From Amphibalanus amphitrite (taxonomy: Eukaryota > Arthropoda > Thecostraca > Balanomorpha > Balanidae): a stretch of 64,000 nucleotides of DNA. Location of the stretch: positions 422,926-486,925 of the forward strand of contig NW_024881999.1 of NCBI RefSeq assembly GCF_019059575.1, given 5' to 3'. Positions within the stretch are counted from its first letter, which is position 1. Every line of letters begins with the position of its first letter. Both the position numbers and the translations under genes were made by a program. The notes under the pieces are model-generated. The model was not told the origin of the DNA, ran no database searches, and saw only the letters and a list, made by a program, of their open reading frames with translations. Below are positions 1-64,000 of this stretch, piece by piece.

Positions 1-843
1 GAAAATTTCGAAAATTTTATATAATAAAATTCAAAATTTATATTTTTACATTTTTTTTCAAAAACTTTTTGACTTTTCGAAAAAACCGGAATATATGTGA
101 TAGAACGCATTATTATGACTAGGTGTAGCAAGTTTTAGCTAAATATCTTCAAAAATGGCCAAGTTATACGCGTTATTGCAAAAAATTAACAATTATTAAT
201 TTTTCAAATCAATTTTTCAGCACAAATTTGACATCGTACGCCAATATAAATAGCACCATCGTGTTCCTGAGCTCAAACTGCATCCAATAGACACCTTTTT
301 TGTTGAAAAATTATAACTTCAAAATTTGACCTTTTTTGACCTGAAAGTGACCTGACCTGAGCTAAATTTGACTCAAAATGACCTCGAATGACACAGACGA
401 CATCAAATTCGAAATGTTTGGCCTAAATGGACCATAAAACATGTGTCACGTGACCGACGGATGATATAATATTTTCGTGACCTGTGATGACCTGACATTG
501 ACCTGAAAATCAAAGTACACGTTTGGTACCCCCAGAGTATCTAGAGCATCCGTTCACGAGTGTGTGAACCAAAAATGAGCCTGATCTGACTTGTAAGACG
601 GCGGCCAGAGCCCAAAACGTGAAGAAGCCAAAATGCTAATGATTTTTACGTTGACCTGACCTGTGACGTCATCGGTGACCTCGAGGTCAATGAAATTAGG
701 TTTCGTTCGACAGTTTTTCCGGGGCTATCAGACGCCGTTTGAATTTTGACGATCGGCCCAGTAGTTTCGGAGTTAGGAGGGGGGGGGCTATGAATAGCCC
801 CCCCAGTAGGGCGTGTTATACGCAGACCCCAGTGGGGCGCGGG
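1..843 (-). mobile_element. TTAA-flanked (piggyBac-like) element, one end; continues left of window
   Basis: The right boundary is a GCGCGGG terminus followed by TTAA (844-847). A hairpin sits just inside it: a run of nine G, a short loop (CTATGAATAG) and a run of C at about 777-806. Much of 100-700 is the reverse complement of 23580-23900; for example the stretch around 255-280 (ACCATCGTGTTCCTGAGCT) reappears inverted near 23730. This shows one family in two orientations. The body is AT-rich and dotted with TGACCTGACCT-type half-sites. No open frame with transposase motifs is visible, so it is a non-autonomous copy. The piggyBac assignment is inferred from the TTAA target and CCC/GGG ends. 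Confidence 0.7.
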
Positions 844-1005
844 TTAAGGTGGAAGGGTCCCTTTAACCATTTCGTTGACTCAGATGTGCACTTGTCAATA
901 TACCATATCATCATGCATGCTGCGCCAAATACCGGTAATATGAAAGTACGACATGATAAGATGGTTGATCTTACATTATCATTATGCTGGAGCCTATAGG
1001 ATAAC

Positions 1006-1232
1006 GGCCCCTGGGGGTGACACTAGTGGCCCCTGGGGGCGACACTAGTGGCCCCTGACGGTAACACTAGCGGCCCCTGGTGGTGACACTAGCGGCCCCT
1101 GACGGTAACACTAGCGGCCCCTGACGGTAACACTAGTGACCCCTGGTGGTGACACTAGCGGCCCCTGGCGGTAACACTAGCGGCCCCTGGTGGTGACACT
1201 AGCGGCCCCTGGTGGGGACACTAGCGGCCCCT
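1006..1232. repeat. 22-bp minisatellite, about ten units
   Basis: The unit reads roughly GGCCCCTGACGGTAACACTA plus GC. It is repeated head to tail about ten times, with substitutions mainly in the middle (GACGGTAAC, GGTGGTGAC or GGGGGTGAC). It lies between the TTAA element and the first host gene and has no coding sense. Confidence 0.85.
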
Positions 1233-1831
1233 GTATTGTGTATAATATGAAGATTGAGGGAGGTACCCTCGACGAATCCGTCATCTATCACTGCTATATG
1301 CAAATTCAATCACCATTCGAAGTCATCTGCAAACATCATCGCCACCATACTTCTTAGCATCCTCGTGCGGCATTGTCCTGCCGATATGTTTCGTGTATTT
1401 CTGCAAACATTTCTACGCCTCCCGGCAGGCCATACATAACGTGAGTCATTCTCCGAAAACGGGTTACATGAATGCCTGTATCAGGCTATGAGGCGCGGCA
1501 CTCCGAGCTCCGGAGGCTGGTGCTGTCTCAGCCCCCCCCCCTGAGCTCGGACCCCCTCGGTCGATCTGAATCGATAGTCAAACTGCGCTGTAGCCGGCTC
1601 TGGTTATTTCTGGTTTGCAGCTAACGGTAGCGGCGGCGGCGACGCCACAGCTCAGTTCACGGGACGGCCACCAGTCGGCGCTACCGTCGTGACGGGTCGA
1701 ATCGAACCATGGGCTGGATACTAGCGCCATCTGAGCTCTGACGACCTCTCCTGGGCTCCTGTCCTGGCGGCGGGCTCGTCATTTACCATTGGGAGACTGT
1801 GGCCGCTAGTTGTGGTTTCTCAGTGACCAAT
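1233..1831. other. upstream region of first small-protein gene
   Basis: No gene recognised. The stretch turns CpG- and GC-rich from about 1500 (poly-C run near 1530, CGG-rich run near 1630). That fits a promoter and 5' leader for the gene starting at 1832. A TCAGTT initiator-like motif near 1653 is suggestive only. Confidence 0.3.
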
Positions 1832-3881
1832 ATGAAGAAGGGAGGACCCAGTGAGTACTGCAGGCCATCAAGTCGCCCCTCTCAGACCTTTCGCTGGCTG
1901 CGTGCGCTCCGTGCATGCTTGCTTTCCGGCGAACTTGCAGCATCGGCTGCATGCATTCTCTGGTCCCATCGGGAAGGGGAGAGGCGCACCCATCTCTCGG
2001 TCGCCATGATTCTGTTAGGCTGAACGAAAAGCAACATCACTTATTCTTATGTCCTCCGTGCCGTCGTTTCCATCCTCAAGACAGTCAAATCCCTCTCTCC
2101 CACGCCTCAAACCCCTGTTCCGGGCTGGACGGGCAGCCTTATCCCATGCGGGAAGCTCACATAGTAGCACGCCCGTAGCCGGGCGCAGTGAGTGTTACGG
2201 GGCTGGGTGGCCTGTCCACTGGATAAAGGCTCAGCCCCGGCGAAGCACCAGGGTGCCTGTCCAGACCAATGTCTCCCCCTTATTCCTATCATCCTTCCGG
2301 CTCTGATATTGATATGGTCTCGTCAGACCGAAAGGGCCTAACTATGAAAAAACGTATCTTAAATCCAACTGTTCTATCCTTAGGTCGCGAAAATTCGTAT
2401 CCTCCACGGCTCAGGCTTCCTGTCACGGGCTGGGCAGCCCACATCATTACATAGCTCCTTCGGGACAGTCTCTCGTGCGGTGGGGTGGCAGTTGGTGTGG
2501 GCGTGGCTCATCCCGTGTGGATGTGGCTCGTCTCCTAGCCGCCCAGACCCACATCCCCTCGCCTTACTAATTCCAAACATTCTGCGGCTCTGATATGGTT
2601 TATTGTTTATATCATTTCGTTTCAAACCTTCATGAAAAAGACCGTAACGTCATAAGCGAAAATACCGAAAGTAACGAAAACTGTTCAGAACAAAGCAATC
2701 TGTGAGATTCCATAAAGGCGCAATCCTTTTTTTTGTGAATCATTAGGGCATACCCAAAGACCTGGTGGGATTTGGGAATATATAATCATAAAAAATGTAA
2801 GAAATATAGAATCACACAATATGTCCTCCCTGTAAAAATAAAACGACAGATCTTGGGCGGATAAGATTACTATTTATTATCGTTTTTATCGCCTAGTAAG
2901 AAAACCGCTCTAAACGGGAGTAAAGTTACTCGTTGTTAGCTGTAAGTCCCTCCCGACCGCCTGCATTGCCGGCATCGCCCGACCCTCCCGACCTATGCGC
3001 CATCTTGGTCTACTGAAGTGCTGGTTTGAGCCGTCCAGCAACAGGCAGCCCCCCGTCCCAGCAACAAGCATGCACTGACTCCAGATATTGATTCAGCAGG
3101 AGTCACTTCGGTGATTACAGTCTCCTGTTAAAAATTGAATGACCTGTCAATCTATAGCTATGTCGGCCAAGAACATACGAGTCTTTGCTACGTTTATCCA
3201 CAATATTTATCGTTGTAAAGTGTTTTTCTTCGGTGCAAGCTGATCGCCTGTTAGCCGTTTGCCCATGCGATAATTCTGCTTATAGCACTGTGGCCTTCAG
3301 ATCTGTCGATCAGTCATCTCGTCATCCTTCGATAAGTCGTCGCGTCATCCTTCAGATCTGTCGATCAGTCATGAGTCATCTCGTCACCGTTAGTCATCCA
3401 CATTTACTTTTGCCCCTTCCTTCACAGAGAAGGAGGGCGGAGACACCGAGCCAGCCGGCTCCCCGTCCAAGGAGGACAAGAAGCCTGCCAAGGAGGCCGC
3501 CCCCAAGAAGGAGGCCGCCACGAAAGAAAAGGGCGGCAAAAGAGGTGCGTTAGATGCTCTCATACAATTTATGATGGTTCTGACATATGATTTAAATCAA
3601 TATGATATAACTTCATGGGATTTAAATCAATATGATACCACTTCATGGGATTTCGATCGTCAAACGGCATCTGCTGCAACACCTCTAACAAACATGTGAT
3701 ACAATGCTTCGTTACTTGTTAGAGCTGGCTCAAATGTGTGTAAGTTGAAAAAGTCAATTTATATAAAAATAGCTCTCTAGCGAAACATTCAATTTTTTTA
3801 GACATAAATGGAATTATAGGCCACTCATGGATTGAAGATGCCAATTGTCATGCTTTATTTTTTTCAGGTGGCAAGAAGTGA
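1832..3881 (+). CDS. small Lys/Ala/Glu-rich protein (49 aa), three exons, paralog 1
   Basis: Exons: 1832-1850 (ATG plus 16 nt, donor GTGAGT), 3428-3544 (117 nt, preceded by CTTCCTTCACAG, donor GTGCGT) and 3868-3881 (14 nt ending TGA, preceded by TTTTTTTCAG). Splice phases are 1 and 1 and the frame stays open. The protein starts MKKGGPKKEGG and ends GGKRGGKK. It has 15 Lys and one Arg against eight acidic residues, no hydrophobic core, no signal peptide and no membrane segment, so it is probably disordered. Composition recalls histone H1 tails and HMGN proteins, but the HMGN nucleosome-binding motif is absent and I do not recognise the family. Two paralogs with the same exon plan lie on the other strand at 8088-7302 and 11435-10691, which is the main evidence that it is real. 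Its exon 2 is nearly identical to that of the 8088-7302 copy. No function is assigned. Confidence 0.72.
2058..2346 (+). repeat. dispersed SINE-like / LINE-3'-end-like repeat, copy 1
   Basis: This ~290-bp repeat lies in intron 1 of the first small-protein gene. It shares with 18528-18790 and 55275-55617 the blocks CCATCCTCA, CCGGGCTGGACGGGC, AGACCAATGTCTCCC, TCCTATCATCCTT and a terminal hairpin GGTCTCGTCAGACC followed by AAAGGGCCTAAC. The terminal hairpin plus an A-rich tail in other copies suggests mobilisation by a LINE. No clear RNA polymerase III A and B boxes were found, so SINE is a guess. Confidence 0.55.
2455..2640 (+). repeat. diverged fragment of the same dispersed repeat
   Basis: The block CTTCGGGACAGTCTCTCGTG followed by CGGTGGGGTGGCAGTTGG aligns with 17150-17190 and 18640-18665. 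The terminal hairpin is no longer clear. It also lies inside intron 1 of the small-protein gene. Confidence 0.4.
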
Positions 3882-4183
3882 CCTTTGACAAAGTTTGTCA
3901 ACAAGAGCTTGCTTCATGTCAAATTCCACTCTTCAAGGCACCTCAAGGCACCTTCAAGGCACCTGTTAAGATGGAGAATAACGCTTTCACCATTCCATGT
4001 CAACAAAGGCTGAAGAACAGGCGGAACTGCTTTGCTGGGCACGCCAAGGAGAGGGCATTGTGAGCGTAATACGGATTGCCCGGGCTCTGAAGGACCAACA
4101 GGCCGTTTGGACCGTTGGTTTAAAGTCTGTCCGCGGAAGTGTTCCAACATGATGTATGTACTCACCGAGTATACCGTGATACG

Positions 4184-4189
4184 AATAAA
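4184..4189 (+). terminator. AATAAA polyadenylation signal, paralog 1
   Basis: First AATAAA downstream of the stop at 3881, giving a 3' UTR of about 300 nt. The UTR holds a short triplication of CAAGGCACCT near 3935-3965. Confidence 0.5.
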
Positions 4190-5446
4190 TTATTTGTTTC
4201 CAACCGTGAAGTGTTTATGCAGAGACGACTTAAAACGTTGCATGACTCTTAGATTGCAATTGGTTGAAACTCGAGCGTTACGTAATGATGCAAAAACTTT
4301 ATCAACATGACTGAACTATTTACCATCAATTCAGTGCTTTTGATTTAAACGCTCCCATTTTATACCTAAACAATTATACTGAGTATACTGAACATGAACA
4401 TATTTTCCGTACTCACATTGGCTATTTCCTTGATATAGTTGAGAACCAGCTTCAGCGAGCTCGATATTGCAATCTTCAGCTCGGCCTAAGGCCACAGCGG
4501 TAGCACATATTTATCAGACATCAGGTCACAGACCTGACAGGCTTCTCCCCGCCACAGAAGGGGTTGATACGACCGAGCAATGGTTTTTAATCTCTCAGTG
4601 CCTAATCCAAAGTCAGTCCCTTCTCATTTTGATCCTACACCAAAAAAATGTTGAAGACCCATCTTGATGTAAATTTGTTAAATCTATATAGTGGTACAGT
4701 GCGTTGAAAATGATAAAATGTTAAAGTGCGTATAGTATGCGTGGTATAGTGCGTTAAAAAGGATAAAATATGAAAATAAAAAATGTCACCGAGGATCCTG
4801 CAATAAGCATTATACCCCCGCTGGAACTAGTAGCTGTTTTGTCATCATTGAAAGCACATAAAATAATACTAGTATAAAGAGACATGCCTGTAGCAGCTAA
4901 AGCTTGTATGTTGGTTCCCGTTTAGCAGCCTTTTAAGCCTTTGATGAAATGTGAAAGAAAACGAGCGATCTCTACCCGTCCGACGACACCCTTTGTCGGG
5001 TTTATTTGGTTCCTGGGGTATGGATAAAATGAAGCACACCCAAAAAGCCATAAGGGCATATTTGACTGAAGCTTTAGGCTAGTTTTTAATCATTGCAGCG
5101 CCCCGAATAAAGCCCACCACTGCACTCAGCACTGCAAGCAAATATAACGCGCCCAAGCACGGTCAAGTCGGCGATAAAAGGTCATCTCTTTTCCTTTACG
5201 ACAGGCTCATTCAATGCATGTGCAGTAATTACAATGCTCAATGCACAATGCACATTACCCATTCCATGTCTACAATGCAGGTGCCTGCATAAATCAAGTT
5301 CAATGTTGGGAATGTCTTTTTGTTTTCCTCATCCTGTCCCGATGAGGCCTGTCTGTGGTACTCTGCTTGAATGTAGTGCTAGAGAGCGTAATATTAGTGA
5401 AAGAGTACCTACCTCAAACCTCGCATCATCAAGCTTACATTCCATC
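4190..5446. other. intergenic, no gene seen
   Basis: AT-rich sequence with a small imperfect duplication at 4690-4770 (two GTGCGTT..AAAATGATAAAAT-like blocks). No long open frame, splice pattern or transposon terminus was recognised. Confidence 0.4.
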
Positions 5447-5556
5447 CACTAGATGGCACTGGCGACTAGCGCCTGAAGTTCCGCTGTGCCGCATTGCTCA
5501 AAGTCCAGTCACCAGATGGCAGTAGTGGAAAGCGCCTGCTGGTATGCTGTGCCGCC
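5447..5556 (+). promoter_or_regulatory. tandem pair of CTCF-like-core modules
   Basis: Two ~47-bp modules, 5447-5493 and 5509-5556. Each has a core resembling the CTCF consensus (CCACTAGATGGCAC; TCACCAGATGGCAG), then GCGCCTG, then CTGTGCCGC. The same two-part layout occurs inverted as a pair at 51172-51294 and singly at 55096-55140. That is too regular for chance. CTCF binding is an inference from the core only. Confidence 0.45.
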
Positions 5557-6156
5557 GGCCCCGGTCCCGAAAGGCCAAATTCTCGTTACGTGCTGCTATG
5601 CGAAACAAACTGGCGATGCCACCGAACCGCGATTATTATTGCATACCAGCGTCTGTACGGCATGCAAGATGATGGTTTTCATTAATTCAAAGTGTTGGCG
5701 TCTGCAGCGCTTGCATTGTTACCTGTGTTGTAAAATGTACAGCCGACAGTGTCGTTATTCAATGCTTTTTTTTAGTCAACATGCTTTAAAGTCATGTGCA
5801 ATCCTGTTTAATAACTTATATATAAGTCTGTCTCACTTAAAAACTGCATACCTACTACGTAGCCGGCAATTAGCGGCCCAGCATCAGCCTTCGAAATAAA
5901 ATAGTCACCTTACAGCACCATTAATGAATGCCTGATTTATGGAAAGGCCGAGTTTACTGTATGCCTGGCCTATTCAAATACATTAGCCTGAGGGGTGTGG
6001 TAATAACTGGTGTAAGCAAATTGACCACGGTCAAAAATGCATTACCAGAATGCACTAAAGCCAACATTTTGGGATGGTCTCGTTCCTAAGTCGGCTAAGA
6101 GCTTCGGTCCAGAAAATAAATTTATGGTTGGCATACAGTAAAATACATACCAAACT
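5557..6156. other. intergenic, no gene seen
   Basis: No coding pattern. The segment from about 5945 (GGCCGAGTTTACTGTATGCC) is matched inverted near 6129-6160, so the foldback that follows may have a larger, older outer arm. Confidence 0.3.
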
Positions 6157-6271
6157 CGGCCGGTGATAAATTTTCAAGACCTCAGTCCTTACTGATTTTT
6201 GAACTCGGCCTTCGGCCTCGTTCAAAAATCCAGTAAGGACCTCGGTCTTGAAAATTTATTTACACCGGCCT
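6157..6271. repeat. foldback (palindromic) repeat
   Basis: The arms CCGGTGATAAATTTTCAAGA.. and ..TCTTGAAAATTTATTTACACCGG pair over about 50 bp around the centre GGCCTTCGGCC (about 6207-6217). Arms differ by only a few bases. No flanking duplication is certain. It is probably a MITE remnant or hairpin-forming repeat. Confidence 0.65.
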
Positions 6272-7056
6272 CGTTCAGTATTATATAATACCATGGCATG
6301 CTAATTGTGAAGAGGCATGTTTTTCCGATCTACAATTACTCAGGCTTCAAGGGTTTTAGGACTCAGTAGTTTCTTTTGCCCACGCATTTAATTACCTAGG
6401 GGCTAAGGACATGGTTTTACATACGCAATTAACTTTCGATTGTTCCCAAGCTGCGCCTTCGTACGACCCATTTATCTTACTCATCCTTGTATTTATTTTT
6501 CATGGAAAACTGTTTGTAATTCTAAGCGACTTAACTACTCGATGCTTTCTAGGTTGCGGTTCTTTCGCGTCCGCGCAATTCAATACCTATTTCCCATGCA
6601 TTTACTACATTAGAATATTATGACTCAATTCTAAGCGACTTGTTTCTTAGATTGTGACTTTGTAGACGATCGATAAGTTTTTAGGAACTTTTTTTGCGCG
6701 CGGCGGATCCATGGGAGAGGAAGGGCATTTCGGGGCAACTGCTTCCTCCCCGCAGCTCCCGAAAAGGAGGAAAATTTGCTGTTCAGAGTAAAAACTTACC
6801 GACTTGTATATTCTAATTTTTCAATTGTACAGGAATGTGTAGGAAACCGCAATGCGAGCTAAATTTTTGGGGGGTTCGGACACCTTTTTGGAGACATGCC
6901 CCCTCCCCGCAGAGTGCGAGGTCGCCTTTCCGGACCAACTTATGTCTTTTGCACGGTAGAATAACTATATAACTCTCATATAACTCTCATACCTCACGAG
7001 AGGTGTCAAACACCCCGCTCCAGCAAACAAATATGAGTACACAAATAAACTGATGA
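6272..7056. other. intergenic, no gene seen
   Basis: Two related GC-rich patches (near 6700-6770 and 6870-6930) share CCTCCCCGCAG and purine-rich surroundings and may be a degraded repeat. Nothing else was recognised. Confidence 0.3.
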
Positions 7057-7062
7057 TTTATT
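7057..7062 (-). terminator. AATAAA polyadenylation signal, paralog 2
   Basis: The plus strand reads TTTATT, i.e. AATAAA on the minus strand, about 240 nt past the stop of the gene at 7302-8088. Confidence 0.5.
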
Positions 7063-7301
7063 GACCCACCGCACACAGTTGGAATGAGCCCCGATCTTAA
7101 CACAGCAGCGGGCGAGCTAAGAACTACTGGCCTTGAGACCTCCCGGCCAAACCTGGACCTAGCACATCACTTCAATAGTTGGGAACACTCAACACAGCCA
7201 GCTTGCAACGGTGGAAATATCTTTGCTCTTGACGACGCGATCCATGTGTGGCAAAACGAATGGCAAATGAAATGGTGAATGGGCGCAGCCTTGGGCAGAG
7301 G

Positions 7302-8088
7302 TCACTTCTTGCCACCTGAAAAAGAAAAGGGAACGTCAGCTTAGCTCGAAAACAAAAACTGGTGCACTTCGTGGCCCCGGACTGATGATCGAACTAACGA
7401 AATTTTGTACTTTTCATTGATTTTTAAAAGCTTTTGCAGTTTTCTTTTATAAAATAATAGTGGATTCTGTTCCCAATCCCAGCAAACTAAAATATTTTGG
7501 TTTACGAACGCACCTTTTTTGCCGCCCTTTTCTTTCGCGGCGGCTTCCTTCTTGGGGGCGGCCTCCTTGGCAGGCTTCTTGTCCTCCTTGGCCGGGGAGC
7601 CGGCCGGCTCGGCGTCTCCGCCCTCCTTCTCTGTGAAGGGGAAGGGATTAACCAGTCTCAGATGACGAAAGAGGCTGACTTATGGCAATATATAAAGGTG
7701 GCTCTTACCAGGCTGCAGGCTAAATCAGCTCAATCAACCTGGAGGCACGCGGGTGGCGCCAGGAGGCAGATTGCAACATCCATGAGCCTTATCTAACGAT
7801 TTTCCAAAAGTTGGATTTCATGAAAAAATAAAAACACAATTTTATAAAACTATTTGAATTTCTGTACGCCGGGTTTTGTTGACTTTTCCTTTGACCTTAC
7901 GGCAAATAATTACCGGGCCGGCAAAAATAAAAGTTCCAAAGGGGATGAGAAAACGATTTTGTCTACTACTCTACTGTTAGCAAGCATGTTTGGTAATTTT
8001 ACATGGAAAGGAAACGACAAAGACGGTCCATATTAAAACAGCAAAGCCCAGTGACCGAAGGTATGTACTCACTCGCTGCCTTCTTCAT
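7302..8088 (-). CDS. small Lys/Ala/Glu-rich protein (48 aa), three exons, paralog 2
   Basis: Minus-strand exons: 8088-8073 (16 nt, ATGAAGAAGGCAGCGA, donor GTGAGT), 7630-7514 (117 nt, acceptor CCCTTCACAG, donor GTGCGT) and 7315-7302 (14 nt, GTGGCAAGAAGTGA, acceptor TTTTTCAG). Phases 1 and 1 match the other two paralogs. The protein starts MKKAAKKEGGD and ends KGGKKGGKK, with the PAKE/PKKEA repeats shared with paralog 1. Exon 2 is almost identical in DNA to that of the + strand gene at 3428-3544, with synonymous and conservative changes. The two genes face each other with 3' ends converging, so they look like an inverted duplication. The product is likely disordered and basic, and its function is unknown. 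The start is fixed by the only ATG that gives the shared phase-1 junction. Confidence 0.72.
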
Positions 8089-8872
8089 GGCTGGTTGCGT
8101 GCTGCGGCGCCGACCCCTGACCGATAAATGCCGAGCCCGCCGCCAGGAGTGGCCGAGGCCGGCGGAGCTGAGGTGGCGCCACCGTCGGCCCGGCTCGGCA
8201 GCTTCGATCAGCGCCGAAGCTGGCGCCGTCCGGCGGCGGCGGCTTGAACGGCAGGCGAGGCCCCTCCGCGACCGGCGACGGCGCAAACCAGATCTGGCCG
8301 GTTCAGAGCAGAATGAGCCGACTGTACAGACGCCGGCAGGGACCGCGCCGGCCGCCCGATTTCCCTTGTTTGCGTACCTGTCTGCTGAATTGCGCTTAGG
8401 AACGCTATCTTGTGGTTCAGAATGGCTGGTGCCACAACTTTCGATGAGTTTCGACGTGAGAGGAACAATTTTGAGCTTGAAAACTCCACCCGTATCTCGC
8501 ATGTTTCTGTTCAAATGGATGAATCCTAATAGCTGAAGGAAGTAGAGGTGTGACTAGTATCAAAAGGCTGATCGCTTACCGGTTCCACGCTTAAAACGTT
8601 GTGACGGCACATTGTTATTACCTGCGGAAAACATTGTGGTAGGCATTCCTGATACTGTTTAAAAATATTTTTATTGACTTTTGAGAAACATTCTAGAGCG
8701 ATTTAAACACCCCGAATGTGTCGAGTTCGATTATACGGATCGACTGGTATGCAACATGACCTTTTCTGGTCAGCTTATGGCTTTGAACCTAAATAAAATT
8801 TTCATTTTTTTTTTTTAGCTCAAGTTATAAATCCATTCGACGAGTCTCACCGACACAAACATGATGCGATGC
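8089..8872. other. GC-rich upstream region of paralog 2
   Basis: A CpG-rich block (about 8090-8340) lies directly upstream of the minus-strand start codon and probably holds its promoter and 5' leader. Long open frames here on both strands follow the GC bias and match no family I know. Confidence 0.35.
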
Positions 8873-9240
8873 CGGTAAAAGCAACGCACCACAAGACTTG
8901 TGTCAAAAGTTATAGCAGAAAAGTCAGTTCAAGTTTTGCCCTCTTGAGGCTAAACCGCTTTCTCTATGGTCACATCCAAGATCTTGACCCAGAAAGAGCT
9001 ACAAAGGAGCTATCGCCAATGCGCTTTTCCATGACCCTGTTGTAGCTCTATTGATTTTCGAGTTATGCGCCAATTAGTCAATGAACTAGGCAAAATTTGT
9101 CCTTTGATGACCTCCAGTGACCTGACATTTGACCTGACGTAAAAATTAATCCAAAAATATACCCAAAACTTACTCCGAGATTTTCGACGCTCACTCAATC
9201 GTCGCTTATCACGTGTCACTATCGCGTGTCGCTACGTGGC
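8873..9240. repeat. probable fragment of a TTAA-family element
   Basis: The text resembles bodies of the TTAA family: GAGCTACAAAGGAGC, then TGACCTCCAGTGACCTGACA and TTTGACCTGACG near 9105-9140. No TTAA terminus or G/C hairpin is present, so only an internal piece remains. Confidence 0.35.
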
Positions 9241-9468
9241 TCAAGAGCCGGGTTAGACACGAGGTGTGTTTAGTGCCCTCGTGAATTATGATGCGCTAAT
9301 TATGAACAAACTTTCTTGCGATGAGCTTTTTGTACATTTTTTAAAAATTCAGTGCTAACTCGTCCCCGAAAAAAGCGAGAGCTTCAGCTAATGGGACTGT
9401 TCCATCAAAGCTGTTGTGAAAGTCTCAGTCACATTTGTGGTTGTGCCAACTGCCGGAGTCTATGGAGT

Positions 9469-9630
9469 CTGTTCCAGTCGCACTTCCTAACACCTCTAAA
9501 CTCCTCCAAGATTGCTTCCCTGTTCCAGTGGCAGCTCTAGCCCCTACAAAGTCAAGAAGGGCCCTGCTCCAACCTCCTCTGTCTTGCTCTTGGAGGAGTT
9601 TAGAGGTGTTAGGAAGTGCGACTGGAACAG
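9469..9630. repeat. inverted repeat with 43-bp arms
   Basis: The left arm at 9469-9511 (CTGTTCCAGTCGCACTTCCT..) is the reverse complement of 9588-9630 with no mismatch that I can see, separated by about 76 bp. The flanks show no obvious duplication. Confidence 0.8.
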
Positions 9631-10323
9631 ACCATATATGTACATACATATATGCATACCTATATTACGTATATGTAAACGCTGGCTATCGAAATCGCTG
9701 GTGCCATAGGTGTCCCAGCGAGTCCCAGCTTAAGTCATTACACTCTACAGTGCGTTGGGTGTCCTAGAAATCCCTGGTGGCCGTGGCTGTCCCAGAGTCC
9801 CAGCTGTAGTGGGCGTCATAGCCCCAGAAGCTTTCGCTGTCCAATATAATCACAGAGCTCCAGTAACCGTGGCTGTCCCATAGCCTCAGTCCTGCAGTGA
9901 ATGTGGCACCTAACAATCATGCCATGCTTTCGCTTGCCAGTCGACCCATGCATAGCCACATTTCAATCGACGTATTGTCTTACATAGAGACTCGGGAGCA
10001 GCGCCAGCGTATCCGGTGTCCATCTAATGCCAGCTTTCATGCCAAGTTGCCGCATCAACCTAGCCCGTTTAGATCAGGTGAACCAAGCTAATCGTACTAA
10101 TCACATGATTATTCAAATATTGAACTATTTCCCCTCATTTATAATACAGATAAAAACTTTCGTTTATTTCGTGTCCTACTTTAGAATCATAATCGAAGTA
10201 CTCTTTATTGACTTATCCGAGGTTAGATCTCTGCTCTGGGTCGTACTCTCGAATCAACTGCTCTTGGTGTTCCTACCGAAGGCCTGACACGATCAATACA
10301 GTCGTCCAATAACACAATCATAA
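9631..10323. other. intergenic, no gene seen
   Basis: Short irregular repeats of GTCCCAG/TGTCCCA occur at 9705-9890. Otherwise no coding or transposon signal. Confidence 0.3.
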
Positions 10324-10329
10324 TTTATT
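10324..10329 (-). terminator. AATAAA polyadenylation signal, paralog 3
   Basis: TTTATT on the plus strand, about 360 nt downstream (minus strand) of the stop at 10691. Confidence 0.45.
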
Positions 10330-10690
10330 TAGCACCACTGTACACGCATTTGGAATCGGCTCAGAAGCTCGTCACAGGAACACAGGCGAGGGGGAACCGC
10401 TGGTCTCTCAATCAGCGGACCCGTGCCACCGAATACTTTAGGGTGCCGCCGCGGCCCGCGGTCACCTAGCCTGTCTAGAGGGGTCATCTGGAGACCACCA
10501 GAGGCATGGCGTTCCACGCCCTCAGCCACTCAGTATTCACCGGAGCGCGGTCCTCCCGGCTCCGAGCTCTCCGCAGGCTGGTGATGGCGAAGGCATCTCT
10601 TCTCCAATGTGAAAGGCGGCGCGAGCGAGGTGTGGAATAATGAAATGAGTGATGGGGCGGAGACAGGTCCTCCGCAGTCATCGCCCGTGG

Positions 10691-11435
10691 TCACTTCTTG
10701 CCACCTGCGAAAATAGACAAAGGGACTTCAGTTTCGGCTCAGCGATGTCATTTGACGTGGTTGCACTATCAGATGAATCATTTAGGGAAAAATAAAAAAT
10801 TACAGCTGAAATAGTTCAAATATTGTGACTTGGTTACTGTACTTGCAACATTGTCTCACATAACTGAGGTTGCTGAACTTGATCAATGACTAACCCATAA
10901 CTTAAAAAAAGAAAAGTTACAAAAACAAAAATTCTACCAAAGTTAAAGTGGGCGATTTTTACCTTTCTTGGCGCCCTTGGCCTCCTTGGCGGGAGCCTCC
11001 TTGGCGGGCTTGGCGGGCGCCTTCTTCTCAACCTTGGCATCATCGGCCGGAGCATCGGCGGCGGCGGCTCCTCCCTTCTCTGCGGGCAAAACACGGCGAG
11101 TTAGTGACTAGAGGGGTAAACAACGGTGTCAGCGAGGTGCCGGGGCATTTAGGGCAGCACTGTCTTCCCGACTGGGAGAGGGCTGCAGGGGGCAGGGCAT
11201 GCTATCGATCGTCGCCCAGACATCCGATGCTCAGGGAAATATACATACAAGAACCACTTTGTGCCATACTAGTCAGTGAGTAACAAGTAAATGACCAGCG
11301 GACAAGAACGAAAACGTTCAACCTTCCTTATTTACGAACAGGCACCACAAAATCTGACCAATGCTCACACCTACTGATGGAAGGTCTGCGGCCAAAGACC
11401 AGCAGTAGATACTCACCTGGCTTGCCCTTGCCCAT
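10691..11435 (-). CDS. small Lys/Ala-rich protein (49 aa), three exons, paralog 3
   Basis: Minus-strand exons: 11435-11417 (19 nt, ATGGGCAAGGGCAAGCCAG, donor GTGAGT), 11079-10963 (117 nt, acceptor GCCCGCAG, donor GTAAAA) and 10704-10691 (14 nt, acceptor TTTTCGCAG, ending GGCAAGAAGTGA). The protein starts MGKGKPEKGGAAAAD, runs through PAKPAKEAPAKEAKG and ends AKKGGKK: 14 Lys against seven acidic residues. Exon 2 has the same length as in paralogs 1 and 2 but is clearly diverged in sequence, so this is the older branch. Exon lengths, splice phases and the GGKK end are kept, which argues for a constrained protein. Nuclear or nucleic-acid-binding function is only a guess from composition. Confidence 0.72.
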
Positions 11436-12429
11436 GTTTTCTGGAGCTGGTGGGTGGTTGCTGGCTTCTCCGGAGGTCTCCCTGCGCTGACTGCCCTCCG
11501 TCCGCCAGGTGGAGTGGCTGGTCGCCTCGGGTGGCGCCTCCGTTCCGGCCGACAGTGGCGCTGACTGGCGGCCAGCCGCTGAACTATGTAGGGGGTGCAG
11601 CTGCTGTCGATCGGAGCAGCGTGCGGCTCAGCGGGTGGGGCCGCCCGGGCCGCCAGGGGTCGTGCAGGGACGCGCACACTTCGCCGTCAAATTTCTCCCG
11701 ATCGGAATCTCAGATGATTTCGATCAACCAAATTTGTTAATTCAGCGCATCATGGCTTTCTGGGGACATGATTTCAGCGCCGGCAGCGGTCTCCGCCTTC
11801 CGCCGTGAGTCTGCATGGCTCCTGGCCGTGACCGAGCGTTCCAGAGTCGTGAACCGGATCGAACCGGTAGCCACCTCCCGGCGCCGTCGCCGCTGGCCTG
11901 AGGCGTCTTTTGACCTTCGGCAATGCCCTCACCGTCACGACAATCGTGGTTGGAGGGGGATGGGGAGGGGAGGGGAGGAAGGGGGACTCGGAAGCGACGG
12001 GATTAGGGAAGGGCAGGGGCGCGGAAACTACTTTCAGACGGGAGAGGGGAGGGGGACACCAATATAGATATCAACCTAGCCCTAGGGTACCTCCAAATCT
12101 AGTTTTCCTACCGGTTACCTATTTTTCATCCCTTGGCTTTTTCAACAACAAAAAGAAAACATTTGCATAAAAAGTGCGGTATTCCGTCCCAAAGTTGTGA
12201 AGCACCTCCCCCACGGCCCCAGATTTTTTTTTTTTTTTGGGGGGGGGGGGGGGCAAGCTGCCCCCACTGCCTCTCTCCCCGCCCCCCGGTTCCCGCGCCC
12301 ATGGGGAAGGATGATCCGTGATAGTGCGATGGGGCCTAGTAACGACGTATTTTTACGAGCGAGCGAAGTCTTTTCAATATAACGGAAAAATCTCAGTATG
12401 AGCGGCCCGGCGCCCGGCCTGTAACCCTT
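11436..12429. other. GC-rich upstream region of paralog 3, purine-rich tract
   Basis: The stretch 11440-11700 is CpG-rich and probably promoter-proximal for the gene starting at 11435. From 11945 to about 12060 the plus strand is strongly G-rich (GGGGATGGGGAGGGGAGGGG) and could form G-quadruplexes. At 12225-12270 a T-run and a G-run are followed by CAAGCTG and a C-run, resembling the G/C hairpins of the TTAA family but without its terminus. Confidence 0.35.
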
Positions 12430-13145
12430 TTGAGAGGCTTATATCTCAGCAACCGCTGGACCGATTGGCCTGCGGTCTTTTTTGCTGGGTAGCCCCGCCC
12501 CCATCCCTTCTACCCCGTAATTGACTTATACTTTTGATACATCTAAGTGACCGTCGTGAAAAGTCAAGGGTGTTCAAGAAGTTTTGCAAGAGTAGTGATT
12601 TTGAGAGGCCCATATCTCAGCAGCGGCTTGGGCGATTGTCTTGCGGTAATTTTTATAGGGTAGTTGCATCCCTTCTACCAAAGGTCGGATACTCTTGATC
12701 TATGTGAGTGACCCCCACTGCACGTGCAAAATGCAAAAAGAAGAGGTGCCAAATTTGTTCCCATTTCAGTAACTCGGTAATTACTGGGGCGATTTCGCTG
12801 AAACTTGGCATACAGGTAGGCAACCACCAGGCAATGCATTCCCATGTGTTGCGGTTAGGGTGCTACTGCACGTACGCACGTGCAGGAGGCGTTTCCAGAT
12901 CTCGAGAACGGCTGGGCCGATTGCGCTCAAATTTGGTACACGGTTGGGGACCGGTTAGTAGGGTGCCGTGCAAAAGTCAGTTTGGACCCCGTTTGCACGT
13001 GCGCACGTGCAGAATGCCGCTTCCAGATCTCAGGAACGGCTGGGCCGATTGCGTTCAAATTTGGCACACCGCTAGCGACCGGTTAGAAGGGTGCTTTGCA
13101 CAAACCCATTGGAAGTATCCTCTCGCCCTTCCGCACGTGCAGGGC
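12430..13145. repeat. diverged tandem array, 125-170-bp units
   Basis: About five successive units carry a motif of the type AACGGCTGGGCCGATTGCG followed by CAAATTTGG and ACAC: near 12450, 12619, 12780, 12905 and 13035. The last two are clearest, and both are followed by ACCGGTTAGNAGGGTGC and a GCACGTGCAG block. Units are too diverged for recent amplification. Confidence 0.55.
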
Positions 13146-13776
13146 TCACTATCTCGCTCGCTCGTTCTTCGCCCAAAAGGCGTTTTACTGGTGGTTAGGG
13201 AAATGTGAATCTCCTAAATATCAAATACGTTCATGCTTGGATGCATGCCTCTCACCCTCATCGGCGTTTTCGCAGCCGCTAACGTAAGGGAGCCGTCCCC
13301 TCCCCATCCTAGCCGCTCGGTCCCTGCTAGACTAGCTTCGCTCGCGGGAAAAACGAGTTGCAGACGTCAGGAAGTCAATGATCCCCTACTTTAAAGCCCT
13401 GACTCCTATGTCATTGATTGACCTTCCAGGTCAAATCAGCGACACACAATCCGATAAAAATGGAACCTGCTAAACCGTCTTAAAGTCTGATTTATATTGG
13501 GGTTTTCGTGGTCCTCATTTTGAATTCAGCATTTGTAGGTATTGTTCAGAGATGATGTGTTCATGCGGTCGAGTAAGGTAAAATCAAACATTGCTAATGA
13601 TGAAAAGTCTGGAATCGAGTGTGCGCTGGCTCACATATGTGTCAAATCGTTATTCTGGCCTGGGAAAGTCTCAGGAAAGTTATAACAGGTGAAAGGTCAT
13701 GCCCTTTTAAGGAAAGGTATACAATGGGGTAACATGAGCGTACTGGAAAGATGCGTCGTGACCCGCCGCTTAGGTT

Positions 13777-13982
13777 TCATTAGATATTTTGATGATAGAT
13801 GCATAAGTATATATTTTAAAAGTTTTGTATGATGTAGCCCTTGCGCATAGCTGGGGCGTCGCAAGTTATGGAAAACCCATTGGAGGGATACGTTCGACGC
13901 CCCGGCTATGCGCAAGGGCTATACATCATACAAAACTTTTAAAATATATATTTACGCATCTATCATCAAAATATCTAATGAA
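13777..13982. repeat. foldback element with ~86-bp arms
   Basis: 13777-13861 (TTCATTAGATATTTTGATGA.. to ..CTGGGGCGTCG) is the near-perfect reverse complement of 13895-13982, around a ~33-bp loop. A hairpin-type MITE or a local inverted duplication would explain it. A single strand could form a very stable hairpin. Confidence 0.85.
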
Positions 13983-13989
13983 GTCATAC

Positions 13990-14562
13990 TCGAGGGCAGC
14001 GCTTTTCGAGGAGCGCTGTGGCCCGAAGGTTTGGACTTTGAATTGTGAAAAACGCCCGCCCGCCGGAAAACGCAAACACCGCAAAACGCGCAAAACGCAC
14101 GCCCGAAATGCCAACGCAAACGTCGCAAAAAATAAACAAACGCCCGCCCGCCGCAAACCGCAAATAAAAAACGCAAAAACGCCGCAAAACAATAAAACCG
14201 CCCGCCAACCGCAAACAAATTTAACACCGCAAACGACGCAAAAAAGAAGAAAACCGCCCGCATCGCCCGCCCGCCCGCCTGCCCGCCGCCAAAGACAAAC
14301 ACCGCAAAAAACACAAAACGCCCGCCCGCCGCAAAACGTAAACACCGCAAAACGTGTAAAACGCACGCCCGAAAAGCCAACGCAAACGGCAAAAAATCAC
14401 CCGACCGCCGCAAACCACACAGAAAAAAAACGCCGAAACGCCGAAAAAAATAAAACCGCCCGCACCGCACCGACGCTAACTGCTAACCGAAAACGACAAA
14501 AAGTCGCCCGCCAGCCGCCAAACGCAAACACCGCAAATAAGCGCCCGGCCGCAGCAAGATAA
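13990..14562. repeat. A/C-rich, T-poor low-complexity tract with CGC/AAA words
   Basis: About 570 bp is built almost wholly from CGCAAA, CGCCCGCC, AACGC and ACACCG words. Nearly every G is in a CpG and T is very rare on the plus strand. Long open frames here on both strands are by-products of that composition and are not called as genes. No fixed period is visible. Confidence 0.7.
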
Positions 14563-14618
14563 TAATTTATCAGCGGCTGGCATACCGCTAGGCTGGTCAT
14601 TTTCACAAATCAAAAAGA

Positions 14619-14854
14619 TATCTGCAAAAATCTCCTAGATGAAAGCGCCCGATTAAAAAACGGATGGCACGTGCGTGTTCCTCGCCCCCAACTTCCTTCA
14701 GGTCAATCGTCATTTGGGTCATCTAACGCATTGACGTATCTGCAAAAATTTCCTAGATGAAAGCGCCCGAGTAAAAAACGGATGGCACGTGCGTGTTCCT
14801 CGCCCCCAACTTCCTTCAGGTCAATCGTCATTTGGGTCATCTAACGCATTGACG
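14619..14854. repeat. 118-bp direct tandem duplication
   Basis: 14619-14736 and 14737-14854 are nearly identical (start TATCTGCAAAAAT, end CGCATTGACG) and differ at only a few bases. A simple recent local duplication. Confidence 0.9.
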
Positions 14855-15626
14855 ACCGGCTGGGTGGAATGAACATTGCGCCAAGAAACGTAAGTATATT
14901 GTCAAAAAGAATCCCCAGAGTGGTGGATCCCAAAAGTTTGAAACTACCACTTTGGCCCACTGGACGACACCTTAAACAGTTGCCGACTGGATGACACCCA
15001 TTGTTTGGTCACCCACGCCATAGTATGCATCATGGGTGCGCCGAAATGACCAAAAGTCCCAATTTCCGGTGTGCAGGGTCATTTTCAACGGCACGTGGCA
15101 CGTGGTTCTGGACTTTTCCGGCCACTTTGCGACATACCCATGGGTAGTGCACCGAATGGTGGTTGATCTGCATGTAAGAAAATGGGGGGTCGTTTGGATC
15201 GTTTTCGAGCAATCTGCCGTGGAACGCATTTTTTCATTTTCCCCATTGGCTTAACACGGGAATTTTTAAAGTCACGTGGCACGTGCACCAGATGGTCCGC
15301 GGAGGGGAGACCCATACCAGAACGTAGATCACCTGGCCCACTAGAAATCCTGAAAAAATCAGAACTTTTGGACCAGCCGTTTTCAAGAGCATCAAGTTGT
15401 ACTGATCTCAGGCAGCTTTTGCCAAATTGTCAGGGAACTCAGATTTGTTTTTCAATAGAAAAACACAATTCTAAAGAATAGTGTTTTAACTATTGACAAC
15501 AAACCTTCGGTTATTTTGTTTAATTGCATATTGACAAAATGTGTTTAGTTTGTATTTACTCTTAGCTGAGCTACTCCGAGCAGGGGGCATGTTTTCAAAC
15601 CTAATTTTGTGGACAGGGGACGCTCT
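14855..15626. other. intergenic, no gene seen
   Basis: Several GGCACGTG words (15090-15110, 15275-15290) repeat motifs of the preceding duplication (GGCACGTGCGTG), so this may be a degraded part of the same repeat. No coding signal. Confidence 0.3.
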
Positions 15627-15628
15627 TA

Positions 15629-16743
15629 GGGGAAGCCGGGGGAAGCCCGGGCGCGGGGGAAGCCCGGCCACCTCGTTTCCGGCTAAATTATTCACAATAA
15701 AATGCTCAACTGTTTGTCCTTTCAGCGTGGCAGCTAAGGTAACGCCAGCAAAAAGTTAAGGCTAACAGAAATTGCATATTGTTAAAGTTATAGCGCAAAA
15801 ATGATATTTTAAGGGTTTTTAGCTAAAAAGTGAGATATGTTGCACTGTTAATGTTATACCATACAGTACTAATATTTATACGAATGTTATGTAAGGACCG
15901 TTTAAGTGTTTGTAGTGAGGGGTGACGAGGCAGGCTGGCTTAAGTATGACATTTTTTTCGAATATCGCTGTTCTAAAATAAAAATTAGCACATTGGGGTA
16001 ACACCGGGCGAGTGGCCAAGCATACCCCCAACCGAGAGCAATGCCACTAAACCATTGTTTTCCATGAGATAATAGGTACTGAGCAGGATTGGTTTACACC
16101 TAGATCAAAGATAAATTTCGAAAATAAACATGTTATCATAGACAAAGCCAGTCATGTCACTTAAGGTCAACTAGGGTCAAACTACGTTTTTGCAGATAAC
16201 GCGACAGACAATGAAGCTAGAGCTTCAAAAATGGTGTCGTTGTGTTCTTCTTCATCAGCCGAGTCGAATGATATGCAAATTGATGCATTAAGGTAAAAAG
16301 AAAAATAATTTTTAAGGAATTTTGAAATACACATTTTTGTGAATTTTGCATCACGATTTTCATCGACCTGTACTGTATGTGTGGTAGACGCTAGCTAAAA
16401 TACCAGTAGTGAAATAAACTCTAAGATGTCCAGAGCTAATCAGTACCTTAATATTTCACTTTCCGTTAATGTTTGGAAGACACATAATGGTTTCATCAAC
16501 TCGTTGTAAAGCGCTGGGGAGGTGGCCGGCGTTACCCCTATGCCGGGCTTACCCCAGAAAAATCAACACTTTTTTAAAACTCGATTTTCTCAACCTTATA
16601 CTTATTCCACGAAACCGAATTTTTGGGAAAACACGGCCAATGAACTTAACTAGCTAACAGGCTATCAACATTTTATACAGCACGTATGGTATGTAATAAA
16701 AATGAAAAAGAGCTTACTATGCCGGGCTTCCCCCGGCTTCCCC
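15629..16743. mobile_element. non-autonomous TA-flanked (Tc1/mariner-like) element
   Basis: The termini GGGGAAGCCGGGGGAAGCCC at the left and its reverse complement at the right (16720-16743) are flanked directly by TA (15627-15628 and 16744-16745). The length is 1115 bp. The body is AT-rich and contains no transposase frame. A second copy of the terminal GGGGGAAGCCC word at 15650-15670 suggests a duplicated end. Superfamily is inferred from the TA target. Confidence 0.75.
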
Positions 16744-17129
16744 TATATAGGTATGAAATATGGTGTGACGGAAGGCCACTCGTGATGACATCGGGGTAGG
16801 GTGCGCTTGTGCTGAATAAGGCCTGCGCTCGATGCAGGGGGCGCTTGGGTCACCATTGAACAATGAACATGTCTTATGACAGGAGAACGGTATAGCAGCG
16901 CTAAGCTGACGTCCTGGACAGGTGGCGCTGATGTCTTATGGTCGACGGGGATATCGGAAAGATGACGCTTACGCCACCACTAAAATGGTATGCAGAGTCT
17001 ATAGGACAGTTGTTAGGACTCGTACAGGACAGAGGAAGCTTCCTCCAATCCCCTTAAGTGGGTATCAGTCGTGTGAATGCTCGTTTCCCCTCAAACCACA
17101 TCCAGGTTATAGATAAACGGTTACCATGA

Positions 17130-17339
17130 TCAGACGCTAGCAGGGAAGCTTCTTTCGGAACAGGCTCTCTTGCGGTGGGGTTGCCTATCCCCTCCCCCCT
17201 GAGACGGGCTCAGCCCGTCCCCCCCCCCCCCGTCCACCAAAGTGGCCGCCTAAACCGGTTCCCTATCCTATTCTTATATCCCCGCGACGCTTGAATGGTC
17301 TGACTAGACTGAAGCAGTCTAAGCCGATTAAACAAACAA
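17130..17339 (+). repeat. dispersed repeat, copy with AAACAAACAAA tail
   Basis: CTTTCGGAACAGGCTCTCTT, GCGGTGGGGTTGCC and GACGGGCTCAGCC align with the other copies. The end, GGTCTGACTAGACTGAAGCA.. then TTAAACAAACAAA, keeps the hairpin and an A-rich tail. The poly-C run at 17220 is specific to this copy. Confidence 0.45.
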
Positions 17340-17509
17340 AGCTGGGTATTTTGGGCGAGCGATTATGCACCGTCACATGGACATGTCTGAACGTTTCCAT
17401 CATGCCAGGGGTGTTTGCCCAAAGTTATCGAAGCTGACTAGTCTGACTGGTGATGCTCTTTTGTGTGTTAGGAGCGGAAAATAACATTTTTTCCCGTCCG
17501 TCCAATGGG

Positions 17510-17663
17510 CAGTAGCGGCGGAATACCTTCAATTAAGGGGGGGGGGGGCACTGCCGACTTTTGGTCCCATTCTTTCCATGCAGCGCCCATAGGGCTAATG
17601 TTAAAATGCCAAAATCAAAGGGGGGCACGTTGCTCCGGTGCCCTCCCCGTTCCGCCGCCTATG
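17510..17663. mobile_element. hAT-like MITE, 154 bp
   Basis: The termini CAGTAGCGGCGGAA and TTCCGCCGCCTATG are flanked by an exact 8-bp duplication CCAATGGG (17502-17509 and 17664-17671), the hAT target-duplication length. Just inside the left end is a G-run after TTCAATTAA. A left-end fragment of a sibling copy lies at 57242-57357. Confidence 0.85.
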
Positions 17664-17671
17664 CCAATGGG

Positions 17672-18527
17672 CAACATCAATGCCCAGGTACGCATTGTTC
17701 TGCACAGCCATATTTTTTTTCGGCAACGTATGTGTATGTAACCTACCATCGTTCAGCAGTATCCATAGATTTACGGCCTCAACAAGTACCGTACGTATAC
17801 CTGCTTGTATGGTTCGAGGCTACGCCTCTGGTTTGGATACTGAGGGTGCGCATTTGGCAGTGCACCTGTTATCTGTTCTCGACTGAAAGGCCTGATGCCT
17901 GATCTTTATTGAAACACCTGTTCTTTATTGAAATCGCGACTGCTGCCATGGTTGGCGCTATAGCTCTGGCCACCAACCGGCGTACACTGTACACTGTGTA
18001 CAGTTTCCTCTGTACAGTGCGACTGTGGGCGTTTGCCGGTATCGCGTTTCCCTGGCGAGGAGCTATATAACGTACTGTAGAGCGTTTCCCTGACGTCTCC
18101 TGCAATCACATTTCCCGGAGTTGTTTGTCGCCGTGAAACGTCTCTTAGATTGCTTTCCGGTAGGTGCGAGTAAGTTCGGTGAAATTCTAGTTGTGTGCTT
18201 GGACCTATTGTGCTTCACTGCATTCGTTAAGTGTAAGTAGCATGCTGCATTTTCATTTAATCAACTTACAAATTACCTAAATAAAATACACAATTGAATA
18301 CATGACATAGTTTACAATTAAAGCTCCCGAAGAACAACTTAACTTCAACTTCAAACTTTTAATTACATAAATCTAATGCAGCATTTGGTATATGCTGTCG
18401 CAGCTCCCCATATGCATACTCTGTGATGATTACTGATTGACCAGTGACCTTTACCACTGGGCAGCATCAGTGATGGAGAGACATGGTCTGGTGAGCTAAA
18501 GAGTTCGCAGCTTTTCTGTGCTTCGTC
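17672..18527. other. intergenic, no gene seen
   Basis: A short palindrome-rich spot at 17985-18020 (GTACACTGTACACTGTGTAC) is the only structure noted. No gene recognised. Confidence 0.3.
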
Positions 18528-18790
18528 ATTTTCCATCCTCAGGACAGTCCAATCCTTCTTCATGCCTCGAACCGCCTGATCCGGACTGGACGGTGGCCTT
18601 CATTCGACGTGAGAAGCTCCTCACTCCTCAGTAACCGGCTCACGTGCGGTAGGGTGGCAGTTGGCCTTGTCCATCGCGACGGGCTCAGCCACGGCGGCGC
18701 ACCAGGGTGCAGCCGTTCAGACTTCAGACCAATGTCTCCCCTAATTCCCATCACCTTTCCGGCTCTGAAAAGGCCTCGTTAGACCAAAAG
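18528..18790 (+). repeat. dispersed SINE-like repeat, copy
   Basis: It starts TTTCCATCCTCAGGACAGTC and continues through GACGGGCTCAGCC, CACCAGGGTGC, AGACCAATGTCTCCC, CCGGCTCTGAAA and a weakened terminal hairpin (GGCCTCGTTAGACC). Colinear with 2058-2346. Confidence 0.55.
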
Positions 18791-19797
18791 GACCACCTTA
18801 CCCTACAAAGAAAATTTTAGGCATTATCCCCTGCCACGAATTCCCAACGCGAGAAAAACTTACGGGACAACAAAATAAAAAATAGCTTACTTACGGCCTT
18901 TTTACCAGTCGTTGACTGTCACGTGGTCAAATAAACCTTTATGTATGTATGTATGTACTTTGGGACTTAATTTTTTATCGTCAGTTGCTACTTGCCTGAA
19001 ATATTCACAGACATTTTTACCTCCACTTAGCGCGCGCGGCGAGGTGATAATCGCACCCATATGTATTGTGGACTTCCCCGTCCGTTATTCCCACTAAGCC
19101 TACGACTTTGCTGGTCCCAGCACCGCTCTCAGCTCGGCTTTACAGAAAATACGGTAAAAACGGTCCACAAAGCACACGGCCTTCGTCGCAGCGGGGACTG
19201 TCCCGGCTCGGCTGAGACCTCCGTAATAGCGCTGCATCGTGAACGACCCGAGGCCTGCCACGCCTGGGCACTGGGCAGCCGGAGGCTGTTCGGAAAAGGA
19301 AAGCACTCCCCTGCAATGTCTCGGGTTATAGGTGAGATGACGTGCGTGGGTCGGGTTCTAATACCAGGATCACCGCCGTCAACAAGTCCCCACTGAATCG
19401 ACATCAGCGCAGGGATCTCACCGCGGCGGGACGCACGTGCGCTCGCCACGTGCGGCGGCTGACACGTGTCCCGCTCCTGTCACGTGAGGCTGAGTGCCGA
19501 CCCCTCGCTGTGTGTGTGTGGAGTGTGGTGCTGCTAAAGCTACTGACAGTAATCCCGTCATTCTTGTCTGAGAACTGCTCCGTATCAGTATTGCCAGAAC
19601 TTATGATTATTGTAGTTTTCGTAATGTAAAAGGCTTAGAATATACTCAGACATCGTAACACAAAACACGCATGAACCATCTGTATCCATCAAAATACGTA
19701 AGCTATACAAAAACGCAATACAAAAACGTTACGTACAAACTTAAAAACTACCACACATTTGCTGCCGGCAGCATCGCCATTCGCTCGCAAGTCTTCC
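18791..19797. other. intergenic, no gene seen
   Basis: A GC-rich patch at 19020-19520 has open frames on both strands but no recognisable domain or consistent splice pattern. A (TATG)n microsatellite lies at 18941-18956. Part of this region could be 3' sequence of the minus-strand gene ending at 19798. Confidence 0.25.
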
Positions 19798-20589
19798 TCA
19801 GGCACTCCTGCCCGCAAGCTCGTCAGGATGTGACCTGACGGCCAAAGGGTCACTCCCATCCCCCAGTTCCCTGGGGTGTGACCTGATGCGACCCCGACCA
19901 GACCTGGCAGCACCACTGATGGCCTCACCGAACCGCTGTTCAAGCGCGGTGGCACAGCCGCCAGATTCAACATCAGTGAACACCATCGGCGTCAAAACGA
20001 GAGGGGTCTGCGTCGATCGCGCGTGTGCGAGAGTTGAGCCTTCGCCGGTGTCGATTTTGTGCAGTGTCGGGGCCGTCGGCTGCAGGGACTCGTCTTGTGT
20101 CGGTCGCAGGGGTTGCGTCTGTGGGCGAATAGGCAGATTCTGTGGTGGTCGCAGGGTCTGCATCTCTTGCTGAACGGGCAGCCTCGAGGGCAGCCTGCTC
20201 TCTGTAGGAACAGACGACGTCAGTCGATCTTCAGCCGGTGGCAGTCGGTCGTCAGCCTCTGGTGCTGGGACCGACAGCTGCAGGGCCGCCGGGTCATTCA
20301 CCAGGCCCAGCAGGAACCGGTGCGTCTCGCGGCGCAGCGCCCGCAGCTCTCGCTCAATCTGATGATGGCGGCGCATCGCTCGCATCAGTCGCAGGGCGGC
20401 AGCTCGCAGCACGGCCCTAGGCAGCGGCCTCCTCCGCCCTGGACGGAGGCCAGCCGCCGACACGGGCGGGTCGGGGGCTGACCCGACCCCGGCCCAGGGC
20501 AGCGTCTGGACGGACGAGGGGCGGCCTGGTGACTCATTCTGAAACGTCAGGCCGCCAGGAGGACCGTCCAGCTGCGATGATGGCCGCAT
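19798..20589 (-). CDS. probable terminal coding exon of an unrecognised gene
   Basis: A minus-strand frame is open from an excellent 3' splice site (CTCTCCGTGTGCCCTCAG, ending at about 20590) to a TGA at 19798, about 263 codons. It begins MRPSSQLDGPPGG. A basic helical stretch in the middle (RAMRRHHQIERELRALRRE and following) could form a coiled coil, as seen after Myb/SANT-like or BESS-type DNA-binding domains. The rest is Pro/Gln/Ser-rich, with QTLRPPQN, QTQPLRPTQ-like repeats. Upstream exons would lie beyond 20600 and were not found. It could also be a chance frame in GC-rich DNA. No function assigned. Confidence 0.35.
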   Translation of the reverse strand: MRPSSQLDGPPGGLTFQNESPGRPSSVQTLPWAGVGSAPDPPVSAAGLRPGRRRPLPRAVLRAAALRLMRAMRRHHQIERELRALRRETHRFLLGLVNDPAALQLSVPAPEADDRLPPAEDRLTSSVPTESRLPSRLPVQQEMQTLRPPQNLPIRPQTQPLRPTQDESLQPTAPTLHKIDTGEGSTLAHARSTQTPLVLTPMVFTDVESGGCATALEQRFGEAISGAARSGRGRIRSHPRELGDGSDPLAVRSHPDELAGRSA

Positions 20590-20602
20590 CTGAGGGCACA
20601 CG

Positions 20603-23124
20603 GAGAGGGGATGCTGTTAGACGTCAGGGGTCAGATGCAATGGAGCACTCCACAACAAATCGTACCAGCTAAAAGCACAGCCCTCGAACTTAAGACATTT
20701 TTTTTAAATAAAGGAATTTATCTACGAAAAACTATTTTCAGTCTTTGGTATAGAGGCAGTGTTTGCAGCAGAAGCGTATTACGCGTTAACGAATCATATC
20801 GCGTAGTTCAAAACCATCTGCATGCTGATTGGCCGACGATTGACGGCTGCATTCCTTGCATTCTTCCGTAAGGTACCGCATTCCTCCGTAAGGAATGATT
20901 TCCGAGCTAAAATCGATATAATTATTTGACTCGGATACCCGTTTGAGTGTAGAGGCCTTAGATTTGTGCTCGTCTCAGCTCAAGCTACAAAATTGCTATT
21001 CCAGTTCAAATCCAATGTTAAAAATGGTATAGTTCCTTACATTACTCTGGTTTCAATGGCCTGACTGACAAAACAAGAGTTCATGCTATACAGGGCGCAT
21101 TGCTCAGGCCTCAACCCCATTGTCCGATTAAGCAACTCCTGGTTGAATCGGTGGATACTTAAGACGCGCAAATTTCAACGTTCCTATCAAAGTCAGACAC
21201 AGTTCGTCCTACTCAGTGGCATTGAAATTCAGCTGACTGCGGCTGCCAACCACAACCATCCGCATTTACCCTCTATGGTTCTCATACCTAATATCGAGCG
21301 CCGGAGAACCCCAAACCCGGGTTCTCATGAGGTCCCATGCTGTATCAGCTGTGCTACGGGATCGGATAGCTAAGCTGGTTGCGGATGCCATAAACGAGTT
21401 ACGGCTGCTACATATATAGGATTCTATAAAGAAATGTATTTATATATGGCTTTTATGTCTTTTGCAGCACAACGTGACACAGCAGCTCGTTACCGATTCA
21501 TCGATCGCCTGAGGCACCCGGGACTGTGCTCCGGTTATAAGCTAACGTCAATACTAGCGCCCCGACGGTAATCAAGCGAATCGCTTCGTCGGCAGCTGAC
21601 AACCCCCTCCCCGCCCGTGCCACTCACGTGCGGGGGGGGGGGGGGCGGTCGTAGCGTCGCTGCGCCATTGAGGCTGGTAGGGTTGGAGCGGAGGGGGGGG
21701 GGGGGCGACTGGTCCCGCCCGGGCCGGGTGACGTCACAGCCGGTCACGTGCCGGCTCACGTGACGGGCGGCCGCCGAGTCGCGTGCAGCGCCCGACGCGC
21801 AGCGCGCTGCTGATAGCCCAAACAAACACTGGCAACAGCGCCAACCGTCGCAGTGATGTTGCACAACAGGTATCACCTTGAACACCAGCTGGGCTGTGTC
21901 GCGTCGGCATGTACTGCCCTGGCTGCATTGTCGTGTCGCCATCGACGACACTAGTGGTAAGGTTACAGGACACACTCGTTCTGCGTTCTTAGCTACTTTG
22001 GGAAATGGCTTGACCCGGATCGGATTGAAAGATTATTTCAGGCTAAATAATCCAATAAGGGAGAGCCCAGGCGAATGGCGATCGTCGCCAGAAGAAGGAC
22101 CAATCTCACTTCATGAGATCAATGCATGGCATCAAAAGCTCATAAAAAATGTTTCATTAACATATATTCATGTTTGTACTTATGTGGTTAATTAATATAC
22201 ACGAACTTTGCAGGAATTTGTCATTCAAAATTTGAATTAATGATTTGGGAGGCGAATATTTGATGATAAGCCCGGTTCATTAACTTTGGCCATGGTTTCG
22301 TTCGGGTGAGTGCTGATATGATGAACGTTGGGGCAAAGTTGCTCAATGCAGAAAGTTCTGGTCGGGCAATGTGATAAGGGATATGATAAAAGTAATGTGG
22401 CCGATCTGACATCATGTGCCCCGTGTAAAAAAAAACACATGTAAACAACAAATAATTTGAGTCTAAAGATACCTATCAGCAACAAAGGATTTGAATTAAC
22501 CACTGCTGTAAGTTTCATTCCCTGAAAACCAAACCCTGGTTGCCAGTTTACAGTTGACACTGAGAAGGTCACAAAGTCGTAACATTTTGGGACGCAAGAT
22601 TACTAGAAAAAAAAAATATTGGACCAGGCATAATCATATTGCAGGGTTTTATGTATGGCGACACAGCTCAATGACCTAACTTGACCTGAAAATAAGAAAG
22701 GTGCCAATCGTCACGGCTGCTAAAAGATCAGGGTGTCATTTCCTGCTTTTTTTCTCGAGCTCCTCCAGGACAATCACGATACAAAAACTATCGGGACCGG
22801 GTGGCACCAGGATCTCCTCGGCAGGCAAAGGGCTATCCGGCACATCACAACCAGCGCTTTTTCTCCTTATGCGAGACAATCCTGTGGCTAGTTCATGTAG
22901 TTATTCATGTAACAAATAATAGCTGGCTCATTCATTTGAGTGTATTTTGCATGGCATAAGAAACAAAATTAAATCATAAGCAAAACATTTTACGGTGTTA
23001 ATTGTTTGAGCATACAGCGTGCCTAGGGGTAATATCTAGCCAACAAGGAAATGACCACAACCGTTAGATTTCGGCATTCGGTCCACCAGCTTCATTAACA
23101 GGTATGTGTACACAACACAATCCT
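20603..23124. other. intergenic or intronic, no gene seen
   Basis: If 19798-20589 is a terminal exon, this stretch would be its intron. Poly-G runs at 21629-21646 and 21692-21706 flank a CpG-rich patch (21600-21800) that could be a promoter. Nothing matched a known family. A TGACCTAACTTGACCTG spot at 22670-22690 recalls TTAA-family bodies. Confidence 0.25.
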
Positions 23125-23980
23125 TTAACCCGCGCATGACTGGGGTATTTTCCGTGACGCGAGTGACGGGGGGGGGGGGGGGCTCTCCAGAGTTCCCTCT
23201 CGTATTTCCAATTTTTACTGGTCGGATTGTCAAAATTCAAACGGTGTCTGATAGCCCTGGAAAACTGTCAGGCGAAACCTATTTTCATTGACCTCGAGGT
23301 CACCGATGAGTGATGACGTCACAGGTCAGGTCAAAGTAAAAATTGTCGGCATTTTTGCTTGTTTACAATTTAGGCTCTGGCCGCCGGCTGACAAGTCCGA
23401 TCAGGCTCATTTTTGGTTTACACACTCCTTGATATATGCCTTAGATACCCTGAGGCACCTGAGGGTACCGAGCTTTTACTCTGAATTTTTCAGGTCAAGG
23501 CCAGGTCATCCTAAGTCACGAAAATTGTACCTTTATCATGTATCGGTCACGTGCCGCATGTTTTATGGTCCACTTTAATCGGAGATTTCAAAAACAATGT
23601 CGTCTGTGTCATTTGAGGTCATTTTCTGCTGAATTTACCGGATGTCAGGTCACTTTCAGATCAGAAAAGGTCAAATTTTGAAAATGAATTTTTTCAACAA
23701 AAAAGGTGTCTAGCAGATGCAGTTTTAGCTCAGAAACACGATGGTGCCATTTATATTGCTGTATGATGTCAAAAACGTACTGAAAAATGGTTTTGCAAAA
23801 TATATAATTGTAAAATTTTGACAATAATGCAAATAACTTGGCTATTTTGGAAGATATTGGGCTAAAACTTGCTAGAATCAGTGTGTGGTCTATCATATAT
23901 ATTCTGTTTTTTTAAACATTTTTTTTAATCAAAAATATATTCGTTGGAGGTGGGCTATGGCTAGTTTGAGCATAATTATA

Positions 23981-24517
23981 AGTATTATGATGGTTGAAAA
24001 TGACCTTATGCTCATGATACAATGAAATTATATTAAAATAAGTCCAAAAAGTATTATGATATATTTCGACTTGCGTCGTCTTCAGAATGTACATTTTCGG
24101 AATTGTCGACGAGCAAATTCAAATCCTTTCCAAATAGCGTGCAACATTTTTGTGAAATCTCTGGCTAACAAATTACAGTCAGGTCATACCTATAATAAAT
24201 TTTAGCAGCGTACAATACAATGCTCCAATATCACTGAAGATCGAATTTATCCAATTGCTCTTCAGTGATATTGAAGCATTGTATTCTACGCTGTTAAGAT
24301 TTATCATAGGTATGACCTGACTGTAATTTGTTAGCCAGAGATCTCACAAAAATGTTGCACGCTATTTTGAAAGGATTTGAATTTGCTCGTCGACAATTCC
24401 GAAAATGTACATTCTGAAGACGACGGAAGTCGAAATATATCATAATACTTTTTGGACTTATTTTAGTATCATTTATTGTATCATGACCATAAGGTCATTT
24501 TCTACCATCATAATATT
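23981..24517. repeat. large foldback, ~260-bp arms
   Basis: The left arm 23981-24240 and right arm 24259-24517 are near-perfect reverse complements (for example TTCTGAAG/CTTCAGAA and CCTGACTGTAATTTGTTAGC in the right arm) with an 18-bp spacer. It sits inside the TTAA element and could be a foldback MITE inserted there or part of its structure. No flanking duplication was resolved. Confidence 0.85.
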
Positions 24518-24653
24518 CAATAATATATTTTTTTTGTAATTGTAAAAGCATATTTTAAAAAATTCAAAATTTCGAAAATTCGAGATAACAGTTTGATAGC
24601 TACGTGTAGGTATGTGTAGTCCACTGACGTAAAGCAATTGGATCTAGCTTTAA

Positions 24654-25684
24654 CCCTCGCCGGCCGAGGGGGGGGGGGGCGGGTGCCGCCCCCCCATAGG
24701 GTTTTTTCGCGATAGCTCCGAACACGCTGGCGATAGAGAGCTGAAACTTGGCATACCTGACCTTTGATCCAAGCCGGATCTTTTGACACCAACCGCATTT
24801 TTGGGTAAGGTCAGGTCACTGACCTATGACGTCATAAGTGAACCTCTGCACGGTCTTCAGATGTCGCAACTTCGCAACGCCCTCACTGCCAGAGGAGATG
24901 TCACAGGGAAATGAAACTTGCAAGATCTAGTATCCATTATGAGTCCCACAACTTGTATATCTCGGATTTTTCCTAAAGGTCATATGAGGTCAGGTCATTT
25001 TCGTGACCTCACCATTATAAGTCAATGGGGAAAAATTCAAACTGCTATTCTGGCGCCGGGAACGATCTCCAACTATCTCAAGCACACAGAATCGTGATTT
25101 GATGCACTCCTTGCAAGGTTAGATGCGTCACTTTTGCAATGTTGACCTTGCGTGACGTCATTTATGACGTCATCAAGGTCAAATTAGTTTTTCGTCAATA
25201 ACTCTTGATCAAATTGAGCTAGCGAGTCGGGAAAGGCACCAATGGACTCAGGAAGGCCTGCCGAATCGAATGATATGCGACATGACCTCTTTCGACCAAC
25301 TTCGTGACCTGGGGGTGCTGACCTGACCTTGACCTGAGGTCAACACCCCAAGTTGACCTGACCCGGACAAAAAGTATATCATTCGACGCGCCTGAGCGAG
25401 GCGAACACGATGCTGCCAAAATCGGCGCTCTGCGGCCGTTTTTTGCGAAGTTATTCACCAAAAACTGAACCGTACCCTGGGGCACTTGACCTGACCTCAG
25501 AGGTCACCGGTTGACCTAGGACCTTAAAATCGGGTACCAATCTCTGCGTCTCGTAACGGCGCACACGCTCGTTTATTCCGCGACGCGCTAGCTCCACCAG
25601 GGGCGAAACGGCGAGGGGGGGGGGGATCGTACCCCCCCCCCCTCGGCCGGCGCGTATGTAGAAAACCAATAGGTCCGGCGAGGG
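24654..25684. mobile_element. nested TTAA-flanked (piggyBac-like) element, 1031 bp
   Basis: The termini CCCTCGCCGG and CCGGCGAGGG are flanked by TTAA on both sides (24650-24653, 25685-25688). G-run/C-run hairpins sit near both ends: about 24668-24700, and 25614-25640 with the loop ATCGTA. The body is rich in TGACCTGACC and TGACGTCA words. Non-autonomous. Confidence 0.82.
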
Positions 25685-25935
25685 TTAAAACTAAGCTCTT
25701 GACAGCGTTTGCCGTAATTCAACATTTTGCATCAAAATCGGCCGACATGACGTTACTCTGACGTCATTTCCTGCCAAACTATGGTAGCTAGAATGTTGGA
25801 ATTTTAACACAAGGTGTCGAATTGATGCCGCTGAGGGTACCGAAAGTTTCGATTTGATCCATCAAACGGTTTAGAAGATATTGCCGAAAAACGGGAGGGG
25901 GATCTGTAAATGCCCCCCAGTCATGCGCGGGTTAA

Positions 25936-27307
25936 CCTGCTCACTGCTCCGTGCTCATGCATACAAACAACGCAGCGCTGCACGCACTACGCATGCATGC
26001 GCTAAGCACAGACACATTCAAACACCCTCTCCACGTACGCACCCCCCCCCCCCACACACACACCTATCCCCCCTCCCCACGCACACCCGTTCCCGCGCGA
26101 CCAGGCAGTAGTGGCCGTCTGACCAGCAGCAGGGTGCCCGCGGTCAAAGGCGGCATCAGGCAGCCTACTCACCGCATGCCCCAGGTGTGAGACGTCGTCT
26201 GCAGGTCCTGACGCTTGGCGCCGCGTCTGCCGGCCGAGCCGTCGGATCGCAATCTGCCCTTCCCCCACCGCGTGTATACACACAACCAGCTATAGCACCC
26301 AGCTGAGTCGGCGCGCGGCGGCCCCGCCCGCTCGCTGCCCGCCCCCCCGTACCGCCCGCCCGCTGCCGCCCCCCCCCCCCCGAGGCCGCGCGGCAGCCGC
26401 CGCTGCAGAGCTTTGTTGCCAGAATATCGATAGCTGGGGTGTCGATCGTCGATTGCTTAGCTTCTGCCCTGGTGGCGGGGTAGGGAGGGGAGCAGTTTGA
26501 CCACCCTAGTTATTCTCTGTTTGTGTCAGAAAAGGCTGCACTAACGATTCGAAGCTAAGAATAGCTTATTAGACACCAATTGTGGACGTATGTAGGTATG
26601 CTCAGGTCATGACCTCATCTAACGGCAGGTCTTCAGGCCAGTTTACTAGCAGCCTTCACTTAACGTATGCCTGCGTTTGTGTCCATTCTACACGGTTTAT
26701 CCTTAATTCAAGCTTGTGTAAATTGAAAATTCCGCCAAGATATAGCTATCCCTTCTGTCACCAACTTGTACAGACTTGCACGGTTTGATTTGATGTGGCG
26801 TAGTTTTATGTGAAATTTATATCAGAGCTATGAGACAATGAGAAATGTGCCCCTGCTGACCTAACCATCGCGAATGATCTCAATGTTTTGTCCGGCAATA
26901 AAAAGCATGTCATTCGGTGCAGCTATAACACAGCAAAGATGATTCAGAAATCCGTTCTAGCGACGTTTTTGCTCCACGTCATCTACAAAAAGCAAGCCCC
27001 GATGTCACATTTGGGTCACTTATCTGACCTTTATTCCGTGTAAGGGCTGTACTGTAATAGAGAAATCTTTTATCGTAGCTACGTAATTCAGGATGAGGTT
27101 GAAGGAAGAAGTAAAAAAAGAACATTTGGGTCCTCTCCTAAGTCGGCTCCTACATGGGAGCTTGCGACATGCGATAAGCGATGCTAGAAAAAGCATAAAA
27201 ACAGGAAAAAGTGTTTGGGTAGTTTTCAGGGTAGGTCAAAGTTTGGGTGACCAGAGGTTGTTCAAGGTCACCTTTCGATATCGTAAAGTTTTGGGACAAA
27301 TTGCCTC
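25936..27307. other. intergenic, no gene seen
   Basis: Includes a C-run with (CA)n at 26041-26065 and a very GC-rich patch at 26300-26405 (GCCCGCCCGC type) that could be a CpG-island promoter. No gene body was recognised downstream on either strand. Confidence 0.3.
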
Positions 27308-27311
27308 TTAA

Positions 27312-28507
27312 CCCGCGCCCCGTTGGGCTCTGCCGAGCAACGCGCCCTGTTGGGGGGGGGGGGCAATTTGGCCCCCTAAGATCTCGAGAACCACGCAACC
27401 TAGCGACAAGTGGCAAACGGTGTTGGATAGCCCCCATCAGAGAACTACCTTGTGACCCAATTTTATTGACCTAGGTCAAACCGATGACGTCACAGGTCAG
27501 GTCAAAGGTCGAATTTTCACCGTTTACAGGCATTTCAAGAAATGCGTTCAGCGTTGTAAAATCGAGTAAAATGCATTTCATTGAAAATCATCGATGGGGA
27601 AATGTTCTTCAAACACATATTTTGCTATTTGAGGTCACTGATACCAGGTCAGGTCACAGAGGTCAGGTCACTGAGGGTCACAATATGAAAATATCATGTG
27701 ATGCATGTATTATGGTCCATTTTATATGCCAAATACGATTATGTGGGTCAGGCAGCCTTTAGGGTCAGTTTAGATTATGTTCTGGTGAAGGTCAGGTCAA
27801 AGTCAGGTCAAGGTCAGGTCAAGGTCAGGTCAAGGTCAGGTCAAATTAGGTTAAATTTCAAAGTTGATATTTTTGCATAAGATGGGTATCGATTCGATGC
27901 AACTCGTCACGGGGAGTTCAATGGTGGTCTTTGTTTTGTCCTACGTAGTCTAGAATCGCTAAAAATTGAGTTAAAAAATTTGACGTCATCATTTTTGAAC
28001 AGTTTTTTTCACTATAACTTTGCCAAAAAACGAGATATCGATCTGAACTTTGGTATGTATATAGAAGAGGGCAGGAACTATCACATATATTCCAGTTTTT
28101 CGAAATTCGAATTTTTGGGTTTTAATGAATTTTTCTAAACAATTTTTTTTTGATTTTTTTGGGTTTAAAAATCCAAAATTTTGAAAATCCGATATATCAT
28201 TTTTGTAGCGCCGCTTTTTGTCTACATGACCATATAACGAACTTTGAAATTACTTGGTAACTAAACTATAGATTTGGTGAGCGTTTCAAGATTGCATGTT
28301 TTGTGCTCATTTTTGCTCGAACATGACCTCAGTTTGACCTCAATAACTCCTGACCTAAGGTGACCTAAGACTTGAAATTTTGTGTCAAAGGTGTCAAATT
28401 GATGTCCGGGAAGGTACTGAAAATTTGGCGGGCGGCCGCCGCCGTTTTCTTGATATTTAGGAAAAAACACGGGGGGGGGGCAAATTGGCCCCCCAACGGG
28501 GCGAGGG
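27312..28507. mobile_element. TTAA-flanked (piggyBac-like) element, 1196 bp
   Basis: The left end CCCGCGCCCCGTTGGG and right end CCCAACGGGGCGAGGG are flanked by TTAA (27308-27311, 28508-28511). Just inside are hairpins with G-runs and C-runs around CAATTTGG (27350-27376) and CAAATTGG (28471-28494), so the two loops are themselves inverted copies. An 11-bp array of GGTCA half-sites lies at 27787-27845. No transposase frame. Confidence 0.83.
27787..27845 (+). repeat. 11-bp AAGGTCAGGTC array, about five units
   Basis: Five head-to-tail units create a series of TCAAGGTCA and AGGTCA half-sites, the extended site bound by FTZ-F1/ERR-type orphan nuclear receptors. It lies inside the TTAA element at 27312-28507. 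Binding is not shown by the sequence; only the match is. Confidence 0.7.
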
Positions 28508-28511
28508 TTAA

Positions 28512-28976
28512 CCTGAAACTTATACCTATATATCAAAGTGCTAAAATTTTCAGACAAATATAGCCTGTCTAAAGCTCTTGTTTTAGTGTCCTACCTTTAG
28601 CGTCAAACGTAGGAGAATGAGCTGCTGAACTGGCAAGAAGGTCACAAAATGATTATCGTAGGGAAAACATTTTGTTCTTAGGCTTATGAATCGACACAGT
28701 CACTCCTTATACTCGTTTACGCTACCTCTGAAGTCTGAACCTTCAGCCTACTCTCAGTGTGCATTGTTAAATATGCATGTGTGAACCTGGACAGCCAATT
28801 CAAGGCATGATTATACAAATGAACACTAAATGCCAGTCAGCATCGAATCTCTTCCACTAATCATTCGCTTTGTCGGTAAAGCTGATCCACTGGATACAAT
28901 GCGATCCTTGTGATCGGCTAGCCAGCATCGGGTCACGGGTATTGTGTGTCCTCACATGGCATAGCAATAGACACGA
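28512..28976. other. intergenic, no gene seen
   Basis: No coding signal, transposon terminus or repeat was recognised. Confidence 0.3.
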
Positions 28977-28984
28977 CACACAAC

Positions 28985-29252
28985 AGGGACGTAGCCAGGG
29001 GGGGGGGCACGGGGCTTATGGCCCCCTGAAGGCGAAAAAAAATAAAATAAAAAATGAGAAAAAAATGTGAAATAAAAAATGAAATAAAATAAAATGAAAT
29101 AAAATAAAATGAAGAATAAAAATAAGTAAAACAGCTGCACCACCATAAAATATAGTGGGCGAAATCCGAGAAGTTTTCCTTTTTGGAGGGGGTAAGACAC
29201 TAGACCGCGACCTGTGGCCCATCCCTGAGTAAAATCCTGGCTACGTGCCTGC
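28985..29252. mobile_element. hAT-like MITE, ~268 bp
   Basis: The ends (C)AGGGACGTAGCCAGG and CCTGGCTACGTGCCTGC are flanked by an 8-bp duplication CACACAAC (28977-28984, 29253-29260). CAGGG-CGTAGCCAGG-type ends are classic for hAT elements. The interior is an A/T simple repeat (AAATAAAATG words, 29035-29120) and a G-run near the left end. Confidence 0.83.
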
Positions 29253-29670
29253 CACACAACACCGATAAACTGTTGCTCTCCATGAATGAACGTCACAGAG
29301 TATACGAAGCATTTTATACGCGTCAGTTCCAAGTGTTCCAGTTTTAGTGGGGATCGTTACCTCACCCATTATGCAAGCCATTATGCATCGCTTTCTGTTA
29401 GGACCTAAGTTCGCATAGTTTAGGATATTTTCGGTGCTTTGTTTTGAGTAGGCCGAACAACCGAAGAAGTTATTACGGGTTTCGTCAAGGAGTACGAGTT
29501 ACATTATAAGAGAAGCGCAGCGCTTGTGGTTTGGTTTCTGCACGATCGGGAGTCCCATGCTAAACGCAAGGACACATCCAAAAAAGCTCAAGTGATACAA
29601 AACCATGCCTTTCACCGCCAAAGAAAGTCCCTATAAGCCGATTCTTTAGCATGCCATCTTTTCATGTTAA

Positions 29671-29893
29671 CCCGCGCATGACTGGGGTATTTTCCATAAC
29701 GCGGACGACTGGGGGTGGGGGTGGGGGCTCTACAGAGCCCCCCCCTCCTATCTCTGAAACTACTATATGGCCGATTGTCAGAATTCGAGCGGTGGCTGAT
29801 AGCCCGGAACAACTGCCTAACGATACCCTGAACTTAATTTTTTTCAGGTCAAGGCTAGGTCATCCTAGGTCAAGACAATTTTATTTTGCACAT
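29671..29893. mobile_element. left-end fragment of a TTAA-family element
   Basis: TTAA (29667-29670) then CCCGCGCATGACTGGGGTAT, the same end as 23129, followed by a G-run/C-run hairpin with loop CTCTACAGAG (29710-29750) and AGGTCAAGGCTAGGTCA. Homology fades after about 29893 and no right end follows, so the copy is truncated. Confidence 0.65.
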
Positions 29894-30764
29894 TGAAAGT
29901 AGGTACGCTGTACGCAGTACGTACGTTGTATGCAAATTTCTAGTCATCCACTTTGGAGAGATACACCGTGGTGCTATGGTAATTCTTGAAAGTTTCATCA
30001 CATGCACTTTTATTTGGTGATACAGTCACCTCATCTTATGCAGTTATGCATTTGAACTTCATAGCCTATAACTCCCTCCGGCCAGTGCCTTGCCGCCTAC
30101 GTATACCATAACATAACATAAACAAGCCCCACTCTTCCACCCAAGGCCGTCTTCCACCCACCTCAGCCAAGCTCATAAACAACGTGAACTTGTTGGAGCA
30201 CCTTTTGATATTCGACAGTTTTTACGCGTCTACTCTAGTTTCCAACGCCAACTTCGTACAACTCGCATGTGCACGGGACACTTTCACCTACCGTGCATCC
30301 GTCGAACCTGCTTCGCTATTCCGGACTGTACCGGCTAGGGTGACGGCATGTTTCCTTGGCGACGCACGCGCGGCGCTACGCTGACTTGGCCGTGCGCGCC
30401 GCTATCTACTGGCATTGTGAAACCGTCCTCGGCTGGTTACGAACTGGATGAGTCCGGTTATGACCGGATTAGCCCGTCCTTCGGCCCGCCAGTGTCTCCG
30501 TCGATAGGCTGGGACCGTTTGGAAGAAACCCATGAGTGTCGAGCCGGGCCGAGAGCTGGGGACGGGCCGAGGTGGCAGCTGGGGACGGGCCGTGCTGAGG
30601 GGCACCACGGTAATGGCCATTGGCCATGGAGGAAGAAGGGTTCTTTCATCCATGGTATGGCTCTGGGGTGGGCGCTGGGACCACCGTAAGGTGTCGTCCA
30701 TTCGGCCGTGGGGAGTTGTCAGCTCATGCCCTTTGGCATGGCTCTTGGGTCAATGTATTTTCCG
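29894..30764. other. intergenic, no gene seen
   Basis: Open frames on both strands at 30350-30820 reflect moderate GC content and show no recognisable domain. A coding exon cannot be excluded. Confidence 0.25.
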
Positions 30765-31226
30765 TGACTCCGACTCCGACTCCAACTACGGCTCCAGCTC
30801 CGACTCTTGACGTCTGTGTTTAAACTTAGAACCCACGCTATTACGCCTAAATTTATGTCGGAGATACCTGAGTCTTGCCTGAAACAATGCCTACGCACTT
30901 TAAGACCTTAACCGCTTCTTAAATATGTAAAATACTGAGCTAAAAGCAGGTTCTGGTACAGCCACAGTCCCCTGCATTTACGCTCAAAACGATCGTCAAA
31001 AACAGGAGTATGGCTTGAGCCACCTTGAGCTCATACAAAATCTACCTTGTATGTTAAGGTAAGCGAAGTAATATTTTCCACCAAGCAGGAGTCGAACACG
31101 ACCTTGAGCAGCGCAATGTCGAATCATATTGAGTTGGAGTCGGTAAAGTTTTGGCGACTCCGTCTCCGACCCCGACTCCGTCTCCGGCTCCGTCTCCAAC
31201 TCAGACAGACTCCGGCTCCGGCTCCG
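30765..31226. repeat. two patches of degenerate GACTCC/GGCTCC hexanucleotide repeat
   Basis: 30765-30806 and 31153-31226 both consist of CCGACT/CCGGCT-type hexamers, separated by about 350 bp of ordinary sequence. The repeats translate to Ser/Pro/Thr runs, but there is no supporting gene structure. Confidence 0.55.
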
Positions 31227-32501
31227 CAGACCTGCCCTGTGACATTCTTTTCACCTCTCCTTCCCTGGACACTGGGCACCGGGTGCTGAGGGGTGTAAGT
31301 ACCTTTTCCTTCAGCCGAGGGGATGCGTTGCCGGAGGGTGCCCCTCCCCTCCCTCCCCGTTGGAAGGGGTCACTGACAGGCTAGCGCTGAGCGGGCCGGG
31401 GCGTGGTCACCGGTCGATACTCCGGTCAGCTCGACAGGAGACGCCCTAGTACCGTGCGGGCGTCCTTTGTTCACAGAAGGGCGATTCCTGTGGCATGGGT
31501 GGTTAATGTGGACTTGTGCAGCATAGCATAGTTTTCGAATCGTATGCGATAAGCTGTGTCATCCCGTCTCAATACGGAAACATGAAGTCTCGTAACTACT
31601 TCATTTCCAGGAGCTGCTCAGGCCAGATGGCGTGATTTGTTTGGGATCTTGACTCTCGAGTGAGCTGCTCTGAACGGTATCGGTCACATGTCTATCGCGT
31701 GATCGATCGTTTGCTTCCTTTCTTTCGCTTTTGTTGCTAATTAGGCCATTCCGGCTGTGTGGTCACGTGGTGTGTTCCGGAGGTCAGCGCATGACACGTG
31801 TGACCTGTGGTGTCAGCAGTCATCCTTGCTGCCGCATTATTTTCAAATTCCATCCTTCGGCTACAATATATTATGCTATAGTCTGACAAAGCTAAGAAAG
31901 AACGGATTAAAAGTGCAACAGCTATTGATGCAAGCGTCTCTATATTGTCCCCAATACATTCAAGGATATTTTGTGACGGTTTTCTAGACAGATTTTCTCC
32001 GAACTATGCTTTCGCAGTGATTAAAACTCATGTAAAATTGTCAGATACTTTAACTTTCTTCTTTCAACACATGTTGAGAAAGAACGAAGTTAAATTCCCA
32101 TTGGTGGGTCGCTGTAAAACAGTTCAGCTGAGCCTGTTTGTAGTGTGTATGATTAGGTTTGTCAGACTAGTTTGCGAGGGTGGCCTCCGAAGTTACCTGT
32201 TCAAGAGGTTAGCTTGGCGAATGTTGTGGATATGGGAGGAGTGTCCATGTCAACCTAACTTGCAGAATAGTTAGGCACTGAACTTTAGAGTAATTAATGT
32301 AAGCCACTATAGACTTGATGAGACCCCTGCAACTGACTATTGCATAATGTATAAACTGTGACAAGTACCTGTCGAGACGGAAGCGGTGTTTACCTCCGAA
32401 TCAAGTTACAATAAGCTCTGAACAGCTTGGAATTTGATACAGCTGCAGTGGTGCTTCCATTTCGTTTCTTAGCTTCGCTGGTCTCAGGCCTGTATTGCAA
32501 A
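31227..32501. other. intergenic, no gene seen
   Basis: Left flank of the large composite insertion. No gene, repeat terminus or splice pattern recognised. Confidence 0.3.
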
Positions 32502-34143
32502 TTGCAATTCATAGGCGTAGGAACAGGGGGGGCCAGGTGGGCAAGTGCCCACCCACTTTTCGAGGTGGGGGGGCCAACCATGTGTTTTGGCCCACCCACT
32601 TTTTACTTGAGGCCCCTCGTCTCGATTTGAGAGGACGTCGTCACCTTCCAGAATAAACAAACTCGGTAAAAATAAGTTCCACGAATCCCCACGCACGGAC
32701 TCCAAGGGGCCGTGATGGATCCAAGGAGGCCCTCTGTTCATACTTATCAGTCGAAGCCCCTGAGACTGATGGCCTGAGAGGCCCTAGTGGATCTGAGGAG
32801 GCCCCAATATCCACACTGGTCTGGGAGGCCCCTCCATCCACACTAGTCAGAATAGGCCCCTGACACTGGCGGTCTAGCCGAGGCCCCCTACCCTCACTAG
32901 TCAGAGGAGGCCCCTCTATCCTCAATAGTCAGAAGAGGCCCCTGAGACTGATGGTCTGGGAGGCCTATCCATCTACACTGTAGTCAGAGGAGGCCCCTGA
33001 GACTGATGACCTGAGAGGCCCTTATAATCACACCAGGCAGAAGAGGCCCATGATACTGATGGACTGAGAGGCCCTTCTATTCATACTGGCCACAGGAGAC
33101 CCCCAAAACTTTCGGTCTGGGAGGTCCCTCAATCCGGCACCAGTCAGAAGAGTCACCTGAGACTGATGGCCTGGGAAGCCCTTATATTCACACTAGGCAG
33201 AGGAGGCCCCTGAGACTGATGGTATGAGAGGCCCTCATATTCACACCAGTCAGAAGAGGCCCCCGAGGCTGATGGCTGTGAGGCCCTTCTGTTCATATAA
33301 CTGGCCACTGGAGGCCCCTGAAACCGGTGGTCTGGGAGGGCCCTCTATCCACACTAGTCAGAAGAGACCCCTGAGACCGATGGTCTGAGAGGCTCTTATA
33401 TGCATACTGGCCACAAGAGGCCCCTGAGACTGATAGAGAGGTCCACTCGTAATGAATCTGAGGGGGCCCTCTATCCACATTTACACTTTTCTAGGGAGGC
33501 CCCGGGACTGATGGTCTGAGAGGCCCTTTTATTTATACTGTCCACAGGCCCCTGTGGACAGTATAAATAAAAGGGCCCCTGGGCCCCCTGAGATTAATGG
33601 TCTGAGAGGCTCTTCTATTTATACTAACCAGAAGAGGCCCCTAGGATTGATGGTCTAACAGGCCCTTCTACATATTTATACTAGCCAGAGGAGGCCCATG
33701 AGACTGATGGTCTGAGAGGCCCTTCTATTCAAACTAGGCAGATGAGGCCCCTGAGAATGATAGTCCGAAGAGCCATGCGGCGGCAGCTGGCCGTGGCCAT
33801 ATTTCGGCTCGGTAGGGCCCCACAGAGCTCATGAGAGCACCTCAAGGGCTCCTAAGTAGACACGCTTATCCCCATAAGGGTGCCACGCCGGCTTCTGAAG
33901 GCTCCTTGTAGGCATCTAAGGGCCCTTTCCGGCCTCTAACGGCTCCACCCGCCTGTGATGGCTCCACACCAGTGTTTATGAGCGCCACACAGCGGCGCCT
34001 TTGAGGGTCATACTAGTGTCTCTTAGGGCCCTATATCGGTGGCTCTGGGGGCCCCACACCGGCGCCTCTGTGGGTCACCACATTTGTGCATCTCAAGGCT
34101 CTATATGTACAGCCCTCAGCAGACTGCGTGGTAGGTATTCTTT

Positions 34144-35073
34144 CATGGTGTGTCAAAAGTGGAAATAGCCGCCCGGCTTTAGTTCGCCAGCCTTGTCAAT
34201 AGATGGCAGTACCACAATATGGGCAGCGGATCGTGCAATTGACGTCAAATTTTCGTTATCTGCTAAGAATTGAATGGCGAATCTTTTCATGCAAGAATCA
34301 AGTAAATCGGTCCACAACTTTTCTAGCAACAGAGATATGAAGTCAAACACCCTGCCAGAGCGGCGGCGCGGCGGCCGGTGGCAGCCGTTACGCGCCGCCT
34401 GGGAGACAGGCGGCGCTGAACGGTTCCGAATTGGCACTGCACTAAAACCTGTAAACTGCTTGGAATAGTTATTATAGCAAAATTTTTATTCAAGTGAAGA
34501 ATAACCAAGGGCAGGAAGTATGTATGCTTGTGTGCGTACTATGTAAGCCAAGAAACTGCATTAGCAGATACTCGCTAATATTAGATCCAGCCAAGTCCCA
34601 ACGCATTCCAGCTGGTGTGTTTCTGATGGGTCAACAATATTTATCGTTCGAGGGCGGATACAGTTTTAACAATACAAAAAATATTTTTGCACAGCTCTAT
34701 TCCTTGAATAATTCTCTTCAACGCCTCATTCCTAGTTAAGCGAATTAGCCCACCCTGGTTGAATAAATAAGGCGATTTCGCCACAAGGTCGGGGAAAATC
34801 AACCGAAAACGGCCGCGCTCAACGTTAATTTGGGCATGCAGACTCTTAAAAACTCGCATTGGGCGGGCAGTGTTTCCCAGGTATTGGCTCCAAAACACCG
34901 TATTCGGCTCCCGAATACGTCCAAGTGACCCGCCTCGTTCCTAGTTAAGCTCTAATTAGATCAAGTGACTCATAGGGAGCGAAAAAGCGACAAAAAGCAT
35001 GAATTTCCCAATGGCGGCGGGCTGCCGGGTTGCCAGACAGCGCACCGGCTATTTCCACTTTTGACACACCATG
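34144..35073. mobile_element. nested 930-bp inverted-repeat element
   Basis: The ends CATGGTGTGTCAAAAGTGGA.. and ..CCACTTTTGACACACCATG form a 27-bp inverted repeat flanked by TTT (34141-34143, 35074-35076). It sits inside the terminal repeat of the TA-flanked element. A short + frame near 34274-34465 has no recognised motif. A 3-bp duplication would suit PIF/Harbinger, but the assignment is open. Confidence 0.65.
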
Positions 35074-35139
35074 TTTCGACAAAACCGGAACTTACTCAAA
35101 GGCTATGTCAACAGTCGGTCGGAACTCACTTCAAATAGA

Positions 35140-35395
35140 TGTTGCGGGCGCTGAACACACTCAGACTCGATGCTTTACTGTATTATCGGCAGAGGCCCAA
35201 ACAAGAACCACAGAGCCAACCGCTCGTAACCACGGTCTCCCTGCCTCTCCCGGGCCGCCGACCGCCCAGCCAGCGCCAGCCCTCGACCCCGCCCGAGGGC
35301 CACGCGGCAGGGGCGGCGCCGGGCGCGGCCAGCCGGGGAGGCGCCACGGGCGGCGCCAGGCATGCCACAACGGGCGGTCACAGCCGCCCGTAACA
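35140..35395 (-). repeat. LTR of the gypsy element (3' LTR in element sense)
   Basis: 256 bp with short terminal inverted repeat TGTTGCGGGC/GCCCGTAACA. GC-rich interior. Identical by eye to the partner at 40875-41130. Confidence 0.92.
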
Positions 35396-35505
35396 CCCCT
35401 CCCCCCTCACGGAAACAATCATACATTGAACAATGCGACACTTACGACACGCTATTTACATTACAACTATATACACAATCACAGCCTTCACCACCTCCAC
35501 CACAC

Positions 35506-38500
35506 TCATAGTCCCGCCTGGAACCTTTCAGGTGGTCGCGATACTCGGCCTGATCTGGTCACGTATGACATTGGCGGCAACATTCCCCTCTGAGCGACGC
35601 CCACATCACCAGATGGGCCAGCTCTCCCGAGTAAGTGCATTAGCGGCACCTCGAGCAGAACGCCATGCTCGTTACCACAGTCGCTCACGGGATCCACCCC
35701 CACGGCCTCACCACGTCCATTTGGACCACTCGGATCCTGAACTGGCTGCAAGTCGGTCCGACGAGGGATGAACTCCTTGAGGTCGTTGTGGTGCACGACG
35801 CGTGTCTTGCCGCGGACGTCCTGTATCCGGTAGGTAACTTCCTCCCCCGGTGTGCCTCTTCTCTCGACGATGGTCACCGGTCCTTTAAACGGCAGACCCA
35901 GCTTCGGTTTTCCTCCCACAGCGGCAGTGTGGTCTCGTACCCACACCTTCAAGCCCGTTGGGTACGCGGTAAAATTGAGTTTGCTGTCATGGCGAACCGC
36001 CATTCGAGCAGCTGATTGGGAGGAGGCTCTCCTCACCTGTGCGAAGACCCGCTTCATGTTCTTCAGCCGTTTGTTCAGGAAGGTTTCAGCTGGTATTGCG
36101 ACTTCATCGGTTCCGTACATTACATCCAAAGGCAACCGAGGCTCAAAGCCATGGATCATGTAGAAAGGTGTGTGACCGGTGGTTTCGTGGAGGGAAGAAT
36201 TGTAGGCCATGGCGTATGATCTGGTACTTTCGTCCCAGTCAAGGCCCTGGCTGTCGATGTATTTCGACACCATGTCTTTCAGGGTCCTCATGAAGCGCTC
36301 CACCATCCCGTCGCTCTCAGGATGATAAGGCGTTGTTCTAGTCTTGTGGATGCCGAGCCTCTGGTACAGCTCACGCATCATCAGAGATTCGAATTGAGCG
36401 CCCTGATCTGTGTGAAGCCTCTCGGGAACACCAAGCTCCTGAACCCAGTGAAGGAGTACCTCCATCACCGTTTCTGTCTTCTGATTCGGCATCGGGAAGA
36501 TTCGTACGAACTTTGAGAAGTAATCCATGATCACGAGCACATATCGGTTGCCTCTTCTCGACACAGGCATCTCCGTGATGTCCATGGCTATTCTCTGGAA
36601 GGGTCGTGAGGTAACCTCGGTAACCATCGGTGCTCGTCTTTTGGGTGCCGGTCTGTACCGCCGCTGACACGGCGTGCACGAGGCACAGAAGCTCCGGATG
36701 TCCTCATTCATCCCCGGCCAGACGAATCGAGCCTTCACCCGGGCGATGGTCCGTCTGCGACCCATGTGCCCGCTCGATGGATCATCATGCGCCAGTCGGA
36801 TGATCTCGGCCCGTTCAGTTTGAGGCACCGCCGCCTGGAACTGTCGACCCGAGGCAATGCCGATTACTCCATTCATGACGCGCACCTTGCTCCAGTGTTT
36901 TCGCAGCACTCCCCACCCAGCGAACGCTGCAGGCCTTGGCTTCTCCTTCCTCTCGTGTGCTCTTCGGAGAGCCGACAGCGTCGCGTCACTGGCTTGCGCC
37001 TGGGCGATTGGAGGGAGGGTCCGTTCTTGGACTGATTGTGACACAGCGACTGATACAGCAGCCGGTTCCTGCGTAAGCCTTGAGAATACAGCAGTTGGAG
37101 CTACAAGAGTCACAACCGACTCAGGCGAACCGCCTTCCGTCGGCGCGGGCGAGCCGCCCGCTACTGACCCCACCGTCTCCGTTCTATCTCCTCTCTCTGA
37201 GACAGAGCGACCGGGACACCACCCCTGGCCTTGGGCTTGACCAGATCGGACCGCAGACGCCATATCTGGTGGTCTGCGAGACAGCGCATCAGCGTTCCCG
37301 TGGGCCAGACCGCTGCGGATCCGAACATTGAAGTCGAAAGAACTCAGCTCGATCGCCCATCGACCACGACGTCCTGTGCCGTCTCGCTCTGCTGCGATCG
37401 ATGTCGGTATGTTTGCCAGCGGCTTGTGGTCGGTCACCACTTCAAATCTGGCACCAACAGTGTACTGACGGAAATGTCTGATGCCATGAACGATCGCCCA
37501 GAGTTCCTTATCGTAAGTCGGCCATCTCGTCTGCTGCTTTGTGAGTGCCTTACTCTCATAGGCGATCACCTTTTCCTCATCTCCAATGCGTTCAGCCAGC
37601 ACCACACCCACGGCAGAGTTGCATGCGTCTGTATACAGGACGAACGTCCCTTCACCTGTTGGCAAAGCCAGTACGGGAGGCGAGGACAGAGTGGACTTCA
37701 ACAGCTCGAATGCAATGCGCATCGGTTCGGACCACCTGATTCGTCCCTCCTCTACTGCGGCGTCCCTAAGTGGCTTTGTAATCGCGGCATACCCCTGAAT
37801 AAACCGCGCGTAGTACCCGCACAGGCCTAAGAAGCTTTTCATCTCCTCCTCAGATGACGGCTGCGGCCAGGCCAGGACCTTGTCCACGTTATGCGGATCT
37901 GGACGTATCCCTTCCTCGGAGACGAGATGTCCAAGGAAAGTCACCTCCTTGCGTGCGAATCGACATTTCTGTGCCTTTAGCTTCAGCCCGGCTTGCTGAA
38001 TCCTCAGGAGTACCTCCTGCAGGGTAGCCAGATGTTCTTCCTCGGTCCTGTTGAACAAGATGACGTCATCCAAGTACACCAAACAGCTTTTGGTGTCAAG
38101 GCCTGCGAGAATCAGTTCCATCGTCTTCTGGAAAGTGCCGCTGGCGTTCTTGAGACCCATTGCCATGACTCTGAACTGATGGAGGCCTTTTCCAGTCGAA
38201 AATGCCGTCTTCTCTCGATCTTCAGCCGCCAGTTCAACCTGCCAATACCCTGTGGCCATGTCCAGCGTGGTAAACCACCTCGCCCTTGACAGGGTATCGA
38301 GCGAGTCGTCGATTCGTGGGAGCGGCATGGCGAAGCCCTTCGTCACTGCGTTCACAGCCCTCAGGTCGACGCAGAAGCGGAAGGATCCATCTTTCTTGCG
38401 CACCAACACGACCGGCGAACACCACGGACTTTCGCTTTCCTCAATGACACCATCCTGTAACATCTTTTCTTTTTGTTTCTCTACCTGGTCTCGGACTTTC

Positions 38501-39531
38501 ATGGGTATCCGTCGTGGACGTTGTTTGACTGGGACTGCATCCCCCGTGTCAATCCTGTGTTTTGTCACACCTGTACGACCAATGTCTCCCGGTCTTTTAC
38601 TGAAGACGTCACTGTAGGTCTCAAATAAACCCCGTAGTTTGTTACGACCTCTCTCACTCAAGTCTGTCAGTTCTGGTGACAGGGCTTGCTGCACCTCCGG
38701 TTCCACCTCTCCAGGATCATGAGATGGATTACCTCCATCTCCACAGCTCGCCACATTGCAATCGGCACAGTCTGCCCCGGGACACAAAACACACAGGGCG
38801 TCTTCACCGCCCCCAAACGCAAGGAACGTCCCGACATCAGAGCCCTTCAAGAGACGGACGCCCTCCGCTCCGACATTCGTCAACCGGATAGGTATGGTGC
38901 CATTGGAGGCGATCACCACCACAGCCCGTGGAATCAATAGATCCTCACGCTCCGCCGTGCGGCTTGGCTCCATCATCCCACTTACCGAGCCTGCTGACGT
39001 CACAAAAGGTCCCTGGCCATCAAGTCGCTGCACCACTGCTGCTACCGTTGTTACCGAACGACCTGGTAGTGTTACTGCATCGCCAAGAATGACTCTAGCC
39101 CGCGGGGGACGGATCTCAGGGTATGTTGGAAGTGGAATCGTCATCCCTTTCATACGGATCACCCCCTTCTCATCGTCAATGATAGTTCTGTTTTGGCAAC
39201 AGAAGTCACGTCCAAGGATCACGTCATAGACCAGCCCCGACACCACAGCCAGTCGTGGACACACAATCGACTCCTCCTCCACCTGGATAGGGACATCACG
39301 GAGCACCTCAACGATGTTCAGGGGGCTACCACCAGCTCCCTTCGCGGACCGCGTCGGGGTGGTGGCCTGACAAGCCAGTTCCGTTTTCAACCGCTGCTGG
39401 AGCCCATCCCTGACCATGGAAAAGTCGGCACCCGAATCGACCAGCGCCCATACTTCGAGGCTGCCCAAGTGGACTCGAATGGCTGTTGCAGTTAATCGGG
39501 ACTGGATACACGCAGCCGGCTCTTGTCCCAC
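35506..39531 (-). CDS. pol: gypsy pol polyprotein
   Basis: About 1341 residues. Domains in order: aspartic protease (LVDSGAD at about 30-36), reverse transcriptase (about 330-510, FTTLDMATGYWQVEL, catalytic YLDDV near 486), RNase H (YTDAC near 632, ADALSRR near 755), integrase zinc finger (HMGRRR..CASCTPC near 920), integrase core (MDITEM near 984, HTDQGAQFES near 1044, ESDGMVERF near 1072) and a GPY/F-like tail. Typical Metaviridae order (integrase after RNase H). It is in a different frame from gag, as in relatives that use ribosomal frameshifting. It copies the element's RNA into DNA and inserts it. Open throughout. Confidence 0.95.
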   Translation of the reverse strand: MGQEPAACIQSRLTATAIRVHLGSLEVWALVDSGADFSMVRDGLQQRLKTELACQATTPTRSAKGAGGSPLNIVEVLRDVPIQVEEESIVCPRLAVVSGLVYDVILGRDFCCQNRTIIDDEKGVIRMKGMTIPLPTYPEIRPPRARVILGDAVTLPGRSVTTVAAVVQRLDGQGPFVTSAGSVSGMMEPSRTAEREDLLIPRAVVVIASNGTIPIRLTNVGAEGVRLLKGSDVGTFLAFGGGEDALCVLCPGADCADCNVASCGDGGNPSHDPGEVEPEVQQALSPELTDLSERGRNKLRGLFETYSDVFSKRPGDIGRTGVTKHRIDTGDAVPVKQRPRRIPMKVRDQVEKQKEKMLQDGVIEESESPWCSPVVLVRKKDGSFRFCVDLRAVNAVTKGFAMPLPRIDDSLDTLSRARWFTTLDMATGYWQVELAAEDREKTAFSTGKGLHQFRVMAMGLKNASGTFQKTMELILAGLDTKSCLVYLDDVILFNRTEEEHLATLQEVLLRIQQAGLKLKAQKCRFARKEVTFLGHLVSEEGIRPDPHNVDKVLAWPQPSSEEEMKSFLGLCGYYARFIQGYAAITKPLRDAAVEEGRIRWSEPMRIAFELLKSTLSSPPVLALPTGEGTFVLYTDACNSAVGVVLAERIGDEEKVIAYESKALTKQQTRWPTYDKELWAIVHGIRHFRQYTVGARFEVVTDHKPLANIPTSIAAERDGTGRRGRWAIELSSFDFNVRIRSGLAHGNADALSRRPPDMASAVRSGQAQGQGWCPGRSVSERGDRTETVGSVAGGSPAPTEGGSPESVVTLVAPTAVFSRLTQEPAAVSVAVSQSVQERTLPPIAQAQASDATLSALRRAHERKEKPRPAAFAGWGVLRKHWSKVRVMNGVIGIASGRQFQAAVPQTERAEIIRLAHDDPSSGHMGRRRTIARVKARFVWPGMNEDIRSFCASCTPCQRRYRPAPKRRAPMVTEVTSRPFQRIAMDITEMPVSRRGNRYVLVIMDYFSKFVRIFPMPNQKTETVMEVLLHWVQELGVPERLHTDQGAQFESLMMRELYQRLGIHKTRTTPYHPESDGMVERFMRTLKDMVSKYIDSQGLDWDESTRSYAMAYNSSLHETTGHTPFYMIHGFEPRLPLDVMYGTDEVAIPAETFLNKRLKNMKRVFAQVRRASSQSAARMAVRHDSKLNFTAYPTGLKVWVRDHTAAVGGKPKLGLPFKGPVTIVERRGTPGEEVTYRIQDVRGKTRVVHHNDLKEFIPRRTDLQPVQDPSGPNGRGEAVGVDPVSDCGNEHGVLLEVPLMHLLGRAGPSGDVGVAQRGMLPPMSYVTRSGRVSRPPERFQAGL

Positions 39532-39545
39532 AGGGCCAGCTGCCC

Positions 39546-40646
39546 CTAGTTTTCCGCCGGCTTATCAGATGGAAGGGCTTCCCTCGACATCAGCCCCCGA
39601 CGTCCACCCATTGCTGGAGGCCCCTGCTGCAGGCGAGAATGGCATGCCGCCATCCAGTGCCCAGCCTCGCCACAGAATAAACAAAACGGTTGGAGCGGGG
39701 TGGCAGCTTGTACAGCCGACTGACAGTTGCTCCGAATGTGACCCTCCTGCCCGCACGAAAAACATTTCACCCTGGTGGCTCTCGGTCCAGTTCTCGGCTG
39801 ACCACGGCGTACCACCGGGCAGTCACGCCGAAAATGGCCGGGGGCACCACACCCGTAACATTTGACAGCCTCAGGCAGGTGGTCCGTCTTGGCAACGGCG
39901 AACGCCTCCAACGAAGACCGCAGCTGGCCGATCTCCTGCTGCAGCTGAGCTATCCTTGCATCCTGCTGCGACCCACCTCCTACCTCTGCATGAACAGCTG
40001 ACGCTACAGCACCCAGGGGAAGGGGCCCAGTACCTGTATGCGTCGATGGGTTAGCAGCGCGTACCGCCTGGACGACCTCCTGGCGTTTATGCAGCTCTCG
40101 GATCACCGCTACAGCCGCAGACAGTGACTCAGGATTACGGTGGCACAGTTTCGTCTGGAGCCACTCATCCCGAAGTCCACATATGAACCGACTCGTCAGG
40201 GTTTTCATCACGAACGCCCTCTCTGCATACGTTTCCTCAGGACCTTTTCCCTCCCCTGACGGACCGGTAGAATGAGGGAACGCAGCCCGCCCCAGTCTCT
40301 TAATACGGTCAGCGAAGCTCTCAGCTGATTCCCCCGGCGACTGGGAGGCGCGCCCCAGCTCGGCCTGCGCCTGTAAGGGCTCGATTAACCGACCAAACCG
40401 GACCCCAAGTCCTGACTTTATCTCAGAGTACGAACTGTCACCCTGATACAGCGAATGCGCATAATCGAGTGCGACGCCATCCAGCAGAGGCAACAGCCGC
40501 TTAACTCGCTCAACGTCTCCGAGTCCCACCGTTAACGACTCGAAACGAGATATCCACCGCTCCCAATCATCTGTCTCTACACCCGCAAAACGAGGGGTTC
40601 GCGATACCAAAATAGTGTCGTTGAAATCCATGGCCAGCGGAAACAA
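39546..40646 (-). CDS. gag: gypsy gag polyprotein
   Basis: About 366 residues. The N-terminal two thirds looks like a retrotransposon capsid region (FESLTVGLGDVERVKRLLPL; a Gag_p24/UBN2-like helical segment). Towards the C-terminus are three CCHC zinc knuckles (CYGCGAPGHFRRDC near 260, CFSCGQEGHIRSNC near 292, CLFCGEAGHWMAAC near 320), which bind the element RNA. It lies directly upstream of pol. Role: particle formation and RNA packaging. Confidence 0.93.
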   Translation of the reverse strand: MFPLAMDFNDTILVSRTPRFAGVETDDWERWISRFESLTVGLGDVERVKRLLPLLDGVALDYAHSLYQGDSSYSEIKSGLGVRFGRLIEPLQAQAELGRASQSPGESAESFADRIKRLGRAAFPHSTGPSGEGKGPEETYAERAFVMKTLTSRFICGLRDEWLQTKLCHRNPESLSAAVAVIRELHKRQEVVQAVRAANPSTHTGTGPLPLGAVASAVHAEVGGGSQQDARIAQLQQEIGQLRSSLEAFAVAKTDHLPEAVKCYGCGAPGHFRRDCPVVRRGQPRTGPRATRVKCFSCGQEGHIRSNCQSAVQAATPLQPFCLFCGEAGHWMAACHSRLQQGPPAMGGRRGLMSREALPSDKPAEN

Positions 40647-40874
40647 TTCACCAAATTATTCAAAACTGCACCCAGGCGGACCGCCTTATTCCTAACGTTC
40701 CCCTCAGAACAGAAAATATCGGCGTTCTATTTCCGAGCAAACCGCCCGCTTTTTGTCGAGCACCGACTAGTTACGATAATCAACATTCATGAACTAAATT
40801 TCAATAAATATCATCAAATGAAATTAATGAACTCACCCTTTGTCGTCTTCTGCAGTCCTACCGACCGCGCCAAA

Positions 40875-41130
40875 TGTTGCGGGCGCTGAACACACTCAGA
40901 CTCGATGCTTTACTGTATTATCGGCAGAGGCCCAAACAAGAACCACAGAGCCAACCGCTCGTAACCACGGTCTCCCTGCCTCTCCCGGGCCGCCGACCGC
41001 CCAGCCAGCGCCAGCCCTCGACCCCGCCCGAGGGCCACGCGGCAGGGGCGGCGCCGGGCGCGGCCAGCCGGGGAGGCGCCACGGGCGGCGCCAGGCATGC
41101 CACAACGGGCGGTCACAGCCGCCCGTAACA
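40875..41130 (-). repeat. LTR of the gypsy element (5' LTR in element sense)
   Basis: 256 bp, same as 35140-35395. Followed on the minus strand by the primer-binding site. Expected to carry the element promoter. Confidence 0.92.
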
Positions 41131-42570
41131 TAGATGCGCCATGCTCCACTCCTTCGATTGGGTCTATCACTTAACAAAATATACGGCTTGTGTGGCAACA
41201 AAATGCAAAAGTTTGTTTTTGGGGCAAATATAAACTTTTGGGTTTTGTTGCCAAACTGGATAGAAAATGAACACGATGATAATGCCAATCTAAGGTGCGG
41301 TGTCTCGCGCGTCTTGCTGTTACGATTTTCGAGTGACCGATATCATAGTATTCGCGTTATTCTCGGTTTTGTCGGAAACAGAATACCTACCACGCAGTTT
41401 GCAGAGGGCTGTACATCTGAAGGACCCACACCGACACCTCTAAGGGGCCCCACACCAGTATCTCGGAGCTCTGAAGGCCCCACACCGGTGACTCTGAGGA
41501 CTCACCGGCTCCTCAGAGCACCATGTTGATGTCTAACGGCTCCACAAGGCCACTGAAGGCACCACACAAACTCTCACTGAGCTCTAATGTCCATGTACCG
41601 GCCTCTGAGGGATTTAAGCCAGCGCATTCATAGCTCCACTCCAGCAATTGTAAGGGCTTCACACTGAAGTATCTGAGGGTTCCACACCGGTGTCTCTAAG
41701 GGCCACATACCGGCATCTCTGAGGGCCCCAGACCGGCGTCTCCGAGGGTCCACATCTGGCGGGCACCCATCAGCGACTGAAGGTCCCACACTGTCGACTC
41801 CGAGAGCCCCATCTGCGTCTGGGAGCACCATGCCGTCTCTAAGAACCACAGCGGCTCCTCCGTACGAAAGATGGGCGCCTGCATGCCAAAGGGGAGCGGT
41901 TCTGAGACAGTAGGGCACCTACGTGCAATAGAGGGGCGCCTATGAAGCCCATAGGGGCGCCTCAATGTGAAAGAGGGGCGCCTCTGAGGCCTACATATAT
42001 GGGCGTCCACATGAGATAGAGGTCTGCAAATTGCAATTGATCAATGCCATGGGGGTGCATTCAAAAGAAACAGGGGCGCCGGCATGGCAAAGAGAGGCGC
42101 CTTCAAGTGTCCATAAAAGAGAGACGCCTATGATAAGCGCACATTGTATGCGACAACGGGGCGACTGTGGGACATATAGGGATGTCTCTGATGACTATAG
42201 GCACATAGGGCGCTTATATGCCAAAGAGGGCGCCTATGAAGCTAATGGGGGCACCTGGGAAACGAGGAAGACATTTGTGTAAGGGTTTTCAGGGGTCATG
42301 CGCCGTTTGCGGCAAATAGATTCTAAAAAAAAAAATCGGAGGGGGGAAGAAGTTTTAAAAATGGTGCGGACTTTCCGCACTGTTCGCTTTAGCGGTTACG
42401 CCCCTGGGTACATCTGCCCGATCTCAGAAGCTAGATTTGGAGGTCATACTTGAAAGCAGCCAGCAGAATGAGGCAAAAGTTGGAGGCCCCTGAAAATAGG
42501 AGGCCCCCTGGAAAAGGAGGCCCCTTGACAGGGTGGCCCACCCACTTTTCATGACGTTCCTACGCCCATG

Positions 42571-44781
42571 AAGACAAGGAAGCGTCTTACATGTTGAAGC
42601 TTTACGAGGCTGAAGGGCCGATGACTGATGGCTGATAACTGTTCGTCACACCCAGCGGCTGGGGCACCCAAATGTAACTAGTGATGTGTCAGATGTAGTA
42701 CTGCAGGTCAAAGGCAGATCGAGGAACCGCGCTGGGCCCCAGGTTAATCTCTACGTGTTCTCCACATATGGTCCACACATGGTCGTGTTTTCCTTTATGC
42801 TAACATCATGATTCATGCTATCTGATGAGGCCTGTGCCTGTCCCTAACAAGCAAGTCGTTACAGGTCGGCTGATCGTCTCAGCTCCAGGCCGATGTCTGA
42901 TCACTGTAACATCCTCAGGCCCCGATGTCATGCCCTTTCTAGACGAGCAGCACCACGGGGGTACCTCGAGCATAATTGGTACTGGACGCGCCGCGGAGGA
43001 GCCCCGGTGCCACGTCACCGTCCTGCCACGTGAGGTCGGAGCTGTGGGCTGCAGGGCGCTGCAGGTTTGGTCAGCAGGACTCCGGCGTGGCCTGTCACGG
43101 TATAATGTAGATATATGGCCGGTGCCTGGCACAGGGCCGCCCCTCCGAGCGATGGTAGACGGTCGGAACGGCGCGGTGGAACGGAGCTTCAGGGCGCCAG
43201 ATTCGTGATCCAGACGGTGAACGGTACGGCGGGTGAGGTATATCAGATAGCTGTGACCATTTTGGGATGGGTACAGACTGCAGGTAACATAAGCTCAATT
43301 AGCTGCATCACAAATAAGTCTTTTTCAGTTTCCGGGCTAAGCTAGAGTTGTTTTAACGAGCAAATATTCCCGAGTATCGACGGTGTCGAATGTGTAAATA
43401 TTGATTGAAGTATCACTTTAATGACTATTAGAAGGGACTGGAATGTAATTAAATTGCTATAGAAGTGCGTGGGTTGACCTCAGTTTATACGTAAAGCGCA
43501 TCCCTCGGACTCCCCCATTCATTAACGCCTCTGCATTTGTATGGTATCAGGTTCATTCAGCATCGCATTTTCTCTCTAAATAGCACACTGACTTTGTCAC
43601 GCCACGTACTTCGGGGAAGACCGCTGCCGATGCTACAGCGCTCATTTCCTCGACACGCCTGTAATAATACTCCGCGGGCGTCTCTTATTACGGCGTCGTG
43701 ATTGCTCTGGCTGATGTTTCACCCAATCATTCACTGACGTCAGCTTTATTACCGGCGCATGCGGGGACAGAGAAAGCCGTCTAATTGGATCTTTGTCACT
43801 ATCACCTCACTCTGGCTGGAGATTAGCTGGTGCAACTCCGTCCTGTGACGCCACGATTCGGCCCATGTCCAATTTGACTCGAGGGTACAGACTTGCCACA
43901 CCGTGGACGGTACCCTTACCGTCAGGGCGGCAGTGTTTTGTAATGGGTTGCGCTGAGACCCAGCCAGCAACCGACCTGCGTGTCTCGTGTGCACCCACAG
44001 CTCCTGGCGACACTTTCGGGAGTCTTACCGCTCCTTTCTTTGAGACCTGTCCACAGAGCTGAATCCTGAAAGGCCGCATCATGATGTCCTAAATTGGCAG
44101 CATCTGAACGTTGCCGACCCACCGGAGCCGCGCACTTCCTCCTTGTGCAAGAGAGGGAGAGAAAGCTGCTGCAAGACGGTGAGGGGCGGCGGTCTGCAGT
44201 GACCGGTCCGGGGCAGGGCACGACCATCTCCAGCGCCGACCCGGCACCTGCCCCGCACACCGGACCGGTGAAACCGACGGCGAAAGGCGGCGCTGCGCCA
44301 TGAAACGGCGCACCACGGCGAAAGCGCCGCGCCGCAGACGCACCGCACGGCTCGCTGCAGAATCTGCCGTGCAGGCTTGTCCTCCGAGAGAAGATTTATC
44401 AGCGTTGATCAACCCTACGGAATAACATATCCTATTTCTCTCTGAATCCATCAGGTCTCGTCTACCTACTGTAATTTCCGTTGACGTCACCACCAAACAC
44501 AAGAGAACACTGCACCTAATCTTACGACGGTAGCTCACCTTTCGACTCATCACATAACAATTTTTTCTTTTGCTTGTGGAAAACAACGTCATGATAAAGT
44601 TATTGGTCCACCAATTCATTCTGTAGTTGTTTTGTATTGAACATACATCAGTGCAGCTGTGTAGCCTGTGTTATTCTACTTTTTTATGTGTGTCATGCGG
44701 AGACGAAGTCCATTATAATTTACGTATTCCAATACGTGTTCGTACCTGACTTTTTTAACCAGCGCTCATCACCTTTCTAGG
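42571..44781. other. passenger DNA between the hAT-like copies, no gene seen
   Basis: Mixed unique sequence. GC-rich patches at 42840-43200 and 43790-44350 carry open frames on both strands without recognisable domains or coherent splicing. It may be captured host DNA. Confidence 0.3.
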
Positions 44782-44969
44782 AATTTAGAAACACATGAGC
44801 TCTGGCTCCTTGGGTTGCATTTTTGCTTTCACATTCTTGTTGCTATTCTGTACATGTATCAACTTGGATAAGTTCACGGATCAGTGGAAGTATTGGAAGA
44901 AATACATTTTGGACCTAGATCCTAGCGAACTCTTGGACCCGTTGACTCGAATGGTAATATTTCTGGTAA
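44782..44969 (+). CDS. possible first coding exon of a membrane or secreted protein
   Basis: A good 3' splice site (CATCACCTTTCTAG, ending at 44781) precedes ATG at 44795. The frame encodes a hydrophobic N-terminus (GCIFAFTFLLLFCTCINL), a charged segment (DKFTDQWKYWKKYILDLD) and a second hydrophobic start, and reaches a strong donor (CTG|GTAAGT) at about 44970. This combination of splice sites, ATG and signal-anchor-like sequence is suggestive. No downstream exon was found and the family is unknown. It may be a chance exon-like frame. Confidence 0.3.
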
Positions 44970-45953
44970 GTGCCCGTTATTATTTTAGTCGGTAGCTCCG
45001 CTCTTGCCGAGGAATACCTTATCTGTGCCCGGAGCTGCTGATGCAAGTTTCTGACGAAACCCAGCTAATCGACCGTCTGAGGAGCATTACCAGGCTCTCA
45101 AGCTGCTCCGATCGAGTCCAATAACTCCAATCTCTTCTCGGGTGGCTGCGATCCAGTCGGAGCACTTGTCTGAGATTGAGCTAGGCTATCGCTACCTCAG
45201 GTCGTGCCGTGCTTATTGTTCAGGCTTAGCTCGTGAACCAGCTCCGTCCCGAATTGGCTCAACTTCGGAGCCAGTTGCGTGCTGTTTTAGCTCAACATTA
45301 CCTCGGGAGCAGGGAGCCACCTCCGTCCCGTGCTGGCTCAGCTCTGAAGCTGGCTTCGTCCCCTATGCATTGGCTCAGCTCGGGAGCCAGTTCCGTCCCC
45401 GACGACTGGTGCGGTGAACGGCCCCATTAGAGATGCAGATTGATGTAGGAATGCGGTGGGGTCCGGCTCTTGGCGCTGACGAGGATCCCATGGCTCGAGC
45501 CGGGGCGGTTGGGTGGGCGAACCGGACTGCAGTGGGCAAAGGAAACGTTCCGCTGTCTCCATTCCACCGTCTCACCGGCGGGACCGGGACTGCGGGTGTC
45601 TTCAGGCATCCCTGGTCGCCTCTGAAGTACATGCTTACATATGTGCTCACAATTAAACGGTATTCGGCGTCAGTATTAAAGTTTCACATGACCCTGTTCA
45701 GTTAGCTGTTTTTCAGGATTATCAGCTCACACTTTTCCTATCTGTTGAATCTTTTATATGTAACTAGAAGACGGTACGTTTGGAAATAATAGAACCATTA
45801 TAATAGAGGAATTATCTTACTCCGACTTTGTGCGTCTTTTTAAACATTAGCTTTGCGTCTGACTTACAGGCAAAAATAATTCAAAATAATGAACAAAAAT
45901 AGATGAACAAAAATAATTCATCGCCGGCCGTTATATGCCCTCGGAAAGATCCA
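44970..45953. other. passenger DNA, no gene seen
   Basis: 45225-45420 contains irregular repeats of CAGCTC..GAGCCAGTTCCGTCCC-type words (about four). Otherwise no gene or element was recognised. Confidence 0.3.
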
Positions 45954-46258
45954 CACTGAAAACAATTTAACCCAAGGCTGGCGAGTAAACCGGTGTTTTA
46001 CGGGTACCCCTATCCGCAACCATTTTTGACCACCCTCCCAGGAGTAGTGCTAGGTTAGGTCCCATTGCGGTGTAGTCGTACTTGCTCTGAGCGGATATAA
46101 CCGCTGTCAGCGAACAAGTCTGCTGAGAGCAGGGGCGATTACACTGCAATGGGACCTTACTGTACTCTTGGGAGGGTGCAGGTTAAAAATGGTTGCGGAT
46201 AGGGGTACCTGCAAAACACCGGTTTACTCGCGGGCCTTGGGTTAAATTGTTTTCAGTG
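45954..46258. mobile_element. MITE with ~110-bp inverted repeats
   Basis: The termini CACTGAAAACAATTTAACCC and GGGTTAAATTGTTTTCAGTG are perfect inverted repeats. Pairing continues inward (ACCGGTGTTTT/AAAACACCGGT, ACCCCTATCCGCAACC/GGTTGCGGATAGGGGT, GGTCCCATTGC/GCAATGGGACC), so most of the element folds on itself. No convincing target duplication. Confidence 0.75.
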
Positions 46259-46632
46259 CAGATTCTAGATGTTCACAGTTGACGTGACTCGCACCCCAGG
46301 GAGTGTCGTATCATGACAATGACTGATGACATCACGCTCAGCCATCAACTCATCAAATTAATCACTGGTCTGGTTTCTTGGGTGCGTCATGACTCACGAG
46401 TATGTGCAGTGTGCAATTTTATTTATCATACAGTACCCGAGTATTCTGTTTCCGTCGTCTGTTGAGACAGGCTTTGTCTTCAGGTAACCGCGAACGCATG
46501 ATCGTCTGCAGGGCTGATGCCTGGTTAACTTAAACTTTGCCAAGCATTAGCACTTTTAACACATAAAAAATCAGCATTAGGTACTGAGTACATTGAAACC
46601 TCACCGTTCCGAAAGTCTAGACAGTGCCGTCT
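46259..46632. other. passenger DNA, no gene seen
   Basis: Ordinary sequence between two transposons. Nothing recognised. Confidence 0.3.
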
Positions 46633-46640
46633 GTATACAC

Positions 46641-48547
46641 CAGGGGCGTAGGCAGGGGGGGGGCCACTGGGCCATGGCCCCCCCCCTTGGGCGCCGAAGG
46701 CGCCCTTTGCGATTGGAGGGCGCCGAAGGCGCCCTCCAATCGCGAATGCAATTGTGATAGAATCGAATCGAAAAACAATCGCGACTGGATACGTAAGCCT
46801 ATAGGATCGCTGCCTTCCTGCCCACTGGTGCCCTCATTTGATCGGTGTACTCCTACCTATTGGTGCTCTCCTGTAAATAGGCGCCCTCTCACCCGAAGGC
46901 GCCCTCCTGTAGGTCGCCACCCTGCTACACATTGCTACCATTCTGCTGGTCGGCGCCCTCATAATTATTGGCGCCCTCCTATCTATTGCGCCCTCATGTG
47001 AAATTTTTATGGCCGCCCTCCTCCCTTTTGGCACCCTCTTGTTGAGTGCCGCCCTTCTAGCCATTGGCGCCCTCCTACCTATTGGTTTCCTAGTCCCTCC
47101 TGTTGAATGCTAATCGGGGCCCTTCTACCTATTGGCGCCCTCGTGTTGATCGCCGCCCTCCTAACCACTGGCGCCCTCCTGTTGATCGCCGCCCTCCTAT
47201 CCACTGGCACCTTCCTGTTAAATCGGCGCCCTCCTCACAGACGCCCTCCTGTTCAATGTCATCCTCGGGCAAAGGCGCCCTCCTCACCATTGCCACCCTC
47301 CTGTTAATCGTCACCCTTCCACTCATTGGCGACTTCCTGTTGATGACCGCCCTCCTACCCATTGGCGACCTCTTGTTGATCGCCACCTTCCTATCTATTG
47401 GTGCTCTCCTGTTCCTTGCCGCCCTCTCACCCATGGTGGCACCCTCCTGTTGATTGTTGATCGGAGCCTTCTTACCTATTGGCGCCCCCCTTTTGATCGT
47501 CGCCCTTCTACCCATCGGCGTCCAAGTTTCGGTGATTGAAGGTGCTCAACACTGTATGCATCTGTGAGAAGGAAATTAGGGCTGGTCGAGGTAATTTGGA
47601 TGAGAAGCCCTAGAAGACTAATCGATCTCATGAGGAACAGCCCTGTTATGGTTTCTCTTTCTGTTGTTGCCGCCTTCTCGTTGTGCGCTTGTGTTTACGC
47701 ACCTCGCGCTCCGGTATCAATCCGATAAGTGGTGATCTGGTGTCGGTGTGTATGCCACCGCCAATAACCTTTTCTAAATTTCTACATCGTCACCCATGGG
47801 CGAAGCTTTCTATACAGCTTGTGTGGCATCGACCCCACCAAACCTTAGGTATTTTTTACACCTTCAAATTTGGTAAAAGAGCGGGAAGAGCTTTGAACAG
47901 TGAGCACGCAAAAGATGTGCCTAAAAAGCGGAGGAAAAGGTTGTTTTCAAAAATTTCGCGCGCCTTCGGCGCAGCATTTCACAAACTCTTCTTTACTAGC
48001 AACTTAGTACCTATGCCAATAACCTGCAACCTTTTTGTCACGTGTGAGATGAACCCGCGCCAGGAGGTTTCTTCAGACATGCGGTTAAAAAAGATCCGAA
48101 AAAGGTGCCACTACGTTACGAGCTTCCGTTTTTTTCCCTGGGGGAGAGAGGGAAGTGGGTGAGCGAGAGGGGCACACCTTTTGGTACATTGCTCTTACAC
48201 GTGCTCTAAAAATGCAAACCACAGTCGCTAAAAGCAAGGTAATCAGGTCATGTCAAGTGCTCTAACTTAAAAAAGTTTTAAGCATTGTCACTTAAGCTGA
48301 GCGGGTGACTTGACCTTTTTTGGCCTGGAGTAAAAACAAAATACACACGATGCCAAATCAATGCAGCATAACCTACCATACCAAGTCACGCAAAAAAAAA
48401 CTGGTGGCGTGGTAAAAAAAAAACGCCTCCACCCCCCCCCCCGCTGAGCGGATTTTTATCTCGCGACCGTATGGCGCCCTCCTGGGGTGAGGTGGCGCCC
48501 TCCAAACCCTTGGCCCCCCCCTTCGCGATTTTCTAAATACGCCGCTG
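46641..48547. mobile_element. repeat-bodied hAT-like element, 1.9 kb
   Basis: The ends CAGGGGCGTAGGCAGG and (AT)ACGCCGCTG are flanked by an exact 8-bp duplication GTATACAC (46633-46640, 48548-48555). Inside the left end is a G-run, CCACTGGGCCATGG and a C-run, then a GCGCCGAAGGCGCCC palindrome (46695-46735). 46840-47520 is a degenerate tandem array of GGCGCCCTCCT(A/G)-(CC/TT)TATTGG-type units. A minus frame (47515-47129) is simply the translated repeat (RRAPI words). The element has no transposase. It lies inside the 8.9-kb passenger. Confidence 0.82.
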
Positions 48548-48555
48548 GTATACAC

Positions 48556-49387
48556 TAAAAACAAACGGTATTATCTGACGGAAGCCTCTTGAACTGACTG
48601 CCTACATGTGTGATGTGTCAAGAAACAAAGCACGACCCTGGATTCGGCGTCAAGTTATCACTGAGTAGGTACGCGTTACGGCACGCCCAAATCACGTTAC
48701 GGCTCGTCTGAATCACGTCACGACGTGTTATGGCACGTCCCCAGCCACTGAGCCGCGGCGGCGCGGGCGCCACTTCCTTGTTTGACGACTGACCTCAGCC
48801 GTGCAGTTGGGCGAGATCGGCGTCTGTGTACTGTTTGCTAGCTGTGTGCTGACTACTGCCTGTGGTAGGCACGACGCTTAGACACCAAGATACTGCGGTG
48901 GCGATCGGGGAGTTGTTTGTACGGCCGCAACTCGACCCTCCGGCCGCGCTGTGCTGAGGCTGGCTGAGCGAGGCGGTAGAGCGAGATGCAACACAGCGGT
49001 CCGGACGGCAGCGAGGGCTGTTTGTGGGAGAGCTGAGGGCGTGGTGCGGAAGTGGGGGCTGGTCCAGTGCACGTATGGGCGTGGCGGTAAACACTGGTCG
49101 ATCTATGTGGAGGAGATCAGGTGCATTTGATAATGAATTGTGAAGGTACGGCCCTCCAGCAAAAGAGTGGTTGTTTAGCCTATGTGCTTTTGGTGTAATA
49201 ACTTTGAATGACAGAGACACTCCTGTAATATGACTCAATAGAAATGAGAAGAGGGTTCGTGCACACACTTCGGCAATGGTTTTCAACAGCCATTAGACGT
49301 ATTCGTCAATGCAGATCGCTTATTGTGATGTTGGCAACCAACCAGCCCGGCGGCCGCTGGGCCTCCGCGCCACACGCCGGCCGCTGG
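48556..49387. other. passenger DNA, no gene seen
   Basis: Repeated ATCACGTNACGGC/ACGGCACG words near 48670-48740. GTACGGCCCTCCAG at 49146-49159 is matched inverted at 49958-49971 across the TTAA element end. Confidence 0.3.
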
Positions 49388-49946
49388 GGGGGGGGGGCAT
49401 ATAGTTGCCCCCCCCCCTTTACCTCCGCGGCGATATCGTCGCAACGCGAAGAGATAGAGAAGCGAAACTTCGCACACATCTTCCTGAATACCTAGCCGAG
49501 GTTGTGTCCAAATTTGGTGTCGATCCCATTTGAAATGACGTCACAGTGACGTCATAAGTCAAATTATAGATTTGCGACTCTCAGTTTCCTCACGATACAT
49601 CAGGTATATAGGACCGAACATAAAGGGCCGATTATTGGTTAGGAACTAGATGGAAGTGTACTTAGATGTTTTAGGATGACAGCAGGTGCTGTCTAGTTCA
49701 TTTACAGTTGAGTTTCATGCTCAGCGTCATCAGAAACGGTCCATATTGGAAAACGACAAAACTTTATGACGTCACTGTGACGTCATCTTAGATGCTACAA
49801 CCACCAAACTTTCTTCAAACATTGCCTAGGTATTCATTTGAAGCTATGCCAAGTTTCACGTTCGTAGCTCATCAGGTTTCGGAGATATTCCACAAAACGT
49901 AAAGGGGGGGGGCAACTTTATGCCCCCCCCCCCAGCGGCTCGTGGG
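49388..49946. mobile_element. TTAA-family element, right end intact, left end unclear
   Basis: The right end CCCAGCGGCTCGTGGG is followed by TTAA (49947-49950). Hairpins of G-run and C-run lie at 49388-49421 (loop CATATAGTTG) and 49904-49933 (loop CAACTTTATG, the inverse of the first). Both hairpins and the CCGCTGGG words fit the family, but no TTAA was found at the left. The body contains TGACGTCA repeats. Confidence 0.6.
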
Positions 49947-49950
49947 TTAA

Positions 49951-51171
49951 TTAATACCTGGAGGGCCGTACATAAGCCTTGGCGAATCAAGGTAAACGGT
50001 ATGCGACGTTTCTAAGAACGTAATCCCGAGGATGGAAACCAAATTCCATAAGGTCGTCGATGTTCACTTGCTGCGAGGGACATATAGCTTATGTTTTATG
50101 CAAGTAAAATGGACTTGATAGGCAAAATTGGGAGGCGGCAGGCGATTGGTTATTCCGCTGCGCTGCTCCCGAAATCCACTGACGCCAGTAACCGTACTTA
50201 TAAATGTCGAAATCCGTTGTTCGTCCGAGAAGCAATCCTTAAACAAAGGTCACACAACATGATTTATGTGATCTGACTGGCCTTCTGGAACATTACGGCA
50301 CTCTTCCAATAAGGAGCCTATCGGTGACAACTCGGCATGGCACGGGTCCCCATATGGTAACAGTATGCGTGCCTACTGCGCAGTTACGGAGCACGGAAAC
50401 CTTTCACCTGCGCCTCGCGCTTCTTCTCCATATGGGCAGACGACGAGCGCCGCGCACTGCGAGGCCGGGGTGCTGGGTTTGGTTGACGGGGCCCGCCTCC
50501 TGGGCTATCGGTGGTCCACATCCCCTCCTCTCCCCCCCGCACACACACAGACAGCAGCGGTCCGGGACGGACGTTGCGCCATGGTACGCCATTTCCGCCC
50601 GTCGCCGATCGTTACCTGGTCCTAGGGGACCCGAGCCGGCGTCGCCTCCGCCGTATCGCCCCGTCTCGGCGACGGGGACGATACACAGATGGCGGCGGAT
50701 AGCCGAGGCGCCTCGGCACCCGGCATGAGTCATAGCCACCAGGCGTCCGGCGAGATTCCTCAGCACGAACAAAGAAAGACGAGCCGGCACCGTCCGAGCG
50801 CAGAGCCACCTAGCACGGCAGCGTGGCGTCAGAGCTTGTGTCTGCACCACCAGAGTGGAACGATAAATCCCCCATAAATCTAAGCCTTGATAAATCTTTG
50901 TTACTGAAAGTATACCTCATGTGTAGTTCTGTAAGTAATGGGTATAGGTAAACCTACTATAGGTATTATTACCGCGCCCGCGAACCTCGCGTCTATAACT
51001 AGGTTTAGTTTATCTTTACGCTTAGTAACATGACATGGCTGTTTTTTCTCAGCCTATCTCTTACTTTCACTAGTTTTCCTTTGCATATTCTATTCACGAA
51101 ATCACATTTGCTTCACAGCAAGAACTCACGGGATAAGTAGCCCTGTAACTTGGTGTGTGCATTTCAAGTAC
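49951..51171. other. passenger DNA, no gene seen
   Basis: 50330-50880 is GC-rich with open frames on both strands and could be a promoter or exon. No domain or splice-consistent structure was recognised. Confidence 0.25.
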
Positions 51172-51294
51172 TGCGGTACAGCATATCTTCAGGCGTTCGA
51201 CGCCCCTGCCATCTAGTGAGAGAAGCGCGAACAAGTCCGTCTGTCGTGCGGTGCAGCCTATCTCCAGGCGTTTATACTAGTGCCACCTAGTGGC
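51172..51294 (-). promoter_or_regulatory. inverted tandem pair of CTCF-like-core modules
   Basis: On the minus strand, two modules (51220-51172 and 51294-51247) read TCACTAGATGGCAG and CCACTAGGTGGCAC, then AACGCCTG(A/G)AGATA, then GCTGTACCGCA or GCTGCACCGCA. This is the same two-part layout as 5447-5556. The pair lies about 200 bp left of hAT-like copy 2. Confidence 0.45.
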
Positions 51295-51504
51295 AGAGCT
51301 GTACACGATCACGCGGCGGGGCTGAGCCGTGCCTCGGACCACAGTTCGCTACAAGATTCTTTCAGAAGTTTGTGATACGTTTTCTGCTTTCGCCCTTGAT
51401 ATATTTTCGGTCACATGACTCAGCTATTCTATCATCAGGATAAACTGGTCATTTCATGAAGTCTCTCTCTCTGGCTTTCTCAGGCTAGCGTAGGAGGTAC
51501 TGGA

Positions 51505-54420
51505 CATAGGCGTAGGAACAGGGGGGGCCAGGTGGGCAAGTGCCCACCCACTTTTCGAGGTGGGGGGGCCAACCATGTGTTTTGGCCCACCCACTTTTTA
51601 CGCGAGGCCCCTCGTCTCGATTTGAGAGGACGGACGTCGTCGCCTTGCAGAATAAACAAACTCGGTAAAAATAAGTTCCACGAATCCCCACGCACGGACT
51701 CCAAGGGGCCGTGATGGATCCAAGGACTGGCCCTCTGTTCATACTTGTCAGTCGAAGCCCCTGAGAATGATGGCCTGAGAGGTCCTAGTGGATCTGAGGA
51801 GGCCCCAATATCCACACTGGTCTGGGGAGGCCCCTGACACTGGCGGCCTGGGAGGCCCCTCTATCCACACTATAGTCAGAGGTCTGAGACTGGTGGTCTG
51901 GGAGGCCCCTCCATCCACACTAGTCAGAATAAGCCCCTGACACTGGCGGTCTAGCCGAGGCCCCCTACCCTCACTAGTCAGAGGAGGCCCCTCTATCCTC
52001 AATAGTCAGAAGAGGCCCCTGAGACTGATGGTCTGGGAGGCCTATCCATCTACACTGTAGTCAGAGGAGGCCCCTGAGACTGATGACCTGAGAGGCCCTT
52101 ATCATCACACCAGGCAGAAGAGGCCCATGAGACTGATGGACTGAGAGGCCCTTCTATTCATACTGGCCACAGGAGACCCCCAAAACTTTCGGTCTGGGAG
52201 GTTCCTCAATCCGGCACCAGTCAGAAGAGTCCCCTGAGACTGGGAGGCCCCTGCGACTGATGGTATGAGAGGCCCTCATATTCACACCAGTCAGAAGAGG
52301 CCTCCGAGGCTGATGCCTGTGAGGCCCTTCTGTTCATATAACTGGCCACTGGAGGCCCCTGAAACAGGTGGTCTGGGAGGGCCCTCTATACACACTAGTC
52401 ACTAGTCAGAAGAGGCCCCTGAGACCGATGATCTGAGAGGCTCTTATATTCATACTGGCCACAAGAGGCCCCTGAGACTGATAGCCAGAGAGGTCCACTC
52501 CTAATGAATCAGAGGGGGGCCTCTATCCACATTTACACTTTTCTAGGGAGGCCCCTGAGACCGATGGTCTGAGAGGCTCTTATATTCATACTGGCCACAA
52601 GAGGCCCCTGAGATTGATAGTCAGAGAGGTCCACTCCTAATGAATCTGAGGGGGGGCCTCTATCCACATTTACACTTTTCTAGGGAGGCCCCCGAGACTG
52701 ATGGTCTGAGAGGCCCTTTTATTTATACTGTCCACAGGAGCCCCTGAGATTAATGGTCTGAGAGGCTTTTCTATTTATACTAACTAGAGGAGACCCCTAG
52801 GATTGATGGTCTAACAGGCCCTTCTATTTATACTAGCCAGAGGAGGCCCATGAAACTGATGGTCTCTGAGAGGCCCTTCTATTCAAACTAGGCAGATGAG
52901 GCCCCTGAGAATGATAGTCCGAAGAACCATGCGCGGCAACTGGCCGTGGCCATATTTCGGCTCGGTAGGGCCCCACAGAGCTCATGAGAGCACCTCAAGG
53001 GCTCCTAAGTAGACACGCTTATCCCCATAACGGTGCCACACCGGCTTCTGAAGGCTCCTTGCAGGCATCTAAGGGCCCTTTCCGTCCTCTAACGGCTCCA
53101 CCCGCCTGTGATGGCTCCACACCAGTGTTTATGAGCGCCACACAGCGGCGCCTTTGAGGGTCATACTAGTGTCTCTTAGGGCCCTATATCGGTGGCTCTG
53201 GGGACCCCACCCGGCGCCTCTGTGGGCCACCACACCTGTGCATCTCAATTCTCAAGGCTCTATAGGTACATCTGAAGGACCCACACCGACACCTCTGAGG
53301 GCCCCACACCAGTATCTCGGAGCTCTGAAGGCCCCACACCGGTGACTCTGAGGACTCACCGGCTCCTGATAGCACCATGTTGATGTCTAACGGCTCCACA
53401 AGGCCACTGAAGGCACCACACAAGCTCTCACTGAGCTCTAATGTCCATGTACCGGCCTCTGAGGGATTTAAGCCAGCGCATTCATAGCTCTACACCAGTA
53501 ATTGTAAGGGCTTCACACTGAAGTATCTGAGGGTTCCACACCGGTGTCTCTAAGGGCCACATACCGGCATCTCTGAGGGCCCCATACCGGCGTCTCCAAG
53601 GGTCCACATCCGGCGGGCACCCATCAGCGACTGAAGGTCCCACACTGTCTACTCCGAGAGCCCCATCTGCGTCTGGGAGCACCATGCCGTCTTTAAGAAC
53701 CACAGCGGCTCCTCCGTACGAAAGATGGGCGTCTGCATGCCAAAGGGGAGCGGTTCTGAGACAGTAGGGAAACCTACGTGCAATAGAGGGGCGCCTATGA
53801 AGCCCATAGGGGCGCCTCAATGCGAAAGAGGGGCGCCTCTGAGGCCTACATATATGGGCGTCCACATGCAATAGAGGTCTGCAGACTGCAATTGATCAAT
53901 GCCATGGGGGTGCATTCATAAGAAACAGGGGCGCCGGCATGGCAAAGAGAGGCGCCTTCAAGTGTCCATAAAAGAGAGACGCCTATATGATAAGCGCACA
54001 TTGTATGCGACAACGGGGAGACTGTGGCACATATAGGGATGTCTCTGATGACTATACATAGGGCGCTTATATGCCAAAGAGGGCGCCTATGAAGCTAATG
54101 GGGGCACCTGGGAAACGAAGAAGACATTTGTGTAAGGGTTTTCAGGGGTCATGCGCCGTTTGCGGCCAATAGATTCTAAAAAAAAATCGGAGGGGGAATA
54201 AGTTTTAAAAAATGGTGCGGACTTTCTGCACTGTTCGCTTAAGCGGTTACGCCCCTGGGTACATCTGCCCGATCTGAGAAGCTAGATTTGGATGTCATAC
54301 TTGAAAGCAGCCAGCAGGACGAGGCAAAAGTTGGAGGCCCCTGAAAATAGGAGGCCCCTGGAAAAGGAGGCCCCTTGACAGGGTGGCCCACCCACTTTTC
54401 ATGACGTTCCTACGCCCGTG
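51505..54420 (+). mobile_element. repeat-bodied hAT-like element, copy 2 (uninterrupted)
   Basis: Termini CATAGGCGTAGGAAC and GTTCCTACGCCCGTG, with the same three tandem-repeat blocks as copy 1: ~60-bp GAGGCCCCTGAGACTGATGG units (51730-52920), GGGCCCCACACCGG-type units (52970-53630) and GGGGCGCC-type units (53780-54090). It differs from copy 1 by scattered substitutions and by gain or loss of repeat units (for example an extra unit group at 52555-52690). It shows the empty site of the insertion at 34108 in copy 1. No transposase. Followed by TTGCAATT. Confidence 0.75.
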
Positions 54421-54428
54421 TTGCAATT

Positions 54429-55095
54429 ACTGCAAACTTCTCACAAAGGCTCGTTGGTGTTTCAATCGGCAGTCGATCTTGACACGTGCATTTGCCACGT
54501 TCCGTTATCTAGTCTATTGCCTCCAACGTACGGTGTTTCTCCGACGAATTATAGACGGCCAACTGCCAAGTTCGGATCAACATCACGAATCATCTCGCAG
54601 CTATCGGTGGGATCAGCCGGCCTCTCAATTTTGAGCCCAACTCTGTCCTGGGTGATAACGTTCGAACCGCAGTGGAACAGGGCAGGTGGCGACACTGTAC
54701 AGGGACCACGCCGTCCTGCAAATATGGCAGCACCACATCCTGGACCCGCCGGTAACGATTACCCTCAGCATATGGAAGCATCCGGTACCCGATAACGATG
54801 GACGACTTCACTAGGCCACCAGAGAGCAGCACCAGCCGAAGCGGTATATTCAGCCTAGGTGGCAGCACCAACAATACCAGGATGCTTTGAATAGGTGGCA
54901 GCACAGTGTGCATAAACTTAGATTGCATCGTAATAGACATTGGACAATAGGCGCTTGATATTATTCATAAACCTGCGTACCTTCTTCTTTGAGAGGCTTT
55001 ATTGTCCCTCCTTTCTTGAATTTCCCTAAGGCAAAAGTTTGTCCCAACTAAGACCCAAGGCAAGCATGTTATTTATTAGTAGTTTACATTATTGC
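54429..55095. other. intergenic, no gene seen
   Basis: Right flank of the composite insertion. GGTGGC(A/G)GCACCA words recur at 54686, 54859 and 54893. No gene recognised. Confidence 0.3.
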
Positions 55096-55140
55096 CCAGA
55101 GATGGCGGGCAGGTCTGCGCCTGAAGTATGCTGTGCCGCA
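55096..55140 (+). promoter_or_regulatory. single CTCF-like-core module
   Basis: CAGAGATGGCGGGC, a short spacer, then GCGCCTGAAGTATGCTGTGC. The second half is the best match to the consensus of the five modules; the core is weaker than in the others. Confidence 0.4.
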
Positions 55141-55274
55141 CTACACTGCGAGCCCTCACTGCCTCACACCAATCGTTTCGACCCTGAAACGGGAAATTCC
55201 GAGATAAGAAGTTCAGGGAGATAAGGAGCCAATGTTAGGGTTACCCAGACATAGTTCATTTATCGACACATTCA

Positions 55275-55617
55275 CCGTTCCCTCTTTCCCATCCTCAGGG
55301 CAGACAAATCCCTCTCCTCCACACCTCTTTCCCTTGCTCCGGGCTGGATGGGCAACTTTATGCCATGCGGGCGGCTCCCACTGGAGCGCTCCACAGCTCC
55401 TAAGGGGCACGCCCGTAATCGGGTCAGTGAGTAGGTACTTGCGGGGATGGGAGGGGGGGGGGCTGGTCGGCCTGTTCTTCTGGACGGGCTCAGCCTAGGC
55501 GACTCACTAAGGTGCCCACCCAGACCAATGTCTCCCCCCTAACTCCTATCATCCTTTTGTCCCTGAAATGGTCTCGTCACACCGAAAGGGCCTAACCCAG
55601 CTAAACAAACCAAAACA
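55275..55617 (+). repeat. dispersed SINE-like repeat, longest copy with tail
   Basis: CTTTCCCATCCTCAGGGCAG through CTCCGGGCTGGATGGGC, GGACGGGCTCAGCC, AGACCAATGTCTCCC, CTATCATCCTT and GGTCTCGTCACACCGAAAGG, ending CTAAACAAACCAAAACAAA. The hairpin plus A-rich tail at the 3' end suggests LINE-driven mobilisation. Colinear with 2058-2346 and 18528-18790. Confidence 0.55.
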
Positions 55618-55745
55618 AATCGCCTCATTCGCTGTCAGACCTCTAAGCTCTTGGACTCTTGGTAGTTCGCGGCATCTATCATAGGGACAAGGCCGCAGTA
55701 TGCGCGTGTAGTTGCATCATCCTATTCAGCATTCACATTAGCATA

Positions 55746-56744
55746 CAGGGTGGACCAAAAAGGATGGAAACATTTTGAACTCGCATAAAACATGCATTAT
55801 TGCATGCATGTGACTGGAAATGGTACCAAACGAGAGTACATTTCGTGGAAATTCATAACGGCATCACTCTCATCTGCTCTCTTTCGTTTTCAGTCTCTCA
55901 CAGCAAATGTTCGAAGAGACCGCCTTCGCGAGACAGGCACAGAGCGGCCAGTCTGGTGGCTGACGCGATAGCCCGACGACACATGTTCGCTGGTATGGCT
56001 CACACAGTTTTGGTGATCGCTCTCTTCAGGTCACAGAGACCTTCCTTGTAAACCTGGCCATTGAGATGAGATGATAAAGAAGTCACTGCACAGCAGCAAG
56101 GTCACCGAAATGGCGTGCCCTCAGCGGAAAAGGAATCGTGGGTCCACTTTGGTTCGAGGAAGGGAGCGGCGACACCGTGACCGTCAATCAACAGCGCATA
56201 CCAGAGGCGGCGCTGAGGAAGTTCTGAGAGCGAGTCCAAACGAAGCATGGCAGCCTCATCATAGACCTTATGTGGTTCCAGCAAGATGGTGCGCCTCCTC
56301 ACATCGCAAAAACAACGCTCAAGTGCATCGAAAACCACTTCGGTGACCGGCTGATATCCCGCGGTGCCAGTCGGAACTGGCCTACCTGCTCATCCGACCT
56401 GACCCCTATGGATGTTTTACTGTGGGGTCATCTCAAGGGCCAGGTCTACAAGGAAGGTCCAGAAAGCCTCTGAACTGAAGAGAGCGATCAGCAAGGCTGT
56501 GTGAGCCATACAAGTGGGCTATCGTGTCAGCAGCCAGGCTGGTCGCTCTGTGCCTGTCTCGCGAAGGTGGTTACTTCGAACATCTGCTGTGAGAGACTGA
56601 AAACGAGAGAAAGCATATGAGAGTGATGCCATTATGAATTTCCACGAAATGTGCTCTTGTTTGGTATCATTCCCAGTCACACGCATGCAATGATACATGT
56701 TTTATACGAGTTTAAAATCTTTCCATCCTTTTTGGTCCACCCTG
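55746..56744 (+). mobile_element. Tc1/mariner element, long inverted repeats, degenerate
   Basis: The termini CAGGGTGGACCAAAAAGGAT and its inverse are flanked by TA (55744-55745, 56745-56746). Inverted repeats run about 240 bp on each side, with pairing continuing to GACGCGATAGCCCGAC (left) and its partner near 56516. Between them lies a remnant transposase (56110-56473). At 999 bp it has lost most of the transposase gene. The long arms make it a foldback-like derivative. Confidence 0.88.
56110..56473 (+). pseudogene. Tc1/mariner transposase fragment
   Basis: One frame reads WRALSGKGIVGPLWFEEGSG, then TVTVNQQRIPEAALRKF, then an in-frame TGA, then on to MWFQQDGAPPHIAKTTLK and WPTCSSDLTPMDVLLWGHLK. 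These are the central and C-terminal blocks of the DDE/D domain of IS630/Tc1/mariner transposases (second catalytic Asp in WFQQDGAPPH, third in SSDLTPMD). The N-terminal DNA-binding part and first catalytic Asp are missing. With the internal stop it cannot encode an active enzyme. Confidence 0.85.
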
Positions 56745-56746
56745 TA

Positions 56747-57241
56747 CATCACATCTAAATTTGAGCGAATATCGATGAACTTCGTCGACAGTCAGATTCG
56801 TTCCGAATATCAAAGAAAAATAATATGCTACATATTATTTCTCTGATCTGATTGTGCCTTGTGGCTTGTGCTACAAAACAGGCATGAAGGTTCCTTGGTG
56901 AATGGTGAAGTTTCACTCGACATCAGCTTCAGCACTCTCGTAGCATAGCTGACCACTTTAAACACTATAGCTTATTTTAGTACCCACTAGGTGGCAGGCA
57001 AGTCTCCAAGCGGCATCGCTGTCACCTTCCGACGCGCTTCCTACGCGGTGCCTACGTGCCACCGCGGTGAGACAGCTTCCACTAGCTGCCCATAACACAG
57101 CCGGCCGGTCGGTGGGCGCTCTGGCAGCGGTGGCGTTATGGGCAGCTACTGATAGTGAGACCAGTTCTTGGTCTTCTTTTGTGTCTGATAGCGCGCAGGT
57201 CGGTCGGTGCCTGCAGACGGGCCCTCCTCTCCCTCTGCGTC
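56747..57241. other. intergenic, no gene seen
   Basis: CCACTAGGTGGCAG at 56983-56997, followed by CGGCATCGCTGT, may be a diverged sixth CTCF-like module. An inverted pair AGCTGCCCATAAC / GTTATGGGCAGCT (57084-57148) could fold. Confidence 0.3.
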
Positions 57242-57357
57242 CAGTAGCGGCGGAACACCTTCAATTAAGGGGGGGGGGGGCACTGCCGACTTTTGATCCC
57301 ATTCTTTCCATGCAACGTCCATGGGGCTAATGTTAAAATACCGAAATCAAAGGGGGG
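57242..57357. mobile_element. left-end fragment of the 154-bp hAT MITE family
   Basis: CAGTAGCGGCGGAACACCTT through AATTAAGGGG, CACTGCCGACTTTTG and AATCAAAGGGGGGC aligns with 17510-17625. The right end and target duplication are missing. Confidence 0.7.
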
Positions 57358-57889
57358 CTTCGGTATGGTTTGGTATGGTTTCGGACCGCCAAGTCTGGCT
57401 CGAGTTCGGCTCCCTGCCAGGCTGCCACGGCTCAAGTCCGGCTCAATACTTAAAGTACGTTGAGGTACGGTACGGCTGATGCGGCATAACTGAGTCCGGA
57501 CTCCGGCTGTGGTCTGGTGCGGGTGAGCCCCGGGATCGTGTGTCAGCTCGTAGAGCCCCAGACCTTGCCCGTACTTTAGCCGGAGCAAATGCTGGAGCTA
57601 GTCAGAGCATAAAAAACAGCTCTCAGACCAAATTTGCTGGCTGGGTAGTTTGTGAGAAGGAAGCTGCCGAACGTTGAAGGACTCGCCGGCCATAGATAGC
57701 GATTAAACACTATATGCAATATTACTTACATATGCCGGTAAATGTTATTATTACATACACTGTGATTAATACCAAAGCTGTTCATTCTCCCGCTGAGCTG
57801 CGTAAGCAATAATTTCAAGGCAATAATTTTTGTATTTTAACTAAGCCTTCGACGGCGGTCACGGAGTAGAACCAAAATTTATTTACCCG
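57358..57889. other. intergenic, no gene seen
   Basis: Some GGTATGGTTTGGTATGGTTT duplication at 57360-57385. No gene or element terminus recognised. Confidence 0.3.
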
Positions 57890-57897
57890 AAAATAAC

Positions 57898-58253
57898 CAG
57901 TGGCGGATCCAGGGGGGGGGGCTGCGGGGGCTGGCAGCCCCCACCCAAGGAAAACTGGCGCCACTGCGCCGAAGGCGCAGTGGCGCCAATTTTCAATTCG
58001 CAACTCATCGGAGTGCCGCATACTAGGACTAGGATGCAAAAATCAGTCGAATAACGTCGTTTCAGTACGCTCCGCACCGATATTTCCAATCGTGTGGTGT
58101 CACTGTACATACTGATCCTGGGCGCCTCTTGTCAGGGCCACTGGGCGCCAATATTTCAGCGCCAATACGATGCGACTATGGCGCCCATCCGGGGCGTGGC
58201 GCCCAATTATGACCTGCAGCCCCTCCCCAGTGAAAATCCTGGATCCGCCACTG
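57898..58253. mobile_element. hAT-like MITE, 356 bp
   Basis: The ends CAGTGGCGGATCCAGG and CCTGGATCCGCCACTG are perfect inverted repeats flanked by the 8-bp duplication AAAATAAC (57890-57897, 58254-58261). The interior has a G-run next to the left end, a CTGGCAGCCCCCA/TGCGGGGGCTGG fold and a CGCCGAAGGCGCAGTGGCGCC palindrome-like core similar to that in the 46641-48547 element. Confidence 0.9.
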
Positions 58254-58261
58254 AAAATAAC

Positions 58262-59186
58262 TAGCCTCCCCGAGTATGCAGCTCTTCCTTCAGTTTTCAC
58301 TTTTCATTGTTCGCTCAATAAGGTCCAAAACATCTGACAAGCTTATCTTTTTTAATTTCTACCCAGATAACGATAAATACCCAGATACTCAGATACATTT
58401 TAACCGATTTTTACCACGAAACGTGTTGTATCTACTCGTATATGTGAAAAGCACGTAAGCTTGTCGAAATCTTCTTTTCTTTAGTGAATCTCCCTAACAT
58501 CAACTGAAAACGGATGCTCATGTTCATTGAGGTCAAAAGGATATGGATTAAATAAAACATTTGGCTCTACTCGTAATTGCCTTAATGTTAAAAGTCGTGA
58601 AACGAAACACACTCATGATAACATATAATAACCACGCTCTCACACTATAAAAGATTTTATATGTCTATTTGATCGTGCGCGGAAATCGGAATATATGCAA
58701 TATGCATTTAATGCAATGCATACAGCATTGCAAATGCTTCATGGATCCTTTTTTCATCCTGAAGCATATGCGAGAAACGTCTCTTGCGTCCCTTCTCCGT
58801 CGCTTTGTGCGCGTCTCCGAGCAGCTTCACCTCATCGGCATCCATCGTCGGTCTCGCCGCTAGTCCGAGCTAAATCATTCTCATTGGTCTCGCCTATAGG
58901 CATGGAACGAACCGGCAACCCTGATCGGAATCCCGTAATTTAAATGCCGCTGGGTTCCGGGCGCCCCTGGCGGCGGGGTACGGAACTAGCAGCGCCGCCG
59001 ACGCTGTGCCCGGGCCGCCGACGCGCGGCGCCGGCATTCAGTGGAAGAGCGCGGTGGAGGTGAGACGCGCCAGCCGAGCTCCCGAGCCGATCAGCTGATT
59101 GAGCGGCGCCGCGGCGACCGTGTGAGATCTAGTCAGTGCTGAGCGGGATGTGCGCACAGCCGCGACACTCGTGTGGCACACTCTGA
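58262..59186 (+). promoter_or_regulatory. upstream region of the polyQ gene
   Basis: The stretch changes from AT-rich to CpG-rich at about 58930. Candidate core signals are a TATAAAAG at 58646-58653 and TCAGTG initiator-like motifs at about 59058 and 59132, the latter just before the start codon. ATGCAAAT-type words cluster at 58695-58745. Which start is used cannot be told from sequence. Confidence 0.35.
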
Positions 59187-60095
59187 ATGCACACAGCAGT
59201 GATGGTGCCGGACGCACTTCACCTATCGGCGGCGATGCCTCTGGGACCGCCGGCCGACCACGCCAAGACCCTGGAGGCAGTGTGGCGACCCGGACCGGGT
59301 GTCGGTCTCTGGGACGCGCCGGCCGGTCAGACCAGCCTGTGTGGCACGGGACGAACGGAGGTACCGAGCTGCGCGGCGGCCTGCCGACCTGACCTGGCGG
59401 CCTGCCGACCTGACCTGTCGGCCTGCCGACCTGACCCGGCCTCCGCCTGGAGTCGGAGATGCGCCGAACCGCGCAGGCCCTCCGATGGCGCTGGGTACCC
59501 GGCTCGCGCTGCCCTGTACCCCGTCTCTGGCTGTACCGAGCTGGCCGGCGGGTGTCCGTACCCCGGCCGGCCGGTGGCTGCGCCAGCTCAGGTCCAGGCG
59601 CCGCTCCGCTCGAGTCGAGTCAGCTCATCATCAGACGTGGCCAAGGACTTCAGCCAGCCGCTGTTCGTGGACACGACTGTCGAGTACGACCTGCCCAAGG
59701 CGGCCTACCCGCCGGAGAACAGTGAGCCGCTGCTGATGGTGCACCCGCAGTACTTCGAGCACCTGCGGCATCGGCGCACCCTCGGCGCCGGCTGCGCGTG
59801 CCAGCTGTGCAACTTCTACGGCAGGAAGCTGACGGCGGTCAGCAGCGCAGCGCCGGCTGCGGTCACACAAACGTTCCAGAGGCCCGGAGCGCAGCGCGAC
59901 TGGTCCGCCTTCCAGCTGCCCCAGCAGCTCCAACAACAGCAGCAGCAGCGGCAACAACAGCAGCAGCGGCAGCAGCAGCAGCAACTCCAGCTGCCGCAGC
60001 TGCAACTTCAGCAGCAGCAGCAGCAGCAGCAGTATCAGAGGCAGCAGCAAATGCTGGTTCAGCCTCAGCAGACGCAGCAGCTGCTCCACCAACAG

Positions 60096-60157
<62 letters not shown>

Positions 60158-60428
60158 GTACAACTGTATGTTCGGCGGCGGCTGCGAGCCTCGCCTCTCC
60201 CTGGTGCCGCCGAGTGCCAGCCGCGACTCCGACAGCGGCTACTCGAGCGTCGAGCTGGAGCCGGCTTCCGAATGGTGTCGCCGGCCAGGCGACCAGGCCA
60301 GAGACGTGATCGCCAAGCGGAAGCGCCGGTACGAGCCGGTGCAGGTGCCGGCCCACCCGGCGCTACCGGAGGTGGTCGGCAAAAGGCCTCGTCTGGCTGT
60401 GGCCAGTCAGTGGCCGAGCGGTTACTGA
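59187..60428 (+). CDS. polyglutamine protein, 413 aa, unrecognised
   Basis: A single open frame with strong coding bias. The N-terminal third is Pro/Ala/Cys-rich and includes three tandem copies of a 7-residue repeat (CRPDLAA, CRPDLSA, CRPDPAS; about 67-87). Residues about 159-210 look most conserved in type: FVDTTVEYDLPKAAYPPENS, then LLMVHPQYFEHLRHRR and a Cys cluster (CACQLC). Residues about 248-323 are Gln-rich, ending in a run of about 22 Gln. The tail has a Ser-rich DSDSGYSS motif and a basic KRKRRY that may be a nuclear signal. Such composition suits an arthropod transcriptional cofactor, but I do not recognise the family. The start could be M1, M6 or M17. AATAAA lies near 61303. Confidence 0.65.
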
Positions 60429-60490
60429 GGTGGCTGGACAGTCACCGAATCAGTCAGTGAAAGAGCACTCTGTCGGCAGGAAGAGGCTGT

Positions 60491-60995
60491 GTGTTACTCG
60501 GAAGTGTTACTGTGTTACTCGGCAGTGTTATCGTGTTACTCGGCAGTGTTACCGTGTTCTGTGCTCTCAGAGTGTGTTATCTATATCTCAGCGCGGACCG
60601 AACAGTCGATCTGTGTGTTCCTGTTTGGTCATCGGCAGCCGGCACCGTGGCAGTTTGTCGGTCCTTCGGTCCACCGGGCCAGGTCCAACGATCAGTTGGT
60701 CCGACGGTCCGCTGGTTCGTCGGTCCGTTGGTCCACCTTGGCTGGAGGCCTTCAGTCCGCTGGTCCCTCGGTCCTTTGGTCTGACGGTCCGCCATGGCAG
60801 ACGCATCCGGTCTGTCGGTCCATCATGGCAGCCGGATCTGTGGTCCGCCGTGGCGTGGTCCTCAGTCCGTCGGTTCGTCGGGCTATCGGTTCGGTGGTCC
60901 GCCATGACCCTACAGTCCGCAGGTCAGGCCGGTGCAGTGCTGTTCATCAGTCAGTCAGTCAGTCAAGTCAGTGAGTCAGTCATTCAGTCAGTGTG
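60491..60995 (+). repeat. simple repeats in the probable 3' UTR of the polyQ gene
   Basis: Three kinds in a row. 60491-60553 holds three 21-bp units (GTGTTACTCGGCAGTGTTAC plus one base). 60655-60905 holds irregular TCGGTCCGNNGGTCC words. 60944-60995 holds a CAGT tetranucleotide tract (TCAGTCAGTCAG) with interruptions. All lie between the stop at 60428 and the AATAAA at 61303. Confidence 0.65.
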
Positions 60996-61302
60996 CGAGC
61001 GGGTCGGGCCTGTTTTTACCTGGCGATGGTATCGACAGGGACCGGCCTCGTTAGTCTCCAATGGTCCACGGGAAAGGCGGCTCGGTCCGATCGACGCCCG
61101 CGATATCGGCTGTTGTGAGAATGTCGATGGCGACGATAGGGAGCAATCGTCGACCGGCATCGGTGTCCCGAGCTGATTAATATGTATCGATAGGTCGTTG
61201 CTGCTCAATTATTTATGACGCCATCATTTGTCTTTCATTCCCGATCGGCTAACTGTGTGATGGGAATTGCTTACGTTGCTGGCATAGCAGCCCTGCTGAG
61301 CT

Positions 61303-61308
61303 AATAAA
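61303..61308 (+). terminator. AATAAA polyadenylation signal, polyQ gene
   Basis: In GAGCTAATAAAACGCC, about 875 nt past the stop. First canonical signal downstream of 60428 that I see. Confidence 0.4.
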
Positions 61309-63586
61309 ACGCCAGCTGGATACAGTGACCATCTGTTTTGGGGTGGTGGGAATGCGTGGTGGGACCACCGGTAGTAGGTGGGACAGTGGGATGCCTCGGA
61401 CGGTGGGACGGAGAAAAGGGTGCGCCAATGGGTGGGCTGGGACTGAAGGCTGTCCCAGGCGATGGGATTACACTGCAAGCGTGGACGGATGGCCACATCC
61501 GAAGTTCGAGGAGACGTTATTCTACTGCTGGCTGTCAGTTTGTAAGGTAAGGGTTTGCGAACGGCCAGACGGTCGTCAGTAGAGCGAACAGCTGAGACGG
61601 GCCGCTTCTTGACGTCGTTCTGGGACGTTAATTACCAGGGGGGGGGGCTACATAACGCTTCAGAACGTACCGGGGCCGCAGGCACGTCGCTCCTCGCTCC
61701 GTGACACACGTCGCTCCTCGCTCCGTGACACCACTCGCCACGTCGCGCCAGCAACCATCAACGTCGGTCGTGGCCGTCGCTCCCAGCCTATCTCGCTCAT
61801 CACCCTGTGAAGATGAATCGGCCGCCCCCGCCCCCGCCCCCGCACCCGCCCCGTCCCGTCGGCCTCGGACTTGCCAGCCGATGGCTTTAATGAGCTCGTT
61901 AAATTCTGACAGATGTGGCGGTAAAAATTTGACTGGCTGCGAGTCACGGCTCGAGATAGTCGGGTCTTTAGATGCGGCCTCTTGTTTGTGTGATGGCACA
62001 CATAACTTCACATGCGAGAGGTATGTAAAAATTCCAGCTGCGGCTATCGTCTCACACTGGTGAGACCCTCGTTTGGTGTTCTCTCCCGTAGGCGAATGTC
62101 GCCGTCATTCCAGCGGGCCGCGCGCTGGGTCTAATTAGAGGACCACATCGGGCGTGTCTCCTTCCCCTGTCCCCCGGTCGCCACGGCCTCTCGTCAGCGG
62201 CAGCGGGGCGCGGTAGTGGGGCTAGCCGTGGCGCTGGCAGGGCAGATTGATGACTTTCTGGGCCGGTGGTCGGCCTGGGTCACGCTGATGGGCGGACCTG
62301 TTGATGTCAGCCGCGCGCGCTCCTCTGCCGCCCCCGTCCACTCTGCGACGCGGCTGAAGCGCAGCTGGTAGGCTGTGTCATAAACACGACAATCACTCTG
62401 CGCGCTTCACGCTGTCGGCCTGACAGCCGCCTCAGTGTGCCAGAGCCCCAGAGCCTCGGCCGGCTGGCGCGTGACATGTCGTTCTGGCGTCACGTGTGAC
62501 GTGACTGCTCTGGTGTACGGCGGAAGGAGCAGTGACCGTTTCGTGGGTGTGTTCTGAGAAGGCGCACTGGCATAGCTTATCTAATAAGCTCACGAACGTT
62601 TGTGTCGTCCGTTTTCGTATGTGCCACCCATAATGGTCTAGGTCCTAGAAAGCCCACTGGTTATTCACGACCGTCGCCCACCCAATAATTGTCTTCCGGT
62701 GAGTGTCACGAGACACGAAAACCAGACAGACACTTAGAATGAACCGGTAATGTTGGGTATCCATGACAGTATCCAATGAACCGGTAACTCTGAGACTCTC
62801 TTATTGTGATGACCTCCATCTGCTGATAGTGTGGAGTGGCTCTTACATTGACGCTTCGCATTGAATACCTCGGAACTTTGCCACTGCCGAACATCGCGGC
62901 TCTAATAACGATGACGCATCTTTTCATACGACATCATTCAACAGACCTGTCAATGGTGGTTGGTCCGAGGTCCAGCCCCAGACCAGACCCTGATCCTGGT
63001 CTGCCGCCTGTGCCGACTTCCATGCCTGCCTTCCGTGAACGTCGCTATCCTATTCCTCACAGCGCTAATTAGCACCTTGATGTTGAGAACTCGTGACCAC
63101 CGGCAGTCGCCGGTCGGACCCTTTGGTCGGAAAGTTGAGCCTGATAGTGGGCGGAACTGGCAGGCAGAGATGGACCCCCATCTCCCCCCCCTAGAGAGGC
63201 GTCAGCTGGCGAGTCGGCGCGGACCGAAATTAATGGGTCGGATTCCCGTGACAAATGCCATTAGGAAGCGGCGGCGCAGTAGCGCGCGGGTATCGGGTAT
63301 TGGGAATGGGCCGGGCGCCGCCGGAGCCTGGCGGACTACCAGATGAGGTCGTGGCAGGCGACGCTCTCCCGCCGAGAGAGGGCGAGCGACCCGCAGGGAG
63401 GCCGACGCCACCTCTCTGCCGAGCCCTCCTGCAGAGGACTCCTATGCCGAGCGGCCCCACGCGGCGGGCGACGCAAGGCATGGTGACTGGATCGCGTTTC
63501 AGCGTGATGGCTAATGACAGGGCGCGCTGGACAGAAGGTCGAAGATAACCGGCAGAAGCATACATTGCCGAAAATATACCCTGGAA
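61309..63586. other. intergenic, no gene seen
   Basis: Contains two tandem 24-bp units (CGTCGCTCCTCGCTCCGTGA.. at 61687-61734), a (CCCCGC)n tract at 61824-61850 and GC-rich patches (62100-62350, 63180-63480) with open frames on both strands. None shows a domain or clear splice structure. It may include introns or regulatory DNA of a gene outside the window. Confidence 0.25.
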
Positions 63587-63590
63587 TTAA

Positions 63591-64000
63591 CCCTCGCCCG
63601 CACATGGGGGGGGGGTTGCCACCCCCCCAGGTAGTCTTTCTGCTCTGCATTCGACATTTTTAGAGCTAGAAGGCTGATTTTTCGTATAGCTGCTCCTCTA
63701 TCCTTTCTTGATGTCCACTGAAAATTTCAAGTTTCTGTGATTTTTGGTTTCGGAGATATGACCTTGTTTTTCAGGTCATGTCATGACCCAAATGGCCAAT
63801 TCTCAACATCTTGCGTTTGCCATGGGCCTTGTGGGCTTTTGACACCCTGATTTCGGCCTTTTTTGCCAGTCTTACCTCCCACCTATCATGGAACATGTTG
63901 TTCGACGATGTACAGGGGTCAAGGTCAGGGTCAAGGTCAACCTAGGTCATCTAAGATAATTGCGTTTGAGGCAAGCTGAATTTACTTTTTGTGAAGTTTT
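63591..64000 (+). mobile_element. TTAA-flanked element, left end; continues right of window
   Basis: TTAA (63587-63590) then CCCTCGCCCGCACATGGGGG, a G-run/C-run hairpin around TTGCCA (63605-63632), and a body with AGGTCATGTCATGACC and GGTCAAGGTCAGGGTCAAGG half-sites. Same family as 24654-25684 and 27312-28507. Confidence 0.7.

Follow-up and report, generated by a model that had tools for sequence, protein, structure and literature searches.

Probable joint transposition of 8.9 kb of chromosomal DNA between two gene-less transposon copies in Amphibalanus amphitrite

How do two complete transposon copies come to share a single target-site duplication and to enclose 8.9 kb of chromosomal DNA? 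The question is raised by a locus of Amphibalanus amphitrite in the window, a stretch of 64,000 nucleotides on the contig labelled C502, to whose positions all coordinates refer. Two elements of one family, E1 and E2, lie there in the same direction, and the outer end of each adjoins the same 8 bp, TTGCAATT. The answer that we favour, with a probability of roughly 0.8, is macrotransposition, in which E1, the enclosed DNA (the passenger) and E2 would have moved together by the outer ends.

Structure of the composite

The features are listed below, with the strand where one is assigned.

32502..32509, outer target-site duplication, left copy, TTGCAATT; the same on contig C530
32510..34109, plus strand, left part of E1 (copy 1), subfamily B-like, terminus CATAGGCGTAGGAACAGGGG
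34110..41412, nest in E1 with CAG...CTG inverted termini and a TA duplication
35140..41130, minus strand, Ty3-type LTR retrotransposon in the nest, with identical 257-bp repeats and the duplication TAGA
41413..42570, plus strand, right part of E1, ending in GACGTTCCTACGCCCATG
42571..42578, inner flank AAGACAAG, the putative E1 target in the donor locus; uninterrupted in contig C1050
42571..51504, passenger of chromosomal DNA (8,934 bp); collinear with C1050 and, starting at 42796, also with contig C870
45954..46258, passenger MITE of 305 bp with inverted repeats, not present in C1050 or C870
46641..48547, 1,907-bp element in the passenger with CAG...CTG termini and the 8-bp duplication GTATACAC, absent from C1050 and C870
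49147..49975, passenger element of 829 bp with inverted repeats, likewise not present in C1050 or C870
51497..51504, inner flank GTACTGGA, the putative E2 target in the donor locus; C1050 and C870 both run through it without a break
51505..54420, plus strand, E2 (copy 2), 2,916 bp, subfamily A, no open reading frame of at least 150 aa
54421..54428, outer target-site duplication, right copy, TTGCAATT; the same on C530

E1 as a whole spans 32510-42570 and is split by the 7.3-kb nest at about 34110-41412, which holds a further inverted-repeat stretch besides the Ty3 retrotransposon; E2 has no nest at the equivalent position. The two copies are 96.2% identical over 2,707 aligned bases. The inner flanks differ from each other and from the outer flanks, and further occurrences of TTGCAATT in the window are found at 4254 and, inside E1, at 42031.

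A second contig, C530, carries left flank, E1, passenger, E2 and right flank as on C502, with all four 8-bp flanks; its passenger was read except for about 1.9 kb (window 48100-50015), whose spacing agrees. The outer TTGCAATT at both copies and the unmatched inner flanks, as described in the first-pass annotation, are thus confirmed in the window and on C530. The C530 composite measures about 15.9 kb and has small differences of its own. The Ty3 element is missing from it, its empty site having been read, and the present size of 21.9 kb applies to C502 alone.

The subfamily of each copy was scored at 20 diagnostic sites over element positions 98-2789. E1 is type B at all 19 sites scored (one gap) and E2 is type A at 20 of 20. 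As judged from these sites, E1 and E2 are pure copies of different subfamilies, not chimeras, over positions 98-2789. An exchange in one of the element tips, before position 98 or after 2789, would lie outside the span of these sites.

The donor locus

Passenger sequence without E2 is present on C1050 and C870, where the donor locus that the first-pass annotation had suggested searching for was found. Collinearity with both contigs holds apart from insertions on either side, and the two have a left neighbour, X, and a right neighbour, Y, in common. Both run through GTACTGGA without a break. On C1050 the same holds for AAGACAAG, with no E1 there; in C870 another insertion of about 3.8 kb replaces 42571-42795, so that this contig gives no testimony at AAGACAAG. 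The fetched part of the C870 insertion, which stops about 350 bp short of X, contains no family terminus. A supposed divergent relative of E beside the C870 passenger was rejected, its mostly 70-76% similarity lying in G/C-rich repeats of another insertion.

Over 3,734 columns the passenger diverges from C1050 by 6.3% and from C870 by 6.0%, and C1050 diverges from C870 by 5.6%. Among the 40 of 259 candidates scored, full-length matches at 100% to a 1.5-kb stretch 43 kb away (L043) were confined to C1050 and C870. The first collinearity query (L042) was a high-copy repeat and uninformative, and no match was obtained with a 3.5-kb stretch of C870 chosen by guess. That C1050 and C870 are apparently two alleles of one other locus we only infer, because they stand this far apart in the passenger and are identical 43 kb away. 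Since the pairwise divergences are similar and L043 is shared by these two, the passenger looks like a third allele of their locus. A search with X, in which all 25 candidates were scored, showed no donor scar with X joined to Y; long matches to X lie in C1050 and C870 alone, and the others were 25 short repeat hits. Of the 656 candidates that the genome search for the passenger gave, 40 were scored; the 305-bp MITE accounts for most of them, and another copy with a weak match could be missed.

Movement by the outer ends

As in a macrotransposon, copies of one TIR family flank host DNA in the same direction, a target duplication of the family's length stands at the outer ends only, and both inner flanks occur elsewhere as empty targets (the left junction on C1050 only). 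Starting from the directly observed structure, duplication, E-free donor sequence and unmixed copies, the following course can be proposed. Two gene-less elements of the family would each have entered the same haplotype of the donor locus by an insertion of its own, with one orientation and 8.9 kb between them; this haplotype was presumably a third allele of the locus seen today as C1050 and C870. A transposase, probably supplied from elsewhere, would have brought together the left end of E1 and the right end of E2 and skipped both inner ends. The unit E1-passenger-E2, about 15.9 kb or less, would then have been cut out of the donor, on the assumption of cut-and-paste movement, and inserted at TTGCAATT in the C502/C530 locus with duplication of 8 bp, and Ty3 would have entered E1 later, on one of two haplotypes. 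It is on balance probable that two elements lacking a transposase moved one haplotype of a highly variable locus to a second locus in this way, with three further insertions aboard and despite complete inner ends. Movement as a unit by the outer ends, as originally proposed, is the best supported reading, given C530, donor sequence without E2 and (on C1050) without E1, and the pure copies. The 21.9-kb size proposed for the mobile unit does not stand: because the 6-kb Ty3 in E1 is missing on C530, the unit that moved would have measured no more than about 15.9 kb.

Transposition by the outer ends is favoured over recombination into a resident element because the donor locus is free of E and the copies are unmixed. 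In ectopic gap repair or template switching, a break in a resident E at TTGCAATT would have been repaired with E1-passenger-E2 of the donor haplotype as the template. This predicts the same four flanks, and for animal Pack-TIRs that are single-copy, gap repair is the model chiefly put forward (Tan et al. 2021, PMC8277862). It also predicts chimeric copies, however, whereas E1 is B-type and E2 is A-type over the whole testable length, and a resident element could have supplied no more than the opening 97 bp of E1 or the final 127 bp or so of E2. For uniformly distributed exchange points these tips come to an estimated 8% or so of the element, and we consider gap repair unlikely. A circle, the alternative raised in the first-pass annotation, would require that recombination between E1 and E2 in the donor freed one E plus passenger, and that the circle then recombined into a resident E. 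The flanks seen are those predicted, but a second exchange is needed and chimeras are expected unless the exchanges fell in the first 97 or last ~127 bp; the copies are pure, and such an origin is quite improbable.

Repeats are the usual site of false assembly joins, and the composite might be a misassembly between two element copies. Such an error is very unlikely because C530 repeats the composite with identical junctions at all four 8-bp flanks, together with its own small differences and no Ty3. Collapse of copies is unlikely too, since E1 and E2 differ by 3.8% and one bears the 7.3-kb nest.

Relation to known systems

Transport of host DNA by paired transposons is well known in maize and sparsely documented in animals. 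Macrotransposition is a kind of event already known, and the composite, so read, is a well-resolved animal case of it, donor locus included. Excision of a 28-kb macrotransposon and a 10.3-kb reinsertion are reported from maize (PMC9910405), where Ac/Ds has mobilised as much as 100 kb (PMC3260210). Like the Ac/Ds macrotransposons, which are hAT, the composite has an element pair around host DNA, outer ends that would move the whole and an 8-bp duplication. For Ac/Ds the transposase is known and maize genetics followed the events, whereas the present event would have taken place in an animal and is reconstructed from sequence alone.

Animal Pack-TIRs, mostly hAT (208 of 370), likewise have host sequence, with a parental copy elsewhere, between two like TIR elements (Tan et al. 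2021, PMC8277862). As that survey describes it, inserts were limited to 100-5,000 bp, a 10-kb limit in humans yielded no more, and gap filling inside one element was mainly inferred; most single-copy transposon-flanked host DNA in animals is credited to gap repair. In contrast, the 8.9-kb insert here exceeds that range and lies between two full-length elements with intact inner ends and unmixed copies. Drosophila Ising is also a composite animal element moving DNA between transposon copies, but it is framed by foldback elements and is hundreds of kb long (PMC6431247). With Ising and hundreds of animal Pack-TIRs published, the idea that composites of this kind lack almost any animal record is not supported, though those cases differ in anatomy. 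Similar logic was applied to the Galileo inversions of Drosophila, where chimeric copies led to a verdict of ectopic recombination over transposition and the product is an inversion (PMC2775673). For a P-element tandem in Anopheles, en bloc transposition is suggested only and, as far as that account goes, passenger and donor locus are not described, unlike here (PMC1562414).

The composite offers a tangible way in which gene-less elements could copy chromosomal DNA between loci of an animal genome, and it brings together in one case the target, the donor locus, the two inner target sites and copies that are unmixed. If this is general, close same-direction pairs of high-copy gene-less elements would be standing vehicles for dispersing animal host DNA, and would escape surveys with a 5-kb limit. 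The chimerism test can be applied to other genomes to sort gap repair from macrotransposition.

The element family

Matching 8-bp flanks were found in 17 of 18 scored family copies (20 fetched; 15 distinct sites), the sole exception being E2 of the composite as it stands on C530. In 807.55 Mb there are 958 occurrences of the terminus pattern and none of its reversed control. The pattern has no match in viral contigs, and one in an archaeal contig lies inside a long coding frame and was taken as chance. Random placement predicts about 7 same-direction pairs within 12 kb genome-wide; the chance that a pair of random 8-mers with such a base composition coincides is p = 1.5e-5, giving about 1e-4 pairs with matching outer 8-mers, and both expectations are rough because the 958 include duplicate haplotype contigs. 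Two control pairs, close and in the same direction, were taken from 100 places listed of the 958. The elements on C27 (240 and 238 bp) have separate duplications; on C29 both copies share the duplication and 12-bp flanks, and this pair is, as judged from its flanks, a local duplication. Two independent insertions with outer 8 bp alike by chance have a negligible probability: 958 termini do lead one to expect close same-direction pairs, and the C27 pair shows two separate duplications, but only some 1e-4 would match, the exact ending of the passenger at two empty targets of the C1050/C870 locus is left unexplained, and the donor-locus junctions contradict it.

Target preference does not explain the TTGCAATT match, because no 8-mer is shared between any two of the 94 distinct upstream sites among the 100 matches listed of 727; neither TTGCAATT nor AAGACAAG nor GTACTGGA is among these 94. 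The hAT elements prefer nTnnnnAn targets and have CAG...CTG-like termini. Weak A/T enrichment is present in the 94 listed sites, 8 of which have both T2 and A7. The ends of the E family are CAT...RTG, unlike the CAG...CTG of the passenger element at 46641-48547. As P elements also make 8-bp duplications (PMC1562414), the hAT label of the first-pass annotation is a candidate assignment for the E family, whose duplication, of the hAT length of 8 bp, fits hAT and P-type elements alike.

The composite and its junctions

The octamer TTGCAATT adjoins the left end of E1 and the right end of E2, two same-direction copies of one gene-less element family, while the inner flanks of E1 and E2 are AAGACAAG and GTACTGGA, respectively. 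The shared outer duplication with unmatched inner flanks described by the first-pass annotation is thus confirmed. The parts of the composite are as follows.

32510-42570, E1, interrupted by a 7.3-kb nest, an element bounded by CAG...CTG termini and flanked by a TA duplication
35140-41130, Ty3-type retrotransposon within the nest, 5,991 bp, its two 257-bp repeats identical, flanked by a TAGA duplication
42571-51504, passenger, 8,934 bp of chromosomal DNA
51505-54420, E2, complete, 2,916 bp

E1 is the same element as E2 (96.2% identity over 2,707 aligned bases), and neither copy, nest excluded, contains an ORF of at least 150 aa. Long open gag and pol frames are present in the Ty3-type retrotransposon.

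Target duplications of the family

The family, with termini CAT...RTG, is large. A search of the genome (807.55 Mb, 2,644 contigs) for the leading 1.2 kb of E2 gave 1,105 candidates, 40 of which were scored; every one of the 40 matched at 90% or more. Genome-wide counts are 484 + 474 for the terminus pattern and 0 for its reversed control. Both ends were readable in 18 of 20 sampled copies; L019, which lacks its left end, and L027, cut off by the end of its contig, were left out of flank scoring. Matching 8-bp flanks were found in 17 of these 18, at 15 distinct sites, the sole exception being the composite's own E2 on C530, the second contig with the composite. Insertion of this family therefore duplicates 8 bp of target, and the paired outer TTGCAATT corresponds to what a single insertion event leaves behind. 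A duplication of this length is compatible with hAT and P elements alike. The 9-mer GGTTACTGG directly precedes five of 100 listed left ends (C4:382821, C13:1182409, C13:1221197, C20:127965 and C20:300126), which suggests an E copy inside another repeat, itself multiplied.

Transposition or recombination

Macrotransposition, the joint move by the outer ends of E1 and E2, is the reading we favor, with a probability of roughly 0.8. The alternative is an element resident at TTGCAATT, the passenger having entered through recombination or gap repair. This route predicts that E1 and E2 are chimeras of resident and donor sequence, a type of criterion applied to Galileo (PMC2775673), but no chimerism is visible. 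Comparison of 7 A-type and 8 B-type loci, out of the 20 copies, gave 20 fixed differences between the two subfamilies, spanning element positions 98 to 2789. E1 is of type B at all 19 scored diagnostic sites (one further site lies in a gap) and E2 is of type A at 20 of 20, so any recombination would need its exchange within 97 bp of the element's start or within ~127 bp of its end.

By computation, ~7 same-direction pairs are expected within 12 kb, and ~1e-4 such pairs with equal outer 8-mers. No target preference producing repeated sites was found among the 100 sites listed, 94 of which were distinct, with no 8-mer occurring twice among the 94. Two close pairs chosen from the listed places served as controls. 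The pair on C27 has two separate duplications; that on C29 (L047 and L048; C29:147900-155500), 4.2 kb apart with duplication CATTCTAT and flanks the same on both, represents one element duplicated locally together with its flanks.

An assembly error, named earlier as a possible refutation, is very unlikely as the source of the composite because C530 has the same composite, with the window's own 8-bp flank at each of the four positions. There, E1, the passenger and E2 follow one another between the same left and right flanking sequences, the left one compared over 686 bp; the passenger was compared except for ~1.9 kb, across which the spacing agrees. The two composites differ by few substitutions and indels and by the Ty3-type retrotransposon, a very recent, polymorphic insertion present on C502, the contig that holds the window at 422926-486925, and absent from C530, where its empty site is clean. 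The composite on C530 is therefore ~15.9 kb, the upper limit for what moved, and the mobile unit of 21.9 kb proposed at first is not upheld.

Passenger and donor locus

The donor search proposed in the first-pass annotation was productive. Among 40 of 656 candidates scored for the first 4 kb of the passenger, long matches lay on C1050 (pieces at 91, 85 and 77%) and C870 (80-88%), besides C502 and C530; many others were a 305-bp MITE alone. Further stretches showed both contigs to be collinear with the passenger up to its very end. C1050 lacks the element at both junctions, its sequence continuing unbroken across AAGACAAG at the left one and across GTACTGGA at the right one, and has its own insertion of ~1.8 kb in the passenger region. 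C870 is uninterrupted across GTACTGGA into the same right neighbor, Y, and on the left another insertion of ~3.8 kb replaces 42571-42795. The left neighbor, X, occurs at length only in these two contigs genome-wide.

Most simply, C1050 and C870 would be two alleles of one locus, because a 1.5-kb C1050 stretch 43 kb beyond X has a full-length 100% match only in C870 among the candidates scored. They are 5.6% apart in the passenger region and 100% identical over those 1.5 kb, an apparent case of strongly patchy heterozygosity between apparent alleles. Judged from sequence distances, the passenger resembles a further, third allele of this locus, because the three values over 3,734 columns are nearly equal (passenger-C1050 6.3%, passenger-C870 6.0%, C1050-C870 5.6%). 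Three passenger insertions are missing in both contigs.

45954-46258, insertion
46641-48547, insertion of 1,907 bp, termini CAG...CTG, flanked by the 8-bp duplication GTATACAC
49147-49975, insertion

C870 has a closely matching empty site for the second. A genome search with X found no scar at the donor locus; a third donor allele need not leave one in the sequenced individual.

E2 differs by 0.55% from the majority of its subfamily, A, and other A copies by 0.1-0.41%, except L012 at 2.34%; this copy contains an insertion, and its alignment is probably poor. Relative to the ~6% between donor-locus alleles, E2 appears young and so, in consequence, does the later joint move, an order of events that we infer. 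The age of E1 is uncertain because it belongs to the other subfamily (3.3% from the A majority) and carries 60 private sites, of which 23 fall in a single, seemingly misaligned repeat stretch (1054-1123).

Known systems

The model for the composite is the maize Ac/Ds macrotransposon (PMC9910405 and PMC3260210). By their titles and the openings of their abstracts, the macrotransposition papers found are mostly on plants; among the animal work, the process is suggested for Anopheles P elements, and a maize paper on it is simply cited in the work on Galileo of Drosophila and on Teratorn, an element of medaka. PMC6431247 describes animal composites, the Ising elements, and PMC8277862 reports 370 animal Pack-TIRs of at most 5 kb, a 10-kb limit giving no more in humans. 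Macrotransposition as a kind is thus known; the present composite is a new and unusually complete case.

The window also contains, at 59187-60428, a long open reading frame that includes a polyglutamine tract; it has no Pfam match at E 0.01 and may represent a host-gene exon.
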